From Solwaraspora sp. WMMA2065 (GTDB taxonomy: Bacteria > Actinomycetota > Actinomycetes > Mycobacteriales > Micromonosporaceae): a DNA stretch of 64,000 bases. Positions 1-64,000 of the stretch are shown here, one piece after another (position 1 is the stretch's first letter; each line of letters opens with the position of its first letter). The notes under the pieces were generated by a model. That model searched no databases and was not told the origin of the DNA. It was given only the letters and a program-made list of their open reading frames with translations. The DNA is taken from contig NZ_CP128361.1 of the NCBI RefSeq assembly GCF_030345075.1, positions 4,340,001 to 4,404,000 of the forward strand. Direction: 5' to 3'. A program made the position numbers and the translations under genes.

Positions 1-377
1 TTCGCCGGCGGGGAAGCCCTCTGGCGGTTCGGCGGCCTCCAGTCGACCGCTGCCCCAGCCGTCGTTCCGGTCGGAAGTGCGGCGGCCTGGATGTCCCGCC
101 CGATCCAATCATGCCCCACCATTCGCCGCCGAGCCCGGCGTGCGTCGGGCTGTCACGCCCGGCACGTTGTCGAGTGGAGGGTCCGGGCACGTCATCCCCG
201 ATGAATTACGTGCCTGGACCCTCCACTCGATGCGTACCGACAGGCGCGGGGAGAGGCGATGCACACGCTGCCCCGTAGCGCCCGAACAACTCGGCCCCCT
301 TCACCGCCACTGGGCTGCCGGCGTCGAGGCTCAGCAGACAAGTTGGACGGCGACCAGCTGGACATCGTCCCCACCGG
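1..377. other. Left-edge stretch without a confident gene
   Basis: No open frame here has a recognisable product. The plus frame starting at base 1 stays open with good GC at third positions until a TGA at 202-204, so it could be the last 67 codons of a gene entering from the left, but its predicted protein resembles nothing I know and its stop lies inside a strong hairpin. The rest is read-through downstream of the minus-strand methyltransferase. Confidence 0.35.
171..229. terminator. Long hairpin, probable terminator
   Basis: Arms 171-192 and 208-229 are 22 bases long and complementary except for one position, separated by a 15-base loop. The hairpin lies about 150 bases past the stop of the minus-strand methyltransferase. 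There is no U-tract, as is usual for high-GC actinobacterial terminators. It could equally serve a gene coming from the left. Confidence 0.6.
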
Positions 378-1031
378 TCAGAGTTTGCGGGCGACCAGCA
401 TGCCCAGCGGCGGCCGGTCCGGCGCTGGCGCAGTCTGCTCGACGGTCACCAGGACCTGGAAACCGGCTCCGGTCAGCAACCGCGCCACCTCAGCCGGCCG
501 CTGCCGGTGGAAGCGCAGGTCAATCCGCTTACCCTCGAACTCCTCCCGGTGCCGAACGTGGTCGCCGATCTGGAAGGCCAACATCAGGTAGCCGCCCGGC
601 ACCAGCACCCGATGGAACTCGGCGAACGCCTGCGACCGCCGCTGCCACGGCAGATGGATGATCGAGAAGAAGGCGAGCAACCCGCCGAGCCCACCGTCGG
701 GCAGATCCAGATCGAGCATCGAGCCGACCTCGAACCGCAGCCCCGGGTACGCCCGGCGGGCGTGGTCGATCATGCGTGGGGACAGGTCGACCCCGAACGC
801 GTCCAGTCCGTGCCCGGCCAGCAGCACGGTGACCCGGCCCGGCCCGCAGCCGACATCGGCGACCGCGGTGTTGCCCGTCGAGCGCACCAGTTCGGCGAAC
901 ATGCCGAGCATGGCCCGGTCCAGCGGCGACTCGTCCAGCTCGCTCTTCACCGCCTCGGCGTACTCGCCGACGATCGCGTCGTAGGAGTCCCGGGTGGTGG
1001 TCAGGAAGTCGGCGTCGGACACCCGCAGCAC
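378..1031 (-). CDS. Class I SAM-dependent methyltransferase
   Basis: The 217-residue protein is a small soluble methyltransferase of the Methyltransf_11/25 type. The SAM-binding motif I is VADVGCGPGRVT (about residues 58-69), followed by GVDLSPRMI (motif II acidic residue binding the ribose) and a later motif near FSIIHLPW. The substrate cannot be read from the sequence: such stand-alone enzymes methylate anything from small metabolites to rRNA. A GTG start is used, and a second GTG three codons in is possible. It is transcribed away from the following plus-strand gene. The hairpin at 171-229 may end its transcript. No neighbour points to a pathway. Confidence 0.85.
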   Translation of the reverse strand: MLRVSDADFLTTTRDSYDAIVGEYAEAVKSELDESPLDRAMLGMFAELVRSTGNTAVADVGCGPGRVTVLLAGHGLDAFGVDLSPRMIDHARRAYPGLRFEVGSMLDLDLPDGGLGGLLAFFSIIHLPWQRRSQAFAEFHRVLVPGGYLMLAFQIGDHVRHREEFEGKRIDLRFHRQRPAEVARLLTGAGFQVLVTVEQTAPAPDRPPLGMLVARKL

Positions 1032-1141
1032 GGTACGCGACCAGAGCCCGCGCGGTGGCGACGACCTCTCGTCGCAGACGCGCCGCGTACCGCGATCGGT
1101 TGCCTGATTTCCCGTCGCATCGATGTGGTGAGGTGACCGGC

Positions 1142-1627
1142 ATGGGTGTGCTGTACGACTACTTCCGGTCCGTCGACGACGACGCGGCCATCGCGCTGAT
1201 GGGCGAGCTCGACGGCGGGCCGGTCGCCCGCGCTGCCGGCAGCGGCGACATCGACGGTGCCGGCGGCGTTGCCGTGGACGCCGTCGACCTCAAGTGGATC
1301 GACCCTCCGGTCGCTCTCGGTCAGCTCGTCAGCTTCGTCCGCGACGCGCCCTGGCGGGCCAGCCTGGTGCAGAGCCGACTGATCTGGAGCCCGGAGCGGC
1401 ACGGCCCGTGGCTGTTCGGCCTCGACGACGCCACCCGGGACGCCCTCGCCTCGATCACCGGCGGTCAGCTGCCGGAGCTGTCGGCGCGCTGGGGTCGGAT
1501 CGACGAGTTCATCCACTCCGGCCCCCTGCCCGAGGACGAGCTCGTCCCGGTGATCGAGGCGATCGCCGGTCTCGCCCGACGGACCCGCGACGCCGGTGAC
1601 CACCTCTACTGCTGGTGCTGCCTGTGA
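1142..1627 (+). CDS. Conserved-looking hypothetical protein, 161 aa
   Basis: The reading frame begins at an ATG preceded by GAGGTGACC, which fits a ribosome binding site and argues against the longer frame starting at 1055. The protein starts MGVLYDYFRSVDDDAA and ends in an unusual cysteine-rich tail, YCWCCL. It is acidic, has no signal peptide or membrane segment, and shows no motif I can assign. The frame has strong third-position GC, so it is very likely a real gene. It lies alone between the divergent methyltransferase and the response regulator 69 bases downstream. Function unknown. Confidence 0.7.
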   Translation: MGVLYDYFRSVDDDAAIALMGELDGGPVARAAGSGDIDGAGGVAVDAVDLKWIDPPVALGQLVSFVRDAPWRASLVQSRLIWSPERHGPWLFGLDDATRDALASITGGQLPELSARWGRIDEFIHSGPLPEDELVPVIEAIAGLARRTRDAGDHLYCWCCL

Positions 1628-1696
1628 CGGGCCGCGGCTGACCGGTGCCGCCGGTTCTCATCCTTCTCCCATGATGGCGTGATCTGATCAGCGGAC

Positions 1697-2464
1697 ATGG
1701 GCAACACATCGGCGCGCATCCTGGTCGTCGACGACCAGCCGAACATCGTCGACATGCTGGTCACCGTGCTCACCTTCCACGGTTTCGCCGTCGACTCCGC
1801 GACCACGGTGGCGCAGGCGGAGCAGCTCGCCGAGTCGGGTCGACCGGACCTCGTCGTACTCGACGTGATGCTGCCCGACGGCGACGGCTTCGACCTGTGC
1901 CGGCGGCTACGGCAACGCGGCCACCGGTTCGGCATCGTCTTCCTGACCGCCCGCGACGCCCGCCGCGACCTGGTCTCCGGGCTAACCCTCGGCGGTGACG
2001 ACTACCTGACCAAGCCGTTCGCGGTGGAGGAACTGCTGGCCCGGGTACGGGCGGTGCTGCGCCGGGTCGGCTCCGGTCCCGCCGGGCGCGACGGTCCCGC
2101 CGGCCGGGACGGCCCCGCCGGGCCGGGCGATCCGGCTGGTACGGCCGGCCGGGCCGGCTCCGTGCTGCGCTACGCCGACCTGGAGCTGGACGAGGACACC
2201 CTGCTGGTGTCCCGGGCCGGCGCACCGGTGCAGTTGTCGCCGACCGAGTTCAAACTGCTGCGCTACCTGATGCTCAACTCCGGTCGGGTACTGTCCCGCA
2301 GTCAGATCCTGGAGGCGGTGTGGCGCTACGACTTCGGTGGTGAGTCGAATGTCGTCGACACCTACATCGGCTACCTGCGCCGCAAACTGGACCCGCTCGG
2401 TGAGCCGCTGATCGTCACCCACCGCGGCTTCGGCTACGCGCTGCGTACCGCCGTGCAGGGGTGA
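1697..2464 (+). CDS. OmpR/PhoB-family response regulator
   Basis: This 255-residue protein has an N-terminal receiver domain (about residues 5-120) with the paired acidic residues DDQ near the start, the phospho-acceptor aspartate in VLDVMLPDGDG and the conserved lysine in TKPFAVEEL. A C-terminal winged-helix domain (about 155-252) carries the usual SPTEFKLLRYLM and VVDTYIGYLRRKLD segments. It should be phosphorylated by the histidine kinase encoded three bases downstream and bind DNA as a dimer. The linker is odd: residues about 127-150 are a collagen-like run of Gly-Pro-Ala-Gly and Gly-Arg-Asp-Gly triplets, making it longer than normal. The target genes cannot be told from sequence. Confidence 0.92.
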   Translation: MGNTSARILVVDDQPNIVDMLVTVLTFHGFAVDSATTVAQAEQLAESGRPDLVVLDVMLPDGDGFDLCRRLRQRGHRFGIVFLTARDARRDLVSGLTLGGDDYLTKPFAVEELLARVRAVLRRVGSGPAGRDGPAGRDGPAGPGDPAGTAGRAGSVLRYADLELDEDTLLVSRAGAPVQLSPTEFKLLRYLMLNSGRVLSRSQILEAVWRYDFGGESNVVDTYIGYLRRKLDPLGEPLIVTHRGFGYALRTAVQG

Positions 2465-2467
2465 GCC

Positions 2468-3943
2468 GTGCTGCCGCGCAGCCGCACCCGGCGGGCACCG
2501 CGCTGGTCGCTGCGCGGGTCGCTGATCGCCGCCACCGTGGCGCTCACCTGCGCCGCGCTGCTGATCACCGGCGTGGTCAGCGCGGTCGCGATGCGCCAGC
2601 AGCTGATGAACCGCACCGACGAACAGCTCACCACTGCCGCCGCGCTGGTCGCCAGCGGCAGCCGGCAGATCGCCCGGGTCGGCGAGCGGGACCTGCGGGA
2701 CCAGACGGTACGCGCGGTGATCGGCCCCACCGAGTTTCTGGTGGAGTTCCGCACCGGTGACGGCGAGCTGACCCGGTTCGCGTCGACCGCGCCGGTGCCG
2801 GCGACCCCGCTGCTGGACGCCGCACCGGCCCCGCCGCCCGGCGGGCGGTCCCCGCTGACCAGCATCACCACGCCGGAAGGGGGGTACCGGGTGGTGACCG
2901 TCGACGCCGGCCCCGGTGTGGTGCTGCTGGGGCTGCCGCTGGCCCCGGTCCGGGAGACCGTGGCGCGGCTGCTCGGCATCGAGGTGCTGGTGTCGGTGGC
3001 GGTCGCCGTACTGCTGGCGTTTCTGGCCCGGATGCTGATCGTGGCCCGGATGCGGCCGTTGGACGACATCGCGCGGACCGCCGACGCGATCGCCGGTGGG
3101 CAGTTGGACCGCCGGGTGCCGATAACCGACGACCCCCGACGGGTACGGCGTACCGAAGCGGGCCGGCTGACCCTGGCGGTCAACGGCATGCTGGACCGGA
3201 TCCTCGCCGCGTTGGCCGTGCGGGAGCGATCCGAACAGCGGATGCGGTCGTTCGTCGCGGACGCGTCGCACGAGCTGCGCACCCCGCTGACCGTGATCCG
3301 CGGCTACACCCAGCTGCTGCGCGGCGGCATGGTCGACGAGCGGCGCCGGCCGGACGTGCTGCGCCGGCTCGACGACGAGGCCGCCCGGATGTCCAAGATG
3401 GTGTCCGATCTGCTGTTTCTGGCCCGGTTGGACGCCGAGCCGCAGTTGCAGGACGAGCCGGTCGACATCGCCGTGCTGGCCCGCGACGCGGTCGCCGACG
3501 CGCTCGCCGTCGAACCGCAACGGGTGATCGCGCTGGATTCGCCACCGCATCTGCTCGTCGCCGGCGATACTGACGCGCTGCGGCGGGTGCTGGCGAACCT
3601 GCTGGCCAACGTACGGGCGCACACGCCGGTCGAGGCGAACGCCGAGGTGTCGGTGCGCGCCGCCGCCGGCCGGGTGCGGGTGGCGGTGTCGGACACCGGG
3701 CCGGGGCTGACGCCGGAGGCCGCCGAACGGGTCTTCGACCGCTTCTACCGGGTAGGCGCGGCGGGCGGCGCCACCGAGGGCAGCGGGCTCGGGCTGGCGA
3801 TCGTCGCCGACGCGGTACGGGCTCTCGGTGGCGAGGTCGGTGCCGACACCACTCCCGGCGGCGGGACCACCATCTGGTTCACCGTCCCCGCTGGACCGGC
3901 CGGTGCCGCTGGCGTCACTCGTAGTGGTAGCGGCATGAAATGA
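2468..3943 (+). CDS. Sensor histidine kinase, partner of upstream regulator
   Basis: The 491-residue membrane kinase starts at GTG, three bases after the regulator stop, so the pair is an operon. It has a first membrane segment (about residues 15-37), an extracytoplasmic sensor of about 120 residues, a second segment (about 160-185), a HAMP linker (PLDDIARTADAIAGGQL), a HisKA domain with the phospho-acceptor histidine in [11 protein letters not shown], and a HATPase domain with N, G1 and G2 boxes (DTGPGLTP, GSGLGLAI). The layout is that of the TcrY/MprB-like actinobacterial kinases. The signal is unknown. Its last 29 bases overlap, in the opposite direction, the end of the YoeB-like toxin gene. 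Confidence 0.92.
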   Translation: MLPRSRTRRAPRWSLRGSLIAATVALTCAALLITGVVSAVAMRQQLMNRTDEQLTTAAALVASGSRQIARVGERDLRDQTVRAVIGPTEFLVEFRTGDGELTRFASTAPVPATPLLDAAPAPPPGGRSPLTSITTPEGGYRVVTVDAGPGVVLLGLPLAPVRETVARLLGIEVLVSVAVAVLLAFLARMLIVARMRPLDDIARTADAIAGGQLDRRVPITDDPRRVRRTEAGRLTLAVNGMLDRILAALAVRERSEQRMRSFVADASHELRTPLTVIRGYTQLLRGGMVDERRRPDVLRRLDDEAARMSKMVSDLLFLARLDAEPQLQDEPVDIAVLARDAVADALAVEPQRVIALDSPPHLLVAGDTDALRRVLANLLANVRAHTPVEANAEVSVRAAAGRVRVAVSDTGPGLTPEAAERVFDRFYRVGAAGGATEGSGLGLAIVADAVRALGGEVGADTTPGGGTTIWFTVPAGPAGAAGVTRSGSGMK

Positions 3944-4175
3944 CAGTGATTGCCCCCTGCTCGACCGCGTACACCAGACGGTGCTCATCGTCGATGCGCC
4001 GCGACCGCAGGCCGGCAAGGTTGTTCCGAAGAATCTCGGGCTTGCCGATGCCTGGCCCGTCAGGGTCCCGCTTGATGTCGGAAATCAGGGCGTTGATTCG
4101 CCTCAGCGTCTTGCGGTCCTGGGTCTGCCAGTACAGGTAGTCGGACCAGGCGTTGTCGGTCCAGGTGAGCTTCAC
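3915..4175 (-). CDS. yoeB: YoeB/Txe-family mRNA interferase toxin
   Basis: The 86-residue protein matches the YoeB family over its full length: an N-terminal KLTWTDNAWSDYLYW, a central KRDPDGPGIGKPEILRNNLAG and a C-terminal RLVYAVEQGAITVISCRYHYE. The family toxins cut mRNA at the ribosomal A site using Glu, Arg and a C-terminal His-Tyr pair, all of which appear present (Glu in PEIL, Arg in HRLVY, the terminal HYE). The start codon overlaps the antitoxin stop by four bases, giving translational coupling. It ends inside the convergent kinase gene. The antitoxin would neutralise it and autorepress the operon. Confidence 0.93.
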   Translation of the reverse strand: MKLTWTDNAWSDYLYWQTQDRKTLRRINALISDIKRDPDGPGIGKPEILRNNLAGLRSRRIDDEHRLVYAVEQGAITVISCRYHYE

Positions 4176-4429
4176 TCGTCGAGACCCAGGTCACGCTCGA
4201 CGGCGGTCCCGGCCCGCCACTGGTCGATGCTCTCCATCAGGTGATTCGCGTTGGCAGGCGTCCGGAGCAGGTAGTTCGTCTCCATGATCGAATCCCAGTC
4301 CTCCTTGCTCACCAGCACTGCGTTGCCCCGCTTGGAGACGATCTCGATCGGGGTGTGGTCCTCGTTGACCCGCTCGATGAGCGGGAACAGGGTCTTACGG
4401 GCCTCGCTCGCACTGATCGCCGCCGCCAC
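4172..4429 (-). CDS. yefM: YefM/Phd-family antitoxin
   Basis: The 85-residue protein begins MAAAISASEARKTLFPLIERV and carries the typical PIEIVSKRGNAVLVSKEDW stretch of the Phd/YefM DNA-binding fold. Its C-terminal part (about residues 52-85) should thread onto and block the YoeB-like toxin encoded immediately downstream with a 4-base overlap. In this family the antitoxin, with the toxin as corepressor, binds palindromes in its own promoter. The upstream stretch around 4440-4470 holds AT-richer sequence with the near-repeat GTACCGGATACGGTACC, a plausible operator. The pair is complete and intact. Confidence 0.93.
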   Translation of the reverse strand: MAAAISASEARKTLFPLIERVNEDHTPIEIVSKRGNAVLVSKEDWDSIMETNYLLRTPANANHLMESIDQWRAGTAVERDLGLDE

Positions 4430-4444
4430 GACTCCTCCTCAATC

Positions 4445-4465
4445 TTGTACCGGATACGGTACCAC
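4445..4465. promoter_or_regulatory. Putative YefM/YoeB autoregulatory site
   Basis: The sequence just upstream of the antitoxin start contains GGATACGGTACC flanked by GTACC, giving imperfect inverted repeats with GTACC and GGTAC arms. YefM-type operators are short palindromes overlapping the promoter. This is assignment by position and symmetry only. Confidence 0.3.
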
Positions 4466-4586
4466 TTACCGGACTCCGCTGCCAGGATGCTCCCTCGCAC
4501 CCCCGTAGCGGCTTGCGGTTGACGAGCAGCGCCGGGCGGGAGTGTCGCGGTGACGTCGGCGGGCGCAACGGGTACGGTCTCCGGCC

Positions 4587-5546
4587 GTGGCGACGAAACC
4601 GGCGAACCAGGCCGCCGCGCGGGCGGCGGCGCTTGAGGCCGACGCGGAGAAGTATCCGAACGAGCGGGCCGAGCTCCTGCTGGAAGCGGCCGAGGCGTGG
4701 CGGGTGGCCGGCCGACTCGACCGGGCACGCAAGCTGCTGGCCGAGCTGATCGCGGCGGGCGGCGAGGACGGCTGTTACGCGCGATGCGACCTGGCCGGCA
4801 TCGAGTTCGAGGCCGGGGCGGACAGCGAGGCGTACGAGGAGCTGGCCCGGCTCGCCCGCGACCCCGACCTGGGTCAGGCGCAGTGCACCCTTGTCGCCGA
4901 GTTGCTGGCTGAACGCGGTGACCTGCCGGCGGCGCTGGTTTGGTACGACCGGGCCGTCGCTCGCCTGACGGCGGACGATCTCGAGGCGCTGCGCGGGCCG
5001 AACGGCTGGATGCAGATGTCGTCGGTGCTGGTTTGGGGCCGCCGCGAGGTCCGGCGCCGGCTCGGGTTGCCGGCCGACGCCACCGACGAGATAGCTCCGG
5101 CGGCACCGGCGCAGCGGATGGCCGAGCCGACCGGACTGCCGACGACCCTGGACGAGGCGCGTGAGCACTTCGAGTCGGGTCGGATACCTGACCAGTTGCG
5201 GCTGCTGGTGTTTCAGCGCGCCGAGCGGGCCGAGGCCCGCCGCCGGTGGCCCGACGCGTACGTCGACCCTGACGAGGTGTACTTCCCGGCGGCGGAGCGT
5301 CGCTGGCGCGGCCTGGCCGAAAGCGGGGTGCCGGCCATCCGCGTGGTGCCAGCCACGGTTGCCGGGTTGTCGGAGTTCGCCGAGCGGATCGGTGAGTCGC
5401 CGCTCGACTCAGCGGTGAAGACCCGGTACGCCAGGCTGGCCGCCGACCAGGACACGATCGTCTGGCCGCCGGCACGCAACGATCCGTGCTGGTGCGGGTC
5501 GGGCGCCAAGTACAAGAAGTGCTGCGGCCGAGCAGGCCTGGGCTAG
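4587..5546 (+). CDS. TPR-like protein with C-terminal SEC-C zinc motif
   Basis: The 319-residue protein has two recognisable parts. Residues about 1-130 are alanine- and leucine-rich helical hairpins with the rhythm of TPR repeats. The last 20 residues form a SEC-C zinc-binding motif, NDPCWCGSGAKYKKCCG, of the CxCx8CC type seen at the end of SecA and in many stand-alone proteins. Its role is unknown; SEC-C modules bind zinc and often mediate protein contacts. A GTG start is used, with a TACGGT hexamer about eight bases upstream that could be a -10 element of a leaderless transcript. It sits between two toxin-antitoxin operons on the opposite strand, with no sign that it belongs to either. Confidence 0.8.
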   Translation: MATKPANQAAARAAALEADAEKYPNERAELLLEAAEAWRVAGRLDRARKLLAELIAAGGEDGCYARCDLAGIEFEAGADSEAYEELARLARDPDLGQAQCTLVAELLAERGDLPAALVWYDRAVARLTADDLEALRGPNGWMQMSSVLVWGRREVRRRLGLPADATDEIAPAAPAQRMAEPTGLPTTLDEAREHFESGRIPDQLRLLVFQRAERAEARRRWPDAYVDPDEVYFPAAERRWRGLAESGVPAIRVVPATVAGLSEFAERIGESPLDSAVKTRYARLAADQDTIVWPPARNDPCWCGSGAKYKKCCGRAGLG

Positions 5547-5570
5547 TAACGCCGTACCCGACCCAGCGAC

Positions 5571-5963
5571 CTAGCTGAGACCGGGGCAGGCTGTCGGTAG
5601 TCCGATCGTGCGGGCGATGTCCAGCATCCGCTTGTCGTAACTGATCAGGACCGTCAGGGCGTCGCCCAGCACCTGGGCGCTTGCGATGTGGATCGCGTCC
5701 AGGGACCGCGCACCTGATGGTATGAGCGCGGCGGCGTCCCGGACCTCGGCGGTCAGCAGGATCTCGGTGAAGTTGCGCAGCAGATCCGACATCATGTCGG
5801 GGTAGTCACCGATCGTGTCGAGGGTACGGACGGTCTCGACGAACCCGAGGGTCGACGTGGCCATCGGTGCCGCAGGTTGATCGGCAAGGTACTCGCGCAA
5901 CTCGGGCGCGTACGACCGGCCAGAGACGAGGGTGACGAGAGCCGAGGAGTCAAGGTAGATCAA
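5571..5963 (-). CDS. PIN-domain (VapC-like) toxin
   Basis: The 130-residue protein is a full-length PIN domain. The acidic residues that bind magnesium are visible: Asp in MIYLDSSALV at residue 5, Glu in STLGFVET, Asp in RSLDAIHIASA and Asp in SYDKRMLD. VapC-family enzymes are ribonucleases that usually cut tRNA or rRNA. The gene overlaps its antitoxin by four bases. The cognate antitoxin is of the Phd/YefM type rather than the AbrB or RHH type, a common combination in actinobacteria. The target RNA cannot be predicted. Confidence 0.92.
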   Translation of the reverse strand: MIYLDSSALVTLVSGRSYAPELREYLADQPAAPMATSTLGFVETVRTLDTIGDYPDMMSDLLRNFTEILLTAEVRDAAALIPSGARSLDAIHIASAQVLGDALTVLISYDKRMLDIARTIGLPTACPGLS

Positions 5964-6244
5964 CGGTCCTCGTCCTCACGGGCTTCGAGCAGCAGGTCCA
6001 GCGGTGACACGTCCTCTGGTACGTCGAAGTGCGGGATCTGGTCCAGGTCGCTCGTCGTGGTCGTGGCGAGTCTGATCAGGCCCTTCGCGACCAGCGGCGA
6101 GTAGCGGCTGAGGGCGGCCGAACCAGGCAGCAGCACGGCGATCACGGTGCCGTGCCGGGTGACCTCGAGCGTTTCGCCACGCTCGACCCTGGCGAACATG
6201 GCACTCGGGTTGTACGAGAATTCACGTACGGACACGGTGCTCAA
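5960..6244 (-). CDS. Phd/YefM-type antitoxin of the PIN toxin
   Basis: The 94-residue protein starts MSTVSVREFSYNPSAMFARV and continues RGETLEVTRHGTVIAVLLP, the Phd/YefM DNA-binding fold (about residues 1-50). The acidic C-terminal tail (PHFDVPEDVSPLDLLLEAREDEDR) should bind the PIN toxin encoded downstream. Start and stop codons of the two genes overlap. The upstream 6250-6290 stretch is AT-richer than its surroundings and is the likely autoregulated promoter. It is not closely similar to the YefM-like antitoxin 1.5 kb away, so the two modules look independently acquired. Confidence 0.9.
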   Translation of the reverse strand: MSTVSVREFSYNPSAMFARVERGETLEVTRHGTVIAVLLPGSAALSRYSPLVAKGLIRLATTTTSDLDQIPHFDVPEDVSPLDLLLEAREDEDR

Positions 6245-6409
6245 CCTGACCCCCTAACTGTGCCTACAACTCAACAATAGTACCTACAGCTTCAGCCGCC
6301 GCCCGGAACCACGGGACGAGCGGGTGCGGTTGCAGCGGTGCGGGCAGTTCTTAACGGGTTCTCATCGAACTCACGTCCGGCTTGCACCCCGGCCGGGTGT
6401 GATCGGGGC

Positions 6410-7303
6410 ATGCGCATCTGGAGACCTCGCAACCGACGGGGATGGCTGCTGCTCACCGCGGCGCTGCTGATCCCCGGGAGTCTGGTCGTCGCGGACCGGA
6501 TCGCCGCCGGGGTGGTCGGCGGCCGGCTCGCCGACGCCGTCGGCTGTGTCCTCGGGCTGGCCGAGCCGCCGCAGGTCGACGTAAACGGCTTCCCGTTCGT
6601 GACGCAGGCGTTGGCGGGCCGGTTCGCCGGTCTCACCGTCACCGCCGACCGCTTCGGCGAAAGCGACCTGCCGATCGCCGGGGTCACCGCCGAGGTGTCC
6701 GACGTCGAGATCGACGGCGACCTGGCGGCGGCCGGTGCCGGCTCCACCGGGTCGGGCCCCGTCGAGATCCGGATCGGTCGGCTGTACGCCGCGCTCACGG
6801 TCGACCTCACGCGACTGGACGCGCTGGCCGGCAACCGGTCCGACAGCGGGACCGAGGACCGGTCCGACGGCGAGGCCGCGGACTCCGGCGGCGGTCTGCT
6901 CTCCGGGGCCGACGTGCAGATTCGCGGCAGCGGCAACGGCCAGCTGATCGTCGACCTGATAGCGACGAGCTTCGGCCAGGCCGTGCCGGTGACCGTGTAC
7001 GCCGTACCCGTGCTCGACGGCCGGATGTTGCGGATCGAGCCGGTGGAGGTCGAGGTATTCGGGCTGCGCCGCTCCGCCGACCAGCTGGCCGGTGCCGTCG
7101 GCGCCGGTGCCCTCGGCGAACGCCGGATCGAACGGGAACTGCCCGAGCTGCCGGCCGGGCTGGCGTACCAGGGGCTGACCGCGACCGCCGACGGGCTGCG
7201 CCTGGAGATCACCGGCGAGTCCGTCGCCGTCGGCGGCGACGAGCTGCGACCCGCCGGGCGGGCGACGCCGTCAGGGACCGACAAGTGCGGGGAGTCAGCG
7301 TGA
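6410..7303 (+). CDS. DUF2993 (LmeA-like) lipid-binding protein
   Basis: The 297-residue protein has an N-terminal membrane anchor or signal sequence (about residues 10-28, WLLLTAALLIPGSLVVADR) followed by the DUF2993 pattern: VDVNGFPFVTQALAGRFAGLTVTADRF and later DLIATSFGQAVPVTVYAVPVLDG. The mycobacterial relative LmeA is a periplasmic phospholipid-binding protein that helps mature lipomannan. This protein therefore probably acts at the outer face of the membrane on phosphatidylinositol-type lipids; that is inference. The Asp/Gly/Ser-rich insertion around residues 140-165 is unusual. The ATG at 6410 was chosen because it gives a proper signal sequence. Confidence 0.8.
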   Translation: MRIWRPRNRRGWLLLTAALLIPGSLVVADRIAAGVVGGRLADAVGCVLGLAEPPQVDVNGFPFVTQALAGRFAGLTVTADRFGESDLPIAGVTAEVSDVEIDGDLAAAGAGSTGSGPVEIRIGRLYAALTVDLTRLDALAGNRSDSGTEDRSDGEAADSGGGLLSGADVQIRGSGNGQLIVDLIATSFGQAVPVTVYAVPVLDGRMLRIEPVEVEVFGLRRSADQLAGAVGAGALGERRIERELPELPAGLAYQGLTATADGLRLEITGESVAVGGDELRPAGRATPSGTDKCGESA

Positions 7304-7471
7304 ACACGGTCCAGACCGGTGGCCGCCCTGATCGCCAATTTGGACCGTCGGGGACACCCAGACGGACACTTGGCGCGACGGGCTGCTACCGGCCAGCGAA
7401 GCGGGTCGACCACTCGACGCAGCAGCCGGGCTGCCGTTCAGCACCGGCGGTAACCCACCGTAGTATGCCGG

Positions 7472-9541
7472 GTGGACCAGATCACGGGGGGTGCGGTGGC
7501 TGGGCGGCTGGCAAACCGACTGGGAACGGCCCGCGAGGAGGCGTTCGTCGGCCGTACCGCCGAACTGGACGCCTTCCGGGCCGCGCTCGCCGGCACGCCC
7601 GACGGATGTCCGGTGTGGTTCGTGCACGGCCCCGGCGGCATCGGCAAGTCCATGTTGCTGCGTCGGTTCTCGGCCCTCGCCCGCGACGCCGGCCGGATCG
7701 TCGTCCAGGTCGACGGTGCCGGCATCGACCCGTCCCCGGCCGGATTCACCGCAGCAGCCTACGCCGCGCTCAGCGGTGCGCCGGCCGTCCTGCTCGTCGA
7801 CACGTTCGAACGCTGCCAGGGCCTGGAAGGCTGGTTGCGGGACCGGTTCCTGCCGCGCATCCCGGACGGGGTCGTCGTGGTGGTCGCCAGCCGGCAGGCA
7901 CCGGACTGCGAGTGGCAGGCCGACCTCGGCTGGTCCGGCGTACTGCGGGTCGAGAGCCTCAGCGGCCTGCCACCGGCCGCGGCGACCGAGCTGCTGGACC
8001 GGCGCGGCGTACCACGTGAACTCTGGGACGCGGTGCTGCGTTTCGCCGGCGGCCATCCGCTCGCGCTCAACCTCTCCGCCGCGGTCGCCGTCGGTGACCG
8101 CCGGGCCGCCGCCACCTGGACGCCGACCCCGGACGTCGTCGCGACCCTGCTGCACCATCTGGTCGGCGAGCTGCCGTCGGCGCGACACCGGCTCGCGCTG
8201 GAGACCTGCTCACACGCGCTGACCACCACCGAGGACCTGCTGCGTTCGGTGGTCGGCGAGGCGGCGGCGGAGCTGTTCGCCTGGCTGCGCCGGCTACCAT
8301 TCGTCCAAAGTGACCGTGATGGGGTCGTCCCGCACGACGTGGTACGCAGTGTGCTGGACACGGATCTGCGCTGGCGGGACCCGCACGGCTACCAGGTGAT
8401 GCACGCCCGGGTGGCGGCCCACCTGCTGCACCGGGCACGGGCCGCCAGCGGCGATGCCGTCCTACCGGCGGTCCGCTCGCTGTACCACATCCTGCAGGAC
8501 ACCGCCGTGATGGCGCCGTTCGCGCTGCGCCACGGCGGCGGCGCGGTCTACCCGGACCGGATGGCACCCGGCGACCACGCCACCCTGCGACGGATCGTGC
8601 GGGAATCCGGCGACGGCGCCGACGATCTGGTCGGCTTCTGGCTGGACCGCCAGCCGGAGGCGTTCGACGTGTACCGGCGCTCGCACGACGGGGCCATCGC
8701 CGGGTTCCAGGTGACGCTGCGGCTGACCGGTCCGGATCCGGACGAGGTCGCCGCCGACCCGGTGGTCGCGGCGGTGTGGCGGCATGCCGCAGCCGCGCAG
8801 CCACGGGCCGGCGAACACATCCTGCTCACCCGGTTCAGCTACCCGCTGGCGGCGCGGCGGCGCTCCGCGGTCCGGAATCTGATGCACGTCCGGACCCTTC
8901 AGTGGTGGATCCGCTCGGAGCGTCTCGCCTGGTCGTTCCTCACGCTGGCGGACGAGGCGGTCGGGGTGGCGGAGTTCATCGACCACCAGCCGGTCCGGCC
9001 CCGGCCGGTGGTGGACGGCCGAGCGTACGACCTGTACGCGCACGACTGGCGGGCGGTCCCGGTGGATGTGTGGGCGGCCCGGGTGACCGCGTGGCCGCTG
9101 ACCGCCGCGCCGGTCCGGTCCTCGACGGCCGCGACCACCACTGTCGCGACCCCGGTCCATACGGTGCTGTCCCGGCCCGACTTCGACGCGGCGGTCCGGT
9201 CGGCGCTGCGACGGCTGCACGACGGGTCGGCGCTGCGGGCCAACCCGCTGACCGGCAGCCGGCTGGTGGTCGACCCCGGGGGTGGCTCCGACGCCGATCA
9301 GGCAAGCGTCCGGGACCCGGTGGACACGCTGCGGACGCTGTTGACCGACACGGCGGAGTCGCTGCGGCACGACCCCCGCGACGCCAAGCTGTACCGGGTG
9401 CTGTCCGCCACCTACCTCGCCGGGCCGACCACCCAGGAGGCGGCGGCGGACCGGCTCGGCCTGCCGGCCAGCACGTACAAGCGGCATCTGCGGGCCGCCA
9501 TCGACCGGGTCTGTGAGCTGTTGTGGCGCCGGGAGTCGTAA
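7472..9541 (+). CDS. STAND-type ATPase regulator, paralogue A
   Basis: The 689-residue protein starts with an AAA/STAND module: Walker A in HGPGGIGKSMLL (about residues 50-61), Walker B in AVLLVDTFE and an AGGHPLALNL motif typical of NB-ARC/SWACOS ATPases. The middle part (about 380-520) resembles a GNAT acetyltransferase fold (FWLDRQPEAFDVYRRSHDG). The C-terminus (about 640-685) has a helix-turn-helix-like segment, TQEAAADRLGLPASTYKRHL, as in sigma-factor region 4. It is a full-length paralogue of the gene ending 17 bases further on in the opposite direction. A role as ATP-dependent signal integrator or transcription factor is inferred. GTG start. Confidence 0.75.
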   Translation: MDQITGGAVAGRLANRLGTAREEAFVGRTAELDAFRAALAGTPDGCPVWFVHGPGGIGKSMLLRRFSALARDAGRIVVQVDGAGIDPSPAGFTAAAYAALSGAPAVLLVDTFERCQGLEGWLRDRFLPRIPDGVVVVVASRQAPDCEWQADLGWSGVLRVESLSGLPPAAATELLDRRGVPRELWDAVLRFAGGHPLALNLSAAVAVGDRRAAATWTPTPDVVATLLHHLVGELPSARHRLALETCSHALTTTEDLLRSVVGEAAAELFAWLRRLPFVQSDRDGVVPHDVVRSVLDTDLRWRDPHGYQVMHARVAAHLLHRARAASGDAVLPAVRSLYHILQDTAVMAPFALRHGGGAVYPDRMAPGDHATLRRIVRESGDGADDLVGFWLDRQPEAFDVYRRSHDGAIAGFQVTLRLTGPDPDEVAADPVVAAVWRHAAAAQPRAGEHILLTRFSYPLAARRRSAVRNLMHVRTLQWWIRSERLAWSFLTLADEAVGVAEFIDHQPVRPRPVVDGRAYDLYAHDWRAVPVDVWAARVTAWPLTAAPVRSSTAATTTVATPVHTVLSRPDFDAAVRSALRRLHDGSALRANPLTGSRLVVDPGGGSDADQASVRDPVDTLRTLLTDTAESLRHDPRDAKLYRVLSATYLAGPTTQEAAADRLGLPASTYKRHLRAAIDRVCELLWRRES

Positions 9542-9544
9542 CCG

Positions 9545-9565
9545 GACCGTCGCTCAGCTACGGTC
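9545..9565. terminator. Short hairpin between convergent paralogues
   Basis: GACCGT (9545-9550) and ACGGTC (9560-9565) are perfectly complementary around a nine-base loop. The stem lies across the tail-to-tail junction of the two STAND genes, overlapping the end of the minus-strand gene. It is a weak stem, so a shared terminator is only plausible. Confidence 0.3.
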
Positions 9566-11612
9566 GGGCCCGTGCAGGTCCGCCGTGCAGTTCGCGGTGC
9601 CACAGGGCGTCGCTGATCCGGTCCAGTGCCCGGGTCAGGTGCCGCCGGTAGGTGCTGTACGGCAGACCGAGCCGGTCCGCTGCCGCCTCCTGCGTCGGGG
9701 TGCCGTGCACGAACGTGGTGACCAGCACCCGGTGTGACCGGACGTCGTCACGCAGGCCGTCGAGCGCGGCGCCGAGGACGCCCCGTAAAGCGTCGACCGG
9801 GTCGCCGTCCGGACGTTCGGCGACCAGCCGCGTACGGACCAGCGGGTTGGTGGCCAGTGCGTCGGGGCGGCGCCAGGCCCGCATCGCGGACCGGACCGCG
9901 GCGTCGAACTCGGGGCGGGACAGCACCAGCAGGTCGGCACCGGGCCGGGCGGGACGAGGCTGCAGCCCGTACAGCAGTTGCTGCTGGTTGTGATCGAGCC
10001 AGTGCATCAGCGGGGTGACCCGCCAGTCGTGGAAGAACAGGTGGTACGGGCGTCCGCCGACCTGCGGCACCGTCTCGACCGGATGGTCGTCGAAGTAGGC
10101 CAGGTTCGGCCCCCAGAACTCGGCGTCGTGCAGCACCAGATAGTGCAGGGCCAGACCCTTGTCATGCAGGTAGTGGGCCAGCATCCGCATCTGGATCATG
10201 TCGGTCACCGGCGACGGCCGCTGGTAGGGCGGGCGATGCACCATGAACCGGGCCAGGCCGATGTGTTCGCGGCCGCGCAGCGGGGCGCTGGCCCGGCAGT
10301 GCCGCCAGGCGGTGTCGACGACCGGATCGGTTTCCAGCTCGGCCGGCTGCGGGTCGTCCAGGTCCAGCCAGATCATGAAGCCCACCACCTCGCCGGTGGC
10401 AGAACTGCGGTAGACGTGGCAGCCCTCGGGCCGGCGGTCCAGCCAGAAGCCGACCAGCGCGGCGGACTCCGGGCCTTCGGCCTCACCTGCGAGGTCCAGC
10501 ACCGTCGACCGGTCCGCCGGCTGGTACGGATCCTCGTAGGCCTCGCCCTCGCCGGCGAAGGTGAAGTAGCGGCGGATCTCCTGCGCGTGCCGTTGCAGGT
10601 ACATCATCGCGCCGACCGCCGGCAGCACCGCCGGCCCGGTGGCGGCCAACGCCTGCTCGAGCAGGTAGGCGTGCAGCCGCCGGTGCATGGTCTCGTAGCC
10701 CTGCGGGTCGCGCCAGCGCAGGTCGTCGTTGAGCGCGTCGCGGACCACATCGTGCGGGCGCAGGCCGCGGGCGTCGGACTCGATGAACGGCAACTCACGC
10801 AGCCAGGCGAAGATCGGCCCGGGGTCGCAGTCCAGGGCCGCCCGCAGCAGTCCTTCAGTGGTCGTCTGGGCGTGCGCGCAGATCTCCAGCGCCTGCCGGT
10901 GCAGTGGCGACGGCGTCTCCCCGATCAGCTGGGTGAGCAGGGTCTCCACCACGTTCAGGCTGGGCCGCCAGGCGGCGGTGGCGGCGGCCTCGTGGGTGAC
11001 CGCGACCTCGGCGGCGAGCCGCAGCGCCAGCGGGTGGCCGCCGGCGAACGACAACACCGAGGGGTGCAGATCCGGCGGTACGCCCCGGCGGTTGAGCAGC
11101 GCGACGGCGTGCTCCCGGGACAGGTTGCCCATCGGGATCACTTTCAGCAGGTCACGCCAGGCCGGATCGGCCCGCCACTGCGGCCCGGGGCCGCCCCGGC
11201 CGGCCAGCACCACCAGGACGGACTCCGGCAGTCGGGGCAGAAACCGGTCCCGCAGCCAGTCCTCCAGCCCCTGGCAGTGCTCGAATGAGTCGACCAGCAG
11301 CACCGCCGTCTCGTCGGCCAGCGCATCAGCGGCGGCGAGCTCGAACCGGGCCGGAGACGGACTGACCGCCCTTCCATCCACATGCACCACCCGTCGTCCG
11401 GCGGCGGCCGCCTCGTCCCCGAAGTACCGCAGCAGGGTGGACTTGCCGATGCCACCCGGCCCGTGCAGGTAGAGCACTCCGAGCGGCTCGGGGGCGCGCT
11501 CCAACGCCTGCCGCAGCAGGGCGAGCTCGGCGGCTCGGCCGACGAAGTGGCGCTCCCGGGTCTGCCGCAGCCGCCGGTCCAGACTGGTGGTCGCTTGCCC
11601 ACATCCGGCCAT
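9558..11612 (-). CDS. STAND-type ATPase regulator, paralogue B
   Basis: The 684-residue protein has the same architecture as its neighbour: Walker A in HGPGGIGKSTLL, Walker B in AVLLVDSFEHCQ, SFAGGHPLALRL, a middle segment resembling GNAT (VGFWLDRRPEGCHVYRSSATG) and a C-terminal helix-turn-helix, TQEAAADRLGLPYSTYRRHL. The two genes meet tail to tail, so they arose by duplication with inversion or by separate insertion next to each other. I chose the ATG at 11612; the base triplet before it is GTG and could also serve. A TAAGAT hexamer lies about 11 bases upstream, suggesting a leaderless or near-leaderless message. Function unknown beyond ATP-dependent regulation. Confidence 0.75.
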   Translation of the reverse strand: MAGCGQATTSLDRRLRQTRERHFVGRAAELALLRQALERAPEPLGVLYLHGPGGIGKSTLLRYFGDEAAAAGRRVVHVDGRAVSPSPARFELAAADALADETAVLLVDSFEHCQGLEDWLRDRFLPRLPESVLVVLAGRGGPGPQWRADPAWRDLLKVIPMGNLSREHAVALLNRRGVPPDLHPSVLSFAGGHPLALRLAAEVAVTHEAAATAAWRPSLNVVETLLTQLIGETPSPLHRQALEICAHAQTTTEGLLRAALDCDPGPIFAWLRELPFIESDARGLRPHDVVRDALNDDLRWRDPQGYETMHRRLHAYLLEQALAATGPAVLPAVGAMMYLQRHAQEIRRYFTFAGEGEAYEDPYQPADRSTVLDLAGEAEGPESAALVGFWLDRRPEGCHVYRSSATGEVVGFMIWLDLDDPQPAELETDPVVDTAWRHCRASAPLRGREHIGLARFMVHRPPYQRPSPVTDMIQMRMLAHYLHDKGLALHYLVLHDAEFWGPNLAYFDDHPVETVPQVGGRPYHLFFHDWRVTPLMHWLDHNQQQLLYGLQPRPARPGADLLVLSRPEFDAAVRSAMRAWRRPDALATNPLVRTRLVAERPDGDPVDALRGVLGAALDGLRDDVRSHRVLVTTFVHGTPTQEAAADRLGLPYSTYRRHLTRALDRISDALWHRELHGGPARARP

Positions 11613-11709
11613 CACAAATCGATATCTTAGTGAAGCCGGTACGCCAGCGGCCTCCCCGGCCCGGCTGCCGGGACGGCACCACCGGCCGCCCCGGGGCAGG
11701 ATCGGCGGG

Positions 11710-12288
11710 TCACCGCGACTGCAGGGCGTCCAGCGCGACGGCCATGGCGATCACCAGCCGACGGTCCAGTTGCGGGTGATGGATGTCGACCTGGTAGTTG
11801 TCCCGCAGGCCCCACCTGCGCACCACGGAGAAGGCCGGCTGGCCGTCGATGGTGAAGTCGAAGTGGTACGGCAGCCAGGAAAGCAGGTCACTGAACCGGC
11901 GCAGCAGGGCGACCACCATGTTGCGTTCCGCGCCGGTCGCCACCCCGATGCCGGGCTGCTCCAGGTGCCAGGTGGAGCGCAGCAGCGACCGGGCGAAGTC
12001 CTTACGGAACAGTCCGATCGGGTGGCCGGCGGCATCCGTCACGTCGTAGGTCGCCCCGAGGTCGATCACCTGCCGGGCCTTGAACCCGAGTACGGGCCGC
12101 TGGCGCTGGTCGTCGGCGTAGAGGGTGACCTGTTCGCGGAAGGCCAGCCGCTTCTGCTGGGCGAAGGCGAGCAGCGGCCCGGGTGCGCCGTCCGGGCCGA
12201 CGGCGCGGACCTCGTACTGGTTGACCATCAACCGGATGCGCTGTCGCACGTACAGCTGTCGGAGCGTCTGCAGTTGCTGCTGGTCCAT
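11710..12288 (-). CDS. LURP-one-related (Tubby C-like) protein
   Basis: The 192-residue protein contains the LURP-one-related pattern: RQRIRLMVNQYEVR at the N-terminus, PVLGFKARQVIDLGATYDVTD in the middle and LLRSTWHLEQPG with WLPYHFDFTIDG towards the end. The fold is a beta-barrel related to the Tubby C-terminal domain and phospholipid scramblases, and is thought to bind membranes or lipids. The start at 12288 was picked because GAAGAAGG precedes it; the longer frame upstream merely reads through the 26-bp repeat array. It may share a promoter region with the divergent ABC exporter. Function in bacteria is not established. Confidence 0.78.
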   Translation of the reverse strand: MDQQQLQTLRQLYVRQRIRLMVNQYEVRAVGPDGAPGPLLAFAQQKRLAFREQVTLYADDQRQRPVLGFKARQVIDLGATYDVTDAAGHPIGLFRKDFARSLLRSTWHLEQPGIGVATGAERNMVVALLRRFSDLLSWLPYHFDFTIDGQPAFSVVRRWGLRDNYQVDIHHPQLDRRLVIAMAVALDALQSR

Positions 12289-12312
12289 CGGTCGGTGGCC
12301 TTCTTCCGTCGG

Positions 12313-12434
12313 GGTGGGCGGCCGTTCGCCACCGGCGCGGTGGGCGGCCGTTCGCCACCGGCGCGGTGGGCGGCCGTTCGCCACCGGCGCGGTGGGCGGC
12401 CGTTCGCCACCGGCGCGGTGGGCGGCCGTTCGCC
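12313..12434. repeat. 26-bp tandem repeat array (about 4.7 copies)
   Basis: Four perfect 26-base units start at 12313, 12339, 12365 and 12391, and a partial fifth runs from 12417 to about 12434. Each unit contains the dyad CCACCG-GCG-CGGTGG. The array lies between the divergent LURP-one gene and ABC exporter, about 130 bases upstream of the exporter start. There are no spacers, so it is not a CRISPR. It may be a binding array for a dimeric regulator or simply a variable-number repeat. Confidence 0.9.
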
Positions 12435-12565
12435 AGCCGATCGAAAGTTTGCCATGGATAGCCGGTACGACACTCACCGGCATCACCGACCACATATCCT
12501 TCAGTAGCCTCCACGCTACGTTCCGTCCGCCCCTGCGGCAGGCCGACGACAAAGGATTCGGACGT

Positions 12566-14542
12566 ATGTGGCCTATTCAGCAGAAAGCTTCCGCTGCCGC
12601 GCAACCATCCGACGGCTTCCCCGACGACGGCGAGGCGCTGCCCGAACTCGCCGACGCGGACTGGATGCACCACGCCCGCGGGTTCGCCGAGACCAGCTTC
12701 TGGACGGTCGCCCGCCGGCTGCCCGGAATCCTCGCCGAGGCGGTCAAGTTGGCCTGGTCGGTGAGCCCACGCGACACGGTCGCCGCGATCGGGCTGAACG
12801 TCGTGGCCGGGGTGATGACCACCTTCGGGCTGCTGGCCACCAGCAGCGTACTGCGGGAACTGTTCGCCTCCGGGCCGACGCCGGACCGGATCCGCGCGGC
12901 CGCCCCGGCGCTCGCCGTCGCCGCGCTCGCCGTGGCGGCCCGGGGCGGACTGACCATCGCCGCCGGCTGGGCCCAGGCCCGGCTGATGCCACAGGTCACC
13001 TACCGGGCCGAGCTACGGCTGTTCGAGGCCACCACGTCGGTGGAGCTGGCCGCGTTCGACGACGCCGGCTTCGCCGAGGAGATGGACCGGGCCCGCGACC
13101 GGGGCACCGTCGAAGCGGCGTCCATTGTCGATGACGCGGTGAACCTCACCACCGGGGTCGTCGGGGTGGCCGCCACCGCCGCAGCGGTCACCGTCATCGA
13201 GCCGCTGCTGCTGCCGTGTCTGCTGCTGGCGGCGGTACCGGCCGCCGTCACCGCCATTCGGATCGCCCGCCGCGAGTACCTCGCGTTGCTGGCCCGGATC
13301 ACCCGGCGGCGGCGGATGTGGATGTTGGCCCACCTGATGGCCAACCGGCACACCGCTGCGGAAATCCGCACCTACCAGATGCGGGACTTCCTGCTCGGCG
13401 AGTATCACCGCACGATGACCACCGAGACCCGGGCCCAGCTGCGGTTGGTGCGGGCGCAGACCGGCACCCGGGTCGTCGGGGGTGCGTTCAGCGGTACCGC
13501 TGCCTTCGTCGTCTACGCCGTACTCGGCGGTCTGCTCCTAGTCGGCATGATCCCGCTGGCCGCCGCCGCCACCGCGATGATCGCGCTCCAGGCGGCCCGG
13601 GCCAACCTGAACACCGCCATCCACGCCACCAACGCGCTGTACGAGGACGCGCTGTACTACCGCGACTACCGCGACTTCCTGGCCCGCGCCGACCGGCAGG
13701 TGCCACCGGCCGGCGGCCGGCGGATCGGCGGGTACGACGAAATCGAGCTGGACGGCGTCAGCCTGAGCTACCCGGACACCGACCGGCCGGCGGTCGACGG
13801 AGTCAGCCTGACCCTGCGTCGGGGTGAGGTGGTCGCGCTGGTCGGCGAGAACGGCTCTGGAAAGTCGTCGCTGGCCAAGCTGATCGCCGGGCTGTACCGG
13901 CCGAGCAGCGGCACCATCCGCTGGGACGGCGTCGACATCGACGAGATCGACCCGCAGCGGCTCGCCGGCCAGGTCGCGGTGGTGAGCCAGGACTGGTGGC
14001 GGTTCCCGTTCACCGCCGGGCAGAACATCACCATCGGCCGGCCAGGCCACGACCAGGCTGAGCCCGGTCGTCCGGACCACCACCAGGCAGCGGGCGACCG
14101 GGTACGGCCGTCCATGGTAGACGCCGCGACGGCCGCCACCGCCCACGACATGATCGAGAGCCTGCCCCGGGGGTATCGGACGCTGCTCGACCGCAACTTC
14201 CGGGAGGGCCACGACCTGTCCGGTGGCCAGTGGCAGCGGCTGGTCGCCGCCCGCGGCATCTACCGCGACGCGCCGCTGCTGATCTGCGACGAACCGTCGG
14301 CGGCGCTGGACGCCCGCGCCGAACACGCTCTGTTCCAGCAGCTCCGCCGCCGGCCGGACCGGACCGTCGTACTGATCACTCACCGGCTGGCGAACGTCCG
14401 TCAGGCCGACCGGATCTACGTGCTGCGGTCGGGTCGGCTGGTCGAGGCCGGTACGCACGACGAGCTGCTCGCCGCCGACGGGCTGTACCGGGAACTGTTC
14501 GAGCTGCAGGCGAGCGGGTACGCCGACACGCCGGTCGGATAA
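12566..14542 (+). CDS. ABC exporter, fused membrane and ATPase domains
   Basis: The 658-residue half-transporter has about six membrane helices (residues about 55-330) and a C-terminal nucleotide-binding domain with Walker A GENGSGKSSLA, signature GHDLSGGQWQRL, Walker B LLICDEPSAALD and the switch histidine in VLITHRLANV. It should dimerise and export a hydrophobic or peptide-like substrate using ATP. Between Walker A and the signature is an extra Gln/His-rich insertion (about residues 493-515). ATG at 12566 is preceded by AAAGGA at good spacing; the frame is open far upstream through the repeat array, but that part is not coding. The helicase gene follows after eight bases. Confidence 0.88.
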   Translation: MWPIQQKASAAAQPSDGFPDDGEALPELADADWMHHARGFAETSFWTVARRLPGILAEAVKLAWSVSPRDTVAAIGLNVVAGVMTTFGLLATSSVLRELFASGPTPDRIRAAAPALAVAALAVAARGGLTIAAGWAQARLMPQVTYRAELRLFEATTSVELAAFDDAGFAEEMDRARDRGTVEAASIVDDAVNLTTGVVGVAATAAAVTVIEPLLLPCLLLAAVPAAVTAIRIARREYLALLARITRRRRMWMLAHLMANRHTAAEIRTYQMRDFLLGEYHRTMTTETRAQLRLVRAQTGTRVVGGAFSGTAAFVVYAVLGGLLLVGMIPLAAAATAMIALQAARANLNTAIHATNALYEDALYYRDYRDFLARADRQVPPAGGRRIGGYDEIELDGVSLSYPDTDRPAVDGVSLTLRRGEVVALVGENGSGKSSLAKLIAGLYRPSSGTIRWDGVDIDEIDPQRLAGQVAVVSQDWWRFPFTAGQNITIGRPGHDQAEPGRPDHHQAAGDRVRPSMVDAATAATAHDMIESLPRGYRTLLDRNFREGHDLSGGQWQRLVAARGIYRDAPLLICDEPSAALDARAEHALFQQLRRRPDRTVVLITHRLANVRQADRIYVLRSGRLVEAGTHDELLAADGLYRELFELQASGYADTPVG

Positions 14543-14549
14543 TCGACCG

Positions 14550-16847
14550 GTGACCGCCACCACCGGACCCACCGCCGCCCCGGCCACGCCCTCCGCAGCG
14601 CCCCCGACCACGCCGCCAGCCACGCCCCCGGCCGCGCACCCGGCCCGACACCCGGCAGCGGTGCTGGAGGCGGTCCTGGAACGGATCACCTATGCCAACG
14701 AGGAGACCGGCTACACCATCGCCCGGGTCGCCACCGACCGGTCCGGCACCGACCTGCTGACCGTGGTCGGCTCGCTGCTCGGCGTACAGCCGGGGGAGAG
14801 CATCCGGCTGGTCGGCCGGTGGGGGTCGCACCCGAAGTACGGCCGACAGTTCGAGGTCCACTCGTACACCACGGTGCTGCCGGCCACCGTGCAGGGCATC
14901 GAGCGGTACCTCGGATCCGGCCTGATCAAGGGGATCGGGCCGAAGATGGCCGGCCGGATCGTCGCCCACTTCGGCGCCGACACGCTACGAATCATCGAGG
15001 AAGAGGCTGGCCGGCTGGTCGAAGTGCCCGGTCTCGGGCCGAAACGGACCTCCCTGATCGCCAAGGCGTGGATCGAACAGCAGGCGATCAAGGAAGTGAT
15101 GATCTTCCTGCAGGGGGTCGGGGTCACCACCTCGCTCGCCGTACGGATCTACAAGAAGTACGGCGACGGGTCGATCTCGGTCGTCCGCAACGAGCCGTAC
15201 CGGCTGGCCGCCGACGTCTGGGGCATCGGGTTCAAGACCGCCGACACCATCGCCCAGGCAGTCGGCATCCCGCACGACAGCCCGGAACGGATCAAGGCCG
15301 GCATCCAGTACACCCTCTCCGAGGCCGCCGACCACGGCCACTGCTACCTGCCGGAGCCCAACCTGTGCACCGACGCCGCCGGCATCCTCGGCGTCGCCGT
15401 CGAACTGGTCCGCGACGCGCTCACCGCGCTGGTCACGGAGGAAGGCGTGGTACGCGAGGCGGTGCCGAACCCGACCAGCGAGGGCGGCATCATCCCGGCC
15501 GTCTACCTGGTGCCGTTCCACCGCGCCGAATGCTCACTGGCCGGCAGCCTGCTGCGGCTGCTGCACCACCGGGCCGACCGGTTGTCGGCGTTCGCCGACG
15601 TCGACTGGGGCCGGGCGCTGGCCTGGCTGCGCGCCGGCACCGGCGCCGACCTCGCCCCCGAGCAGGAGCAGGCGGTACGCCTGGCGCTGACCTCGAAGGT
15701 GGCGGTGCTCACCGGCGGGCCGGGCTGCGGCAAGTCGTTCACCGTCAAGTCGATCATCACGCTGGCCGCCGCCAAGGGTGCCAAGATCGTGCTGGCCGCG
15801 CCGACCGGCCGGGCGGCGAAACGGATGACCGAGCTCACCGGTCACCCGGCGGCAACCGTGCACCGGCTGCTGCAACTGCGGCCGGGCGGCGATCCGACGT
15901 ACGACCGGGACAACCCGATCGACGCGGACCTGATCGTCGTCGACGAGGCCTCGATGCTCGACCTGATCCTGGCCAACAAGCTGGTCAAGGCGGTGGCACC
16001 CGGTGCCCACCTGCTGCTGGTCGGCGACGTCGACCAGTTGCCGTCGGTCGGTGCCGGCGAGGTGCTGCGCGACGTGCTCGCCGCCCCGGCCGTACCGCAG
16101 GTCCGGTTGACCCGGATCTTCCGGCAGGCCCAGGAGTCCGGGGTGGTGGTCAACGCGCACCGGATCAACGCCGGCGAGCAGCCGCGCACCGACGGCATGG
16201 CCGACTTCTTCCTGTTCGCGGCCGACGAGCCGGAGGCGGTCGCCGGCCTGGTGGTGGACATCGTCGCCCGGCGGATCCCGCGCAAGTTCCGGGTGCCGGC
16301 CCGCGACATCCAGGTGCTCGCCCCGATGCACCGGGGCCCGGCCGGCGCCGGCAACCTGAACACCGCCCTGCAGGAGGCGCTTGCCCCGCCGCGCGACGAC
16401 CGGCCGGAGCGGCGGCACGGCGCCCGGGTGTTCCGGATCAACGACAAGGTCATCCAGATCCGCAACAACTACGACAAGGGCACCGCCGGAGTCTTCAACG
16501 GCACCATCGGAGTCGTCACCGCGGTCAGCACCGAGGACCGCAAGCTCACCGTCCGCACCGACGAGGACGAGGACATCGAGTACGAGTTCGACGAGCTGGA
16601 CGAGCTGCAGCACGCGTACGCGATCACCGTGCACCGCTCACAGGGCAGCGAGTACCCGGCGGTGGTCATCCCGGTGACGATGAGTTCGTACACGCTGCTG
16701 CAGCGCAACCTGCTCTACACGGCGGTGACCCGGGCGAAGAAGCTCGTCGTGCTGGTCGGCTCGCGCAAGGCGATCGCGATCGCGGTCCGAACCGCCGGGG
16801 CAGGCCGCCGGCACACCGCACTCACCCACCGCCTGGCACCCGACTGA
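14550..16847 (+). CDS. recD2: RecD2/TraA-family DNA helicase
   Basis: The 765-residue protein has the RecD2 layout: an N-terminal OB-like region (about 35-105), tandem helix-hairpin-helix motifs (GSGLIKGIGPKMAGRIV and PGLGPKRTSLIAK), then superfamily 1 helicase motifs: I GGPGCGKSFT, Ia APTGRAAKRM, II VVDEASMLD, III LVGDVDQLPSVGAGEVL and VI in ALYTAVTRAKK-like YTAVTRAKKLVVLVG. RecD2 enzymes are 5'-3' helicases used in DNA repair in bacteria without RecBC. The N-terminal 35 residues are a Pro/Ala/Thr-rich tail that is probably disordered. GTG start, eight bases after the exporter stop, so co-transcription is possible but functional linkage is not implied. Confidence 0.9.
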   Translation: MTATTGPTAAPATPSAAPPTTPPATPPAAHPARHPAAVLEAVLERITYANEETGYTIARVATDRSGTDLLTVVGSLLGVQPGESIRLVGRWGSHPKYGRQFEVHSYTTVLPATVQGIERYLGSGLIKGIGPKMAGRIVAHFGADTLRIIEEEAGRLVEVPGLGPKRTSLIAKAWIEQQAIKEVMIFLQGVGVTTSLAVRIYKKYGDGSISVVRNEPYRLAADVWGIGFKTADTIAQAVGIPHDSPERIKAGIQYTLSEAADHGHCYLPEPNLCTDAAGILGVAVELVRDALTALVTEEGVVREAVPNPTSEGGIIPAVYLVPFHRAECSLAGSLLRLLHHRADRLSAFADVDWGRALAWLRAGTGADLAPEQEQAVRLALTSKVAVLTGGPGCGKSFTVKSIITLAAAKGAKIVLAAPTGRAAKRMTELTGHPAATVHRLLQLRPGGDPTYDRDNPIDADLIVVDEASMLDLILANKLVKAVAPGAHLLLVGDVDQLPSVGAGEVLRDVLAAPAVPQVRLTRIFRQAQESGVVVNAHRINAGEQPRTDGMADFFLFAADEPEAVAGLVVDIVARRIPRKFRVPARDIQVLAPMHRGPAGAGNLNTALQEALAPPRDDRPERRHGARVFRINDKVIQIRNNYDKGTAGVFNGTIGVVTAVSTEDRKLTVRTDEDEDIEYEFDELDELQHAYAITVHRSQGSEYPAVVIPVTMSSYTLLQRNLLYTAVTRAKKLVVLVGSRKAIAIAVRTAGAGRRHTALTHRLAPD

Positions 16848-16849
16848 CC

Positions 16850-16935
16850 CGGGTCCGGACCACCCGGGTCTTACGACCGGCCGGGTCTCTCGGCCGAACC
16901 CGGGTCTCACAGCCGGACCCGGATCTCACGGCCGC
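16850..16935. repeat. Degenerate tandem repeat of about 20 bp
   Basis: Four imperfect units related to CCGGGTCTCACGGCCGG follow one another between the helicase and beta-lactamase genes. The last overlaps the beta-lactamase stop. The units carry complementary GGCCG/CGGCC parts and could fold as a set of small stems, giving a terminator-like structure between the two convergent genes. Confidence 0.5.
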
Positions 16936-17843
16936 AGTTCGGCGACGACGACCCGCGCGGCCTGTGCGATCAGCGCGTTGTCGTACCCGGCATCCGGGCC
17001 TTCCCGGTCGGAAAGCACCGCCAGCACGATCGGTTGGCCGGCCGGCGGCCAGATCACGGCGATGTCGTTGCGCGTGCCGTATCCGGCGGCACCGGTCTTG
17101 TCTCCGACGCGCCAGCCATCCGGCACGCCGGCCCGGATCAGCTCGTCACCGGTTGTGTTCGCCACCAACAGGTCGACCAGCAGGTCCCGGTCGTCCGTGG
17201 CGAGCGCGTCGCCGACGGCGTACGCCCGCAGGCTTCCGGCCAGCGCCCGCGGGGTGCTGGTGTCCCGGGGGTCGCCCGGGGTGTAGTCGTTCAGCTCGGT
17301 CTCCCAGCGGTCCGGATCGGTCACGTCGTCGCCGATCTCCCGCAGCCGCTTCTCGAAGCCGTCTGGGCCACCGAGCTGCTCCAGCAACAGATTGCCGGCG
17401 GTGTTGTCGCTGTACCGGATCGCCGCGTCGGCGATGTCGCGCAGCGGCATGCCGGTGTCGACGTGCTGTTCCGTGATCGGTGAATAGGTGACCAGGTCGT
17501 CGGCGGTGTAACGGATCACCTGATCGAGCTCGGCGCCGGTGGTCTGGTCGAACACTGCGGCTGCGGCGAGTGGCTTGAAGGTCGAGGCGTACGCGAACCG
17601 CTCGTCTGCCCGGTGTTCGACAGTCTGGCCCGTGCCGGTGTCGACGGCGTAGACGCCGAGCCGGGCGTCGAAGCTTTCCTCCAGGCGTCGGAGCTCGACC
17701 AGGTGTGCGCCGGTGGTCGCCGTCGTGGTCGGCTGCCCGACAGCGCTCGGGGCGGCGTCGGGCGACCCCGAGGTCGCACAGCCCGCCAGCGGTACGAGCG
17801 CCACCACCGCGACGGCGATACGGACACAGGTACGCAAGGTCAT
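16926..17843 (-). CDS. Class A beta-lactamase, lipoprotein type
   Basis: The 305-residue enzyme carries all class A landmarks: the active-site serine and lysine in ASTFK (Ser87, Lys90 from this start), the SDN loop in YSDNTA, the omega-loop glutamate in WETELN and the KTG motif in GDKTGAAG. It should hydrolyse beta-lactams outside the membrane. The signal peptide ends in a lipobox, LAGC (Cys22), predicting a lipid anchor. ATG at 17843 was chosen because GGAAAGG lies nine bases before it; two upstream ATG codons give a longer N-terminus. A LysR-type gene is divergent, so AmpR-like regulation is likely. The spectrum cannot be told from sequence. Confidence 0.93.
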
Positions 17844-17932
17844 GCGAAGCATCCTTTCCAGGTGCACTTGGGATGTCAGTCAGCCTGGCAGAGGAGTCGG
17901 ATGCGGTAAAAGACGACGGTGCGCGTTCTGAT

Positions 17933-17966
17933 GCTGATTCGGCATAGAACCGGGCATAGAATCAGC
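17933..17966. promoter_or_regulatory. LysR-type operator between bla and its regulator
   Basis: GCTGATTC (17933-17940) and GAATCAGC (17959-17966) form a perfect inverted repeat, enclosing two direct copies of GGCATAGAA (17941 and 17953, 12 bases apart). It lies directly upstream of the regulator start and about 90 bases from the beta-lactamase start, the position expected for the binding site of an AmpR-like LysR protein. The TAGAAT at 17957-17962 could be the -10 of a leaderless regulator transcript. Confidence 0.6.
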
Positions 17967-17970
17967 TGCC

Positions 17971-18876
17971 GTGGACGTGGTGGCCGCCTGCCGGGCTTTC
18001 GTTGCGGTCAGCGCCCACGGCAGCTTCACCATCGGCGCTGCGGCGGCCCGCATCCCGCAGTCCGTGGCCAGCCGGCGGATCGCCACCCTCGAACAGCACC
18101 TCGGTGCCCGGCTGTTCGACCGCTCGTCACGCGCCGTCACCCTGACCGCCTTCGGGCGGGACGTGCTGCCCTCGGCCCGGCGCTTGGTCGACTTCGCGGA
18201 CACCCTGGAACACAACGCCGAGCAGGCCCGACTGCGCCCGCTCCGGCTGGCCGTTCCGGCGATCTGCCCGCCCCGGCGGCTGGCCCGGTTGGTCACCGAA
18301 GCCCGGACCGACGGCCTGCAACTGGATCTGGTCCCCGCCGATCCGGCGGAGCGCGCCGACCTGGTCCACGGCTTGGAGGTACGCGCGGCGCTGCTCGCCG
18401 TGGCACCCGACGGCAGCCGGTGGCAGGTACCGCTGGGGCTTGCCGGCTCGTCCGACGGCTCCACCGGCGACGCCGCCGACCCGATCTTCCTCGCCGCGCT
18501 GCGCCCTGGTCGGTTTCGGCGTGACCGGGCCGGCAACCGGATCTGGATTCAGCCTGAAGACGACGTCCCGCATGTACGGGATCGGATGGTCCGCCTCGCC
18601 CAGTCCGTTGGTCTGGCACCCGCGCAGGTCAGGATCGCCACCGGACTCGTCGCCGCGCTCGCCGACGTGTACGGCGGCGACAGCGGCGACTTGTTGCTCT
18701 GCTCGGCCAGTCAGGCCCGGGATCTCGGGCTGCGCTGGCACCCGATCGGCGAGCAGGTGTTCGCCCGAGGCTACGACATCGCGGCCGGGTTGGCCGAGGA
18801 CGCCCGGCGGTTGCACGACCTACCGGACGCCGTAGTGCGGACCTGCCTCGGTGCCCCGCCCGACGAGCAACGGTGA
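17971..18876 (+). CDS. LysR-family transcriptional regulator
   Basis: The 301-residue protein has an N-terminal winged helix-turn-helix (about residues 1-60: VDVVAACRAFVAVSAHGSFT followed by IPQSVASRRIATLEQHLGARLFDR) and a C-terminal effector-binding region typical of LysR regulators. Divergence from a class A beta-lactamase gene with a dyad between them fits the AmpR/BlaA-type arrangement, where the regulator senses cell-wall fragments. That function is inferred from position. GTG start with no obvious Shine-Dalgarno; it may be leaderless. The next gene, a serine hydrolase, follows after seven bases and is probably co-transcribed. Confidence 0.88.
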   Translation: MDVVAACRAFVAVSAHGSFTIGAAAARIPQSVASRRIATLEQHLGARLFDRSSRAVTLTAFGRDVLPSARRLVDFADTLEHNAEQARLRPLRLAVPAICPPRRLARLVTEARTDGLQLDLVPADPAERADLVHGLEVRAALLAVAPDGSRWQVPLGLAGSSDGSTGDAADPIFLAALRPGRFRRDRAGNRIWIQPEDDVPHVRDRMVRLAQSVGLAPAQVRIATGLVAALADVYGGDSGDLLLCSASQARDLGLRWHPIGEQVFARGYDIAAGLAEDARRLHDLPDAVVRTCLGAPPDEQR

Positions 18877-18883
18877 GGAAGGT

Positions 18884-19792
18884 ATGGGCGTCGCCAAGGT
18901 GCTGCGGCTGGCACGAGCCACCCTCGACGAGGCGGGACTCCGTGGCTCCGTCCTGGTCCGAGATCTGCGTACCGGCGACGAACTTGGCATCGACCCCGAC
19001 CTGGAGTTCCCGGCGGCATCGCTGGTCAAGGTCCCACTGGCGGTAGTCACGTTGGACCGGATCCACCGGGGGGAACTCGATCCGGCGGCGCCGACCCTGG
19101 TGCGCCCGAACCGGGTCGCTGTGCCCGGCCCGACCGGGTTGAGCAAGTTCCGCCACCCGGCCACGGTGGCCCTCGAGGACCTGCTCTATCTCAGTACGGC
19201 GATCAGCGACGGTGCCGCCGCCGACGCGTTGTTCGACCTCACGCCGCCAGCGGAGGTCACCATCGGGCTGCGCCGGCTCGGGTTGTCCGGAATTATCGTC
19301 CGGCACCCGATCAGTGACCTGACCGACACCCCTGCCGAACGGTTCGCCCCGCAGGAGAGTCACCTGGCGCAGTCGTTGGCCATCGGCGCGGCAACCGCCG
19401 GTCACGGCCACCCGGTCGCCCAACTCGACGTCAGCCGGGCCAGTACCGGATCGGCCCGCGCCTTCGTCGACCTCCTGCACGAACTCTGGCTGCCGGCCAC
19501 GATGAACCAACAGGTTGCCGGCCGGGTCCGCGAACTGATGGGTGACAACGTGCTGCGACAGCGACTCGCGCCCGACTTCAGCTCCGATGCTGCCCGCTGG
19601 TCGTCGAAGACCGGCACCCTGCTCAACCTGCGGCACGAGATCGGCGTCGTGGAACACGCCAACGGCCAGATCTACGCGGTCGCCGCGCTGACCGAATCCC
19701 GGGTGCCGGCGATGGTGCAGCCGGCGGCCGAGGCCTCGATGGCGTACGTCGCCCGCAGTCTGCACGACGAGCTTCGGCTGGTGGGCGGCTGA
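18884..19792 (+). CDS. Class A beta-lactamase-related serine hydrolase
   Basis: The 302-residue protein belongs to the beta-lactamase/penicillin-binding fold. Ser46 and Lys49 form the SxxK motif in AASLVK, SDG in STAISDGAAAD takes the place of SDN, and SKTGTL provides the KTG motif. There is no signal peptide, so unlike the neighbouring enzyme it seems to be cytoplasmic, and the omega-loop glutamate is not evident. It may be a hydrolase or sensor rather than a resistance enzyme. ATG with GAGGAAGG just upstream. It lies seven bases after the LysR gene and is followed by a long bidirectional terminator. Confidence 0.82.
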   Translation: MGVAKVLRLARATLDEAGLRGSVLVRDLRTGDELGIDPDLEFPAASLVKVPLAVVTLDRIHRGELDPAAPTLVRPNRVAVPGPTGLSKFRHPATVALEDLLYLSTAISDGAAADALFDLTPPAEVTIGLRRLGLSGIIVRHPISDLTDTPAERFAPQESHLAQSLAIGAATAGHGHPVAQLDVSRASTGSARAFVDLLHELWLPATMNQQVAGRVRELMGDNVLRQRLAPDFSSDAARWSSKTGTLLNLRHEIGVVEHANGQIYAVAALTESRVPAMVQPAAEASMAYVARSLHDELRLVGG

Positions 19793-19806
19793 CCCGACCG
19801 ACATCC

Positions 19807-19873
19807 CAAGATCAGGTGAGCGCTATGGACCTCTCAACAGCGGGGTGAGGTCCATAGCGCTCACCTGATCTTG
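19807..19873. terminator. Perfect 27-bp stem, bidirectional terminator
   Basis: Arms 19807-19833 and 19847-19873 are perfectly complementary over 27 bases around a 13-base loop. The hairpin fills the gap between the convergent serine hydrolase and DUF397 genes. Such a long perfect stem is more than a terminator needs and could also be a mobile or processed element. Confidence 0.8.
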
Positions 19874-19879
19874 ATACGG

Positions 19880-20083
19880 TCAGCTTGCGGAGCCGGCCCG
19901 CTTGGCCAGGTCGACGAACCCACGCCAGGCCGCCGGCACGAAGGCCAGCGTTCCGCCGTCGCGGTCCTTCGTGTCCCGGACGTACACCCGACCCGGCTGG
20001 TTATCGGCCACCTCCACGCAGGACCCGCCGTTAGTGCCGCTCCGGGTGCTCTTTCGCCAGTTCAATTCGGTGCTCATGGTCAT
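19880..20083 (-). CDS. DUF397 protein
   Basis: The 67-residue protein has the whole DUF397 pattern: LNWRKSTRSGTNGGSCVEVA followed by VYVRDTKDRDGGTLAFVPAAWRGFV. DUF397 proteins are encoded in large numbers in actinomycetes next to XRE regulators with a DUF5753 domain, and in Streptomyces some act as toxin-like or anti-regulator partners in development (bldB-whiJ-type systems). Here the gene overlaps the end of such a regulator by 53 bases, so the pair is translationally coupled. ATG at 20083 has GAGGG upstream; ATG at 20077 is an alternative. Confidence 0.9.
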   Translation of the reverse strand: MTMSTELNWRKSTRSGTNGGSCVEVADNQPGRVYVRDTKDRDGGTLAFVPAAWRGFVDLAKRAGSAS

Positions 20084-20855
20084 CGACCACCCTCATCATC
20101 AGGTCACGGGACAGGTCACACGGTAGCGCCCGTGCGGACACCAACTCCCATGCTCGCTGCACGTTGCGTACGGTCGCAAGCCCGGTGACCACCTCTCCCT
20201 CGTCGACGCTGTCCCGGTAGACGACGGTTGCTCCCTCGATCAGGGTGGCGATCTCGAACGCGCCGGTCAGCGCGGGATGCGGCCCTGCCGAGAACGGCAC
20301 CACCCGCACCACGACGTTGGGGAGGAATCCCACCCCGACCAGGTGATCCAGCTGCTCTTTCATGATCACCGAGTCACCGATCCGCAGCGCCGCCTCGCCG
20401 ATGATCGCGTGCAACAGCAACGGATCCTCGCGACCCAGGGTCGCCGCCTGCCGCGCCATCCGTTCCCGGGTAATCTCCTCGACCTGGACCTCGGTGTGCG
20501 GCCCGGCCGCGATCACCGACCGGGCGTACGCCTCGGTCTGCAGCAGCCCGGGGACGAGATTGGCATGGCAGGTACGCATGATGGCCGCTCGGCGCTCGTT
20601 CTCCACCCAGGACCGTAGCCAGGGCGCGACCGCCTCACCGCGTGCCCGCTCGGCAAGCTCCTGCAGCTCGGGCCCCGCCTTGAGCACAGCGACCAGGCCA
20701 GCCAGCACGTCGTCGGGTGGGATCGGCCGCCCTGACTCGTAGTTCCCGATCTGGGAACCACTGATGTGCACCTCCGCACCGAGCGCATCCTGAGACATCC
20801 CGAGCTGCATTCGCATTTGCTTCAGCACTTGTCGAAATTCATTCGGATCGCTCAA
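20031..20855 (-). CDS. XRE regulator with DUF5753 domain (WhiJ/Scr1-like)
   Basis: The 274-residue protein has a helix-turn-helix of the XRE type (about residues 7-62, MRMQLGMSQDALGAEVHISG then IGNYESGRPIPP) and a DUF5753 effector domain (about 85-265, RTCHANLVPGLLQTEAYARSV and GPHPALTGAFEIATL). Together with the downstream DUF397 gene it forms a developmental-type regulator pair found in many copies in Actinobacteria. The start is TTG with GAGG eight bases upstream; no ATG or GTG fits the family N-terminus better. Target genes are unknown. Confidence 0.9.
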   Translation of the reverse strand: MSDPNEFRQVLKQMRMQLGMSQDALGAEVHISGSQIGNYESGRPIPPDDVLAGLVAVLKAGPELQELAERARGEAVAPWLRSWVENERRAAIMRTCHANLVPGLLQTEAYARSVIAAGPHTEVQVEEITRERMARQAATLGREDPLLLHAIIGEAALRIGDSVIMKEQLDHLVGVGFLPNVVVRVVPFSAGPHPALTGAFEIATLIEGATVVYRDSVDEGEVVTGLATVRNVQRAWELVSARALPCDLSRDLMMRVVDDHEHRIELAKEHPERH

Positions 20856-21059
20856 CGTGTCACCTCACAGATTCAAGAAGCGAAACTCACGCCCCCGATC
20901 CTCCGGCATCGGCGCGTCACAGTCCAGGGTGGAAGTCGACAACTCGACAGCACCCGCCCGACCACTTCTCAATTGATCATGACCAGTGTCATGAAACGGC
21001 GGAATCGGCGGAGAATCGCGCTCGACCGCAAGCAGATTCGGCCAGGTGGACCTGGCTCG

Positions 21060-21791
21060 CTATCGATCTTTCCGTGCGATGCCCGAAGGCCTGCTCCGCG
21101 CGCCGCTCCTGGCCCTGCCGCCCTGTATCGGCACCTGCTGGGTGCCGGTTGCTGCCTGCTCGGGCCCCGCCGGTCCCGGCTGCCGGCCGGCTGACGCGCG
21201 TTGTCGGCCGGCCGGGCGCCAGGTCCGGCCGTTGGCGTAGACGATCCGGAAGCCCAGGTACGCCGCCAGTGGCGCCCAGTGCGACGAGCCCATCCGCAGC
21301 TCGGCGGCGTTGTTGTAGACCCCGTTGGCGAGCACGTCGAGCAGCACCGTCTCGAACGCCGCCGACTCCACCCAGTCGACCTCCCGGGTGTAGCCGCAGA
21401 TCAGCGAGGCCCCGGTGGTGGCGAGGAACTCGCGCATCCGGGCGTCGGAGGCGCGCAGCACCGAACAGCTGCCGAAGTACAGCCGCTTGCCGGCGCACCG
21501 GCCGGCCATCTGCTCGGCCACGTCGTCCAGGTCGACGTGGTGCCGTTCGGTCAGGCACAGTTTGGTCGGCTCGCCGTGCATGGCGAAGAAGCCGACCCGG
21601 TAGTCGGCGTACTGGCGCAGCAGCCAGCGGTCCAGGAAGTAGGCGAGTTCGTCGGGGGTGGCGGCGTCGCGGTGGATGAACCGGATCCGGCTGAGCCGTT
21701 CCAGCAGCTCCAGGGTCGGCAGCACCGAGCCGCGCTCGTTCAGGTCGCGATGCCACTGCCCCTCGATGCAGAAGACACCACCGCGCGCCAC
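21060..21791 (-). CDS. Caspase-like (DUF6642-type) protein
   Basis: The 243-residue protein resembles the actinobacterial family annotated DUF6642. It starts GGVFCIEGQWH and contains FFAMHGEP and LYFGSCSVL, which match the His and Cys positions of a clan CD caspase/CHAT-like fold. The core ends near residue 185; the last 55 residues are a Gln/Ala/Gly/Arg-rich low-complexity tail. The GTG at 21791 was chosen because GGGAGG stands four bases before it. It may be a cysteine protease or an inactive relative; no partner gene with a protease substrate or effector domain is adjacent. Confidence 0.6.
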   Translation of the reverse strand: MARGGVFCIEGQWHRDLNERGSVLPTLELLERLSRIRFIHRDAATPDELAYFLDRWLLRQYADYRVGFFAMHGEPTKLCLTERHHVDLDDVAEQMAGRCAGKRLYFGSCSVLRASDARMREFLATTGASLICGYTREVDWVESAAFETVLLDVLANGVYNNAAELRMGSSHWAPLAAYLGFRIVYANGRTWRPAGRQRASAGRQPGPAGPEQAATGTQQVPIQGGRARSGARSRPSGIARKDR

Positions 21792-21867
21792 GTCGCCTCC
21801 CACCGTCGCGGACCACCCGCCGGACCCGCCACCCACCTGTCGGTCCGGTCAGTGACCATACCGCCGG

Positions 21868-22242
21868 TCAGGCCGGTGGTGTCACCTCGGACCGGGGCAC
21901 CGCTAGACGGACCACCCCGGCGTCGACCGCCGCCAACTGTTCGACGCTGGCGTAGCCGACACCGCCCGGCAGCGCCGCCGGCTCCGTCGTGCTGATCTTG
22001 ATGAAGCCGGTACGTAGCAGCCGGGCCGCCACGTCGGGCGCGGTGGCTGGCTCGTCGCCCACCTCCGGGTGGGGCACCTCGTCACCGATCGCGTCCTGCG
22101 GATCGACGGCGCCTTCGACCGTCACCGCGTTCGGATCCGCCGGACGGACCAGGGCGACCGTGCCGATCTTCTCGCCCCGTGCGTCGACCACCGGCATGCC
22201 GGTGGTGATCCGGTCTGTCACAGATGCGTCAGCCGCGTTCAT
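21868..22242 (-). CDS. Small acidic hypothetical protein (PRC-barrel/DUF2171-like)
   Basis: The 124-residue protein begins MNAADASVTDRITTGMPVVDARGEKIGTVALV, a pattern like DUF2171 and PRC-barrel proteins in which a short beta-barrel binds other macromolecules or membranes. The rest is acidic with KISTTEPAAL and ASVEQLAAVDAGVVRLAV. It overlaps the end of the upstream hypothetical gene by 14 bases, so the two form an operon. Start at ATG 22242; a GTG-starting extension of 11 codons is possible. Function unknown. Confidence 0.7.
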   Translation of the reverse strand: MNAADASVTDRITTGMPVVDARGEKIGTVALVRPADPNAVTVEGAVDPQDAIGDEVPHPEVGDEPATAPDVAARLLRTGFIKISTTEPAALPGGVGYASVEQLAAVDAGVVRLAVPRSEVTPPA

Positions 22243-22519
22243 GGACGTCCGGTTCCCCGTGTCGGCGTGCGACAAACCGTCCGTCGGAGACCTCGCGCCA
22301 GGCGCCGGGGCCGTCGATCAGGCGACGGACCGCGTCGTACGCGGACTCCTCGGTGTCGTACTCGGTGAACCGGGACCTGCCCTCGGCGCCGCCGACCCGG
22401 GCCTCGACGAACCACCTGTCGGCGTCGGCGCGGAGGAACACGTCCCGCCGGGCCAGCCGTCCCCAACTGCCGTTCCACCAGTGTTTACGCTGCTCCACCC
22501 GACGGACCCTATCGAACAT
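22229..22519 (-). CDS. Small hypothetical protein, 96 aa
   Basis: The protein reads MFDRVRRVEQRKHWWNGSWGRLARRDVFL at the start and then has FVEARVGGAEGRSRF and EESAYDAVRRLIDGPGAW. It looks like the small actinobacterial proteins of unknown role that carry a short antiparallel sheet (a DRBM-like or AP2-like size), but I cannot place it in a named family. The ATG at 22519 has only a weak ribosome binding site. The next gene on the same strand overlaps its end. The longer open frame upstream overlaps another likely small gene and is not used. Confidence 0.55.
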   Translation of the reverse strand: MFDRVRRVEQRKHWWNGSWGRLARRDVFLRADADRWFVEARVGGAEGRSRFTEYDTEESAYDAVRRLIDGPGAWREVSDGRFVARRHGEPDVHERG

Positions 22520-22584
22520 CTGTTCGAGAGGATACGGCAGTGGCGGGTGGCCACCGGATCGGGCGACCGACCCGGGCACGGCGG

Positions 22585-22761
22585 TCAGTCCGTCTCCGGC
22601 CGCTGGTAGCAGGTACCGCAGGTGGGGTCGTCGCAGCGGGGTCGGACAAGGGTGGCTACCGCCCGCCCACCAGCGGGCTGGGCGGTCGGTCGGCCAAGGT
22701 CGGCGACAGGTCGGGTAGGGGTTGCGCAGTCCTGGGACGTGATCCCGGCTAGCTGCTCCAT
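22585..22761 (-). CDS. Small cysteine-rich protein, 58 aa
   Basis: This short frame has an ATG start with an in-frame TGA two codons upstream, so its extent is fixed. The C-terminus is RCDDPTCGTCYQRPETD, with three cysteines in a CxxxxCxxC arrangement; one more cysteine lies near residue 12. The cysteine cluster resembles a small zinc-ribbon. The middle is Pro/Ala/Gly-rich. It lies in an otherwise empty 328-base gap between a hypothetical gene and mscL. I recall similar short C-terminal sequences in other Micromonosporaceae, but cannot check it here. Confidence 0.5.
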   Translation of the reverse strand: MEQLAGITSQDCATPTRPVADLGRPTAQPAGGRAVATLVRPRCDDPTCGTCYQRPETD

Positions 22762-22847
22762 GCGTCAAGTGTCACGCAGATCACGTCCCGTCGCCGCCAC
22801 TTTTCAAGTGCTGGGAGTAACAAGGCAACCACGGATAGCTCTTTGAA

Positions 22848-23252
22848 TCACCGGTCGGTGCGGCGGGTCACCAGGGCGTCCCGGATCTCGGTCAGCAACT
22901 TGATTTCCTCGCTCGGCGCGGCCGGCGGCGGCTCCTCGCCCCGACGCCGACGCTCCGCGAGCCGGTTCATCGGCATGACGACCAGGAAGTACAGCGCGGC
23001 GGCGGTGAGCACGAAGGTGATCACCGCGTTGACGAAGGCCGGCCAGTCGAAGACGACGCCACGGACCGTGAACCCAGCACCGCCGATGCCCTCCTCGCCG
23101 GTCAGCAGTACGGCCAGCAGCCTGATGAACGGCTCCAGGAACGACTTGGTCAACTGGGTCACCACGGCGGTGAACGCCGCACCGATGACGATGCCGACCG
23201 CCAGGTCGACAACGTTCCCGCGCAGGATGAAATTCTTGAAGCCGTTGATCAT
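22848..23252 (-). CDS. mscL: Large-conductance mechanosensitive channel MscL
   Basis: The 134-residue protein shows the family start MINGFKNFILRGNVVDLAVG, which forms the first membrane helix with pore glycines, and a second helix at FVNAVITFVLTAAALYFLVV. The channel is a pentamer that opens under membrane tension to release solutes on hypo-osmotic shock. The C-terminal cytoplasmic helix (EEIKLLTEIRDALVTRRT) is typical. ATG at 23252 has GGGAG eight bases upstream; a GTG three codons earlier is less likely. Length is normal. Confidence 0.95.
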   Translation of the reverse strand: MINGFKNFILRGNVVDLAVGIVIGAAFTAVVTQLTKSFLEPFIRLLAVLLTGEEGIGGAGFTVRGVVFDWPAFVNAVITFVLTAAALYFLVVMPMNRLAERRRRGEEPPPAAPSEEIKLLTEIRDALVTRRTDR

Positions 23253-23447
23253 GAGGGGCACTCCCGGCAGCTGAGCGGAATATCGGTCGACAACCTACCG
23301 CGACGAGCTGCCCGCCCCGCCGGCGCACGCCCCGCTGCCCGACCCCGGCCACGGGGTGGAATGCCTGGTGACCGGCTGTCGTTGTGCATGGTCCGCCCCC
23401 GCACCACCTGGAACGGCGATCCCCCGGCACGGAGAGGTGGACCCCCC

Positions 23448-24101
23448 ATGAACACGATCATCACCGGTACCCTCCGCGACAAGCTGCGGAACACCGCCCT
23501 CGGCATCGCCGGGCTGGCCATGGCCGGCGGCGCGATCGCCGCCCCCGCTCTGGCCGCCCAGCACACCCCCGGCGTCCGGGCTGCCACCACGGACACCGCC
23601 GTCACCACGAGTGACACCGGCGCCACCAGCGACCGCGTCGACACCGGCGACCGCGTCGACACCGGCAAGTTGACCCCGCACGGCGTGCAGGGCGAACAGT
23701 CCCGCATCACCCTGTCCGGCGAGCAGACCGACAACGTCAAGGGCATCATCGCCGCCACGAAGAAGGCCGGCATGCACGAGCGGGCCGCCGTGGTCGCCAT
23801 CGCCACCGCCCTGCAGGAGTCCAAGCTGGAGAACCTCGGCCACCTCGGTGACCGCAACGACCACGACTCGCAGGGCCTGTTCCAGCAGCGCCCGTCGTCG
23901 GGTTGGGGCACCGTCGAGCAGATCACCGACGTCGAGTACTCCACCACCGCGTTCCTGAACGGGCTCAGGGCCGTCGACGGCTGGCAGGACATGCCGCTGA
24001 CCGAGGCCGCCCAGACCGTCCAGGTGTCGGCGTTCCCGTTCCACTACGCGCAGTGGGAGACCCAGGCCGCCGAGCTGGTCGCCCAGCACTGGAACAGCTG
24101 A
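23448..24101 (+). CDS. Secreted lysozyme/transglycosylase-like protein
   Basis: The 217-residue protein has a signal peptide (about residues 1-36, with hydrophobic LGIAGLAMAGGAIAAPALA and a cleavage site near AAQ). The mature part begins with a Thr/Asp-rich linker containing a DRVDTG tandem repeat, then a globular domain with ALQESKLENLGHLGDRNDHDS and GLFQQRPSSGWGT, the pattern of a lysozyme-like fold often found at the end of actinobacterial peptidases and Rpf-like proteins. The Glu in QESKLEN would be the catalytic acid. It probably acts on peptidoglycan. ATG at 23448; GGAGAGG ten bases upstream. Confidence 0.75.
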   Translation: MNTIITGTLRDKLRNTALGIAGLAMAGGAIAAPALAAQHTPGVRAATTDTAVTTSDTGATSDRVDTGDRVDTGKLTPHGVQGEQSRITLSGEQTDNVKGIIAATKKAGMHERAAVVAIATALQESKLENLGHLGDRNDHDSQGLFQQRPSSGWGTVEQITDVEYSTTAFLNGLRAVDGWQDMPLTEAAQTVQVSAFPFHYAQWETQAAELVAQHWNS

Positions 24102-24179
24102 CCCACCGCACCGATCCGCAGCAGCACCGAAGCAGCGCGCCGCAGCGCGGCACTACCGCGCAACGCCGCTGGTCAGCAC

Positions 24180-24214
24180 GAGGGCCGGGCCCCGCCCCCC
24201 GGGGTCCGGCCCTC
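24180..24214. terminator. GC-rich terminator hairpin
   Basis: Arms 24180-24193 and 24201-24214 (14 bases, one mismatch) enclose a seven-base loop, 79 bases past the stop of the secreted protein gene and 45 bases from the end of the convergent FadR-type gene. It is well placed to end both transcripts. Confidence 0.7.
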
Positions 24215-24258
24215 GGGGCGTGAGGGTCGCGGGGTCAGTCTTGCGTGAGCGTCGCGAG

Positions 24259-24960
24259 TCAGTCGGTGCCGAGGTAGGCGGCCGCCTCGCTGGCCGCCCG
24301 CTCCGGGTCACCGTCGCGGATCGCCGCAACCAGCCGGGCGTGGTCGACGTGCCGGTCCGGGTGCAGGTCCGGGCCGACCGCCTCGGCGACGGTGGCCCGC
24401 ATCGCAGCGCCGATCGAGTCGTACAGCTCGGACAGCATCACGTTGTGTGCGGCGGCCATGATCGCCCGGTGCAGCGTCAGGTCCGCGTCGACGAACCGGG
24501 CCAGGTCGCCCCCGCGCCAGGCCGCCTCGCGGTCGGCCAGCGCTGCGTCCAGCGACGCCACGTCCGACGGGGTACGCCGCTGCGCCGCCAGCCGGGCCGC
24601 CTCGACCTCGAACGCCCGGCGGACCTCCACGGTCTCCCGCCACTCGGCGGAGGCACAGCGGCGGGCCACCGCACCGGCCAACTCGTCGGTGGAGATCACA
24701 TAGGTGCCGGAGCCTTGTCGGCACTCCAGCACGCCGGCGTGCACCAACGCGCGTACCGCCTCCCGGACCGTGTTGCGCCCGACGCCGAGCGCCTCGGCCA
24801 GCCGTGGTTCGGTCGGGATCCGGGTGCCGAGCGGCCAGTCGCCGGCGGCGATCTGCTCGCGCAACGAGTCGATCGCCTGGCGGACCAGAGTCTGCCGGGA
24901 CCTGCGGGAAGTGCCGGACCGGCCGGCAGGTGCCGACGGGGAAGCTGCCGAGGGTGTCAT
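24259..24960 (-). CDS. FadR-subfamily GntR transcriptional regulator
   Basis: The 233-residue protein has an N-terminal winged helix (about residues 25-85: LREQIAAGDWPLGTRIPTEP then LGVGRNTVREAVRALVHAGV) and a C-terminal FCD-type all-helical effector domain (about 100-225) with metal-binding-type residues in DLTLHRAIMAAAHN and HARLVAAIRDGD. Such regulators repress transporter or catabolic genes until a small carboxylate or amino-acid-like ligand binds. The divergent gene is an MFS transporter and a clean palindrome lies between them, so it almost certainly controls that transporter and itself. Confidence 0.9.
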   Translation of the reverse strand: MTPSAASPSAPAGRSGTSRRSRQTLVRQAIDSLREQIAAGDWPLGTRIPTEPRLAEALGVGRNTVREAVRALVHAGVLECRQGSGTYVISTDELAGAVARRCASAEWRETVEVRRAFEVEAARLAAQRRTPSDVASLDAALADREAAWRGGDLARFVDADLTLHRAIMAAAHNVMLSELYDSIGAAMRATVAEAVGPDLHPDRHVDHARLVAAIRDGDPERAASEAAAYLGTD

Positions 24961-24980
24961 CCGCTACATCACCCGACCAT

Positions 24981-24997
24981 AAATCATCCCATGATTT
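24981..24997. promoter_or_regulatory. Palindromic operator of the FadR-type regulator
   Basis: AAATCAT-CCC-ATGATTT is a perfect inverted repeat with seven-base arms, centred 14-29 bases from the two divergent start codons. It is the only AT-rich patch in the gap. The position would allow it to block both promoters. Confidence 0.75.
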
Positions 24998-25010
24998 TAG
25001 GATGGTCGAC

Positions 25011-26495
25011 ATGACTCCGCCAACCGCCCTCACCGGCCGCCCGGCTACCCGGACCGCACCGGGGTCGACCACGCCGAGGCAGACCTCATCGGGGCGGGCC
25101 GTGTCGGGGCCAAGCACGACTGGGCCAACCACGACTGGGCGGATCCAGCCGGTGCCGGCCACTGCACCGGCCGGGACGGCGACCACCGGGGCCGCCCGGC
25201 GTGGCACAGTCGTGGTGCTGATCGCGATGATCCTCGTCGCGCTCAACCTGCGGCTCGCGATCACCAGCCTCGGCCCGCTGCTGGACGAGGTCCGTACCGG
25301 CCTGGCACTGTCCGGCCTGCTGGCCGGCGTGGTGACCATGCTGCCGGCGTTGGCCTTCGCCTCGGTCGGCGCGTTCACCCCGTGGCTGGTCCGCCGATTC
25401 TCGCCACCGCGGCTGCTGGTGGCCTCGATGGCGGCGCTCGCCACCGGTCAACTGCTCCGGGTCACCATCAGCTCCGCCTGGTTGTTCGTGGCGACCAGCG
25501 CCCTGGCCCTGGCCGGAATCGCGGTGGCGAACGTGCTGCTGCCGATGCTGGTCCGGCAATACTTCCCGCACCGGGCCGGCCTGGTCACCGGCGCGTACAT
25601 GATGTCGTTGACGATCGGTGCGTCGGTGTCGGCCGGTACCGCGGTCCCGATCGCCCACGCGGCCGGCAGCTGGCGGGCCGGGCTCGGCTTCTGGGCGCTG
25701 ATCGCCGTCGCCGCCGCAGCGTTCTGGGTGCCGGTCGCCTGGCGGGACCGACGACGCCCGGCGACCGGCACGCCCGGCACCGTCGGCGAGCGACCGCTGG
25801 CACGGCCGGGCGCGACGGCCGTGATCCGACCGGGCCGGACCCGGCTCGGTTGGCTGATGGCCGGCTTCTTCGGCGCACAGTCGTTCGGCGCGTACGCCCA
25901 GATGGGTTGGCTGGCGCAGGTGTTTCGCGACGCCGGTTTCCGACCGGAGACCGCCGGGCTGCTGCTGGCCGGGGTCACTGCGGTCGCTGTGCCGATCGCG
26001 CTGCTGATGCCGACGCTGGCCACCCGGATGTCGAGCCTGCGGCCGCTTGTGCTCGGCACCACCGTGGCGTCCGCACTCAGCTACGCGGGGCTGCTCTGGC
26101 TGCCGTACCAGGGTGCCCTGGTGTGGATGGTGCTGCTCGCGCTCGGTCAGGGCACCTTCCCGCTGGCGCTGGCGATGGTCGGGCTCCGGGCGCGGACCGG
26201 GGCCGGCGTGGTGTCGTTGTCGGCGTTCACCCAGAGCACCGGTTACCTGATCGCCGCGCTCGGCCCGCTCTCGGTCGGTCTGCTGTACGAGCAGACCGGC
26301 GGCTGGTTGGTGCCGATCGCGCTGCTCGGTGTGGCGCTGCTGGTGCAGACCGGTACGGGCTGGGCGATCGCCCGGCCCCGCTGGATCGAGGACGAGGCGG
26401 GCACCGCCTCGGTCAGTCGGCCGCAGCCGGCTGTGGCGCCGAGACCGCTTCGTCGACGCTCGGGAAGGTCTGCAGGACCTCGACCAGGCCGCTGA
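25011..26495 (+). CDS. CynX/NimT-family MFS transporter
   Basis: The 494-residue protein begins with a Thr/Pro-rich cytoplasmic tail (about residues 1-60) and then has twelve predicted membrane segments. LIAMILVALNLRLAITSLGP and FFGAQSFGAYAQMGW match the CynX/NimT (cyanate, 2-nitroimidazole) family of the major facilitator superfamily. The substrate is not known. ATG at 25011 was chosen as AGGA stands eight bases upstream. It is probably repressed by the divergent FadR-type protein. The last 83 bases run over the end of the convergent STAS gene. Confidence 0.88.
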   Translation: MTPPTALTGRPATRTAPGSTTPRQTSSGRAVSGPSTTGPTTTGRIQPVPATAPAGTATTGAARRGTVVVLIAMILVALNLRLAITSLGPLLDEVRTGLALSGLLAGVVTMLPALAFASVGAFTPWLVRRFSPPRLLVASMAALATGQLLRVTISSAWLFVATSALALAGIAVANVLLPMLVRQYFPHRAGLVTGAYMMSLTIGASVSAGTAVPIAHAAGSWRAGLGFWALIAVAAAAFWVPVAWRDRRRPATGTPGTVGERPLARPGATAVIRPGRTRLGWLMAGFFGAQSFGAYAQMGWLAQVFRDAGFRPETAGLLLAGVTAVAVPIALLMPTLATRMSSLRPLVLGTTVASALSYAGLLWLPYQGALVWMVLLALGQGTFPLALAMVGLRARTGAGVVSLSAFTQSTGYLIAALGPLSVGLLYEQTGGWLVPIALLGVALLVQTGTGWAIARPRWIEDEAGTASVSRPQPAVAPRPLRRRSGRSAGPRPGR

Positions 26496-26769
26496 CCTCC
26501 AGGATGCGCAGCACCCCGCGCTGCGGCGCGGCGAGCCGGACGACGCCGCCGGCCTCGTCGCACCCGTTCTTCGCCCGGACGAAGACCGACAGACCGGTGG
26601 AGTCGCAGAACGACACGTCGGCCAGATCGAAGACCAGCCGACTGCGACCTTTGTCCAGTAGATCCGTTATCTGGTCCTGGAGCTGGGGTGCGGTGGCCAT
26701 GTCCAACTCACCACCGACCGACACGACGACGACGTCGCCACGCTGCTCCGTCTGCACCGTCAGGGACAT
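26413..26769 (-). CDS. STAS-domain anti-sigma factor antagonist
   Basis: The 118-residue protein is a single STAS domain: VVVVSVGGELDMATAPQLQD, the phosphorylation-site region VSFCDSTGLSVFVRA (Ser in DSTGL) and VLRILEVSGL. Such proteins bind and neutralise RsbW-like anti-sigma kinases when unphosphorylated. A second STAS protein is encoded at 37.6-38.0 kb, beside the hybrid kinase. ATG at 26769; GAGG upstream on the minus strand. It converges on and overlaps the MFS gene by 83 bases. Confidence 0.9.
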   Translation of the reverse strand: MSLTVQTEQRGDVVVVSVGGELDMATAPQLQDQITDLLDKGRSRLVFDLADVSFCDSTGLSVFVRAKNGCDEAGGVVRLAAPQRGVLRILEVSGLVEVLQTFPSVDEAVSAPQPAAAD

Positions 26770-26925
26770 TCGAGACCTCCAGCCATTCCGCTCGAACGGT
26801 ACTCCACTTGCTGTCGTCCGCGCAGGACCGGGAGTTCCTTGCTCAGCAACCATAATCCCAGGCCGTCGGGAACCCGCCGCGACCGACGTCATCGCGGCGA
26901 CGGCGGGTCCCGTCCGCCGGCCGGG

Positions 26926-29013
26926 TCAGCCGGCCAGCCCCACCCGGTCCAGGATCCAGGCCGTGACGAAGGCCTCCTCGTGCCAGGCGTCGTAGCGCCC
27001 GCTCGGGCCGCCGTGACCGGCACCCATCTCCGTCTTCAGCAGGTACGACCCGCCGGGAGCCACCGCGCGCAGTTTCGCCACCCACTTCGCCGGCTCGTGG
27101 TAGAAGACCCGGGTGTCGTTGAGGCTGGTCACGGCCAGGATCGGCGGGTAGTCGACGGCGGCGACGTTCTCGTACGGGGTGTACGAGCGCATGTACGCGT
27201 ACACGTCGGGGTCCTCCAGAGGGTTGCCCCATTCCTCCCACTCGGTGACCGTCAACGGCAGCGTCGGGTCGAGGATCGTGTTCAGCGCGTCCACGAACGG
27301 CACCTGCGCCACGATCCCGCCGAACGCGTCCGGGGCGAGGTTGACCACCGCGCCCATCAGCAGCCCGCCGGCTGAACCGCCCCGGGCGATCAGCCGGTCC
27401 GAGGTGGTCCAGCCCGCCTTCACCAGATGTCGGGCGCAGGCCACGAAGTCGGTGAACGAGTTCTTCTTGGCCATCATCTTGCCGTCGTCGTACCAACGCC
27501 GGCCCAGCTCACCGCCGCCCCGCACGTGCGCGACAGCGAACACCACGCCACGGTCCAGCAACGACAGCCGGGGCACCGAGAACCACGGGTCCATGCTGAT
27601 CTCATACGACCCGTACCCGTAGATCACGCACGGCGCGGAACCGTCCCGGGGAGTCCCGGCGCGGCACACCACCGAGATCGGCACCCGGGTGCCGTCGTCG
27701 GCGACCGCCCATTCCCGGTGCTGCTCGTAGCCGGCCGGGTCGTAGCCGCCGAGCACCGGCTTGCGCTTGCGCAGCGCCAGGTCGCGGGTGACCAGGTCGT
27801 AGTCGTAGATGGAGTCGGGGGTGATCAGCGAGGTGTAGCGGATCCGCAGGCTGGTGGTGGTGTACTCGGGGTTGGCGTCCAGCCCGACGCTGTAGATCGG
27901 CTCGGGGAACTCGATGTCGAAGGTGTCGGTACTGCCGACCGGGAGCACCCGCAGCCCGGTCAGTCCGTCAGTACGCAGCGACACCACCAGGTGGTTGGCG
28001 AACGCGTCCACCGATTCGAGCCGGGTGCCGGGGGTGTGCCCGATCAGCGGCACCCAGTCGCCGGGGGCGTCCACAGAGGTGTACGCGAGGGCGAAGTCCT
28101 CCGCGCCGTCGTTGTGCAGGATCAGGAACCGGTGCCCATGGTGTTCGACCGAGTAGTCCACCCCCTGCCGGCGCGGGGCGATGACCACAGGCTCGGCGGT
28201 CGGGTCGGTGGCCGGCAGTGCCCGTACCTCGCTGGTGGTCTTGCTGTGCGCGTCGATCAGGATGAACCGCTCGGAGCGGGTCAGCTCGACGCCGACCCAG
28301 AACCGCTCGTCGTCCTCCTGGTGGACGATGACGTCGCGGTCCGCGCCGGTGCCGATCTGGTGGCGCCAGACCCGGTACGGCCGCCACGCGTCGTCCACGG
28401 TCAGGTAGAACAGCGCGCTGCCGTCGGCCGACCAGGCGGTGCCGTAAAAGGTCGACGGCACCTCGTCGGGCAGCACCTCGCCGGTGGCCAGGTCCTTGAT
28501 CCGCAGGGTGAAGCGCTCGTCGCCGGAGAAGTCGGTGGAGTACGCCAGCCAGCGGCCGTCCGGGCTGACGTCGAAGGTGCCCATCGCGAAGAAGTCATGC
28601 CCCTCGGCGAGGGCGTTGCCGTCGAGCAGGATCTCCTCGCCGTCGATCGACACGCCGTCGACAGTGGCCGGCGGGGCCGAATCGCCGGGCCGGACGGCAA
28701 GCCGGCAGTGGATGCCGTACTGCTGGCCTTCGACGGTCCGGGTGTAGTACCAGTAGTCGCCCTTGCGGGTCGGCACCGACAGGTCGGTCTCCTGGGTACG
28801 CCGCTTCGTCTCGCCGAACAGTGTTTCGCGCAGCGCGGCGAGGTGTGCCGTGGCACCCTCGGTGTAGGCGTTCTCCGCCTGCAGGTAGGCGATCGTGTCC
28901 GGGTCGTCCTTGGCGGCGAGCCAGGCGTAGTCGTCGACGACCGTGTCGCCGTGGTGGACGCGCTCGGTCGGGACACGCTTGGCGGTCGGCGGAACCGGTG
29001 TCTGGGTCGTCAC
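26926..29013 (-). CDS. ptrB: Oligopeptidase B-type S9 peptidase
   Basis: The 695-residue enzyme has an N-terminal seven-bladed propeller (about residues 70-410) and a C-terminal alpha/beta hydrolase domain. The catalytic serine sits in RGGSAGGLLMG, the Asp is expected near LNDTRVFYHEPAKW and the His in GAGHGGPSGR. HVRGGGELGRRWYDDGK upstream of the serine is an oligopeptidase B hallmark. It cleaves short peptides after basic residues in the cytoplasm. Length and motifs are normal for the family. No link with the neighbours. Confidence 0.94.
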   Translation of the reverse strand: MTTQTPVPPTAKRVPTERVHHGDTVVDDYAWLAAKDDPDTIAYLQAENAYTEGATAHLAALRETLFGETKRRTQETDLSVPTRKGDYWYYTRTVEGQQYGIHCRLAVRPGDSAPPATVDGVSIDGEEILLDGNALAEGHDFFAMGTFDVSPDGRWLAYSTDFSGDERFTLRIKDLATGEVLPDEVPSTFYGTAWSADGSALFYLTVDDAWRPYRVWRHQIGTGADRDVIVHQEDDERFWVGVELTRSERFILIDAHSKTTSEVRALPATDPTAEPVVIAPRRQGVDYSVEHHGHRFLILHNDGAEDFALAYTSVDAPGDWVPLIGHTPGTRLESVDAFANHLVVSLRTDGLTGLRVLPVGSTDTFDIEFPEPIYSVGLDANPEYTTTSLRIRYTSLITPDSIYDYDLVTRDLALRKRKPVLGGYDPAGYEQHREWAVADDGTRVPISVVCRAGTPRDGSAPCVIYGYGSYEISMDPWFSVPRLSLLDRGVVFAVAHVRGGGELGRRWYDDGKMMAKKNSFTDFVACARHLVKAGWTTSDRLIARGGSAGGLLMGAVVNLAPDAFGGIVAQVPFVDALNTILDPTLPLTVTEWEEWGNPLEDPDVYAYMRSYTPYENVAAVDYPPILAVTSLNDTRVFYHEPAKWVAKLRAVAPGGSYLLKTEMGAGHGGPSGRYDAWHEEAFVTAWILDRVGLAG

Positions 29014-29122
29014 CCGGCCACGGTACCGCCCGGAGCGGGCCGCCCGGTCGCGGCGGCACGCCGCACGGCCAATCCGGATCGATTAGAACACGTGTACGAT
29101 CAGCGCGGGGGGTGACTCGACG

Positions 29123-30391
29123 GTGATTCAGGACGTGGCCGCTCGACTGGCTGAGATCTGTGGTGCCGCGCACGTGCGCGACGCCGGCCCGGACGACGAG
29201 GTGGCGGCCGCCGCTCCGCGTTGGGTGGCGGCACCGGGCACGGCCTCGGCGACCGCCGAGGTGCTGCGCCTGTGCGCCGACCGGGATCTGACCCTGATCC
29301 CCCGCGGCTCCGGCAGCAAACTGGACTGGTGGACTCCACCGTCCCAGGTGGACATCGTGCTGGACACCTCCCGGCTGGCCGGCGTCTGGCACCGCCCGCC
29401 AGGATCACGCACCGTCCGGGTCGGCGCGGGCACCCCGCTGCACACCGCCCAGCAGGCCGTCGGCCGGGCCGGCTGGCGGATGCCGCTGGACCCGCCCTCC
29501 GCGTCGGCGACGGTCGGCGGGATCGTCGCCACCGACGAGACCGGACCATTGAGCCACCGGCACGGTCCGCCGTGCCGGCACGTCACCGGGGTCGACTACG
29601 TTGACGCCGCCGGGCGGCTGGTCCGGGCGGCGTCGGAGACTGACGACGCCGGTGACGAACCGCCCCAGCTGCTCTGCGGTTCGCAGGGGGCCCTGGCGGT
29701 GCTGGTCGCCGCGACGGTCCGGCTGCAGCCGGTGCCGGCCGACCGACGCTGGGTGCGACGTACCGTGCACACCCCGCTGGAGGTACGCGACCTGGTCGGC
29801 GAGCTGACCGTCGACGGGCTGCACCCGGTGGCGGTCGAGCTGGACCTGCCGGCACACGCCGCGCGCACCGTCCGGCCGTCCCAGGTGCCGCCCGGTGGGC
29901 AGCTCGCGGTGCTGTTCGAGGGCGAGCCGGGTCTGAACCGGCAACGCGCCGGCCGGGCGGCGGCACTGCTCGGCGGGGACGCCGTCGACACCGCCCGACC
30001 GCCGGTCTGGTGGCGGCGTTACCCGTTTACCGCCAGCGACATCGCTCTGCGGCTCGACGTACCGGCCGCGCACCTGCACGCCGCGATCTACGCGGTGCGC
30101 GACGCGGTCGGCGCACCCATCGGTGTTCGCGGTTCGGTCGGCACCGGCCTGGTGCACGCCGTACTTCCCGGGTCGACCACGCCGGAGCGGGTCGCCGAGA
30201 CCCTGGCGACGGTTCGGTCGGTGCTGCTGGCGCGCAGCGGCAGCTGCGTGGTGCTGACCGCGCCCGCCGAGGTCCGACAGGCCGTCGACATCTGGGGCCA
30301 CCGGCCGGGCCTGCCCCGGCTACTTGAGCTCAAGCAACGGTTCGACCCGCAGCACCGGCTGGCGCCCGGCCGGTTCACCGGCGGGTCGTGA
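29123..30391 (+). CDS. glcE: FAD-linked oxidase, GlcE-like
   Basis: The 422-residue protein has a PCMH-type FAD-binding domain (about residues 30-215): LTLIPRGSGSKLDWWTPP, the ribityl-binding stretch TVRVGAGTPL and the pyrophosphate loop PPSASATVGGIVATDETGP. The C-terminal portion matches GlcE, the FAD subunit of glycolate oxidase. No glcD or glcF gene is next to it, so it may act alone or with a partner elsewhere; the substrate is then unsure. GTG start. The stop overlaps a small perfect hairpin shared with the convergent phosphatase. Confidence 0.82.
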   Translation: MIQDVAARLAEICGAAHVRDAGPDDEVAAAAPRWVAAPGTASATAEVLRLCADRDLTLIPRGSGSKLDWWTPPSQVDIVLDTSRLAGVWHRPPGSRTVRVGAGTPLHTAQQAVGRAGWRMPLDPPSASATVGGIVATDETGPLSHRHGPPCRHVTGVDYVDAAGRLVRAASETDDAGDEPPQLLCGSQGALAVLVAATVRLQPVPADRRWVRRTVHTPLEVRDLVGELTVDGLHPVAVELDLPAHAARTVRPSQVPPGGQLAVLFEGEPGLNRQRAGRAAALLGGDAVDTARPPVWWRRYPFTASDIALRLDVPAAHLHAAIYAVRDAVGAPIGVRGSVGTGLVHAVLPGSTTPERVAETLATVRSVLLARSGSCVVLTAPAEVRQAVDIWGHRPGLPRLLELKQRFDPQHRLAPGRFTGGS

Positions 30392-30407
30392 CCGGGTCAC
30401 CCGGTCA
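30389..30407. terminator. Perfect 8-bp hairpin across convergent stops
   Basis: TGACCGGG-TCA-CCCGGTCA carries the TGA stop of the flavoprotein gene in its left arm and the stop of the convergent phosphatase gene as its loop. It is symmetric and so could end both transcripts. The three-base loop is tight for RNA. Confidence 0.45.
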
Positions 30408-32547
30408 GTCGGTCACGCGCTGGTCTGGGTGGGCGGCGAAGGCCGGCCGGGCCGGCCTTCGTCGCCGGCTCGTTGCGTACCACCAGGATCGCGATGTCGT
30501 CGCGAGGTGCCTCGACCGAGAAGTCCAGCGTCGTGGTGCGCAGCCGGGCCGCCACCACGTCGGCGGAGAAGCCGGCCAGCGGTGCCGCGGCACGGCGCAG
30601 CCGCTCGGCGCCGAACAGCTCCCGCCCGTTGCGCCGCTCGGTGATCCCGTCGGTGTAGAAGACCAGCGAGTCGCCGGGTGCCAAACTGAGATCCACCGAC
30701 GGCGCGACGATCTCCTCCAGCAGCCCGAGCGCCGTGCCGCCGGCACCGACGAACCGGGCCTGCCCGTACCCGCTGATCAGCACCGGCCGGTCGTGGCCGG
30801 CCAGGTGCAGCCGGACGTCCAGCTGGTGGTCGGCGGTCACCGTCACGGCGGCCATCGCGAGGGTGCAGTAGCGGCCGCCGCCCCGCTCGACGAGCGTGTC
30901 GTTGAGCCGGGCCAGCACCTCCGGCAACGCCTTTCCGTCGCGTACCAGCACCCGGATGACGTCCCGGACCAGGCCGGTGACGGTGGCGGCCTGCACCCCC
31001 TTGCCGGACACGTCGCCGACCACCACCAGCCAGCGGCCCTCCGACAGCGGCACCACGTCGTAGAAATCCCCGCCGACCTCGACCGCGTCGCCGCTGGGCA
31101 CGTACTCGGCGGCCAGCCCGATCCCGCCGATGGTGGGCAGTCCCGGCGGCAGCAGCGACTGTTGCAGGGTGTGCGCGACCCGCCTGCGTTCCTGATGAAT
31201 CCGGGCGTTGTCGATGGCCAGCGCGGCCCGCCGGGCGACGTCTTCCAGGACCGACACCTCGTCCGGGTCGTGTCGGTGCCGTTGGTGCCGGCCGACCGCG
31301 AGGGTGCCGAGCCGCTGACCCCGGGCCACCAGCGGTACGGCGAAGCCCTCCATCGGCGCGCCGAGCGGCACCTGTGATCCGCTGCGCGACGCCTCCCGCA
31401 GCCGGGCCAGCACCGAGTCGGGGCCGGACTCGCGCAGCGTGGCGTGCAGCGCGGGCAGGACCGTCTCGTCGGTGTGGCTCGCGGCGGCCAGCTGCAGCTG
31501 GCCCCACTCGTCCGCGGTGTGCACCGCGCACCACCGGCCGAGCCGGGGCACCACCAGCTGCGGGATCAGCGCCATCGTCAGGTCGACGTCGAGTGACTGG
31601 GCGAGCAGTTCACTCGCTTCGGCCAGGAAGGTCAGCCAGGTCTGCCGGCGCAGGTCGGCGCGGCGCAGCCGGTCGTTCTCCAGGTGCAGCGAAAGCCGCT
31701 CGGCGACAAGCGCGGCCAGTGGCCGGGCGTAGTCCGACGGCGCGGCGTCGAGTTCGAGTTCCCCGGAGTACGGCCGGTGCACGGTCAGCGGTACGCGCAG
31801 CAGTTCACCGGAGCGTGGCTGCCGGCCGTACCGCGCCAGGATCTGGACCCCGTTGCCGTCGCCACGGTCCAGCCGGACGGTGCCACCGGCCGCGCCGACC
31901 AGGTCCGCGACCCGGGCGAGCAGGCTGCCGGCCAGGTCCGCGAGCGGATCGTCGGCATGCGGTTCCGGCCCGGCCTGCATCAGCGCGGCGAGTGTCCCGG
32001 CGCTGGGCGCGGCCGGCGGCCGGGTGTGGTGATCATCGTCGGCGGCGGGTGCCAGCCGGGTGCCGGCCGGCACCGGCGGAAACCAGTCGTCCGGTGCCGG
32101 TGGGGTGCCGTGCCGGTCGAGCCGGAACCAGACCCCCTTGCCGGTGCGCAGGTGGGTGGTGCCCCACCGGCTGGCGAAGTGGTCGACGAGGAGCAGGCCC
32201 CGGCCCCGCTCGGACACCTCGGAGATGTTCTGCCGCTCGTTGCGGGGCAGCGCGGCGACGTTCTCGATCGGGCCGGCGGCGAAGTCGGTGACCGTGACGG
32301 TCAGCCCGACCGGGTCGGCCACCACCTCGATGATCAGCTCGGTGCCGGCGTGCACGACCGCGTTGGTGGACAGCTCGGTGGTGAGCAGCAGCGCCTCGTT
32401 GATCAGTTCATCCAGGGCAGCTTCGGACAGTACCGACCTGACCACCGCACGTGCGGTGGCCGGGGTCCGTCGGTCGGCCGGCAGGCGAACCCGCCGGACA
32501 TGCTCACTCCCGGTGCCGGTGGCGGAACGCTCGGCCCTTGCTGTCAC
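30397..32547 (-). CDS. RsbW-like kinase / GAF / SpoIIE phosphatase fusion
   Basis: The 716-residue protein joins three domains: an anti-sigma HATPase domain (about 25-150, ELSTNAVVHAGTELIIEV and GRGLLLVDHFASRW), a GAF sensor domain (about 275-420) and a PP2C/SpoIIE phosphatase (about 470-700, EVGGDFYDVVPLSEGRWLVV, VGDVSGKGVQAA, FYTDGITERRN, APRDDIAILVVR). It can thus both phosphorylate and dephosphorylate STAS partners in a partner-switching pathway. I chose GTG at 32547, which has GGAGG nine bases upstream and is free of the long upstream antisense frame. It is divergent from the hybrid kinase, and the STAS proteins at 26.4 and 37.6 kb are candidate partners. Confidence 0.88.
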   Translation of the reverse strand: MTARAERSATGTGSEHVRRVRLPADRRTPATARAVVRSVLSEAALDELINEALLLTTELSTNAVVHAGTELIIEVVADPVGLTVTVTDFAAGPIENVAALPRNERQNISEVSERGRGLLLVDHFASRWGTTHLRTGKGVWFRLDRHGTPPAPDDWFPPVPAGTRLAPAADDDHHTRPPAAPSAGTLAALMQAGPEPHADDPLADLAGSLLARVADLVGAAGGTVRLDRGDGNGVQILARYGRQPRSGELLRVPLTVHRPYSGELELDAAPSDYARPLAALVAERLSLHLENDRLRRADLRRQTWLTFLAEASELLAQSLDVDLTMALIPQLVVPRLGRWCAVHTADEWGQLQLAAASHTDETVLPALHATLRESGPDSVLARLREASRSGSQVPLGAPMEGFAVPLVARGQRLGTLAVGRHQRHRHDPDEVSVLEDVARRAALAIDNARIHQERRRVAHTLQQSLLPPGLPTIGGIGLAAEYVPSGDAVEVGGDFYDVVPLSEGRWLVVVGDVSGKGVQAATVTGLVRDVIRVLVRDGKALPEVLARLNDTLVERGGGRYCTLAMAAVTVTADHQLDVRLHLAGHDRPVLISGYGQARFVGAGGTALGLLEEIVAPSVDLSLAPGDSLVFYTDGITERRNGRELFGAERLRRAAAPLAGFSADVVAARLRTTTLDFSVEAPRDDIAILVVRNEPATKAGPAGLRRPPRPARDRLTG

Positions 32548-32658
32548 CTGCCGGTTCCTCCGATCCCCTGACAGATTGGTGCGGGCATGCGCCTCGCATC
32601 TGCCACGGTAGTCGAGCAATGATGAGGTCAGCCCACTCCCAGAGCTGAGCGAGGAGTT

Positions 32659-35600
32659 ATGACCAGCGCGAAACAGCTGTCCTCCGACCAACGGCCGGCG
32701 ATCGACGAGACCGCGCTGCTGACCGAGCTCGCCGAGGCGCTGCGCCGGGTGGGGCAGGGGGATCTGAAGGTACGGCTGCCCCGCCGGGTCGGGGTGGCCG
32801 GCGAGGTCGCCGACGCCTTCAACGAGGTGGTCTCGCTGCAGGAACGTCAGCACCTGGACCTGCGCCGGATCAGCCGGATCGTCGGCCGGGACGGCCGGCT
32901 CAGCGAACGCCTCGACGAGGAGGGCTTCGGCGGCGCCTGGGCGGACAACCACCAGGCGATCAACGCGCTGATCGACGACCTGGGTCGACCGACCACCGAG
33001 ATCGCCCGGGTGATCCGGGCGGTCGCCGAAGGTGACCTGTCCCAGCACATGGAGCTGGAGATCGACGGACAGCCGCTGCGCGGCGAGTTCCTGCGGATCG
33101 GCCGGACGGTGAACACGATGGTCGGCCAGCTGTCGTCGTTCGCCGACGAGGTCACCCGGGTCGCCCGGGAGGTGGGCACCGAGGGCAAGCTGGGTGGCCA
33201 GGCGCGGGTCAAGGGGGTCTCCGGCACCTGGAAGGACCTGACCGACAACGTCAACTCGATGGCCTCCAACCTGACCCACCAGGTCCGGTCGATCTCCCAG
33301 GTGGCCACCGCGATGTCGCGGGGCGACCTGTCGCAGAAGATCACCGTGTCGGCCAAGGGTGAGGTCGCCGAGCTCGCCGACACGATCAACATGCTGACCG
33401 ACACGCTGCGGTTGTTCGCCGAGCAGGTCACCCGGGTCGCCCGCGAGGTCGGTACGGAGGGCAAGCTGGGCGGGCAGGCCCAGGTGCCGAACGTGGCCGG
33501 CACCTGGAAGGACCTGACCGACAGCGTCAACTCGATGGCGTCGAACCTGACCGCCCAGGTCCGCAACATCGCCCAGGTCTCCACGGCGGTCGCCAAGGGC
33601 GACCTGTCACAGAAGATCACCGTCGCCGCCCAGGGTGAGATCCTCGAACTGAAGTCGACGGTGAACACGATGGTGGATCAGCTGTCGTGGTTCGCCGACG
33701 AGGTCACCCGGGTCGCCCGCGAGGTCGGTATCGAGGGCAAGCTGGGCGGGCAGGCCCAGGTCCGCGGGCTCTCCGGGACGTGGCGTGACCTCACGCAGAA
33801 CGTGAACCAGCTGGCCGGCAACCTGACCAGTCAGGTTCGCAACATCTCCCAGGTCTCCACGGCGGTCGCCAAGGGCGACCTGTCACAGAAGATCACCGTC
33901 GACGCACGCGGCGAGATCCTCGAACTCAAATCGACCGTCAACACCATGGTCGACCAACTGTCGCTGTTCGCCGACGAAGTCACCCGCGTCGCCCGCGAAG
34001 TCGGCACGGAAGGCAAACTCGGCGGCCAGGCGCAGGTCAAGGGCGTCTCCGGCACCTGGCGCGACCTCACCGACAACGTCAACTCGATGGCCTCCAACCT
34101 CACCAGCCAGGTCCGCAACATCGCCTCGGTCACCACCGCCGTCGCCAAGGGCGACCTCTCCCAGAAGATCACCGTCGACGCACGCGGCGAGATCCTCGAA
34201 CTCAAATCGACCGTCAACACCATGGTCGACCAACTGTCGTCGTTCGCCGACGAAGTCACCCGCGTCGCCCGCGAAGTCGGCACCGAGGGCAAACTCGGCG
34301 GCCAGGCCCAGGTGCGCGGGGTGGCCGGGACGTGGCGGGACCTGACCGACAACGTCAACTCGATGGCCTCCAACCTGACCGCCCAGGTCCGCAACATCGC
34401 CCAGGTCTCCACGGCGGTCGCCAAGGGCGACCTGTCACAGAAGATCACCGTCGACGCACGCGGCGAGATCCTCGAACTCAAATCGACCGTCAACACCATG
34501 GTCGACCAACTGTCGTCGTTCGCCGACGAAGTCACCCGCGTCGCCCGCGAAGTCGGCACCGAGGGCAAACTCGGCGGCCAGGCCCAGGTCAAGGGCGTCT
34601 CCGGCACCTGGCGCGACCTCACCGACAACGTCAACTCGATGGCCTCCAACCTCACCAGCCAGGTCCGCAACATCGCCTCGGTCACCACCGCCGTCGCCAA
34701 GGGTGACCTCTCCCAGAAGATCACCGTCGACGCACAGGGCGAGATCCTCGAACTCAAATCGACCGTCAACACCATGGTCGACCAACTGTCGTCGTTCGCC
34801 GACGAAGTCACCCGCGTCGCCCGCGAAGTCGGCACCGAGGGAGAGCTTGGCGGCCAGGCGCAGGTCAAGGGTGTCTCCGGCACCTGGCGGGACCTCACCG
34901 AGAACGTCAACCAGTTGGCGTCCACCCTGACCACCCAGCTACGGGCGATCGCCCAGGTCTCCACCTCGGTTACCCGAGGCGACATGACCCAGCACATCAC
35001 GGTTCAGGCGCAGGGCGAGGTCGCCGAGCTGAAGGACAACATCAACCAGATGATTGTCACTTTGCGGGACACCACCAAGAAGAACGCCGAGCAGGGCTGG
35101 CTGGACTCGAACCTGGCGCGGATCGGTGGTCTGCTGCAGGGGCAGCGGGACCTCGGCGAGGTCTGCCGCATGATCATGAATGAGGTGACGCCGCTGGTCG
35201 ACGCGCAGCTCGGCGCGTTCTTCCTCGCCGACGCCGACGACGGGGTGACCCGCCTCGGGCTCACCGCCGCGTACGGCTATGTCGCCCGGGACCACAAGAT
35301 CATTTTTGGTCCGGGTGAAGGGCTGGTCGGCCAGGCCGCCGTCTCCCGCCGGACCATCCGGGTCGGCGCCGGCGCCACCGGGGCGCTCACCCTGCGCTCC
35401 GGTCTGCTCAGCATCCCGCCCCGGGACCACGTGGTGCTGCCGGTGCTGTTCGAAGGCGAAATGCTCGGAGTGATCGAGTTCGCCTCCGTCGCCGCCTTCT
35501 CCGAGCTGCACCTGGCGTTCCTGGAGCGGCTGGTCGCCACGATCGGCATCGCGGTCAACACCATCCAGGCCAACAAGCGCACCGAGGAACTGCTCGCCCA

Positions 35601-37023
35601 GTCGCAGCGGCTGGCCAACGAGATGCAGGCGCAGTCGGCCGAACTGCAGCGCACCAACGCCGAACTGGAGGACAAGGCCCGGCTGCTGTCCGAGCAGAAG
35701 GGCAACATCGAGACCAAGAACCGGGAGATCGAACTGGCCCGGATCGGCCTGGAGGAAAAGGCCCAGCAGCTGTCCCGGGCCTCGGCGTACAAGTCGGAGT
35801 TCCTGGCCAACATGAGCCACGAGCTGCGTACCCCGTTGAACTCGCTGCTGCTGCTGGCCCGGCTGCTGGCCGACAACCCGGACGACAACCTCACCGAGAA
35901 GCAGATCGAGTTCGCCAAGACCATCCACAGCGCCGGCTCCGACCTGCTGTCCCTCATCGACGACATCCTCGACCTGTCGAAGATCGAGGCCGGCCGGATG
36001 GACGTGCAGCCGGCCGAGGTGCCGTTCGGCGAGATCCGGTCGTACGTCGAGCAGGCGTTCGCACCGCAGGTCGACGAGAAAGGGCTGGAACTGCGCGTCG
36101 AGGTGGCGCCGGACCTGCCCCCGGCGGTCGTCACCGACGCACAGCGACTGCAGCAGATCCTGCGCAACCTGCTCTCCAACGCGGTGAAGTTCACCGACTC
36201 GGGGTCGGTGACACTGCAGATCGCCCCCGCCCCGCAGGACCTGACCTTCGAACAGCCAGCGCTGTCCACCGCCGACCAGGTGGTCGCCTTCACAGTGATC
36301 GACACCGGGATCGGCATCTCCGACGACAAGCTCTCCCTGATCTTCGAGGCGTTCCAGCAGGCGGACGGGACGACCAGCAGGCGGTACGGCGGCACCGGGC
36401 TCGGCCTGTCGATCAGCCGCGACCTGGCCCGGCTGATCGGCGGCGCGATCTCCGTGTCGTCGGTGCCGGGCAAAGGGTCCACCTTCACGCTGTACGTTCC
36501 CGACGTGCTCAACACCGACGCGGTGCTGCCGCCGGCACCGTTGCCGGCCGCCGCGCCGATCCGCACCGCGCTGCCACCGCTGACCCGGCCGATCGAGGTG
36601 GACCGCCCCGAACCGCCGACCACCCGGCGGCTGGACGGGGCCACCGTACTGATCATCGACGACGACGTCCGCAACGTCTTCGCGCTGACCAGCGCGTTGG
36701 AGCTGCACGGGATGACCGTGATCTACGCGGACAACGGGGTCGACGGCGTACGTAAACTCGCCGAACGCCCCGAAGTGAACATCGTGCTGATGGACGCGAT
36801 GATGCCGGACCAGGACGGTTACGAGACGACCCGGATCATCCGCCGCAACGAACGCTTCGCGGACCTGCCGGTGGTCTTCCTGACCGCCAAGGCGATGCCG
36901 GGTGACCGGGAGTCCGCGCTGCAGGCCGGGGCGACGGACTACATCACCAAACCGGTGGACCTGGACGAACTGATCACCCTGATGGTGACCTGGATCAACG
37001 CGGCTGAGGAGTTGAACTCGTGA
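32659..37023 (+). CDS. Giant HAMP-repeat hybrid histidine kinase
   Basis: The 1454-residue cytoplasmic protein has no membrane segment. Its N-terminal 800 residues are HAMP modules in tandem, including seven near-identical 92-residue units (about 161-804) with the core GDLSQKITV and [13 protein letters not shown] domain follows (about 840-985), then a coiled coil, HisKA with the acceptor His in [11 protein letters not shown] (about residue 1054), HATPase with [10 protein letters not shown], and a receiver domain with the acceptor Asp in [16 protein letters not shown] (about 1378). The design matches the group III/Nik1-like hybrid kinases that sense osmotic stress in fungi and their actinobacterial relatives. 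The next gene, a response regulator, overlaps by four bases. Confidence 0.93.
33139..35070 (+). repeat. Seven 276-bp tandem repeats within kinase gene
   Basis: Units start at 33139, 33415, 33691, 33967, 34243, 34519 and 34795. Each codes for one 92-residue HAMP module. The middle units (33967-34794) are nearly identical at DNA level, even at synonymous sites, and alternate units resemble each other most, giving a 552-base higher-order period. The outer units use different synonymous codons. This points to recent duplication or gene conversion. Confidence 0.95.
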
Positions 37024-37583
37024 CTGCCGGATCGGCGAAGGTACTTCTGGTGGACGACCGGCGGGACAACCTGCTCGCTCTGGAGGCGATCCTGCAGGGG
37101 ATGCCGGTGCAGGCCGTGGCGGTGGAGAGCGGCGAGGACGCGCTGAAGAAGCTGCTGGTGGACGACTTCGCGGTGATCCTGCTGGACGCGCAGATGCCGG
37201 AGATGGACGGATTTGAGACGGCCAACCACATCAAGCGTCGCGAACGCACCCGGCACGTACCGATCCTGTTCCTGACCGCCGCGGACCGCGACGCCCAACT
37301 CGCCCTGCGCGGGTACGCCGCCGGCGCGGTCGACTACCTGATCAAGCCCTTCGACCCGTGGGTGCTGCGGGCCAAGGTCGGCGTCTTCGTCGACCTCTGG
37401 GTGAAGAACCGCCAACTCGCCACCCAGGCGGACCTGGTCCGGCAGCGGGACGAACAGGTACGGCAACTGTGTGCGGCGATCGACCGGGCGACCGCCCGGC
37501 TGCGCGACGGCGAGGTGGCTCCGGCCGAGGTCGCCGACGAGTTGGAGACGGCCCGCTGGGGCGGCGACGGCCGGGCCGGCTGA
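37020..37583 (+). CDS. Response regulator with C-terminal helical tail
   Basis: The 187-residue protein starts at GTG overlapping the stop of the hybrid kinase by four bases, so it is co-translated with it. The receiver domain (about 6-125) has the acidic pair in LLVDDRRDN, the acceptor Asp in VILLDAQMPEMDGFE, and the Lys in YLIKPFDPW. The last 60 residues form a helical, charged tail with no output domain (QLATQADLVRQRDEQVRQL). It probably relays or competes for phosphate from the kinase, or controls another protein by contact. Confidence 0.92.
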   Translation: MTAGSAKVLLVDDRRDNLLALEAILQGMPVQAVAVESGEDALKKLLVDDFAVILLDAQMPEMDGFETANHIKRRERTRHVPILFLTAADRDAQLALRGYAAGAVDYLIKPFDPWVLRAKVGVFVDLWVKNRQLATQADLVRQRDEQVRQLCAAIDRATARLRDGEVAPAEVADELETARWGGDGRAG

Positions 37584-37643
37584 CCGCAACGGCCGGGCCG
37601 GCCGCCGCCGGACTGACCGCGAGGCCTAGCTGGCCGCCCCGGG

Positions 37644-37973
37644 TCAGCCGGCGCCGTTACGGATGGTGAGCGCCGACCGCAGCCCGGTGATGTTCAACAC
37701 CCGGTGCAGGAACTCGCCGACGTTGGTGAGCAGCAGCAGACTCTGCGCGTGGCTGGCCTTGCGGGTGAGCACCACCAGGGTGCCCAGACCCTGCGAGTCG
37801 CAGAAGGTGACACCGGCCATGTCCAGCACGATCCGGGCCGGCGCGTCACCGAGCAGATCGTTGACGGTGGTGGACAGCTGGGCGGCGGTGAGCATGTCGA
37901 TCTCACCGACGAGGCGTAGCACAGCCTCATCGGGAGTGCGCCGCAACGCGATCGACAACTCCGCCCGCTCCAC
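37644..37973 (-). CDS. STAS-domain anti-sigma factor antagonist
   Basis: The 109-residue STAS protein has AVLRLVGEIDMLTAAQLS at the start and VTFCDSQGLGTLVVLTRK around the expected phospho-serine (Ser in CDSQGL). It would be a substrate of an RsbW-like kinase and a SpoIIE-type phosphatase, both domains of which occur in the protein encoded at 30.4-32.5 kb. GTG at 37973 gives the normal length. It converges on the response regulator gene and is divergent from hemL. Confidence 0.88.
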   Translation of the reverse strand: MERAELSIALRRTPDEAVLRLVGEIDMLTAAQLSTTVNDLLGDAPARIVLDMAGVTFCDSQGLGTLVVLTRKASHAQSLLLLTNVGEFLHRVLNITGLRSALTIRNGAG

Positions 37974-38090
37974 CCGGCCAGCGTATCGCGACAGCGCGAG
38001 CCCGGCCCTGGTACGGCGGTCGCCGCAACCCGGGCGTTGGGCAGGGTCGGATGTGCGGTCCCCCGGTGACGCTGCCACAATGGCAGGGCC

Positions 38091-39458
38091 GTGACTGCCA
38101 CCGAAACTGCCGGCGCCCGCCCGTACCCGGCGCACGCGCCCGCATCCCAGGCCCTGTTCGACCGCGCCACCGGGATCATCCCTGGCGGGGTCAACTCGCC
38201 CGTGCGCGCCTTCAGGGCGGTCGGCGGGACCCCCAGGTTCATGGTCCGGGGGTCCGGCCCGTGGCTGTTCGACGCCGACGACCGCCGTTACCTCGACCTG
38301 GTCTGCTCCTGGGGACCGCTGATCCTCGGCCACGCCCACCCCGAGGTGGTCGCCGCGCTCAGCGCAGCCGCCGCGCACGGCACCAGCTTCGGTACGCCGA
38401 CGCCCGGCGAGGTGGCGCTGGCCGCCGAGATCGTCGACCGTACCCCGGTGGAGCAGATCCGGCTGGTCAACTCCGGCACCGAGGCGACGATGTCGGCGAT
38501 CCGGCTGGCCCGGGGGCACACCGGTCGACCCAGGATCGTCAAGTTCGCCGGCTGCTACCACGGCCACGTCGACGCGCTGCTCGCCGCGGCCGGCAGCGGG
38601 GTGGCCACCCTCGGGCTGCCCGACTCGCCCGGGGTGACCGGTGCCGCCGCCAGCGAGACGATCGTGCTGCCGTACAACGACGTGGCGGCGGTGGAGGCGA
38701 CCTTCGCCGAACACGGCGACCAGATCGCCGCGATCATCACCGAAGCGGCCGCCGGCAACATGGGTGTGGTGCCGCCGGCCCCCGGCTTCAACGCCGCGCT
38801 GGCCCGGATCGCCCACGCGCACGGCGCGCTACTGATCGTCGACGAGGTGATGACCGGGTTCCGGGTGGCCCGGGGCGGCTGGGCCGAGCTGGAGCCGGTC
38901 GACGCCGACCTCTACACGTACGGCAAGGTGATGGGTGGCGGCCTGCCGGCCGCCGCGTTCGGCGGCCGGGCCGAGATCATGCGGCAGCTGGCCCCGGCCG
39001 GCCCGGTCTACCAGGCCGGTACGCTCTCCGGGAACCCGCTGGCCTGCGCCGCGGGACTGGCCACGCTCCGGCTGGCCGACGCCGACCTGTACCGGCAGCT
39101 CGCCGACACCGCGACCCGGGTCGCCGAGCTGGCCACCGGGGCGCTCACCGCCGCCGGGGTGCCGCACCGGCTCTCCACCGCCGGCACCATGTTCTCGATC
39201 TTCTTCACCGACGCCGAGGTCACCGACTACGCTGGCGCCCGCCTGCAGGACGTCGACGCGTACCGCGCCTTCTTCCACGCGATGCTCGCGCACGGCGTCT
39301 ACCTGCCCCCCAGTGCGTTCGAGGCATGGTTCGTCTCGGCGGCGATCGACGACGCCGCCCTGGAACAGCTCGCGGCTGCGCTGCCAGCCGGGGCCGCAGC
39401 CGCCGCTGCGGCAGCGGACGGCGCGCTGCGGGCACCGACGCTGGGGGAAAACGGATGA
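38091..39458 (+). CDS. hemL: Glutamate-1-semialdehyde 2,1-aminomutase
   Basis: The 455-residue enzyme makes 5-aminolevulinate from glutamate-1-semialdehyde, the second step of the C5 haem pathway. Family motifs are [18 protein letters not shown] at the start, [27 protein letters not shown] and the PLP lysine in [17 protein letters not shown]. The last 30 residues are alanine-rich and longer than in most relatives. GTG at 38091; a CACAAT hexamer about nine bases upstream suggests a leaderless transcript. It starts the haem and cytochrome c operon; the next gene overlaps by four bases. Confidence 0.96.
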
Positions 39459-40102
39459 AACGGACGGTCGTCCACGTACTGCGGCACGGCGAGGTCCACA
39501 ACCCGGAGAAGATCCTCTACGGCCGGCTGCCCGGTTTCCGCCTCTCCGAACTCGGTGTGCAGATGGCGAAGGCGGCCAGCCAGGCCCTCGCCGACCGGGA
39601 CGTGGTGCACGTTGTCGCCAGTCCGTTGGAACGCGCCCAGGAGACCGCCGAGCCGATCGCGGCCCAGTTCCGGTTGCCGGTGTCGGTCGACGAACGGCTG
39701 ATCGAGTCGGCCAACTGGTTCGAGGGCCGGCGGGTCTCCCCCGGCGACGGATCGTTCCGCGACCCGCGCAACTGGTGGGTGCTGCGCGATCCGGTCACCC
39801 CGTCGTGGGGCGAGGCCTACACGGCGATCGCCGAGCGGATGTTCGCCGCGGTGCACGCCGCCCGGGTCGCCGCCGAGGGTCACGAGGCGGTCTGCGTCTC
39901 CCACCAGCTGCCGATCTGGACGCTGCGCCGCTACCTGGAACGCAAGCGTCTCTGGCACGACCCGCGCCGCCGGCAGTGCGGCCTGGCCAGCCTGACCGCG
40001 ATCCACTTCGAGGACGCGAAGGTGGTCGGCATCGGCTACTCCGAGCCGGCCGCCCACCTGATCGCCATGTCGCCGTCGGCGCGGACGGCCAAGGGCGCCT
40101 GA
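39455..40102 (+). CDS. Histidine phosphatase (phosphoglycerate mutase-like)
   Basis: The 215-residue protein carries the RHGEVHN motif ([18 protein letters not shown]) with the phospho-accepting histidine near the N-terminus, [15 protein letters not shown] and a second histidine in [12 protein letters not shown]. It is a branch of the histidine phosphatase superfamily found between hemL and the cytochrome c genes throughout the actinobacteria. The actual substrate is unknown. Start overlaps the hemL stop by four bases; resA follows after one base. Confidence 0.88.
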
Positions 40103-40103
40103 G

Positions 40104-40745
40104 ATGCGGTCGGCACGTCGTGGGCTGATCACGCCGGGCCGTCGGTCGGTCGCCCTTCTCGCCGGTACGTTGGCCGCCGCGCTCGCCCTGACCGGCTGCG
40201 CGGCCAGCGACTGGACGACCGACTGCGAGACCGATCAGCGAGGCGTGATCCGATGCACCGGCGACGACCGGCCGGCAGCGCCGGAGCTGGACGCCGAGCT
40301 GCTCGACGGCTCCGCGTTCGATCCGGCGGCGTACCGGGGTCAGGTCCTGGTGGTCAACTTCTGGGGCTCCTGGTGCCCGCCCTGCCGAGCCGAGGCCGCC
40401 GACCTGGAAGCCACCTACCAGGCGACCCGGGACCAGGGGGTGCGTTTTCTCGGCATCAACGTCCGCGATGAACGGGACAAGGCCCGCGCCTTCGAGGCGG
40501 GCCGGGTGACGTACCCGAGCCTGTTCGACCCGGCCAGCCGGCTCGCCCTGGACTTCAACATCCCGCCGAACAGCATCCCCGCGACGATGATCATCGACCG
40601 GAGCGGCCGGATCGCCACCGTCGTACGCGCCGAGATCCGTCAGGACGGCCTGCAGCCGCTGGTCGAACAGGTCGCCGCAGAGGCGACCGGCGACGATGCC
40701 GAGGCGTCCGGCACCGGCACCGAGCCGGATCCGGCCGATGGGTGA
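40104..40745 (+). CDS. resA: TlpA/ResA-like thiol-disulfide lipoprotein
   Basis: The 213-residue protein has a signal sequence ending in the lipobox LTGC (Cys33), and a thioredoxin fold with the redox pair WCPPC (in VVNFWGSWCPPCRAEAADLE). ResA-type proteins reduce the haem-binding cysteines of apocytochrome c outside the membrane, taking electrons from CcdA, whose gene follows with an eight-base overlap. The cis-proline loop NSIPATMIIDR is present. An acidic tail of about 20 residues ends the protein. Confidence 0.93.
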   Translation: MRSARRGLITPGRRSVALLAGTLAAALALTGCAASDWTTDCETDQRGVIRCTGDDRPAAPELDAELLDGSAFDPAAYRGQVLVVNFWGSWCPPCRAEAADLEATYQATRDQGVRFLGINVRDERDKARAFEAGRVTYPSLFDPASRLALDFNIPPNSIPATMIIDRSGRIATVVRAEIRQDGLQPLVEQVAAEATGDDAEASGTGTEPDPADG

Positions 40746-41538
40746 GACGTTCGCCGAGATCGCCCGGGGCGGTCCGGTACTGCTGGCTCTCGGCCTGGCC
40801 GCACTGGCCGGACTGGTCAGCTTCCTCTCCCCGTGCATTCTGCCGCTCGCCCCCGGCTACCTGTCGTACGTCACCGGACTGGCCGGCTCCGACCTCGACG
40901 CCGCCGGTGGCCGCAGCGGCAGCGGTGGCGGCGCGAGTGCTGGCGGTTCCTTCGGCGGCCGGCACGGCCGGGTGCTGGCCGGAACCCTGCTGTTCATCAG
41001 CGGGTTCACCGTGGTCTTCACACTCACCGCGATCCTGATGGCCAGCGTCGGCCGTCACCTGTTCGTCTACCAGCGGCCGGTGGAGATCGGCGTCGGGCTG
41101 CTGATCGTGCTGTTCGGGTTGGCCTTCCTCGGTCTGGTACCCGGCCTGCAACGCGAGGTGCGGGTACGCCGGCTGCCGGAGGCCGGCCTGGTCGGCGCCC
41201 CGGTGTTCGGCGCGGTCTTCGCGCTGTCCTGGACGCCGTGCGTCGGCCCCACCCTCGGCGCGGTGATGGGGATGGCGACGGTCAGCGGCCAGACCGACCG
41301 GGCGGTGGCGCTCGCCGTGGCGTACTGCCTCGGACTCGGTCTGCCGTTCGTCGTCTTCGGCCTGGCGTTCCGCCGGCTGCTCGGCGTGTTCACAGTGATC
41401 CGGCGCAACAGCCGCTGGGTCACCCGGGTCGGCGGGGCGATGCTGATCCTGGTCGGGGCGGCGCTGGTCACCGGCGCCTGGACCGACTTCGTCATCTGGT
41501 TCCAGGCCACCGTCGGGGCCGGCGAGGTCGGCATCTGA
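40738..41538 (+). CDS. ccdA: Cytochrome c biogenesis protein CcdA
   Basis: The 266-residue membrane protein has six predicted helices and the two family cysteine sites: SFLSPCILPLAPGYLSYVTG in helix 1 and ALSWTPCVGPTLGAV in helix 4. It carries electrons from cytoplasmic thioredoxin to ResA. A Gly/Ser-rich loop (about residues 60-80) follows helix 1. ATG at 40738 overlaps resA by eight bases, and the stop shares one base with the resB start. Confidence 0.95.
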   Translation: MGETFAEIARGGPVLLALGLAALAGLVSFLSPCILPLAPGYLSYVTGLAGSDLDAAGGRSGSGGGASAGGSFGGRHGRVLAGTLLFISGFTVVFTLTAILMASVGRHLFVYQRPVEIGVGLLIVLFGLAFLGLVPGLQREVRVRRLPEAGLVGAPVFGAVFALSWTPCVGPTLGAVMGMATVSGQTDRAVALAVAYCLGLGLPFVVFGLAFRRLLGVFTVIRRNSRWVTRVGGAMLILVGAALVTGAWTDFVIWFQATVGAGEVGI

Positions 41539-43127
41539 TGTCCCGGCCGAATCCGGCGCTGGCTCTGCTGCGCAACTCGTGGCGGCAGCTGACCAGCATG
41601 CGGACCGCGCTGATTCTCCTCTTCCTGTTGGCCGTGGCGGCGATCCCCGGTTCGCTGCTACCGCAACGCGACGTCAACATCGAAAACGTCGACGCGTACT
41701 TCGCGGCGAACCCACGGCTGGCTCCGGTGCTGGACCGGCTCGGCATGTTCGACGTGTTCGCCTCGACCTGGTTCGCGGCGATCTACCTGCTGCTTTTCAC
41801 CTCCCTGGTCGGCTGCATCGTGCCCCGGCTGCGCGAGCACGTACGGGCGTTGCGGGCGGCGCCGCCGGCCGCGCCGCGCCGGCTGGACCGGCTGCCGCAG
41901 CACGCCAGCTGGACCACCGCCGGCGACACCACGGCCGGCGACCCACCCGCCGCCGCGCGGGACGCGATCGCCGCCGAACTGCGCCGCCGCCGCTGGCGGG
42001 TCACCGTCACCGACGACAGCGTCGCCGCCGAGAAGGGCCACCTGAAGGAGACCGGCAATCTGGTCTTCCACCTGTCGCTGATCGGCGTCCTGCTCGGGGT
42101 CGCCGTGGGCAGTTGGCTCGGCTGGAACGGCAACCGGCTACTGGTCGCCGGGCCGGACACCGCGTTCTGCAACACCGTGCAGCAGTACGACGAGTACCGG
42201 CTCGGCCCTCGGATCTCCGACGGCGACCTGCCCCGGTTCTGCCTGGAGCTGACTGACTTCACCGCCACCTTTCTGGAGTCCGGGCAGCCGGCGAGCTACT
42301 CCGCCGAGGTGCGGGTCGACGCCGACGGCGGTGCCGCCCGGACCGAGACGTTCTCGGTGAACTCCCCGCTGCGCCTTGACGGCGCCAACATCTACCTGCT
42401 CGGGCACGGCTACGTGCCGGTGCTGCGCTACACCGACCGCTACGGGCAGGCGCAGAACGTCTCCGCGCCGTTCCTGGCCGTCGACGGGATGCTGACCAGC
42501 GAAGGGGTCGCCAGCTTCCCGGACGCCAACGTCGACCCGGCGAACGGCGAACGTGATCCGCAGCTTCAGGTGGCCTTCGAAGGGCTCTTCCTGCCGTCCG
42601 CCCCGCCGCAGCCGCCGTATGTCCGCTCCACCCACCCGGAGCTGCGCGACCCGGCGGTGATGCTGTGGGCGTACCGGGGCAACCTTGGGCTGGACGCCGG
42701 TATCCCCGGCTCGGTCTACCAAATCGACCAGCGGCAGGTGGAGGCCGGCCGGCTGCTGCCGGTCGGTGACCCGCAGCTGCTGCGGGTCGGCGAGACGATG
42801 ACCCTGGACGACGGCACCACCATCGAATTTCTCGACATCTCGCAGTACGTGACCCTGTCGGTCCGGCACGATCCCGGCAGCGGCCTGCTGCTGGCCAGCT
42901 CGGCGGCGCTGCTGCTCGGGCTGATGCCGGCACTGTTCGGCCGGCGACGTCGGGTGTGGTTCAGGGTCACACCGGCCGGCCCCGACGCAGCGTCAACGAC
43001 ACCCGGTAGTAGCTTGGTCGAGGCCGGTGGGCTGCCGCGCACCGACCATCCCGGGTTCGGCGACGAGTTCCGGGAGCTCATCCGGGCACTCGGCGGCGAC
43101 GCCGGGCCACGGGAAGGACGGCACTGA
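41538..43127 (+). CDS. resB: Cytochrome c biogenesis protein ResB
   Basis: The 529-residue protein matches ResB/Ccs1: an N-terminal pair of membrane helices (TALILLFLLAVAAIPGSLLPQ and TWFAAIYLLLFTSLVGCIVP), a third after HLKETGNLVFHLSL, a large extracytoplasmic domain and a C-terminal helix (LLLASSAALLLGLMPALFG). With CcsB it forms the haem exporter and synthetase of System II. The His in GHLKETGNLVFHLSL is the family haem-ligand candidate. Start and stop codons share one base with both neighbours (TGATG). Confidence 0.95.
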   Translation: MSRPNPALALLRNSWRQLTSMRTALILLFLLAVAAIPGSLLPQRDVNIENVDAYFAANPRLAPVLDRLGMFDVFASTWFAAIYLLLFTSLVGCIVPRLREHVRALRAAPPAAPRRLDRLPQHASWTTAGDTTAGDPPAAARDAIAAELRRRRWRVTVTDDSVAAEKGHLKETGNLVFHLSLIGVLLGVAVGSWLGWNGNRLLVAGPDTAFCNTVQQYDEYRLGPRISDGDLPRFCLELTDFTATFLESGQPASYSAEVRVDADGGAARTETFSVNSPLRLDGANIYLLGHGYVPVLRYTDRYGQAQNVSAPFLAVDGMLTSEGVASFPDANVDPANGERDPQLQVAFEGLFLPSAPPQPPYVRSTHPELRDPAVMLWAYRGNLGLDAGIPGSVYQIDQRQVEAGRLLPVGDPQLLRVGETMTLDDGTTIEFLDISQYVTLSVRHDPGSGLLLASSAALLLGLMPALFGRRRRVWFRVTPAGPDAASTTPGSSLVEAGGLPRTDHPGFGDEFRELIRALGGDAGPREGRH

Positions 43128-44143
43128 TGTCAGCACTGTCGGATCAACTCCTGGTAGTGGCGATCTTCGCGTATTTGCTCGCGATGATCTGCCACGCGGT
43201 CGAGGCCGGGTTCGGCACCCGGCGTACCGCGCCGGTCGTGGTCCGCGAGCGGGAACTCGCCACCGCCACTGTTGCCGCCGGGTCGTCGTCGACGACGTCC
43301 GGCCCGACCCCGGACGGCCCGGTCTTCAAAGCCCCGATCCTGGACGGTCCGGTCGGGGTGGAGCCGGATCCGCAGGAGCGGACCGGCTGGCCGGCGGTCG
43401 GACTCGCCGGCTGGTTCGCCGTCGGCGCCACCGTGCTGGGTGCCCTGTTCCACCTGGCCTGCCTGGTCACCCGGGGGGTCGCCGCCGAGCGGCTGCCGTG
43501 GGGCAACATGTACGAGTACATGCTGGCGATCACCTTCGTCGGGGTGGCCGCCTGGCTGGTGCTGGTCTACCGGCGGCCGTCGCTGCGGCTGCTCGGCCTG
43601 TTCGTCGCGCTCGTCATGGTCGTCCTGCTCGGCCTGGCCGGCCTGGTGTTCTACACCCCGATCACCCCGCTGGTGCCGGCCCTGCAGTCCTACTGGTACG
43701 CCATCCACGTCTCCACGATCATGGCATCGTCCGGACTGCTGCTGCTCGGGTCGATTCCGGCCACGATGTTCCTGCTGCGGTCCGGCTACGAGCATGGTCG
43801 GCGCGGGTTCCCGTACCTGCTGGCCAAGCGGGTCCCGGCCGCCGCCTCGCTGGAACGGCTCACCTTCGGGCTGCACGCGATCGGTTTCCCGGTCTTCACC
43901 TTCGCGGTTATCGCCGGGGCGATCTGGGCCGAACACGCCTGGTCGCGGCCGTGGGCCTGGGACCCGAAGGAGACCTGGGCGTTCATCTCCTGGGTGATCT
44001 ACGCCGGCTACCTGCACGCCCGGGCCACCCCGAGCGTCCGGCGGACCACGGTCACCTGGATCGCGATCCTCGGCTTCCTCACCATGCTGATGAACCTGAT
44101 CGGGGTCAACTACTTCTTCGAGAGCCTGCACTCCTACGCCTGA
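43127..44143 (+). CDS. ccsB: Cytochrome c biogenesis protein CcsB/CcsA
   Basis: The 338-residue membrane protein carries the WWD-type haem-handling domain: AWDPKETWAFISWVIYAGYL, preceded by EHAWSRPW. About eight helices are predicted, and the family histidines (in YAIHVSTIMAS and GLHAIGFP) are present. Together with ResB it delivers haem to apocytochrome c. It ends the operon; its last 38 bases overlap a GNAT gene on the other strand. In other actinobacteria genes for menaquinone synthesis often follow closely, so this end is the left border of the accessory island. Confidence 0.95.
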   Translation: MSALSDQLLVVAIFAYLLAMICHAVEAGFGTRRTAPVVVRERELATATVAAGSSSTTSGPTPDGPVFKAPILDGPVGVEPDPQERTGWPAVGLAGWFAVGATVLGALFHLACLVTRGVAAERLPWGNMYEYMLAITFVGVAAWLVLVYRRPSLRLLGLFVALVMVVLLGLAGLVFYTPITPLVPALQSYWYAIHVSTIMASSGLLLLGSIPATMFLLRSGYEHGRRGFPYLLAKRVPAAASLERLTFGLHAIGFPVFTFAVIAGAIWAEHAWSRPWAWDPKETWAFISWVIYAGYLHARATPSVRRTTVTWIAILGFLTMLMNLIGVNYFFESLHSYA

Positions 44144-44660
44144 CAGCGGTGGAGAAGTCGTCCCGCAGCAGGCCGTAGATCATGACGTCGCGCCAGCATC
44201 CGCCACGGAACTCCGCGCTGCGCAGCGTGCCCTCGTGCCGGAAGCCGAGACGTTCCAGGATGCGCTGCTCGACGACGTTCTCCGGTTGGGTGACCGCCTC
44301 GATACGGGGTGCCGCCGAGTGCTCGAACAGGTACGCGCAGAGCAGGCGCTGCGCGGCCGACCCGACACCGTGGCCGCGGTACTCGGGCAGCAGGGATATG
44401 CCGATCCCCCAGTAGCAGCCGTTGCCCTGGCTGACCTTCGCCCACGCCACGAACCCAGCCGGCTCGTCGTCGACGGTCACGGTCATCCGGCTGTCGTCCT
44501 CGCCGAGCCAGCCGTCCTGCTGGAGTCGGCGGGCCAACTCGCCGGAGTCCCGATGCCCGTACCAGTTCGGACCGATGAGACCGGGCTCCAGCCGGAACCG
44601 CAGCAGGGCATCGAGATCCCGGTCCAGAATGGGACGTATCGCGACCGGCTTCGCATCCAT
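44106..44660 (-). CDS. GNAT N-acetyltransferase (RimJ/RimL-like)
   Basis: The 184-residue protein is a GNAT-family acetyltransferase. The acetyl-CoA loop is YRGHGVGSAAQRLL and the late motif is NVVEQRILERLGFRHEGTLRSAE, as in RimJ/RimL and aminoglycoside-type relatives. The substrate is unknown. ATG at 44660; the EamA transporter gene upstream ends ten bases before it, so both are co-transcribed. The gene end overlaps ccsB in antisense, showing that the left end of the accessory region abuts the cytochrome operon tightly. Confidence 0.85.
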   Translation of the reverse strand: MDAKPVAIRPILDRDLDALLRFRLEPGLIGPNWYGHRDSGELARRLQQDGWLGEDDSRMTVTVDDEPAGFVAWAKVSQGNGCYWGIGISLLPEYRGHGVGSAAQRLLCAYLFEHSAAPRIEAVTQPENVVEQRILERLGFRHEGTLRSAEFRGGCWRDVMIYGLLRDDFSTAVRRRSAGSRRSS

Positions 44661-44670
44661 GGGTGACGAC

Positions 44671-45639
44671 CTACCTCGAATCGACGGGATCGGCCGAGGC
44701 CGGGTCGGGCGCGGCCGGCTGGGTGGGCAACGATGCCGGCGGGCTGCCGGTGACCGCCCATCGGCCCAGCCGGTGCCACGGGATCTGGGTCACCACCAGG
44801 CCGAGCACGACCATGGCGCCGGCGATCAGCTTCGTTGCGGTCAGCTGCTCGCCGAGTACCAGCACCGAACTCCCCATGCCGAACAGCGGGACGAGCAGGG
44901 TCAACGGTGCGACCAGCGCGGCGGTGTGCCGGCGCAACAGCCAGTTCCACACGGCATAGCCGAACAGGGTGGTGGGGTAGACCAGGTACAGCACCGAGGC
45001 GGCGGCGGTCCAGGAAATGTCACGCAGTGAGTCGACGACCGACTCCGGGCCGCTGAGCAGCAGGGTGAGCAGAAACAACGGAACGGGCGGGATCAGGCTC
45101 GACCAGACGATGAAACCGAGTATGTCGTCGGTCGCGGCCCGTTTGGCGATGATGTTCGCCGCGCCCCAGGAGGCCGCCGCGGCGGTGACCAGCAGAACGC
45201 CGGTCACGGTGGCCGACCCGTCGGTGACCGCGGTGGCGATGAGCACCATGCCGGCGGCGGCGAGTGCCATGCCCACGCCCTGCACCGGCTTGACCCGCTC
45301 ACGCAGGACCAGGGAGGCGAACCCGATGGTGAAGAAGACCTGCAGTTGCAGGACGATGGAGGCCAGCCCAGCGGACAGCCCGGCGTCGATCCCGGCGAAG
45401 AGCAGCCCGAACTGGAAGACCCCGAGCACCAGACCGTATGCGACGAGGTAGCGGATCGGCACCCGCGGCCGTCGGAAGAAGAAGATCGCCGGCAGGCAGC
45501 AGAAGGCGAAGCGGAGCGTCGCGAGCAGGTAGGGGTCGAAGGAGTCGAGCCCGACACGGATCACGACGAAGTTGAAACCCCAGACCGCAGTGACGAGTAC
45601 GCCGAGTGCGAGGTGTCCTACTGACAAGGTGACCGCCAA
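44671..45639 (-). CDS. EamA/DMT-family transporter
   Basis: The 322-residue protein has ten predicted membrane helices in two EamA halves: ALGVLVTAVWGFNFVVIRVG in the first and LLVTAAAASWGAANIIAKRA in the second. Members export amino acids or related metabolites. The annotated start is TTG with a weak ribosome binding site. It is on the strand opposite to the biosynthetic run and separated from it by the regulator gene, so membership in the cluster is uncertain, though export of an amino-acid-like product would suit it. Confidence 0.88.
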   Translation of the reverse strand: MAVTLSVGHLALGVLVTAVWGFNFVVIRVGLDSFDPYLLATLRFAFCCLPAIFFFRRPRVPIRYLVAYGLVLGVFQFGLLFAGIDAGLSAGLASIVLQLQVFFTIGFASLVLRERVKPVQGVGMALAAAGMVLIATAVTDGSATVTGVLLVTAAAASWGAANIIAKRAATDDILGFIVWSSLIPPVPLFLLTLLLSGPESVVDSLRDISWTAAASVLYLVYPTTLFGYAVWNWLLRRHTAALVAPLTLLVPLFGMGSSVLVLGEQLTATKLIAGAMVVLGLVVTQIPWHRLGRWAVTGSPPASLPTQPAAPDPASADPVDSR

Positions 45640-45765
45640 ACCGATGATCGCTGATCCGGTCGGTGTGGTCGCCGACAGGCCAGCGGCACGACGCCCGTGG
45701 ACGGCCGACCCGCCACCCGGGTACCGGACGGGCCTGGGTCAGCCCCACTCCCGTGGGGACCCGTC

Positions 45766-46770
45766 CTACAGGTCCATCTTGGCCACAAGATACCCCAACT
45801 GGAGCCGGTTGCGCGCACCAAGCGTCCCCATGATGTAAGCAATGTGTCGCTGACACGAACGGAGCGACAGCCCGACCTGCTGGGCGATCTTGGCGTCGGC
45901 CTCGCCGGCGACCAGCAGGGAGATGATGGCTTTCTGCACGTCATGGACCGTGGCCATGGTCTCCCTGCGGTGCCAGCTGGTCGACACCGGGTCGGCTCCG
46001 TTCCAGCAGCGCCCGAAGGCGTCCGCGATGAAGGCGACGACGTTGGAATCACGCACGACGGCGGCTCCGTCGACCGAGTCGGGCAGCCCGACGACGGCGA
46101 CCCGGCGGTCGAACACCAGGCAGCGGGCGAATCCGTCGGCAGTGGTCCGGACCTGACCGCCGAGCGCGCTCACCCACCTGACGTAGGCGATCGTGGGCTG
46201 GCTGAAGCGCGCGGTGTGCTGGTACAGCGTGTTCATCCGTACGCCTCGGCGCAGCATGTGCTCGGTCCGGTCCAGACTCTCCGCCAGCACACCCTCCGGC
46301 CTGCCGCCGCCGGGTTGGGAGGTCAGCACCTCGCGCTCCGCCTCGGCCGCGAGCCCGTCGATGAGTTCACGTACCTGCTCGAGGTCGGCAATGACCTGGG
46401 GCTTGCCGTTGGCCCACTGTCTTGCGACACCGTCGGCGTAGCCGGCGGCGAGGGTTTCCAGCTCGCCGCGGAGCTCACCTACGCGGTCGCGCCAGATGTC
46501 CATCTCCCGCTGCAGTGGACTTAATATGCGGCATCGCACTAACTCCGGCGAGACGGGCAGAAGGCGATCGACATCTGTCACATCCGGGCTGAGCAGCCCG
46601 ATTTCAAGCAGGTTGCCGATCGCCCGCATGATCCTTTCGCGGCATATTTTCAGGCCACTCTCAGGCAGGCGCCTGTCTATGCCTTGCTGGCGCACGGCAT
46701 GAAGGTAGACAAGACGGTCATCTGACTGCAGTCTGGGCACTTTGCCGTGGTAGATTGCGGCTTTTGCCAT
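45766..46770 (-). CDS. LuxR-type (TrmB/HTH) regulator of the island
   Basis: The 334-residue protein has a LuxR-like helix-turn-helix at its C-terminus (about 265-330): ADAKIAQQVGLSLRSCQRHIAYIMGTLGARNR. The N-terminal 60 residues look like a second winged helix of the TrmB kind (LPESGLKICRERIMRAIGNL), and a central helical region follows. Such regulators are frequent in actinomycete biosynthetic clusters. The ATG at 46770 has GAAGGG nine bases upstream. It is divergent from the biosynthetic operon and separated from it by an AT-rich control region. DNA-binding targets probably include that region. Confidence 0.82.
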   Translation of the reverse strand: MAKAAIYHGKVPRLQSDDRLVYLHAVRQQGIDRRLPESGLKICRERIMRAIGNLLEIGLLSPDVTDVDRLLPVSPELVRCRILSPLQREMDIWRDRVGELRGELETLAAGYADGVARQWANGKPQVIADLEQVRELIDGLAAEAEREVLTSQPGGGRPEGVLAESLDRTEHMLRRGVRMNTLYQHTARFSQPTIAYVRWVSALGGQVRTTADGFARCLVFDRRVAVVGLPDSVDGAAVVRDSNVVAFIADAFGRCWNGADPVSTSWHRRETMATVHDVQKAIISLLVAGEADAKIAQQVGLSLRSCQRHIAYIMGTLGARNRLQLGYLVAKMDL

Positions 46771-46901
46771 GCTAGCACCCTTCATCTTTCCGCCAACGAG
46801 AACATGAACCCCTCGGAATCTAGCCACGGATGACGCGGTAAGCAATCATATTCATTGGTCACCAAAACCACGGAATCACATTGACATGGAGGTATGTGAT
46901 C
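46771..46901. promoter_or_regulatory. AT-rich divergent control region of the cluster
   Basis: This gap has much lower GC than the rest of the window. For the regulator, a TATGAT -10 element lies on the minus strand at 46847-46852. The near-palindrome TTGGT-C-ACCAA (46855-46865) is just upstream of it and is a possible operator. On the plus strand TTGACA (46881-46886) could be a -35 box, but then GGAGG at 46888-46892 would be outside the message, so one of the two readings is wrong. Confidence 0.45.
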
Positions 46902-47000
46902 ATGTATGCGGGCGAGGCAGTTGCTCGCAATTATCAGGCACCACCAAAGATTCCCGTTCGCCGTCCTTTCGACCTGGGTTGGGGGAGAAATGCCTCGTAG
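46902..47000 (+). CDS. 32-codon leader or precursor peptide (candidate)
   Basis: ATG at 46902 is preceded by GGAGG with nine bases spacing, the best ribosome binding site in this gap. The 32-residue product starts MYAGEAVARNYQAPPKIPV and ends RRPFDLGWGRNAS; the TAG stop lies ten bases inside the diiron oxidase gene, so the start of that gene is overlapped. Codon use is poor in third-position GC, unlike the genes around. It may be a leader peptide that couples translation or senses the ribosome, or the precursor of a ribosomal peptide. It could also be chance. Confidence 0.35.
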   Translation: MYAGEAVARNYQAPPKIPVRRPFDLGWGRNAS

Positions 47001-47790
47001 CAAGTCCTACAACACCTATTCATCGCTGCAGCGTCCGGAATTCCGTAAGCGGGTCGACGATCTGCTGTTGAAGTTCGAGCGGGACTTCTACGAGCAGAAC
47101 AAGGGCGCAGAGGGAATGCTGCAGACCGAGAGCTTCAATCTCGATCTCTACAAGCGGCACAACGTGGAAACCATGATCCGCATCGGCCTGAAGCGGGCCG
47201 TCGATCCGCTGATCGCCAACTACTGGGCCACCCGCGACCCGCAACTGTGCAAGGAATGGGGTCTCTACGGTGCCGAGGAGGGACGCCACGACCGGATGTT
47301 CGCCGGCGACCTGCACAAGGTGGGCATGACCGACGAGGAGATCTACTCGATCAGACCAACCTTCGCCACCGAGATCCTCAACGGCTACTTCTACTACACG
47401 ATGGCCACCGAGGGACCCCTCGCCTCGATGATCAGCGGTTTCTACCTCGAGTACATCGCCGGCAAGACCCAGCCCGACTGGCTCGACGTCATGGAGCAGC
47501 ACGTCGGCGCGGACAAGACCAAGGGCGCGCGCGCCCATCTCGCGCTCGACGACGAGGACGACCACGTCGACATGGTATGGAACATGATCATGCGGGTGAT
47601 TCACACCGAAGAGGACGAAGAACGCTTCGTCGAACACCTCATCAAGATCAACGCATTGTTCGTGTCGTACTTCGTCGAGGTCTACGCCGCCACCGTCCTC
47701 GGCGCCGGCGCCGACCCGTCCGCCCTGGCCCAGGCCGCACCGACCGCATCGCTCAAGACGAACCTGATGACCCAGGCGTCGATGGCCTGA
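46990..47790 (+). CDS. Haem-oxygenase-like diiron oxidase (HDO)
   Basis: The 266-residue helical protein fits the haem-oxygenase-like, metal-binding superfamily (TENA/PqqC fold) that holds SznF, UndA, BesC, HrmI and FlcE-type enzymes. Candidate iron ligands are Glu97 and His100 (AEEGRHDRMF), Glu141 (TEGPLASMISG), Glu154, and Asp188 with His192 (DDEDDHVDMVW), which matches the Asp-x3-His helix of the family. Such enzymes use O2 to hydroxylate nitrogen, cleave C-C bonds or remodel amino acids. It is the first full gene of the biosynthetic operon. ATG at 46990 has GGGGGAG directly upstream. The substrate is unknown. Confidence 0.85.
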   Translation: MPRSKSYNTYSSLQRPEFRKRVDDLLLKFERDFYEQNKGAEGMLQTESFNLDLYKRHNVETMIRIGLKRAVDPLIANYWATRDPQLCKEWGLYGAEEGRHDRMFAGDLHKVGMTDEEIYSIRPTFATEILNGYFYYTMATEGPLASMISGFYLEYIAGKTQPDWLDVMEQHVGADKTKGARAHLALDDEDDHVDMVWNMIMRVIHTEEDEERFVEHLIKINALFVSYFVEVYAATVLGAGADPSALAQAAPTASLKTNLMTQASMA

Positions 47791-47879
47791 CCCTCGTCGG
47801 CACCGCCCGGTGCCCCGCCCCCACCCCGGCCACCCTTCCCACCCACGTCCGGCCGTGCGCCGACAGACGGAGGTTGTCG

Positions 47880-48455
47880 ATGAAGTACGACTGGCCCGCC
47901 GAACTGTCCGCCAAGGACATCCGCGAGATGATCGGCCTGATGAACGCCGTCGCCGTACGCGAAATGACCCTGGGGTTCACCGAACCGCTGAACGACGAGG
48001 ACGGCTTCGCCCTGATGCGTGCGTTCGACGCGGAGCTTCGTCGCGGAGCTCTCGAGCTACTCGCCGTACGCACCGACGACGGCACCATCGTCGGGATGGT
48101 CACCCTCGCCCGCGCGCCGCTGCCCGCCCGACGGCACGTCGTCGACCTCAGGCGCTGCGTGATCGACCCGGAGCACCGCGGGAAGTTCCTGCTGGAGGGT
48201 TTCGAGGAGACCATCCGCAAGGTCGCCGAGATGGGCTGCGACGTGATCACCCTGGAGGTCCGCGACGACGGACCGAGAGTCCTCTGGCACCGGCTCGGCT
48301 TCCAGGAGTACGGCCGGCTGCCGGACTACGCCCGCAAGGCGGGGCAGGCCGTCACCGGCCACTTCATGTACGCACGGCGCGCGGATCTGGAGGCCCACTT
48401 CCGCCAGACCGGGACCTGGCTGCACGAGCTTCCCGCGCCGTCCGCAGCCGGCTGA
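47880..48455 (+). CDS. GNAT N-acetyltransferase of the cluster
   Basis: The 191-residue protein is a GNAT acetyltransferase. The acetyl-CoA loop is RRCVIDPEHRGKFLLEGFEE and a late strand is DVITLEVRDDGPRVLWHRLGF, with YARRADLEAHF at the end. In clusters of this sort it may acetylate a free amine, either as a building step or as protection that the M20 deacylase of the same cluster would later remove; this pairing is inference. The gap to the oxidase is 89 bases, and AGACGGAGG lies near the ATG. Confidence 0.85.
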   Translation: MKYDWPAELSAKDIREMIGLMNAVAVREMTLGFTEPLNDEDGFALMRAFDAELRRGALELLAVRTDDGTIVGMVTLARAPLPARRHVVDLRRCVIDPEHRGKFLLEGFEETIRKVAEMGCDVITLEVRDDGPRVLWHRLGFQEYGRLPDYARKAGQAVTGHFMYARRADLEAHFRQTGTWLHELPAPSAAG

Positions 48456-48498
48456 CCGGCCACGCGCCCCGCCCCACCGGAAAGGAACACCACGCACC

Positions 48499-49083
48499 AT
48501 GTCGAAGATCGCTGTGCTCACCAACGACCTGCAGTACGAACTCGTCGAGAAGAACCCGGAGCGGGTGGCCGCGGTCGGTGCCGCCACCGCCCACTTCACC
48601 GCGTTCCTCGACGGGATCCGGCAGCGTGGCCACCACGTCTTCCACCTGCAGTTGATCAACGATCCGGACGACCCCAACGCGGAACGCTACGACGGCTACC
48701 TGCCCGTACAGCGGGGCACGCGGGGCGCCGAGATCATCGCGGAGTTCCTCGACCCGGCGGACATCGTCGTGGAGAAGAACAAGGACAGCGGTTTCTACGA
48801 CACCGACCTGCACGAACGACTACAGGCACTCGGCGTGGACACCGTGCTGATCACCGGGATGCAGACCCAGATCTGCGTGCAGACGACGGCAGCCGACGCC
48901 TTCTTCCGCGGCTACAACGTCTGGGTGCCCGCCGACTGCGTCGTCTCCGCCCGGCCCGAGGACCGGGACCGGGCCCTGGAGTGGCTGGCCGGCTACTGCG
49001 CCACGGTGACCCCGTCGGCCGAGGTCCTCCGGGTACTCGACCAGCACGGTGCCCTCCCCCGCAAGGAGATCAAGACCCCGTGA
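48499..49083 (+). CDS. Isochorismatase-like cysteine hydrolase
   Basis: The 194-residue protein is a member of the cysteine hydrolase (isochorismatase, nicotinamidase, N-carbamoyl amidase) superfamily. The catalytic triad is visible: Asp10 in VLTNDLQYE, Lys93 in VVEKNKDSGF and Cys126 in TGMQTQICVQTTAADAF. True isochorismatases lack the cysteine, so this one is likely an amidohydrolase of an amide, carbamoyl or nitrile-derived substrate. AGGAAC stands before the ATG. It lies 31 bases before hypE in the same operon. Confidence 0.88.
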   Translation: MSKIAVLTNDLQYELVEKNPERVAAVGAATAHFTAFLDGIRQRGHHVFHLQLINDPDDPNAERYDGYLPVQRGTRGAEIIAEFLDPADIVVEKNKDSGFYDTDLHERLQALGVDTVLITGMQTQICVQTTAADAFFRGYNVWVPADCVVSARPEDRDRALEWLAGYCATVTPSAEVLRVLDQHGALPRKEIKTP

Positions 49084-49114
49084 CCTGTCAGGCCGTGCAC
49101 CCAGGAGGCGCGTT

Positions 49115-50140
49115 GTGACCCGGAAGACCGACCCGGCCGGGCAGATAGTTTTGGACCACGGCACCGGTGCCCAGCTCAGCCACGAACTGCTGGACCTCAT
49201 CGTGGAACGACTCGGTGACGTCTACGTCGGGGTGTTGGAGGACAGCGCCGTGCTGTCCGTCGACGATCCTCGGATCGCCATGACCACCGACTCGTTCGTC
49301 GTCGATCCGCCGTTCTTCGGCAACGGCGACGTGGGCAAGATCGCCGTCTGCGGGACCGTGAACGACCTGGCGGTGGCCGGCGCGACCCCCCGGTTCCTCA
49401 CCCTCGGCATGATCCTGGAGACCGGGCTGCCGGTACGCCGCCTGATCCAGGTACTCGACTCGGTCCGGGCCACCGCGGCGGAGGCCGGTGTCCAGATCGT
49501 CGCCGGCGACACCAAGGTGGTCCGGGCCGGCGAGGCCGACCAGCTCTACCTGAACACCGCCGGCGTCGGGGTCTTCCACCGCGAACCGCTGCGGATGGCG
49601 TCCGTACGCCCGGGCGACGTCGTCGTGCTGAGCGGGCAGATCGGCAGTCACACCGTCCACCTGCTGTCCATCCGGGAAGGACTCGGCTTCGAGGCCCGCG
49701 TGCTCAGCGACTGCGCACCACTGAACAACATGATCGAAGGCGTACTCGCCAAGACCGCGCCGGGCGCCGTGCGGTCCATGCGCGACGTCACCCGGGGCGG
49801 GCTGGCGGCCGTCCTGCACGAGTACGCGGCCAGCACCGGACGGGTCATCACCGTCGACGAGTCGGCCCTGCCGATCCAGCACGAGACCGCGATGGCCGCC
49901 GACATGCTGGGCATCAACCCCATCCACGCGGCGAACGAGGGCTGCGCGGCGCTGTTCGTCGATCCGGCCGCCGTGCCGGACGTGCTGTCCGCGCTGGCCA
50001 GCAGCCCGTACGGCACGCACGCCGCGGTCGTCGGGACGGTGACCGACCGGGACGGGCCGGCGGTGACGATGCGCGACCGGGACGGGCGTGAGTCGGTGAT
50101 CGACCAGCTGCGGGGGGCCGAACTCCCGCGGCTGTGCTGA
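49115..50140 (+). CDS. hypE: HypE homologue (carbamoyl dehydratase)
   Basis: The 341-residue protein matches HypE from end to end: VLDHGTGAQLSHELLDLIV, TTDSFVVDPPFFGNGDVGK, IAVCGTVNDLAVAGATPRFL, RDVTRGGLAAVLHEYA and the C-terminus LPRLC. The last residue is the cysteine that, in hydrogenase maturation, accepts a carbamoyl group from HypF and is dehydrated with ATP to a thiocyanate, the source of cyanide ligands. All needed parts seem intact, so activity is expected. GTG at 49115 has AGGAGG six bases upstream. No hydrogenase or HypC/HypD genes are in this window, so the acceptor of the cyano group must be something else. Confidence 0.93.
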   Translation: MTRKTDPAGQIVLDHGTGAQLSHELLDLIVERLGDVYVGVLEDSAVLSVDDPRIAMTTDSFVVDPPFFGNGDVGKIAVCGTVNDLAVAGATPRFLTLGMILETGLPVRRLIQVLDSVRATAAEAGVQIVAGDTKVVRAGEADQLYLNTAGVGVFHREPLRMASVRPGDVVVLSGQIGSHTVHLLSIREGLGFEARVLSDCAPLNNMIEGVLAKTAPGAVRSMRDVTRGGLAAVLHEYAASTGRVITVDESALPIQHETAMAADMLGINPIHAANEGCAALFVDPAAVPDVLSALASSPYGTHAAVVGTVTDRDGPAVTMRDRDGRESVIDQLRGAELPRLC

Positions 50141-50184
50141 GGACGCGCCGTGGATCTGAAAGAGGACGCGCCGTGGATCTGAAA
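50139..50184 (+). repeat. 23-bp tandem duplication at hypE-hypF junction
   Basis: Two identical 23-base units (50139-50161 and 50162-50184) lie side by side. Each holds a GAGG ribosome binding site and a GTG start. Only the second GTG (50173) is in frame with hypF; the first (50150) opens a 10-codon peptide that ends at TGA 50180-50182, just past the hypF start. This may couple or damp hypF translation. Confidence 0.95.
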
Positions 50185-52527
50185 CAAATCGAACACGAAA
50201 TGCGAAGGATCCGGGTCACCGGCGTCGTGCAGGGCGTGGGCTACCGCCCCTTCGTCTACAAGCTGGCCCACCGGTACGGCCTGTCCGGGTCGGTGCTCAA
50301 CGACACCGAGGGCGTGCTGGTCGAGGTGACCGGCCCGGTCGAGGTGCTGGAACGGTTCACCACGGAGCTTCGGACCGCCGCCCCGGCACTCGCCCGGGTC
50401 GACGAGGTACGTGTCGACGAGACACGTACGCTCGGCGACCCGCCGGCCGGGCCGGACGGCGACCAGGGGTTCGTGATCGTGGCCAGCCGGTCCGCCGCCA
50501 CCCGGGCCGCGCTGGTCCCGCCGGACACGCACGTCTGCGCCGACTGCCTCGCCGAGTTGCGCGACCCGGCGGACCGCCGGTACCGGTACCCCTTCATCAA
50601 CTGCACGAACTGCGGACCCCGCTACTCGATCGTCCAGGATCTGCCGTACGACCGGGCGAAGACCACGATGGCCGGGTTCACCATGTGCCCACCGTGCGCC
50701 GCCGAGTACCAGGATCCGTCCGACCGGCGTTACCACGCACAACCGAACGCCTGCCCGGCCTGTGGACCGCAGCTGCTGCTCGCCGGCCCGACCGGCACGA
50801 CGCTACGGGGCGACGCCGCGTTGCGGCACTGTGTCGACGTGCTCGCCGGCGGCGGGATCGCCGCCATCAAGAGTGTCGGTGGGTTCCACCTAGCGGTGGA
50901 CGCCACCGACGCCGAAGCGGTCGGTCGGCTCCGTCGCCGCAAACGCCGGGACTCCAAGCCGTTCGCGGTGATGGCCCGCGATCTGGCCACCGCACACCGG
51001 CTGGTTCAGCTCTCCCCGGCGGAGGTCGATCTGCTCCGCTCCCCGGCCCGGCCGATCCTGCTGGCCCGCAAACGGGCCGGTGCTCTCGCGGAAGGCGTCG
51101 CCCCACGTAACCCCAACCTCGGCATCATGCTGCCCTCGGCCCCCCATCACCACCTGCTGCTCGACGAGGCCGACCTCGGCGTCCTGGTGATGACCAGCGG
51201 AAACATCTCCGGATATCCGATCGCCTACCGCAACGAGGACGCGCTGGACCAGCTGTTCGACATCGCCGATGTGGTGCTCTACCACGACCGGGACATCGAG
51301 ATCCGGGTGGACGACTCGGTGGTTCGGCTGTCGACGCACCCCGACCTGCGCAAGCCGGTACTGACGTTTCTGCGCCGGGCCCGTGGTTACGCCCCGTACC
51401 CGGTCGACGTGGGACGCCCGCTGAAGACCGTCGTCGGCTACGGGGCGGAGCTCAAGACAACGGTCGCGTTGAGCAGCGGATCGCGGGTCTACCTGAGCCA
51501 GCACATCGGGGACCTGAAGAACGACGAGACCTTCGAGTCACACCAGCGCACCGCGGCCCACCTGGCCAACCTGTACGCCCTGCGGCCGGAGCTGGGCGCG
51601 TACGACATGCATCCGCAGTTCCGGTCCTCGGTCCGGGCGGCGGCGGGCGACGGGCCGGAGGCGGCCGCCGTGGAACTCGTGCAGCACCACCACGCCCACA
51701 TGGCCTCCTGCATGGCGGAGAACCAGTTCACCGGACCGACGCTCGGCGTCGTCTTCGACGGGGCGGGCTTCGGCGAGGACGGCACCGTCTGGGGTGGCGA
51801 GTTCCTGCTCGGTGACTACGCGACGGTCCAGCGGGTGGCCCGGCTCCGCCCAGTGCCGCTGATCGGCGGCGACCAGGCGGTCCGCGAGCCCATCCGGACC
51901 GGTCTGGCGCTGGCCCTGGACGCCTTCGGGAACCTGGCCGCCGCCACCACGGCGTTCCGCGTACTCGACAAACTGTCGCAACAGCAGCGGCACGTCTACT
52001 CCCGGATGATCGCCCGAGGCGTCAACTGCCCGATGTCGTCGGGCATGGGGCGGTTGTTCGACGGGGTCGCCGCGCTGGTCGACGTGTGTCAGCTCGCCGA
52101 GTACGAGGCGCAGGGTCCGATCGAATTGGAAGGTCTGCTGGAACGGGACCACATGCAGGAAGCCGGCTACCGGTTCGGCCTCGTCACCGGCGCGGTCACC
52201 GAACTGGACCCGCGGCCGGTGGTCCGCCGGATCGCCGACGATCTGGCCGCCGGGGTCGGTCTGCCCCGGATCAGTCGCCGCTTCCACACGGCGGTGGTCA
52301 ACGCGGTGCGGTGGCAGTGCCGGACGGTTCGCGCGGATACCGGGATCAACCAGATCGTGCTGTCCGGTGGGGTCTACCTGAACGAGTTCCTCCTGGTGAA
52401 CTGCCTGGTCGCGCTGGAGGCGGAAGGTTTCACGGTGGGCTGTCATCGGCAGGTGCCGGCCAACGACGGTGGCATCGCGCTCGGACAGGTGATGGTCGCC
52501 GACGCTCGAGCCAGGACCACGGCCTGA
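50173..52527 (+). CDS. hypF: HypF homologue (carbamoyltransferase)
   Basis: The 784-residue protein has all HypF parts: acylphosphatase domain (about 10-100, VVQGVGYRPFVYKLA with Arg25 and Asn43), double zinc finger with cysteine pairs 122/125, 144/147, 172/175 and 194/197, YrdC-like domain (about 210-390, KRRDSKPFAVM) and a Kae1-like carbamoyltransferase domain with the metal-binding VQHHHAHMASC. It makes carbamoyl-adenylate from carbamoyl phosphate and ATP, and loads the HypE cysteine. The complete architecture separates it from TobZ-type O-carbamoyltransferases, which lack the N-terminal parts. GTG at 50173 sits in a 23-base duplication; ATG at 50200 is an alternative. Confidence 0.94.
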   Translation: MDLKQIEHEMRRIRVTGVVQGVGYRPFVYKLAHRYGLSGSVLNDTEGVLVEVTGPVEVLERFTTELRTAAPALARVDEVRVDETRTLGDPPAGPDGDQGFVIVASRSAATRAALVPPDTHVCADCLAELRDPADRRYRYPFINCTNCGPRYSIVQDLPYDRAKTTMAGFTMCPPCAAEYQDPSDRRYHAQPNACPACGPQLLLAGPTGTTLRGDAALRHCVDVLAGGGIAAIKSVGGFHLAVDATDAEAVGRLRRRKRRDSKPFAVMARDLATAHRLVQLSPAEVDLLRSPARPILLARKRAGALAEGVAPRNPNLGIMLPSAPHHHLLLDEADLGVLVMTSGNISGYPIAYRNEDALDQLFDIADVVLYHDRDIEIRVDDSVVRLSTHPDLRKPVLTFLRRARGYAPYPVDVGRPLKTVVGYGAELKTTVALSSGSRVYLSQHIGDLKNDETFESHQRTAAHLANLYALRPELGAYDMHPQFRSSVRAAAGDGPEAAAVELVQHHHAHMASCMAENQFTGPTLGVVFDGAGFGEDGTVWGGEFLLGDYATVQRVARLRPVPLIGGDQAVREPIRTGLALALDAFGNLAAATTAFRVLDKLSQQQRHVYSRMIARGVNCPMSSGMGRLFDGVAALVDVCQLAEYEAQGPIELEGLLERDHMQEAGYRFGLVTGAVTELDPRPVVRRIADDLAAGVGLPRISRRFHTAVVNAVRWQCRTVRADTGINQIVLSGGVYLNEFLLVNCLVALEAEGFTVGCHRQVPANDGGIALGQVMVADARARTTA

Positions 52528-52557
52528 GCGCCGGACCAGCCACGGAAGGAAATTTCG

Positions 52558-53892
52558 ATGACGGACGTCGCGACCAACCACCCGGACGACATCTACGACT
52601 ACGTACGCAGGCGTGAGTCCAGCGCCCGGACCTACGCCGACGCCGTGGGCCGGGTGCTGGTGCAGGGCAGGCTGACCCGGGTCCACGACGCCGACGGCAA
52701 CGGCTACCTGGACTGCCTGTCGGCGGCCGGGACCCTGGCGCTCGGACACAACCATCCGGCGGTGCTGGCCCGGGTCCGGCGGTACCTGGACTCCGACCAG
52801 TTGCAGCAGGCGCTCGACCTGACCACCCCGGCCAAGCACGAGTTCCTGCGCATGCTCTACCGCCAACTGCCGCCGTCCTTCGCGGCGACCGCCAAGGTGC
52901 AGTTCTGCGGGCCGACCGGTGCCGACGCGACCGAGGCGGCGGTCAAGCTGTTCAAATCGGCCACCGGCCGGCGCACCATGCTCGCCTTCCACGGCGGGTA
53001 CCACGGGATGTCGGCCGGCGCGTTGAGCCTGACCGGCAACCTGCAGGCCAAGCAGCGGGTCGCGGCCCTGATGCCGGAGGTGCACTTCCTGCCGTACCCG
53101 TACGACTACCGGTGCCCGTTCGGTCTGGGCGGCGCCGAGGGCGTACGGGCCGGGCTGCGCTACATCGAGAACGTACTCACCGACCCGGAGAGCGGTATCA
53201 CCAAACCAGCCGCCGTCATCCTCGAAGCGCTGCAGGGCGAAGGTGGTGTGGTGCCCGCAGCCATCGAATGGCTACGCGGACTACGTGCCGTCACCGCCGC
53301 CCTCGACATTCCGCTGGTCCTCGACGAGATCCAGATGGGTCTCGGACGGACCGGAACGATGTTCGCCTTCGAGGCCGCCGGCATCGAACCGGACGCGGTG
53401 CTGCTGTCCAAGGCCGTCGGCGGCGGCTATCCGCTGTCGCTGGTGGCCTACCACGAGAAGTATGACGGCTGGCTGCCCGGCTCGCACGCCGGCACCTTCC
53501 GGGGCAACCAGCTCGCCATGGTCGCCGGTGCCGAGACGATGGCGGTCATCGCCGAAGAGGGCTTGGTCGCGCAGTCCGCGAGCAAAGGGGAGCTGCTGCG
53601 CGACCGGCTCGAGGCGATGGCCGTCCAGCGGCCGGAGATCGGCGACGTCCGTGGCCGGGGACTGGCCTGGGGGTTGGAGATCGTCGACCCGGCCGGTCCG
53701 GTCGACGCGTTGGGCCGACCGCCGGCGGACGGGCGACGGGCCCGGGAAATTAAGCGGCGCTGCCTGGAGAACGGACTGCTCATCGAGAGCGGCGGCCGGC
53801 ACGGCGCCGTACTGCGACTGCTGCCCCCGCTGGTCATCAGCGACGACGAAATCGCGGAACTGATCGAGAAGCTCGACAAATCGTTCGACTGA
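52558..53892 (+). CDS. Diaminobutyrate-type class III aminotransferase
   Basis: The 444-residue PLP enzyme resembles diaminobutyrate-2-oxoglutarate transaminases of siderophore and peptide clusters and ectoine EctB: ESSARTYADAVGRVLVQG, GPTGADATEAAVKLFKSATG, LAFHGGYHGMSAGALSLTGN and the PLP lysine Lys285 in LSKAVGGGYPLSLVAY. It probably makes L-2,4-diaminobutyrate from aspartate semialdehyde, or uses a similar omega-amine. GGAAGGA lies before the ATG, 30 bases after hypF. The amine made here could be the acceptor of the carbamoyl or cyano group; that is inference. Confidence 0.85.
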   Translation: MTDVATNHPDDIYDYVRRRESSARTYADAVGRVLVQGRLTRVHDADGNGYLDCLSAAGTLALGHNHPAVLARVRRYLDSDQLQQALDLTTPAKHEFLRMLYRQLPPSFAATAKVQFCGPTGADATEAAVKLFKSATGRRTMLAFHGGYHGMSAGALSLTGNLQAKQRVAALMPEVHFLPYPYDYRCPFGLGGAEGVRAGLRYIENVLTDPESGITKPAAVILEALQGEGGVVPAAIEWLRGLRAVTAALDIPLVLDEIQMGLGRTGTMFAFEAAGIEPDAVLLSKAVGGGYPLSLVAYHEKYDGWLPGSHAGTFRGNQLAMVAGAETMAVIAEEGLVAQSASKGELLRDRLEAMAVQRPEIGDVRGRGLAWGLEIVDPAGPVDALGRPPADGRRAREIKRRCLENGLLIESGGRHGAVLRLLPPLVISDDEIAELIEKLDKSFD

Positions 53893-53935
53893 GCGGCAGG
53901 ATCTCCGCGTTTGTCAGCGAGCAGAGGAGTGCGGC

Positions 53936-54643
53936 GTGCGAGCAGGTGGCAGTTCGGAACAGTGGCGGGTGGAGTTCGACGCGGACGTCGAGTTCAGCAA
54001 TGGTGGCGGCCTGCAGGTGCAGGGATTCCGTCTCGACATCGCCGGGAACGACATCGACGACGACGAGATCGCGGAACTGTTCGTCCACCATCTCGGGCTG
54101 CTGATGGTCGGCCGGACGACGGTCAAGGGAAAGACCCTGCTCCGGGAACCCCACAAGGGCTCCCGCGGCGTGGACGTCGGCCGGGACGAGGTACGCCGAG
54201 TCGTCGACCTGACCGGCCCCGACACCGAGCTGCATCCCCCCACCCGGGACGTGCCGCTCGCCGGTCTGGTCGATCTGCCCGGTGTGCTGGCCCGGCTGAC
54301 CGGCGGCGGGGCCACCGTGGACCGTGGCGCACTGGCGCCGTACCAGGTCGAGGGCCGCGCCGTCGTGGTGCACGGCGGTCCCCTCGACGGACCGCGGCTG
54401 ACCGCCGAGGCGGCGGCCGTGCTGGCCGACCGGCACGCCGCGCTGGTCGGCACCGACGCCGCCCCGCTGCCCGGGGCGACGCGGCTGCTCACCCGGCGGG
54501 GCGTCCCGGTGGTCACCGGGCTGTCCGGGCTGCACGACCTGCCGCCGACGGGTTTCCGCGTGCACGCCGTGCCCACCGGCACGGCCGTCGGCCCCGGCGG
54601 GGTCCAGCCGATCCGGATCTACGGGGTGTGCGATGGCGGATAG
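53936..54643 (+). CDS. Cyclase (kynurenine formamidase)-like protein, atypical
   Basis: The 235-residue protein matches the cyclase family (PF04199) in its second half: LAGLVDLPGVLARL, RGALAPYQVEGRAVVVHGG, RLTAEAAAVLADRHAALVGTDA, LLTRRGVPVVTGLSGLHDLP and a final PIRIYGV. The metal-binding HxGTHxD motif is not seen where expected (the local sequence is DTELHPPTRD), and the first 70 residues are a different segment (LQVQGFRLDIAGNDIDDDEI). It may have lost hydrolase activity or use other residues. GTG at 53936 with AGAGGAG upstream. It overlaps the next gene by 11 bases. Confidence 0.65.
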   Translation: MRAGGSSEQWRVEFDADVEFSNGGGLQVQGFRLDIAGNDIDDDEIAELFVHHLGLLMVGRTTVKGKTLLREPHKGSRGVDVGRDEVRRVVDLTGPDTELHPPTRDVPLAGLVDLPGVLARLTGGGATVDRGALAPYQVEGRAVVVHGGPLDGPRLTAEAAAVLADRHAALVGTDAAPLPGATRLLTRRGVPVVTGLSGLHDLPPTGFRVHAVPTGTAVGPGGVQPIRIYGVCDGG

Positions 54644-55973
54644 CGGCGTGCCGCGCGACCGGCCCGGCACCGGGCTCCCGGCCCGCTGGCCCCGGCGGGA
54701 ACTGGCGGCCGCGACGGTCGGCTCGGTGGTCGAGTCGTACGACTGGACGGTCTACGGCGTGCTCGCACCGTACTTCGCCGAGCAGCTCTTCCCCGGGTCC
54801 TCCCCGACCACCCGGTTGATCGCCGCCTACCTGGGATTCGCGCTGGGTTTCCTGGTCAGACCGTTGGGCAGCATCGTCATCGGCTGGTTCGCCGATACCC
54901 GTGGCCGCCGGTTCGGCCTCACGCTGAGTGTGACGCTGGTGGCGGTCGGCTCCGCGGTGATCGCCGTGGCGCCGACCTACGCACAGGTCGGCGTCGCCGC
55001 GACCCTGCTCGTCGTGCTGGCCCGGCTGGTGCAGGGGCTGTCCGTCGGAGGCGAGAATCCGAGCGCCGCGGCATACGTCACCGAGACCGCACCGGGTCGA
55101 CGACGGTTCCTGTTCAGCGCGGTGTCCTACGGCGGCATCGTGATCGGCAGCGCGCTGTCCCTGGCGGTGCTGGCGGTCCTGCTCCGGCTGTACGGCTCCG
55201 ACGGGGTCACCGCCGGAGCCTGGCGGATCGCCTTCGCCCTGGGCGCCCTGCTCGGGTTGATCGCCCTGTGGATCCGGCTCGGTGTCGCCGAGACCGGGGT
55301 CTTCGTCGCCGCGACCGCAGACGCCGCCGCCGGGGCCCGACCGGGCCGCCTGCGGCTGCTGCGTGCCCACCGCCGCGAGATCGCCGTCGTCTTCCTGGTC
55401 ACCGCCGGCGCCACGGTGGTGTTCTACTTCTGCACGGTCTATCTGCCGGTGTACGCCGACGAGGCCGCCGGCGTGCCTCGCGAACAGACCGCGACAGCGT
55501 TGCTGATCGGCATGGTCGGACTGCTGGGCGCGATGGTGGTCGCCGGGGCTCTCGCCGACCGGTACGGCGGGCTGCCCGTACTGCGGATCGGCTTCGCCGG
55601 GCTGGGGCTGCTGAGCGTGCCGTTGCTCGCCGGTCTGGTGACCGGTCAGGTGCCGGTCCTGGTGGTCGCCCTGGTACTGCTGGCGTTACTCGGTCTGCCG
55701 CTGGCGGTGAACAACGTGTTCGTCGGCGAACTGTTCCCGCCGGCGATCCGGACCCTGGCGATCGGGCTGCCGGCGGCCGCCGCGATCAGTCTCTTCGGCG
55801 GCACCTTTCCGATGCTCGCCGAATTGTTGCGGGACAACGGCCGGGTCGGCTGGGTGCCGTGGCTGGTGGCCCTGATGGCCACCGGTGCGCTGCTCGCCTC
55901 GTGGGGGGTCCGGGAGCGCGGGTTGCCCGGTGACCGCCCGCACCAGCAGCCCTCGTTGGCGCGATCCGGCTGA
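54633..55973 (+). CDS. MHS-type MFS transporter
   Basis: The 446-residue protein has 12 predicted membrane helices and the metabolite:H+ symporter (MHS) signature, ATVGSVVESYDWTVYGVLAP at the first helix and RPLGSIVIGWFADTRGRR in the loop between helices 2 and 3, then VQGLSVGGENPSAAAYVTE. Relatives import betaine, citrate, shikimate or similar acids, and some move cluster products. It overlaps the cyclase-like gene by 11 bases, so it is in the same operon. Direction and substrate are not given by the sequence. Confidence 0.87.
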   Translation: MADSGVPRDRPGTGLPARWPRRELAAATVGSVVESYDWTVYGVLAPYFAEQLFPGSSPTTRLIAAYLGFALGFLVRPLGSIVIGWFADTRGRRFGLTLSVTLVAVGSAVIAVAPTYAQVGVAATLLVVLARLVQGLSVGGENPSAAAYVTETAPGRRRFLFSAVSYGGIVIGSALSLAVLAVLLRLYGSDGVTAGAWRIAFALGALLGLIALWIRLGVAETGVFVAATADAAAGARPGRLRLLRAHRREIAVVFLVTAGATVVFYFCTVYLPVYADEAAGVPREQTATALLIGMVGLLGAMVVAGALADRYGGLPVLRIGFAGLGLLSVPLLAGLVTGQVPVLVVALVLLALLGLPLAVNNVFVGELFPPAIRTLAIGLPAAAAISLFGGTFPMLAELLRDNGRVGWVPWLVALMATGALLASWGVRERGLPGDRPHQQPSLARSG

Positions 55974-56012
55974 CCCGCCCACCACATTCGCCCGTCCATG
56001 AGGAAGGACATC

Positions 56013-57305
56013 ATGTCTGAGCTGTTCGAGTCCCTCGCCCCACTACTGCCCGAGCTCGAGGACACCTACCGCACCCTACACGCCCGTCCCGAGCTGGCCT
56101 TCCAGGAGGAGAACACGGCGTCGATCGTCGCGGGCCAACTGACCCGGCTGGGCTGGGAGGTCACCACCGGGATCGGACGCACCGGCGTGGTCGGGGTGCT
56201 GCGCAACGGCGACGGCCCGGTCGTGATGTTGCGGGCCGACATGGACGCGCTGCCGGTCCGGGAGCAGACCGGTTTGTCGTACGCGAGCACGGCGACCGCG
56301 GTCGACGACAGCGGCGGCACCGTCGCGGTGATGCACGCCTGCGGACACGACCTGCACGTCACCTGCCTGCTGGGTGCCTGCGCGGTCCTGGCCGCCGAGC
56401 GGGACTGGCGGGGCACGGTGATCGCCCTGTTCCAGCCCGGCGAGGAGAGCGGGTACGGCGCCCGGGCGGTGGTCGACGACGGCCTGTTCGACCGGTTCGA
56501 CAAGCCGGACGTCATTCTCGGACAGCATGTCGGGCCGGGTCCCGCCGGTCTCGTCGCGACCTGCCCCGGCACCGTCATGGGTGCCACCGACAGCATCCGG
56601 ATCCGGTTGTTCGGCCGTGGCGGCCACGGATCGAAGCCGGAGTCGAGTGTCGATCCGGTGGTGATGGCGGCTTCGCTGGTGATGCGGTTGCAGACGGTCG
56701 TCTCCCGGTCGATCGCCGCGAACGAACCGGTGGTGGTGACGGTCGGTGCGCTGCACGCCGGTACCACCGCGGCGGTCATCCCCGACGAGGCGGAACTGTC
56801 GATCAACGTACGGACGCCCAGCGTCGGCGTCCGCGACCAGGTGTTCACCCTCATCGAGCGGCTGGCACGGGCGGAGGCGGACGCCGCCGGCGCCCCACGG
56901 CAGCCGGAGATCACCTCGGTCTACCATCTGCCGCCGACCGTCAACGATCCGGCCGCGACCGCCCGGGTCGCCACCGCCCACCGGGCATTCTTCGGTGATC
57001 ACCGGGTCCTTCCGATCACCACGACCACCGCCAGCGAGGACTTCGGCATCCTCGGCGCGGCCGCCGACGTGCCGTACGTGTACTGGTTCTTCGGCGGTAT
57101 CGAGCCGCAGCGCTACCAGGCCGCCGCGGCGGCGGGGCGGATCGACGAGGACATCCCGCAGAACCACGCGGCCACCTTCGCCCCGGTGCTGCAGCCCAGT
57201 CTCACGATCGGGGTGCAGGCACTGGTCACCGCCGCGCTCGCCTGGCTGACACCGGCCCTGGTCGGGGCCGTCGGTGACGGGACGGCCGGTCGTGCCCAGC
57301 CGTGA
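56013..57305 (+). CDS. M20-family amidohydrolase (N-acyl amino acid deacylase)
   Basis: The 430-residue enzyme has all M20D landmarks: LRADMDALPVREQTGL, the metal ligands in MHACGHDLHVTCLLG, the catalytic Glu in LFQPGEESGYGA, the dimerisation domain (about 190-300) and the final ligand in PQNHAATFAPVL. Relatives split N-acetyl or other acyl groups from amino acids or small peptides. Together with the cluster GNAT it may form a protect/deprotect pair. ATG at 56013 is preferred to the one at 55998 because GAGGAAGG lies eight bases upstream. It overlaps the ATP-grasp gene by about 30 bases. Confidence 0.9.
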   Translation: MSELFESLAPLLPELEDTYRTLHARPELAFQEENTASIVAGQLTRLGWEVTTGIGRTGVVGVLRNGDGPVVMLRADMDALPVREQTGLSYASTATAVDDSGGTVAVMHACGHDLHVTCLLGACAVLAAERDWRGTVIALFQPGEESGYGARAVVDDGLFDRFDKPDVILGQHVGPGPAGLVATCPGTVMGATDSIRIRLFGRGGHGSKPESSVDPVVMAASLVMRLQTVVSRSIAANEPVVVTVGALHAGTTAAVIPDEAELSINVRTPSVGVRDQVFTLIERLARAEADAAGAPRQPEITSVYHLPPTVNDPAATARVATAHRAFFGDHRVLPITTTTASEDFGILGAAADVPYVYWFFGGIEPQRYQAAAAAGRIDEDIPQNHAATFAPVLQPSLTIGVQALVTAALAWLTPALVGAVGDGTAGRAQP

Positions 57306-58542
57306 GCCACCGGCCCGGCCGGGCCGGCACGTCGTGATCCTGCACCGCTGGCGGGGCCAGCACGCCCGGTACGCCGACTACCTGGACCACACGACGAACA
57401 AGGTCAGCTACGTGGTCGCCCCCCACGCGGTGTCGTCGGTGCCCACCGGGGCAGCGGAGGTGGTCGTGGTGCCGGCGACCGACGATCCGGCGGCGGTACG
57501 CGAGGCGGTGGCCGGCCTCACCGCCCGCCACGGCGTACCGGACCGGCTGGTCGCCCTCAACGAGGGTGACCTGGATTCCGCCGCGCTGCTGCGCGCCGAG
57601 TTCGACCTGCCCGGCGACCGACCGGAGCAGCTCGTCGGCTACCGGGACAAGCTGCTGATGGGGCAGCGGATGCAGCGGACGGGGATTCCGGTCCCGCCGT
57701 TCGCGGACGCTCCCGACCTGGCCGCGGTGCGCGCGTTCGCCGATCGGCACGGTTGGCCGGTGGTGGTCAAGCCACGTTTCGGCACGGCGAGTCGAGGGGT
57801 GCAACGCCTGGACGGGCCGGCGGCGTTGACCACACCGACCCCGATCGGCGAGGAACCCTATTTGGTGCAGCGGTTCGTCGCCGACCAGATCCTGCACATC
57901 GACGGGCTCTGGCAGGGCGACCGGCTCGGGGTCTGGCGGGCCTCCCGTTACCTGAACACCTGCGCGGCGTTCACCACCGGCGCCTATCTGGGGTCGGTCG
58001 AGATCGACGACCACCGGTTGCTGGCGGAGATCGAGCGGTTCACCACCGAGGTGTGTGCCGGGTTCTCCGACCGGCCGTGGGTGTTCCACCTCGAAGCGTT
58101 CGTCGCGACCAGGCCAGGTGGTCAGGTGACGCTGAGCTTCCTCGAGGCGGGTGCCCGGGTCGGTGGGGCCGAGATCCCCTTCGTGTGGCGCGAGGTGCAC
58201 GGTGTCGATCTGATGGCCGCGGCGATGGACGTCCAGCTTGGTCGGGTGCCGGCGGTGCCGGTATCCGACCGCGGTGAGGTCGGCGGCTACCTGCTGCTGC
58301 CCACGCCGGTGCCGGCTCCGTGCCGGGTGACGGTCGCCGGATGGCAGGACGACCTGCCGGACGGTGCCCGGCCGTACGCCGAGGTGGTGCCCGGACCGGG
58401 CACCGTCATTCCGCGGATCGGCGGGTACGAGCACGTGGGCGCACGGTTCCGGTTCCGGGGCCCGTCCACCGGGGACGTCGAATCGGCGATCCGGACCGCT
58501 GCCACCGCGTACCAGCTCGCCTGCGTCGCCGTGGGCGACTGA
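57274..58542 (+). CDS. Single-domain ATP-grasp ligase
   Basis: The 422-residue protein is an ATP-grasp enzyme similar to L-amino acid ligases: a pre-ATP-grasp domain (about 15-110), the ATP-binding strand WPVVVKPRFGTASRGVQRL (about 165-183), PYLVQRFVADQILHIDGLW and the metal-binding end FLEAGARVGGAEIPFVWREV (about 285-305). It would activate a carboxylate as acyl phosphate and join it to an amine. GTG at 57274 or 57292 may be used; both lie inside the M20 gene. It is adjacent to a second, double ATP-grasp protein, so two or three amide bonds can be made by the cluster. Confidence 0.85.
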   Translation: MTGRPVVPSREPPARPGRHVVILHRWRGQHARYADYLDHTTNKVSYVVAPHAVSSVPTGAAEVVVVPATDDPAAVREAVAGLTARHGVPDRLVALNEGDLDSAALLRAEFDLPGDRPEQLVGYRDKLLMGQRMQRTGIPVPPFADAPDLAAVRAFADRHGWPVVVKPRFGTASRGVQRLDGPAALTTPTPIGEEPYLVQRFVADQILHIDGLWQGDRLGVWRASRYLNTCAAFTTGAYLGSVEIDDHRLLAEIERFTTEVCAGFSDRPWVFHLEAFVATRPGGQVTLSFLEAGARVGGAEIPFVWREVHGVDLMAAAMDVQLGRVPAVPVSDRGEVGGYLLLPTPVPAPCRVTVAGWQDDLPDGARPYAEVVPGPGTVIPRIGGYEHVGARFRFRGPSTGDVESAIRTAATAYQLACVAVGD

Positions 58543-58591
58543 GCGACCCCCGGATCCGAAGATCCGCAATCGAGCAGGAGGAACAGACACC

Positions 58592-61201
58592 GTGACGATT
58601 GACTCCCCGCGGCTGATCCTGGTTGGCAGCCGTCTCGCGGCGTACCGCGAGTACGCGCTCGCCTCGTTGGCCACGGCGTACGAGGTGGTGCTGATCGCCC
58701 CCGAGGCGCCCACCTGGCAGGCGAAGTACGTCAAGACGCACCGGATCGCGGACACCACGGACCGGGCCAAGCTGTTTCCGTCGGTCGCCGACCTGCGTGG
58801 CGAGGTGTCCGAGGCGGCGATCGTCACCTGGGACGAGTGGTCCCTGGTCCCGGTCGCGGAGGCGGCCAGTCGGCTGGGGATGCGACACATGTCGCCGACG
58901 GCTGCCCGCCGCTGCCGGGACAAGTACGCGGTCCGTGAGGCGATGTCCGCCGCCGGGCTGAGCGCGGTCCGGTACGGTCTCGCGCGCGACGCGGACGAGG
59001 CCCACGCGGTGGCCGAGTCGATCGGGTACCCGGTCGTGGTCAAGCCGCGGTCGTTGGGTGGCAGTTTCGGAGTGACGGTGGTGTCCGGCGCCGCCGGGCT
59101 GGCCACCGCGTACCAGCTGGCCACCACTAGCCGGCTGCCGGGTGTGCCCGGCGGTGACGGGGTGCTGGTCGAGGAGTACCTCAACGGCCCGGAGATCAGC
59201 GTGGAGAGCGTGGTCGTCGACGGCGACGCCCGGCCGGTGCTGGTGGCCCGGAAACGACTGGGTGCCCCGCCGTACTTCGAGGAGCTGGGTCATCTGGTGG
59301 ACCGGTGGCGGGACGAACCGTGGGCGGCGGAGGTGGTGGAGCTGGTCCGGGCCGCACACCGGGCGGTCGGTGTCGACTGGGGGGTGACCCACACCGAGAT
59401 CCGGCTGACCACACGCGGCGCCCGCCTGATCGAACTCAACGGCCGGCTCGCCGGCGACCTGATCCCCTACCTGGGGCAGCTGGCCTGTGGAGTGGATCTG
59501 GTCAGCGCTGCGGCGGAGATCGCCTTCGAGCGGATCCCGTCGCTGGTGACCACCGCCGACCGGGTGGCGGAGATCCGCTTCCTGCCGCCGGCACACGCCG
59601 GCACGGTCGAGCGGATCGAACTGCCCGACCCTCGGCGGATTCCGGACCTGGTCGCCGCGGTGGCGCTGGCCTCGCCCGGCGACCGGCTCGAACCGCCGCC
59701 GCGCACGCTGACCCCACGCACCGCCGCGTTCGTCGCCGTCGCCGACGACGAGTCGGCCTGTCGGCGGGCGTTGGACCACGCCGAGGCGGCGACCACCGTA
59801 CGGCTGACCGCCGCGCTGGAGACCCGGCTCGGCGCGCACTGGGAGAACTCGGTCACCCGCCGGTTCCTCGACCACGAACGCGGCGAGGACCGGATGACCG
59901 TCGCGGGCGTACGCGGCGACGAGTGGTTCAGGTACGGCGCCGGCGGCGGCGAAGGGTTGAACCGTCCGGTGTTCCTCACCGCCGGCGAGGTACGCACGTT
60001 GGAGCGGGATCTGGCCGGTTTGTTCGAACTGGTGGCCGGACTACCCGACCGGTTGTTCGACGGCGACCTGCGGGAGTTCGCCCGGGCGGTCGGGATGTCC
60101 GAGGTGCAGACCCGACTGGTGCTGCGCGGTGCCGGGCCCCGACTGGCGCCACTGGCCCGCGCCGATCTCTACCGGCAGAGTGACGGCTTCCGACTGATGG
60201 AGCTCAACACCGGCAGCTCGCTGGGCGGCTGGCAGATGGGCATCTTCGGACGGGCGCTGGCGGCCGACGAACAGTTCGCCCGGTTCGTCGAGGCGGAAGG
60301 GTTGACGTTCCCGGACCCGCTGGCCGAGATCGTCCGGGTGCTGCGCGCGCAGGCCCCGCACCTGGACCGGATCGAACGGCCGTTGCTGGCGATCACCGAC
60401 TGGCCGGAGGGCTTCGAGAAGACGAAGTGCTGGATGGACTTCGTCGTGCCGGGATTCGTCGAGCTCGGCTTCGACGCCGTGGTCTGTCATCTGGACCAGT
60501 TCCGGTACGCCGACGGCATGGTGCTGTTCGACGACCGCCGGGTGGACGTGGTGTACCGCATGTTCCTGCCGGGCGAGATGCCGGCCGAGCAGCGCACCTA
60601 CGACCGGGTGGAGCCGCTGCTCGACGCCGCCGAACGGGGCACCGTCCAGCTGTTCGCCGCGCTGGACAGCGAACTGTACGGCAACAAGGGCAGCCTCGCG
60701 CTGCTCAGCGACGAGCGCAACCGCGACCGGTTCACCGCCGAGGAACTGGCCCTGGTCGACCGGCTCCTGCCGTGGACCAGGTTCGTCCGTGACGAGAAGG
60801 TCACCTGGCAGGACCAGACCGTCGATCTGGTGCCGCACATGCTGGCGAACAGGGACCACCTGGTGCTCAAGCCCACGTTGCTCTACGGGGGCGTGGGTGT
60901 CACACCGGGCTGGACGGTCTCCCAGGACGAGTGGGAGCGGCGGGTACGGGCGGCGGTCGACGAACCGTACGTGGTGCAGGACCGGGTCCTGCCGGTCACC
61001 GAGCGGTTCCGCGCCGACGACGGGGACGGGTTCCAGCTGATGGCGGTCGCCTACGGGGTGATGCTGATCGGTTCCCGGTACGCGGGCACGCTCGCCCGCG
61101 CGGTGCCCGACCCGGCGGTCGGCATCGTCAGCATGATCAACGGAGCACAGATCGGCTGCGTCTTCCACGCGGTGGACCGGTCGGCGGGCGACGCGGCGTG
61201 A
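58592..61201 (+). CDS. Double ATP-grasp fusion protein
   Basis: The 869-residue protein holds two ATP-grasp modules. The first (about 1-400) is an L-amino acid ligase type with YPVVVKPRSLGGSFGVTVV, VEEYLNGPEISVESVV and THTEIRLTTRGARLIELNGR. The second (about 430-869) is like circularly permuted ATP-grasp/glutathionylspermidine-synthase-type enzymes: DGFRLMELNTGSSLGGWQMG and HLVLKPTLLYGGVGVTPGW, with YVVQDRVLP. A fusion of these two types is unusual. It may couple two ligations with a channelled intermediate. GTG at 58592 has AGGAGG nine bases upstream, so the long upstream frame is not coding. The MFS gene overlaps its stop. Confidence 0.85.
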   Translation: MTIDSPRLILVGSRLAAYREYALASLATAYEVVLIAPEAPTWQAKYVKTHRIADTTDRAKLFPSVADLRGEVSEAAIVTWDEWSLVPVAEAASRLGMRHMSPTAARRCRDKYAVREAMSAAGLSAVRYGLARDADEAHAVAESIGYPVVVKPRSLGGSFGVTVVSGAAGLATAYQLATTSRLPGVPGGDGVLVEEYLNGPEISVESVVVDGDARPVLVARKRLGAPPYFEELGHLVDRWRDEPWAAEVVELVRAAHRAVGVDWGVTHTEIRLTTRGARLIELNGRLAGDLIPYLGQLACGVDLVSAAAEIAFERIPSLVTTADRVAEIRFLPPAHAGTVERIELPDPRRIPDLVAAVALASPGDRLEPPPRTLTPRTAAFVAVADDESACRRALDHAEAATTVRLTAALETRLGAHWENSVTRRFLDHERGEDRMTVAGVRGDEWFRYGAGGGEGLNRPVFLTAGEVRTLERDLAGLFELVAGLPDRLFDGDLREFARAVGMSEVQTRLVLRGAGPRLAPLARADLYRQSDGFRLMELNTGSSLGGWQMGIFGRALAADEQFARFVEAEGLTFPDPLAEIVRVLRAQAPHLDRIERPLLAITDWPEGFEKTKCWMDFVVPGFVELGFDAVVCHLDQFRYADGMVLFDDRRVDVVYRMFLPGEMPAEQRTYDRVEPLLDAAERGTVQLFAALDSELYGNKGSLALLSDERNRDRFTAEELALVDRLLPWTRFVRDEKVTWQDQTVDLVPHMLANRDHLVLKPTLLYGGVGVTPGWTVSQDEWERRVRAAVDEPYVVQDRVLPVTERFRADDGDGFQLMAVAYGVMLIGSRYAGTLARAVPDPAVGIVSMINGAQIGCVFHAVDRSAGDAA

Positions 61202-62478
61202 ACGGCCGGTCCGGCACCGGGCTGTGGCACGACCGGCAGTTCCTCAGGTTCTGGGCGGGTGAGGCCACGTCGCAGGTCGGTGCACAGGTGACCCAGCTGG
61301 CGCTGCCGCTGACCGCGGTACTCGCGCTGCAGGCCAGCGCCTCCGAGGTAGGTCTGCTCAACGCCGCGTCGTATGCGCCGTTCCTCCTCGTCACCCTGCT
61401 GGTCGGGGTCTGGGTGGACCGGGTCCGACGGAAGCCGTTGATGATCTACGCGAACGTCGGCCGGGCCGCCCTGGTGACCCTGGTGCCGGTGCTCGCGGCC
61501 CTCGGCCAGCTGCGGATCGAGTTCCTCTACGCCATCGCGGTGCTGGTGGGCACGCTCACAGTGGTCTTCGACGTGGCGTACCAGTCCTACCTGCCGACGC
61601 TGGTGCGCCGGGAGCACCTGGTGGAGGGCAACAGCAAGCTGCAGGGCACCAGCTCGTTGGCGCAGATCGGTGGCCCGGGCCTTTCCGGGCTACTGGTCCA
61701 GGTGGCCACCGCACCGGTCGCATTGCTGATCAACGGCATGTCCTACCTGGTCTCGGTGGCGACCCTGGTCGCCGTCCGGCGCCCCGAGCCGCCCCCGCGA
61801 CGGCACCACGCACCGGTGCCGTTGCGGCGCAGCGTCGCCGAGGGGATCCAGCTGATCCTCCGCTCGCCGATTCTGCGGGCGTGCGCTCTGCAGTCCGGCC
61901 TGTACAACCTGTTCCTGATGTCGTTGCAGACGCTCTTCGTGCTGTACGCGGCCCGGGTGCTGGGCTTCGGCGCGGGCGGTATCGGAGCGCTGCTGAGCGT
62001 GGGAGCGGTCGGCTCGTTGCTCGGTTCGCTGGTGGCCCGACGGCTGACCGCGACGGTCGGGCTGGGGCGGAGCATCCTCACCTCGACCGTCCTGTGCTGT
62101 GTGGCGCCGATGCTCATTCCGCTCGCGCCGGGCGCGACACCGCTGGGGATCACGATGATCGTCGGTGGGTTCGCGATCGCCGGAGCCGGCGCCACCATGG
62201 CCAACATCCAGATCATCAGTCTCCGGCAGGCGATCACCGCCGAACGGTTGCTCGGCCGGATGAACGCCGGCTACCGCCTGATCTCCTGGGGCACTCTGCC
62301 GGTCGGCGGCGCGTTGGGTGGCTGGCTCGGCGATCTGATCGGACTGCGCCCCGCGTTGTATCTCACCGCGATCGGTTTCCTCTCGGCGGTGGTGGTGATC
62401 GCCACGTCACCGGTCCGACGGCTGGTCGACTTTCCGGCACGCGACCGGCCGACGTCCGAGTTCGCCACCGTCGACTGA
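61198..62478 (+). CDS. MFS exporter of the cluster
   Basis: The 426-residue protein has 12 predicted membrane helices and the DRVRRKP motif between helices 2 and 3 (LLVGVWVDRVRRKPLMI). FWAGEATSQVGAQVTQLALPLTA is typical for the EntS/macrolide-type efflux families, which export cluster products. GTG overlaps the fusion ligase stop by four bases (GTGA), so it is translated in step with it. It likely secretes the product or protects the producer; that is by analogy. Confidence 0.9.
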   Translation: MNGRSGTGLWHDRQFLRFWAGEATSQVGAQVTQLALPLTAVLALQASASEVGLLNAASYAPFLLVTLLVGVWVDRVRRKPLMIYANVGRAALVTLVPVLAALGQLRIEFLYAIAVLVGTLTVVFDVAYQSYLPTLVRREHLVEGNSKLQGTSSLAQIGGPGLSGLLVQVATAPVALLINGMSYLVSVATLVAVRRPEPPPRRHHAPVPLRRSVAEGIQLILRSPILRACALQSGLYNLFLMSLQTLFVLYAARVLGFGAGGIGALLSVGAVGSLLGSLVARRLTATVGLGRSILTSTVLCCVAPMLIPLAPGATPLGITMIVGGFAIAGAGATMANIQIISLRQAITAERLLGRMNAGYRLISWGTLPVGGALGGWLGDLIGLRPALYLTAIGFLSAVVVIATSPVRRLVDFPARDRPTSEFATVD

Positions 62479-62513
62479 CCGTTCGCCGTCCCCACCCGAC
62501 CGAGGTAGCCGTT

Positions 62514-63740
62514 GTGGACATCGACGAAGCACCAGCGAAGCCGGCGACCGTCCGAGGTCCGTCGCCACGCCGGCTGGCCGAGACGCGGCTGCGGACCGAA
62601 CTGGCCGCCCACCGGGCGACCGCGTGGCGCCGGCTGCTGACGGACCGGACCGCGGTGCCCGCCTCGACCCGTACCCGGCTCGACATGACCTTCCGGTTGC
62701 GCGGCCCGGAACGGTTCGTCGCGGCGCTCGGTCAGGCGATGACCGTCGCGGACCTGCCGGACGGCCCGGACGGCGCGTTCACCCTCGGTCTACGGGTGGA
62801 CGACCGCCGGCTGGCGGTCGTCTACGAGTTTCCCGGACCGGAGGTGGTTCCCGGCGGCGTCGGCCACGGCCGCGTCGGGGCGCACGGACCGGTCGGGGCC
62901 CGGTCACGGCCGACGGACGCACGCCGGCGGGCGTACCAGGATCTGGTGGCCCTGCTGACGCTGCGTGCGGTGGCCGACGCGTTCGACGCGACCCCGGGAT
63001 ATCTGGTCGACAGTGTCGCGTTCACCGGGTACGGACCACCGGTCGACGGCGTGCCGGGGGGCGATCCGCCGCTGCTGGTCGACGCGCTCGTCGGTCGGGA
63101 CGCCTTCGCACGAATACCGCTCGACGATCCCGACCTCGACCCGGTGAGCTGTCTACCCGGCCCTGACCCGGTGAACCGGCCGCCCGGCCCCGTCACCGCG
63201 CCCGACGTCTGGTCGGGCCGCCGCTTCGCCCACTGCGGTGGGGCGTGCTGGCGGGATCCGGCCCTCGCGCCGGACCTGCTGGTCCTGCGCCCTGCCGAGT
63301 TCGGGCGACTGCTGCGCAGGTTGTTCGAGGTGACCGGGATGACCGACTGGATGCGGTTGTCGGCCTCCGACGACGAACTGCTCGCCGCCGCGATCGATCC
63401 CGATGCGGCCACCGGCGGGGTGTGCATCCTGCTGGCGGTACGGGGTCCGGTCCGGCCGGCGGCGATGGAGACGCTGTCCCGGACGCTCGACAAGTGGGTG
63501 CCGGCGCGTGGACTCATGATCAGCACCGGGCGGGTCGATCGGGCTGGGCTGCCAACCGACGACCGCATCCGGATCATCGACGGGGCCGCGCTGCGTGACC
63601 TCATCCGCCGCGAACTACGACTGGACCTGCTCAGCGGCGGTCACGACACCGGCCACCTGATCCTCGAGACCGACCGGACGGCACCGACGACCGGTCACGG
63701 AGCGGGTACCGGCGGACGAACCGGGAGCCGCCCACGGTGA
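62514..63740 (+). CDS. Restriction-endonuclease-like protein, probably inactive
   Basis: The 408-residue protein has no membrane segment. Its C-terminal part (about 275-375) resembles the Mrr-type restriction endonuclease fold: DWMRLSASDDELLAAAIDPD, GGVCILLAVRGPVRPAAMET, KWVPARGLMISTGRV and IRIIDGAALRDLIRREL. The catalytic Gln/Glu-x-Lys is replaced by AVR, so cleavage is unlikely. The N-terminal 270 residues (TRLDMTFRLRGPERFVAALG) are unassigned, with four cysteines, two in FAHCGGACW. GTG at 62514; GAGG nine bases upstream. Whether it belongs to the biosynthetic set or is only a passenger is unclear. Confidence 0.55.
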   Translation: MDIDEAPAKPATVRGPSPRRLAETRLRTELAAHRATAWRRLLTDRTAVPASTRTRLDMTFRLRGPERFVAALGQAMTVADLPDGPDGAFTLGLRVDDRRLAVVYEFPGPEVVPGGVGHGRVGAHGPVGARSRPTDARRRAYQDLVALLTLRAVADAFDATPGYLVDSVAFTGYGPPVDGVPGGDPPLLVDALVGRDAFARIPLDDPDLDPVSCLPGPDPVNRPPGPVTAPDVWSGRRFAHCGGACWRDPALAPDLLVLRPAEFGRLLRRLFEVTGMTDWMRLSASDDELLAAAIDPDAATGGVCILLAVRGPVRPAAMETLSRTLDKWVPARGLMISTGRVDRAGLPTDDRIRIIDGAALRDLIRRELRLDLLSGGHDTGHLILETDRTAPTTGHGAGTGGRTGSRPR

Positions 63741-63795
63741 GCCGGAAGAGACCCAGGTGCCGGTGCCGGTCGGCAGGTAGGCCAGACTTGGCGGC

Positions 63796-64000
63796 ATGGC
63801 GGCTCCAGGTTTCCCGTACCAGGATCTGAAGGACTTCGTCGCGGCGCTGGAGACGGCCGGTGAGCTGCGGCGGGTCGACGTACCGGTGGATCCGACGCTG
63901 GAGATCAGCGAGGTGGTCACCCGGACCGTACGCGCCGGCGGGCCGGCGCTGCTGTTCGAGCGGCCCACCCGGGGCGAGATGCCGGTGGCGATCAGCCTGT
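63796..64000 (+). CDS. UbiD-family decarboxylase, start only
   Basis: The visible 68 codons read [20 protein letters not shown] and [25 protein letters not shown], the N-terminus of a UbiD-type decarboxylase; in actinobacteria this gene acts in the futalosine menaquinone pathway and often stands near the cytochrome c maturation operon. The gene runs off the right edge. It marks the right border of the accessory island that begins after ccsB. UbiD enzymes use prenylated FMN, made by a UbiX partner not seen here. Confidence 0.8.

What the first reader, a model, noticed from the sequence alone, without database searches (positions are those of the whole stretch)
46902..63740. Hydrogenase-free HypE/HypF pair inside a biosynthetic gene cluster
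Sequence shows intact HypE (C-terminal Cys after PRL) and complete HypF (acylphosphatase, zinc fingers, YrdC, Kae1-like) in one operon with a diiron HDO, GNAT, cysteine hydrolase, aminotransferase, M20 deacylase, three ATP-grasp domains and two MFS genes. Known HypEF chemistry makes a thiocyanate on HypE from carbamoyl phosphate. No hydrogenase or HypCD gene is present. I infer that the cyano or carbamoyl group is used to build a small amino-acid or peptide product (nitrile, cyanamide, thiocyanate or similar). I know of no described cluster like this, but I could not search.
Basis: partly seen in the sequence, partly recalled or inferred. Interest (0 to 1): 0.93.

Follow-up and report, generated by a model that had tools for sequence, protein, structure and literature searches.

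The report
Hydrogenase-free cyanide-making enzyme trio
A soil bacterium in which no hydrogenase was found carries the two enzymes that normally make the cyanide of hydrogenases, next to a small cysteine enzyme and inside a gene cluster that looks built to make a small peptide, and the same three-gene unit turns up in unrelated bacteria.

Summary
HypE (TIGR02124, 402 bits) and HypF (TIGR00143, 715 bits) are intact, and searches of this one-contig genome found no HypA, HypC, HypD or [NiFe] large subunit. In one sample of 394 class genomes 104 have HypE and 102 of those have HypD; the two exceptions (this genome and one other) are also the only two with the cysteine hydrolase encoded just upstream of HypE. 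Ten further loci (8 Streptomyces, Nocardia, Psychromonas) share HDO, GNAT, hydrolase, HypE, HypF and diaminobutyrate transaminase. The hydrolase-HypE-HypF triad also sits in NRPS, ATP-grasp, enterobacterial and rhizobial contexts. Triad HypE (19 of 19 end PRLC) is separated from 22 other HypE (all PRIC) by a 100/100 branch, yet 49 positions are invariant in all 41. The HDO is kin to MboA, the mangotoxin acetylenase, with all six metal ligands. I propose a portable cyano-group module: HypF/HypE make HypE-thiocyanate and the hydrolase replaces HypCD as partner, passing the group to a diaminobutyrate-derived block of a short peptide. Module: strongly supported. Cyano transfer: inferred. Product: unknown. 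Eight open-access paper searches found no description.

The parts
44671..45639 (-). EamA-type exporter
   Evidence: Pfam EamA 109 bits; relatives (44-48% identity) beside the cluster in 7 of 8 Streptomyces loci, 56% in Nocardia, 38% in Psychromonas
45766..46845 (-). divergent regulator with a weak LuxR/GerE domain
   Evidence: Pfam GerE E 1.5e-4, under cut-off; homologue at the same divergent place in 8 of 8 Streptomyces loci, 35-50% identity, none in the Nocardia and Psychromonas loci
46990..47790 (+). MboA-like haem-oxygenase-like diiron oxidase (HDO); listed ORF starts 46906
   Evidence: Profile A2 vs PDB MboA (9ypi) E 1.2e-35; six metal ligands and Tyr base kept; AlphaFold model pLDDT 88.6; start
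47967..48455 (+). GNAT acetyltransferase (start uncertain)
   Evidence: Pfam Acetyltransf_1 24.9 bits, over cut-off; 42-71% identical in 10 of 10 cluster loci
48499..49083 (+). isochorismatase-like cysteine hydrolase (CysHyd), the partner of HypE
   Evidence: Pfam PF00857 123 bits; D10, K93, C126 and C167 invariant in 16 of 16 aligned; found with PRLC-type HypE
49115..50140 (+). HypE, carbamoyl dehydratase, C-terminal PRLC (ORF listed from 49049)
   Evidence: TIGR02124 402 bits; 49 positions invariant with the other HypE; start
50134..52527 (+). HypF, carbamoyl phosphate-dependent carbamoyl:HypE ligase
   Evidence: TIGR00143 715 bits and all five Pfam parts; PDB 3vth E 4e-185
52558..53892 (+). 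diaminobutyrate-2-oxoglutarate transaminase family protein
   Evidence: TIGR00709 511 bits, over cut-off
53936..54643 (+). conserved protein of unknown family (235 aa)
   Evidence: No Pfam match; 46-57% identical in 8 of 8 Streptomyces loci and the Nocardia locus, no match in Psychromonas
54633..55973 (+). MFS transporter 1
   Evidence: Pfam MFS_1 104 bits
55998..57305 (+). M20-type amidohydrolase / deacylase
   Evidence: Pfam Peptidase_M20 106 bits; TIGR01891 262 bits, over cut-off
57274..58542 (+). ATP-grasp ligase 1, L-amino acid ligase-like
   Evidence: PDB 4wd3 E 1e-9; same place in 6 of 6 Streptomyces downstream stretches
58550..61201 (+). two-part ligase: N half ATP-grasp with LAL_C2, C half possibly circularly permuted ATP-grasp
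   Evidence: PF13535 58 bits and LAL_C2 32 bits; C half CP_ATPgrasp_2 E 0.0026, under cut-off
61198..62478 (+). MFS transporter 2, last gene of the conserved cluster
   Evidence: Pfam MFS_1 109 bits; same place in 6 of 6 Streptomyces downstream stretches

Best explanation
A portable CysHyd-HypE-HypF unit that makes a one-carbon cyano group from carbamoyl phosphate for small-molecule biosynthesis, independent of hydrogenase. HypF activates carbamoyl phosphate and S-carbamoylates the C-terminal Cys of HypE; HypE dehydrates it to a protein thiocyanate (established chemistry of the families; residues conserved here, activity not shown). The cysteine hydrolase then takes the place of HypC/HypD: its Cys126 (Asp10-Lys93-Cys126 triad) receives the cyano group, or helps HypE deliver it, to an amine or other nucleophile (inferred). 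In this cluster the acceptor is probably derived from L-2,4-diaminobutyrate (transaminase), acetylated by the GNAT and deacetylated by the M20 enzyme; the MboA-like HDO desaturates its side chain; ATP-grasp ligases join it into a di- or tripeptide; EamA/MFS proteins export it (all inferred from families). Likeliest warhead, at low confidence: a gamma-N-cyano (cyanamide) or ring-closed guanidine derivative of an unsaturated diaminobutyrate.
For: No HypA/HypC/HypD/NiFe large subunit found in the genome. In one sample of 394 genomes HypE without HypD occurs in 2 of 104 HypE genomes, and the hydrolase family at E 1e-30 occurs in exactly those 2 of 394. Ten cluster loci in 3 named genera of 2 phyla; 7 of 10 genomes without HypD, the other 3 with a second HypE beside HypD. 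On plasmids the 10 records with the hydrolase are the 10 best-ranked HypE records. Triad HypE is set apart by a 100/100 branch, PRLC vs PRIC and GN vs PG at E. coli 68-69, while 49 positions including K133, E272 and C336 stay invariant. HDO ligands match MboA.
Against: The hydrolase fold is usually an amidase, so it may hydrolyse rather than transfer. Three Paraburkholderia plasmids carry the triad right beside hydrogenase genes or remnants, although in P. phymatum that operon has its own HypE and HypF. The own genome, half of the 394-genome coincidence, is the discovery case itself. The root of the HypE tree is unsure, and the Rhizobium and S. clavuligerus triad HypE fall next to the hydrogenase branch, so a single origin of the triad type is not shown. 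No dedicated HDO redox partner such as MboB was recognised among the cluster genes.
Confidence: 0.62

Rival explanations
1. Carbamoyl, not cyano, transfer: HypF and HypE serve as a carbamoylation machine that makes a ureido group (for example gamma-ureido-diaminobutyrate, a short citrulline), and the hydrolase removes or edits carbamoyl groups.
For: Named relatives of the hydrolase include enzymes of N-carbamoyl or ureido substrates (biuret hydrolase, RutB, N-carbamoylsarcosine amidase), the NCBIfam ones far below cut-off. Mangotoxin, made by the HDO's relative, ends in an alkynyl citrulline (PMC13185094).
Against: Plain carbamoylation should need no HypE; yet triad HypE keeps the 49 positions invariant in all 41 HypE compared, including the terminal Cys and the residues that I recall as those of the ATP-dependent dehydratase.
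Confidence: 0.2
2. Release of free cyanide, cyanate or thiocyanate: the hydrolase cleaves HypE-SCN and the small molecule itself is secreted or used.
For: The smallest operons (Salmonella and Citrobacter records) hold only LysR, CysHyd, HypE, HypF, HAD phosphatase and MFS genes, with one hypothetical gene more in Salmonella.
Against: Other contexts are rich in amino-acid, NRPS and ligase genes, which free cyanide would not need.
Confidence: 0.08
3. Cyano ligands for a metal centre of another enzyme, for instance the diiron HDO of this cluster.
For: HypE/HypF normally feed an iron centre; the HDO belongs to an iron enzyme family.
Against: The enterobacterial, rhizobial and NRPS-type triads have no HDO of this family in the stretches seen, and the scaffold HypC/HypD is absent here. 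The described Fe sites of MboA have protein, substrate and water ligands (PMC13185094).
Confidence: 0.05
4. Spare hydrogenase maturation genes, left from or serving a [NiFe]-hydrogenase.
For: In 3 of the 8 plasmid records whose annotation I looked at (of 10) the triad lies near hydrogenase genes or their remnants, and 3 of 10 cluster genomes have a hydrogenase.
Against: Own genome lacks the hydrogenase genes searched; triad HypE lie apart in the tree; hydrogenase strains examined have their own HypE.
Confidence: 0.03

Closest known systems
HypE/HypF of [NiFe]-hydrogenase maturation
   Same: Both proteins pass the equivalog cut-offs; 49 positions invariant across 19 triad and 22 other HypE, including the terminal Cys.
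   Different: No HypC/HypD or hydrogenase found here; PRLC not PRIC; GN for PG at E. coli 68-69; set apart in the tree; a cysteine hydrolase as neighbour.
Mangotoxin cluster (MboA HDO, MboCD ATP-grasp ligases; PMC13185094)
   Same: HDO with the same six ligands and Tyr base at the same spacing, plus ATP-grasp ligases, pointing to a short peptide.
   Different: No MboB-type reductase or MboE-type deiminase recognised by Pfam; HypE/HypF, hydrolase, diaminobutyrate transaminase, GNAT and M20 added; two of three MboA guanidinium contacts differ (N57 to Lys, D139 to Gly).
N-carbamoylsarcosine amidase / biuret hydrolase / nicotinamidase superfamily
   Same: Fold family PF00857 and Asp-Lys-Cys triad.
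   Different: Own subfamily: best solved relative E 2e-18, biuret hydrolase model 56 of 370 bits; extra invariant Cys167.
Carbamoyltransferases of the TobZ/NovN kind (recalled, not compared)
   Same: Kae1-like and YrdC-like carbamoyl transfer chemistry shared with HypF.
   Different: Those act without HypE as far as I recall; here full-length HypF has the acylphosphatase and zinc-finger parts and sits with HypE.

Membership tests
HypE (TIGR02124) | profile score over curated cut-off | tested here: met
   402 vs 251.6 bits
HypE (TIGR02124) | C-terminal PR(I/V)C motif with terminal Cys | tested here: inconclusive
   terminal Cys kept but the motif is PRLC in 19 of 19 triad HypE; PR(I/V)C as in PMC4506123
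HypF (TIGR00143) | acylphosphatase, zinc fingers, YrdC and Kae1-like domains, score over cut-off | tested here: met
   715 vs 466 bits; five Pfam families
[NiFe]-hydrogenase maturation system | HypC/HypD scaffold in the genome | tested here: not met
   0 HypC, 0 HypD in the own genome; each search rings in 4 of 14 controls
[NiFe]-hydrogenase maturation system | a [NiFe] large subunit to mature | tested here: not met
   0 in the own genome; over cut-off in 3 of 11 related genomes
MboA-like HDO | six ligands E, H, E, H, D, H with MboA spacing and the Tyr base | tested here: met
   E100, H103, E157, H186, D190, H195 and Y96 in alignment A2 (residue 1 = codon 46981), each the MboA number + 14, invariant in 20 of 20
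MboA-like HDO | acts as desaturase or acetylenase on an amino-acid side chain | not testable with these tools
   needs an enzyme assay
mangotoxin-type cluster | dedicated MboB-type flavin/2Fe-2S reductase | tested here: not met
   none recognised by Pfam among the cluster genes; a Fer2 protein lies in the Psychromonas locus
isochorismatase-like cysteine hydrolase | Asp-Lys-Cys triad | tested here: met
   D10, K93, C126 invariant in 16 of 16; that these form the triad is recalled from the family
biuret hydrolase / RutB / nicotinamidase | equivalog score over cut-off | tested here: not met
   55.9 of 370, 49 of 378, 30 of 174 bits

The most novel reading that the evidence does not exclude
CysHyd-HypE-HypF is a general, mobile way of making an activated cyano group for small molecules: a protein-bound thiocyanate made from carbamoyl phosphate is handed by a cysteine hydrolase acting as cyanyltransferase to diaminobutyrate-derived, NRPS-derived and other acceptors. 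That would be, as far as I could find, the first use of HypE/HypF chemistry outside hydrogenases and a new biosynthetic route to nitriles, cyanamides or guanidines.
Probability: 0.5. Interest if true: 0.95.

Novelty: new variant of a known kind. Interest (0 to 1): 0.86.

Why it matters
In the papers I saw, HypE/HypF belong to [NiFe]-hydrogenase maturation only. If the triad makes a cyano group for small molecules, carbamoyl phosphate becomes a source of the carbon and nitrogen of nitriles, cyanamides or guanidines, and the three genes become a search key for new clusters. It also warns that HypE/HypF annotation alone does not indicate a hydrogenase: in the class sample 2 of 104 HypE genomes have no HypD. 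In the 41 HypE compared, PRLC went with a nearby cysteine hydrolase (19 of 19) and PRIC with a nearby HypD (21 of 22; the Acaryochloris one had none in the 4 kb seen).

Tried and rejected
Rejected: hydrogenase maturation (partner genes not found, HypE set apart); anti-phage role (PADLOC gave nothing for the six cluster proteins tried); the 62475-63740 gene as part of the cluster (no match in 7 downstream stretches).

Led nowhere: eight paper searches for HypE/HypF or hydrogenase maturation or HDO with natural products, thiocyanate, nitrile, cyanamide, diaminobutyrate or isochorismatase listed six papers in all, seen as listings only and unrelated by title (one, on N-N bond enzymes, was not opened). 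The library is open-access PubMed Central only, and supplements could not be read, so Fig. S2C of PMC13185094 (25 HDO/ATP-grasp cluster types) may already contain this cluster. The Citrobacter operon has no near DNA match in the E. coli genomes and the hydrolase none in phages at E 1e-20. Foldseek with the HDO model gave HDO-, TenA- and haem-oxygenase-fold matches; MboA was not among the 50 rows shown. S. clavuligerus DUF3865 does not align with the window HDO by BLASTP. A model of the hydrolase (pLDDT 80) was made but coordinates are not given, so the distance of Cys167 from Cys126 is unknown. The first HypE tree was discarded because some rows were translated from the wrong strand; one search is the corrected one.

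Rows left out: alignment A2 holds the window HDO and 19 of 24 loci (L015, L016, L018, L019, L032 left out); A3 holds 16 hydrolases (the window, 6 of 10 cluster loci, L104, 8 of 10 plasmid records); the HypE tree leaves out L018 (frameshifted) and 2 of 10 plasmid triads and uses 16 of 33 HypE loci fetched by the genome search (L037-L039, L074-L103), all 16 with HypD close by. Of the 22 'hydrogenase-type' rows, 21 have HypD next to them; L122 (Acaryochloris) was so labelled without that. Three of the four HypE-like rows were partial sequences.
Full report
What is there. The window lies in a single-contig genome of 6.74 Mb, 99.4% complete. It belongs to the family of Micromonospora wenchangensis, inferred because G182 of the same family has a contig of the length of NZ_MZMV01000049.1. 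HypE and HypF both pass their equivalog cut-offs (402 vs 251.6 and 715 vs 466 bits), and HypF has all its domains. The neighbours are an HDO, a GNAT, an isochorismatase-like cysteine hydrolase (CysHyd), a transaminase of the diaminobutyrate-2-oxoglutarate subfamily (511 vs 401.6 bits), an unknown 235-aa protein, an MFS protein, an M20 amidohydrolase, two ligase genes and a second MFS protein. Relatives and the bases upstream move the HDO start to 46990 and the HypE start probably to GTG 49115.

No hydrogenase found. HypA, HypC, HypD and the [NiFe] large subunit each gave no match in the own genome, while the same searches pass the cut-off in 4 of 14 control genomes each. HypB was not searched.

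The cluster in other genomes. Among 300 genomes of the family the HDO was found in 3 at E 1e-10, the own one included, the other two at 39-42% and without HypE/HypF in the stretches held. A scan of genome contigs with the HDO alignment gave 24 loci. Ten of 24 (HDO 68-88%: 8 Streptomyces, Nocardia alni, Psychromonas sp. SP041) carry HDO, GNAT, CysHyd, HypE, HypF and the transaminase, in L018 in frameshifted pieces; 14 of 24 (HDO 35-44%) show no HypE or HypF match in the 10-21 kb held. Downstream stretches were fetched for 7 of the 10: the order M20, ligase 1, ligase 2, MFS holds in 6 of 6 Streptomyces, while Nocardia has M20, a partial ligase-like piece and EamA. The last window gene, 62475-63740, was not found there. 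In the 20.8 kb of Psychromonas held, the 235-aa protein, M20, ligases and MFS have no match, but there is a 2Fe-2S protein, a membrane-dipeptidase-like and a glyoxalase-like gene by my reading, and EamA. So the core is HDO, GNAT, CysHyd, HypE, HypF, transaminase and, in 9 of 10, an EamA exporter. HypD occurs in 3 of these 10 genomes, and NiFe large subunits over cut-off in the same 3 of 11 genomes searched; each of those 3 has a second HypE directly beside HypD. Sub-threshold large-subunit matches of 20-22 bits in others cover only positions 1-69.

A triad. In one sample of 394 class genomes, 104 have HypE (E 1e-60, over cut-off), 103 have HypD (E 1e-40), 102 have both (lists compared by eye). 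HypE without HypD: the own genome and G382. HypD without a HypE match at that limit: G408. The CysHyd profile at E 1e-30 hits 2 of 394 genomes, exactly these two (the tool scored at most 8 candidates per genome in the rows shown). By my arithmetic chance agreement of both pairs would be 1 in 77,421, but the own genome is the discovery case, so the fair independent figure is one hit falling on one of 393. In G382 the triad stands with an SHMT-like gene and large ORFs that I take for NRPS-like by reading, with no match to this HDO in the 32 kb held. In 369 genomes of the class of Psychromonas the family occurs once at E 1e-45, in Psychromonas itself.

Plasmid records (72,556) add context. CysHyd at E 1e-30 is in 10 records and HypE at E 1e-40 in 141; the 10 CysHyd records are the 10 best-ranked HypE records (53-67% identity). 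Among the 60 of 141 rows listed, the next full-length ones have 46% or less; one match in two pieces (H33, 67% over 61%) is annotated AIR synthase-related, has no CysHyd match and was not followed up. I looked at the annotation of 8 of 10: Streptomyces NBC_01361, an NRPS cluster with a 2OG-Fe oxygenase and SHMT-like gene; S. clavuligerus, HypF-HypE-DUF3865 divergent from CysHyd-arginase-ATP-grasp-MFS; Salmonella enterica subsp. diarizonae and Citrobacter freundii, LysR/CysHyd-HypE-HypF-HAD-MFS; Rhizobium WSM2304, CysHyd-HypE-DMT-HypF after ABC genes; and three Paraburkholderia plasmids. On the latter, GNAT-CysHyd-HypE-HypF are followed by transaminase fragments (2 of 3) and preceded by an HDO C-terminal fragment (2 of 3), which I read as a decayed copy of the same cluster in the same order; a further, more distant transaminase gene (35-38%) lies upstream. 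These three lie beside hydrogenase genes or remnants, which speaks for a link; but in P. phymatum that operon has its own hypA, B, F, C, D and E.

HypE itself. In a tree of 45 rows the 22 hydrogenase-type HypE form one side of a 100/100 branch of length 0.93; the 19 triad HypE and 4 HypE-like proteins lie on the other. The root is unsure, and the S. clavuligerus and Rhizobium rows fall next to the hydrogenase branch, so one origin of the triad type is not shown. All 19 triad HypE end PRLC, all 22 others PRIC. Forty-nine positions are invariant in all 41, including E. coli D83, K133, E272, R334 and C336; fixed differences include E. coli P68-G69 (G-N in triad HypE) and I335 (L). That K133 and E272 are catalytic is recalled, not from a call. 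In the literature HypE's PRIC tail delivers cyanide to HypCD, with Arg334 predicted to pair with HypD Asp98 (PMC12130793, passages), and carbamoyl phosphate is the source of the cyanide (PMC12134894, passages; PMC4506123, passages). So the thiocyanate chemistry should be intact while the docking end has changed.

CysHyd. Sixteen aligned members share D10, K93 and C126, and also C167, where the nearest solved relative (3eef) has Gly (one comparison only). It is far below the cut-offs for biuret hydrolase, RutB and nicotinamidase. It accompanies all 19 PRLC-type HypE, where hydrogenase systems have HypC/HypD. I infer that it accepts or transfers the cyano group; hydrolysis of a ureido group is the main alternative.

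HDO. The profile matches MboA of mangotoxin biosynthesis (9ypi) at E 1.2e-35. MboA's ligands E86, H89, E143, H172, D176, H181 and base Tyr82 (PMC13185094, main text parts 1-3 of 6 read) correspond with a constant shift of 14 to E100, H103, E157, H186, D190, H195 and Y96 in A2 numbering (residue 1 = codon 46981). Of MboA's guanidinium contacts N57, D61, D139, only D61 is kept (D75); the others are Lys71 and Gly153, so the substrate is probably not an arginine residue. That paper searched HDOs beside ATP-grasp ligases and found at least 25 cluster types, shown in a supplement I could not read; words beginning 'hyp' occur 6 times in its main text, all forms of 'hypothesis'. A 2026 HDO review names neither HypE nor hydrogenase (PMC13108848, term search and passages). 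MboA needs MboB to go from alkene to alkyne; with no such partner recognised here an alkene is the likelier product.

Mechanism. Shown: gene content, conservation, separation from hydrogenase, conserved residues. From family knowledge: HypF/HypE make HypE-S-CN from carbamoyl phosphate; the transaminase makes 2,4-diaminobutyrate; GNAT and M20 add and remove acetyl; ATP-grasp ligases make short peptides. Inferred: CysHyd passes the cyano group to the diaminobutyrate-derived amine; the HDO desaturates the side chain; a short peptide is exported. The product structure is a guess.

Novelty. Eight full-text searches aimed at it listed six papers, none of which by title describes such a cluster; none of the six was opened. 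I file it as a new variant of known HypE/HypF machinery with a new partner; the bolder reading is a new general route to cyano groups.

Noticed in passing
L050, L051, L106:8344-9183, L118:7968-8987: HypE-like ('AIR synthase-related') proteins fall on the triad side of the tree; three of four (L050, L051, L118) end without a Cys (L118 in PRLA), the end of L106 was not read. L118's lies near AfsA-like and LuxR-type genes, so a signalling role is possible.
   Followed up: partly
L109:4172-12539, L114:6778-14597, L116:8775-16029: Paraburkholderia plasmids hold what looks like a decayed copy of the same cluster (HDO fragment in 2 of 3, transaminase fragments in 2 of 3, around GNAT-CysHyd-HypE-HypF) beside hydrogenase genes or remnants.
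   Followed up: partly
L112:4047-11598 and L117:6964-13871: Small enterobacterial operon LysR/CysHyd-HypE-HypF-HAD-MFS, the simplest context of the triad seen; in Citrobacter it follows chromosomal-type genes (hinT, lpoB, nagZ) on an 82-kb record.
   Followed up: partly
window 62475-63740: 421-aa protein after the cluster, no Pfam match, weak PADLOC match to a type IV methyl-directed restriction enzyme model (68 bits).
   Followed up: no
L107:6002-18239 and L108:8585-20272: Other HDO-containing clusters without annotated HypE/HypF: an Enterobacter plasmid with two iron-containing redox enzymes and a U32 peptidase, and a Streptomyces plasmid with FAD and 2Fe-2S partners, two ATP-grasp genes and a biotin-carboxylase-like gene.
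   Followed up: no
L122:1453-2565: Acaryochloris plasmid HypE with a PRIC end and no hydrogenase genes annotated within the 4 kb seen.
   Followed up: no
H33, NZ_CP109329.1 146891-147554 (not fetched): Streptomyces NBC_01591 plasmid: HypE match of 67% over 61% of the query in two pieces, annotated AIR synthase-related, without a CysHyd match in the record.
   Followed up: no
window 41500-44143: Genes that look like ResB/CcsB cytochrome c assembly by my reading of the translations, left of the cluster.
   Followed up: no
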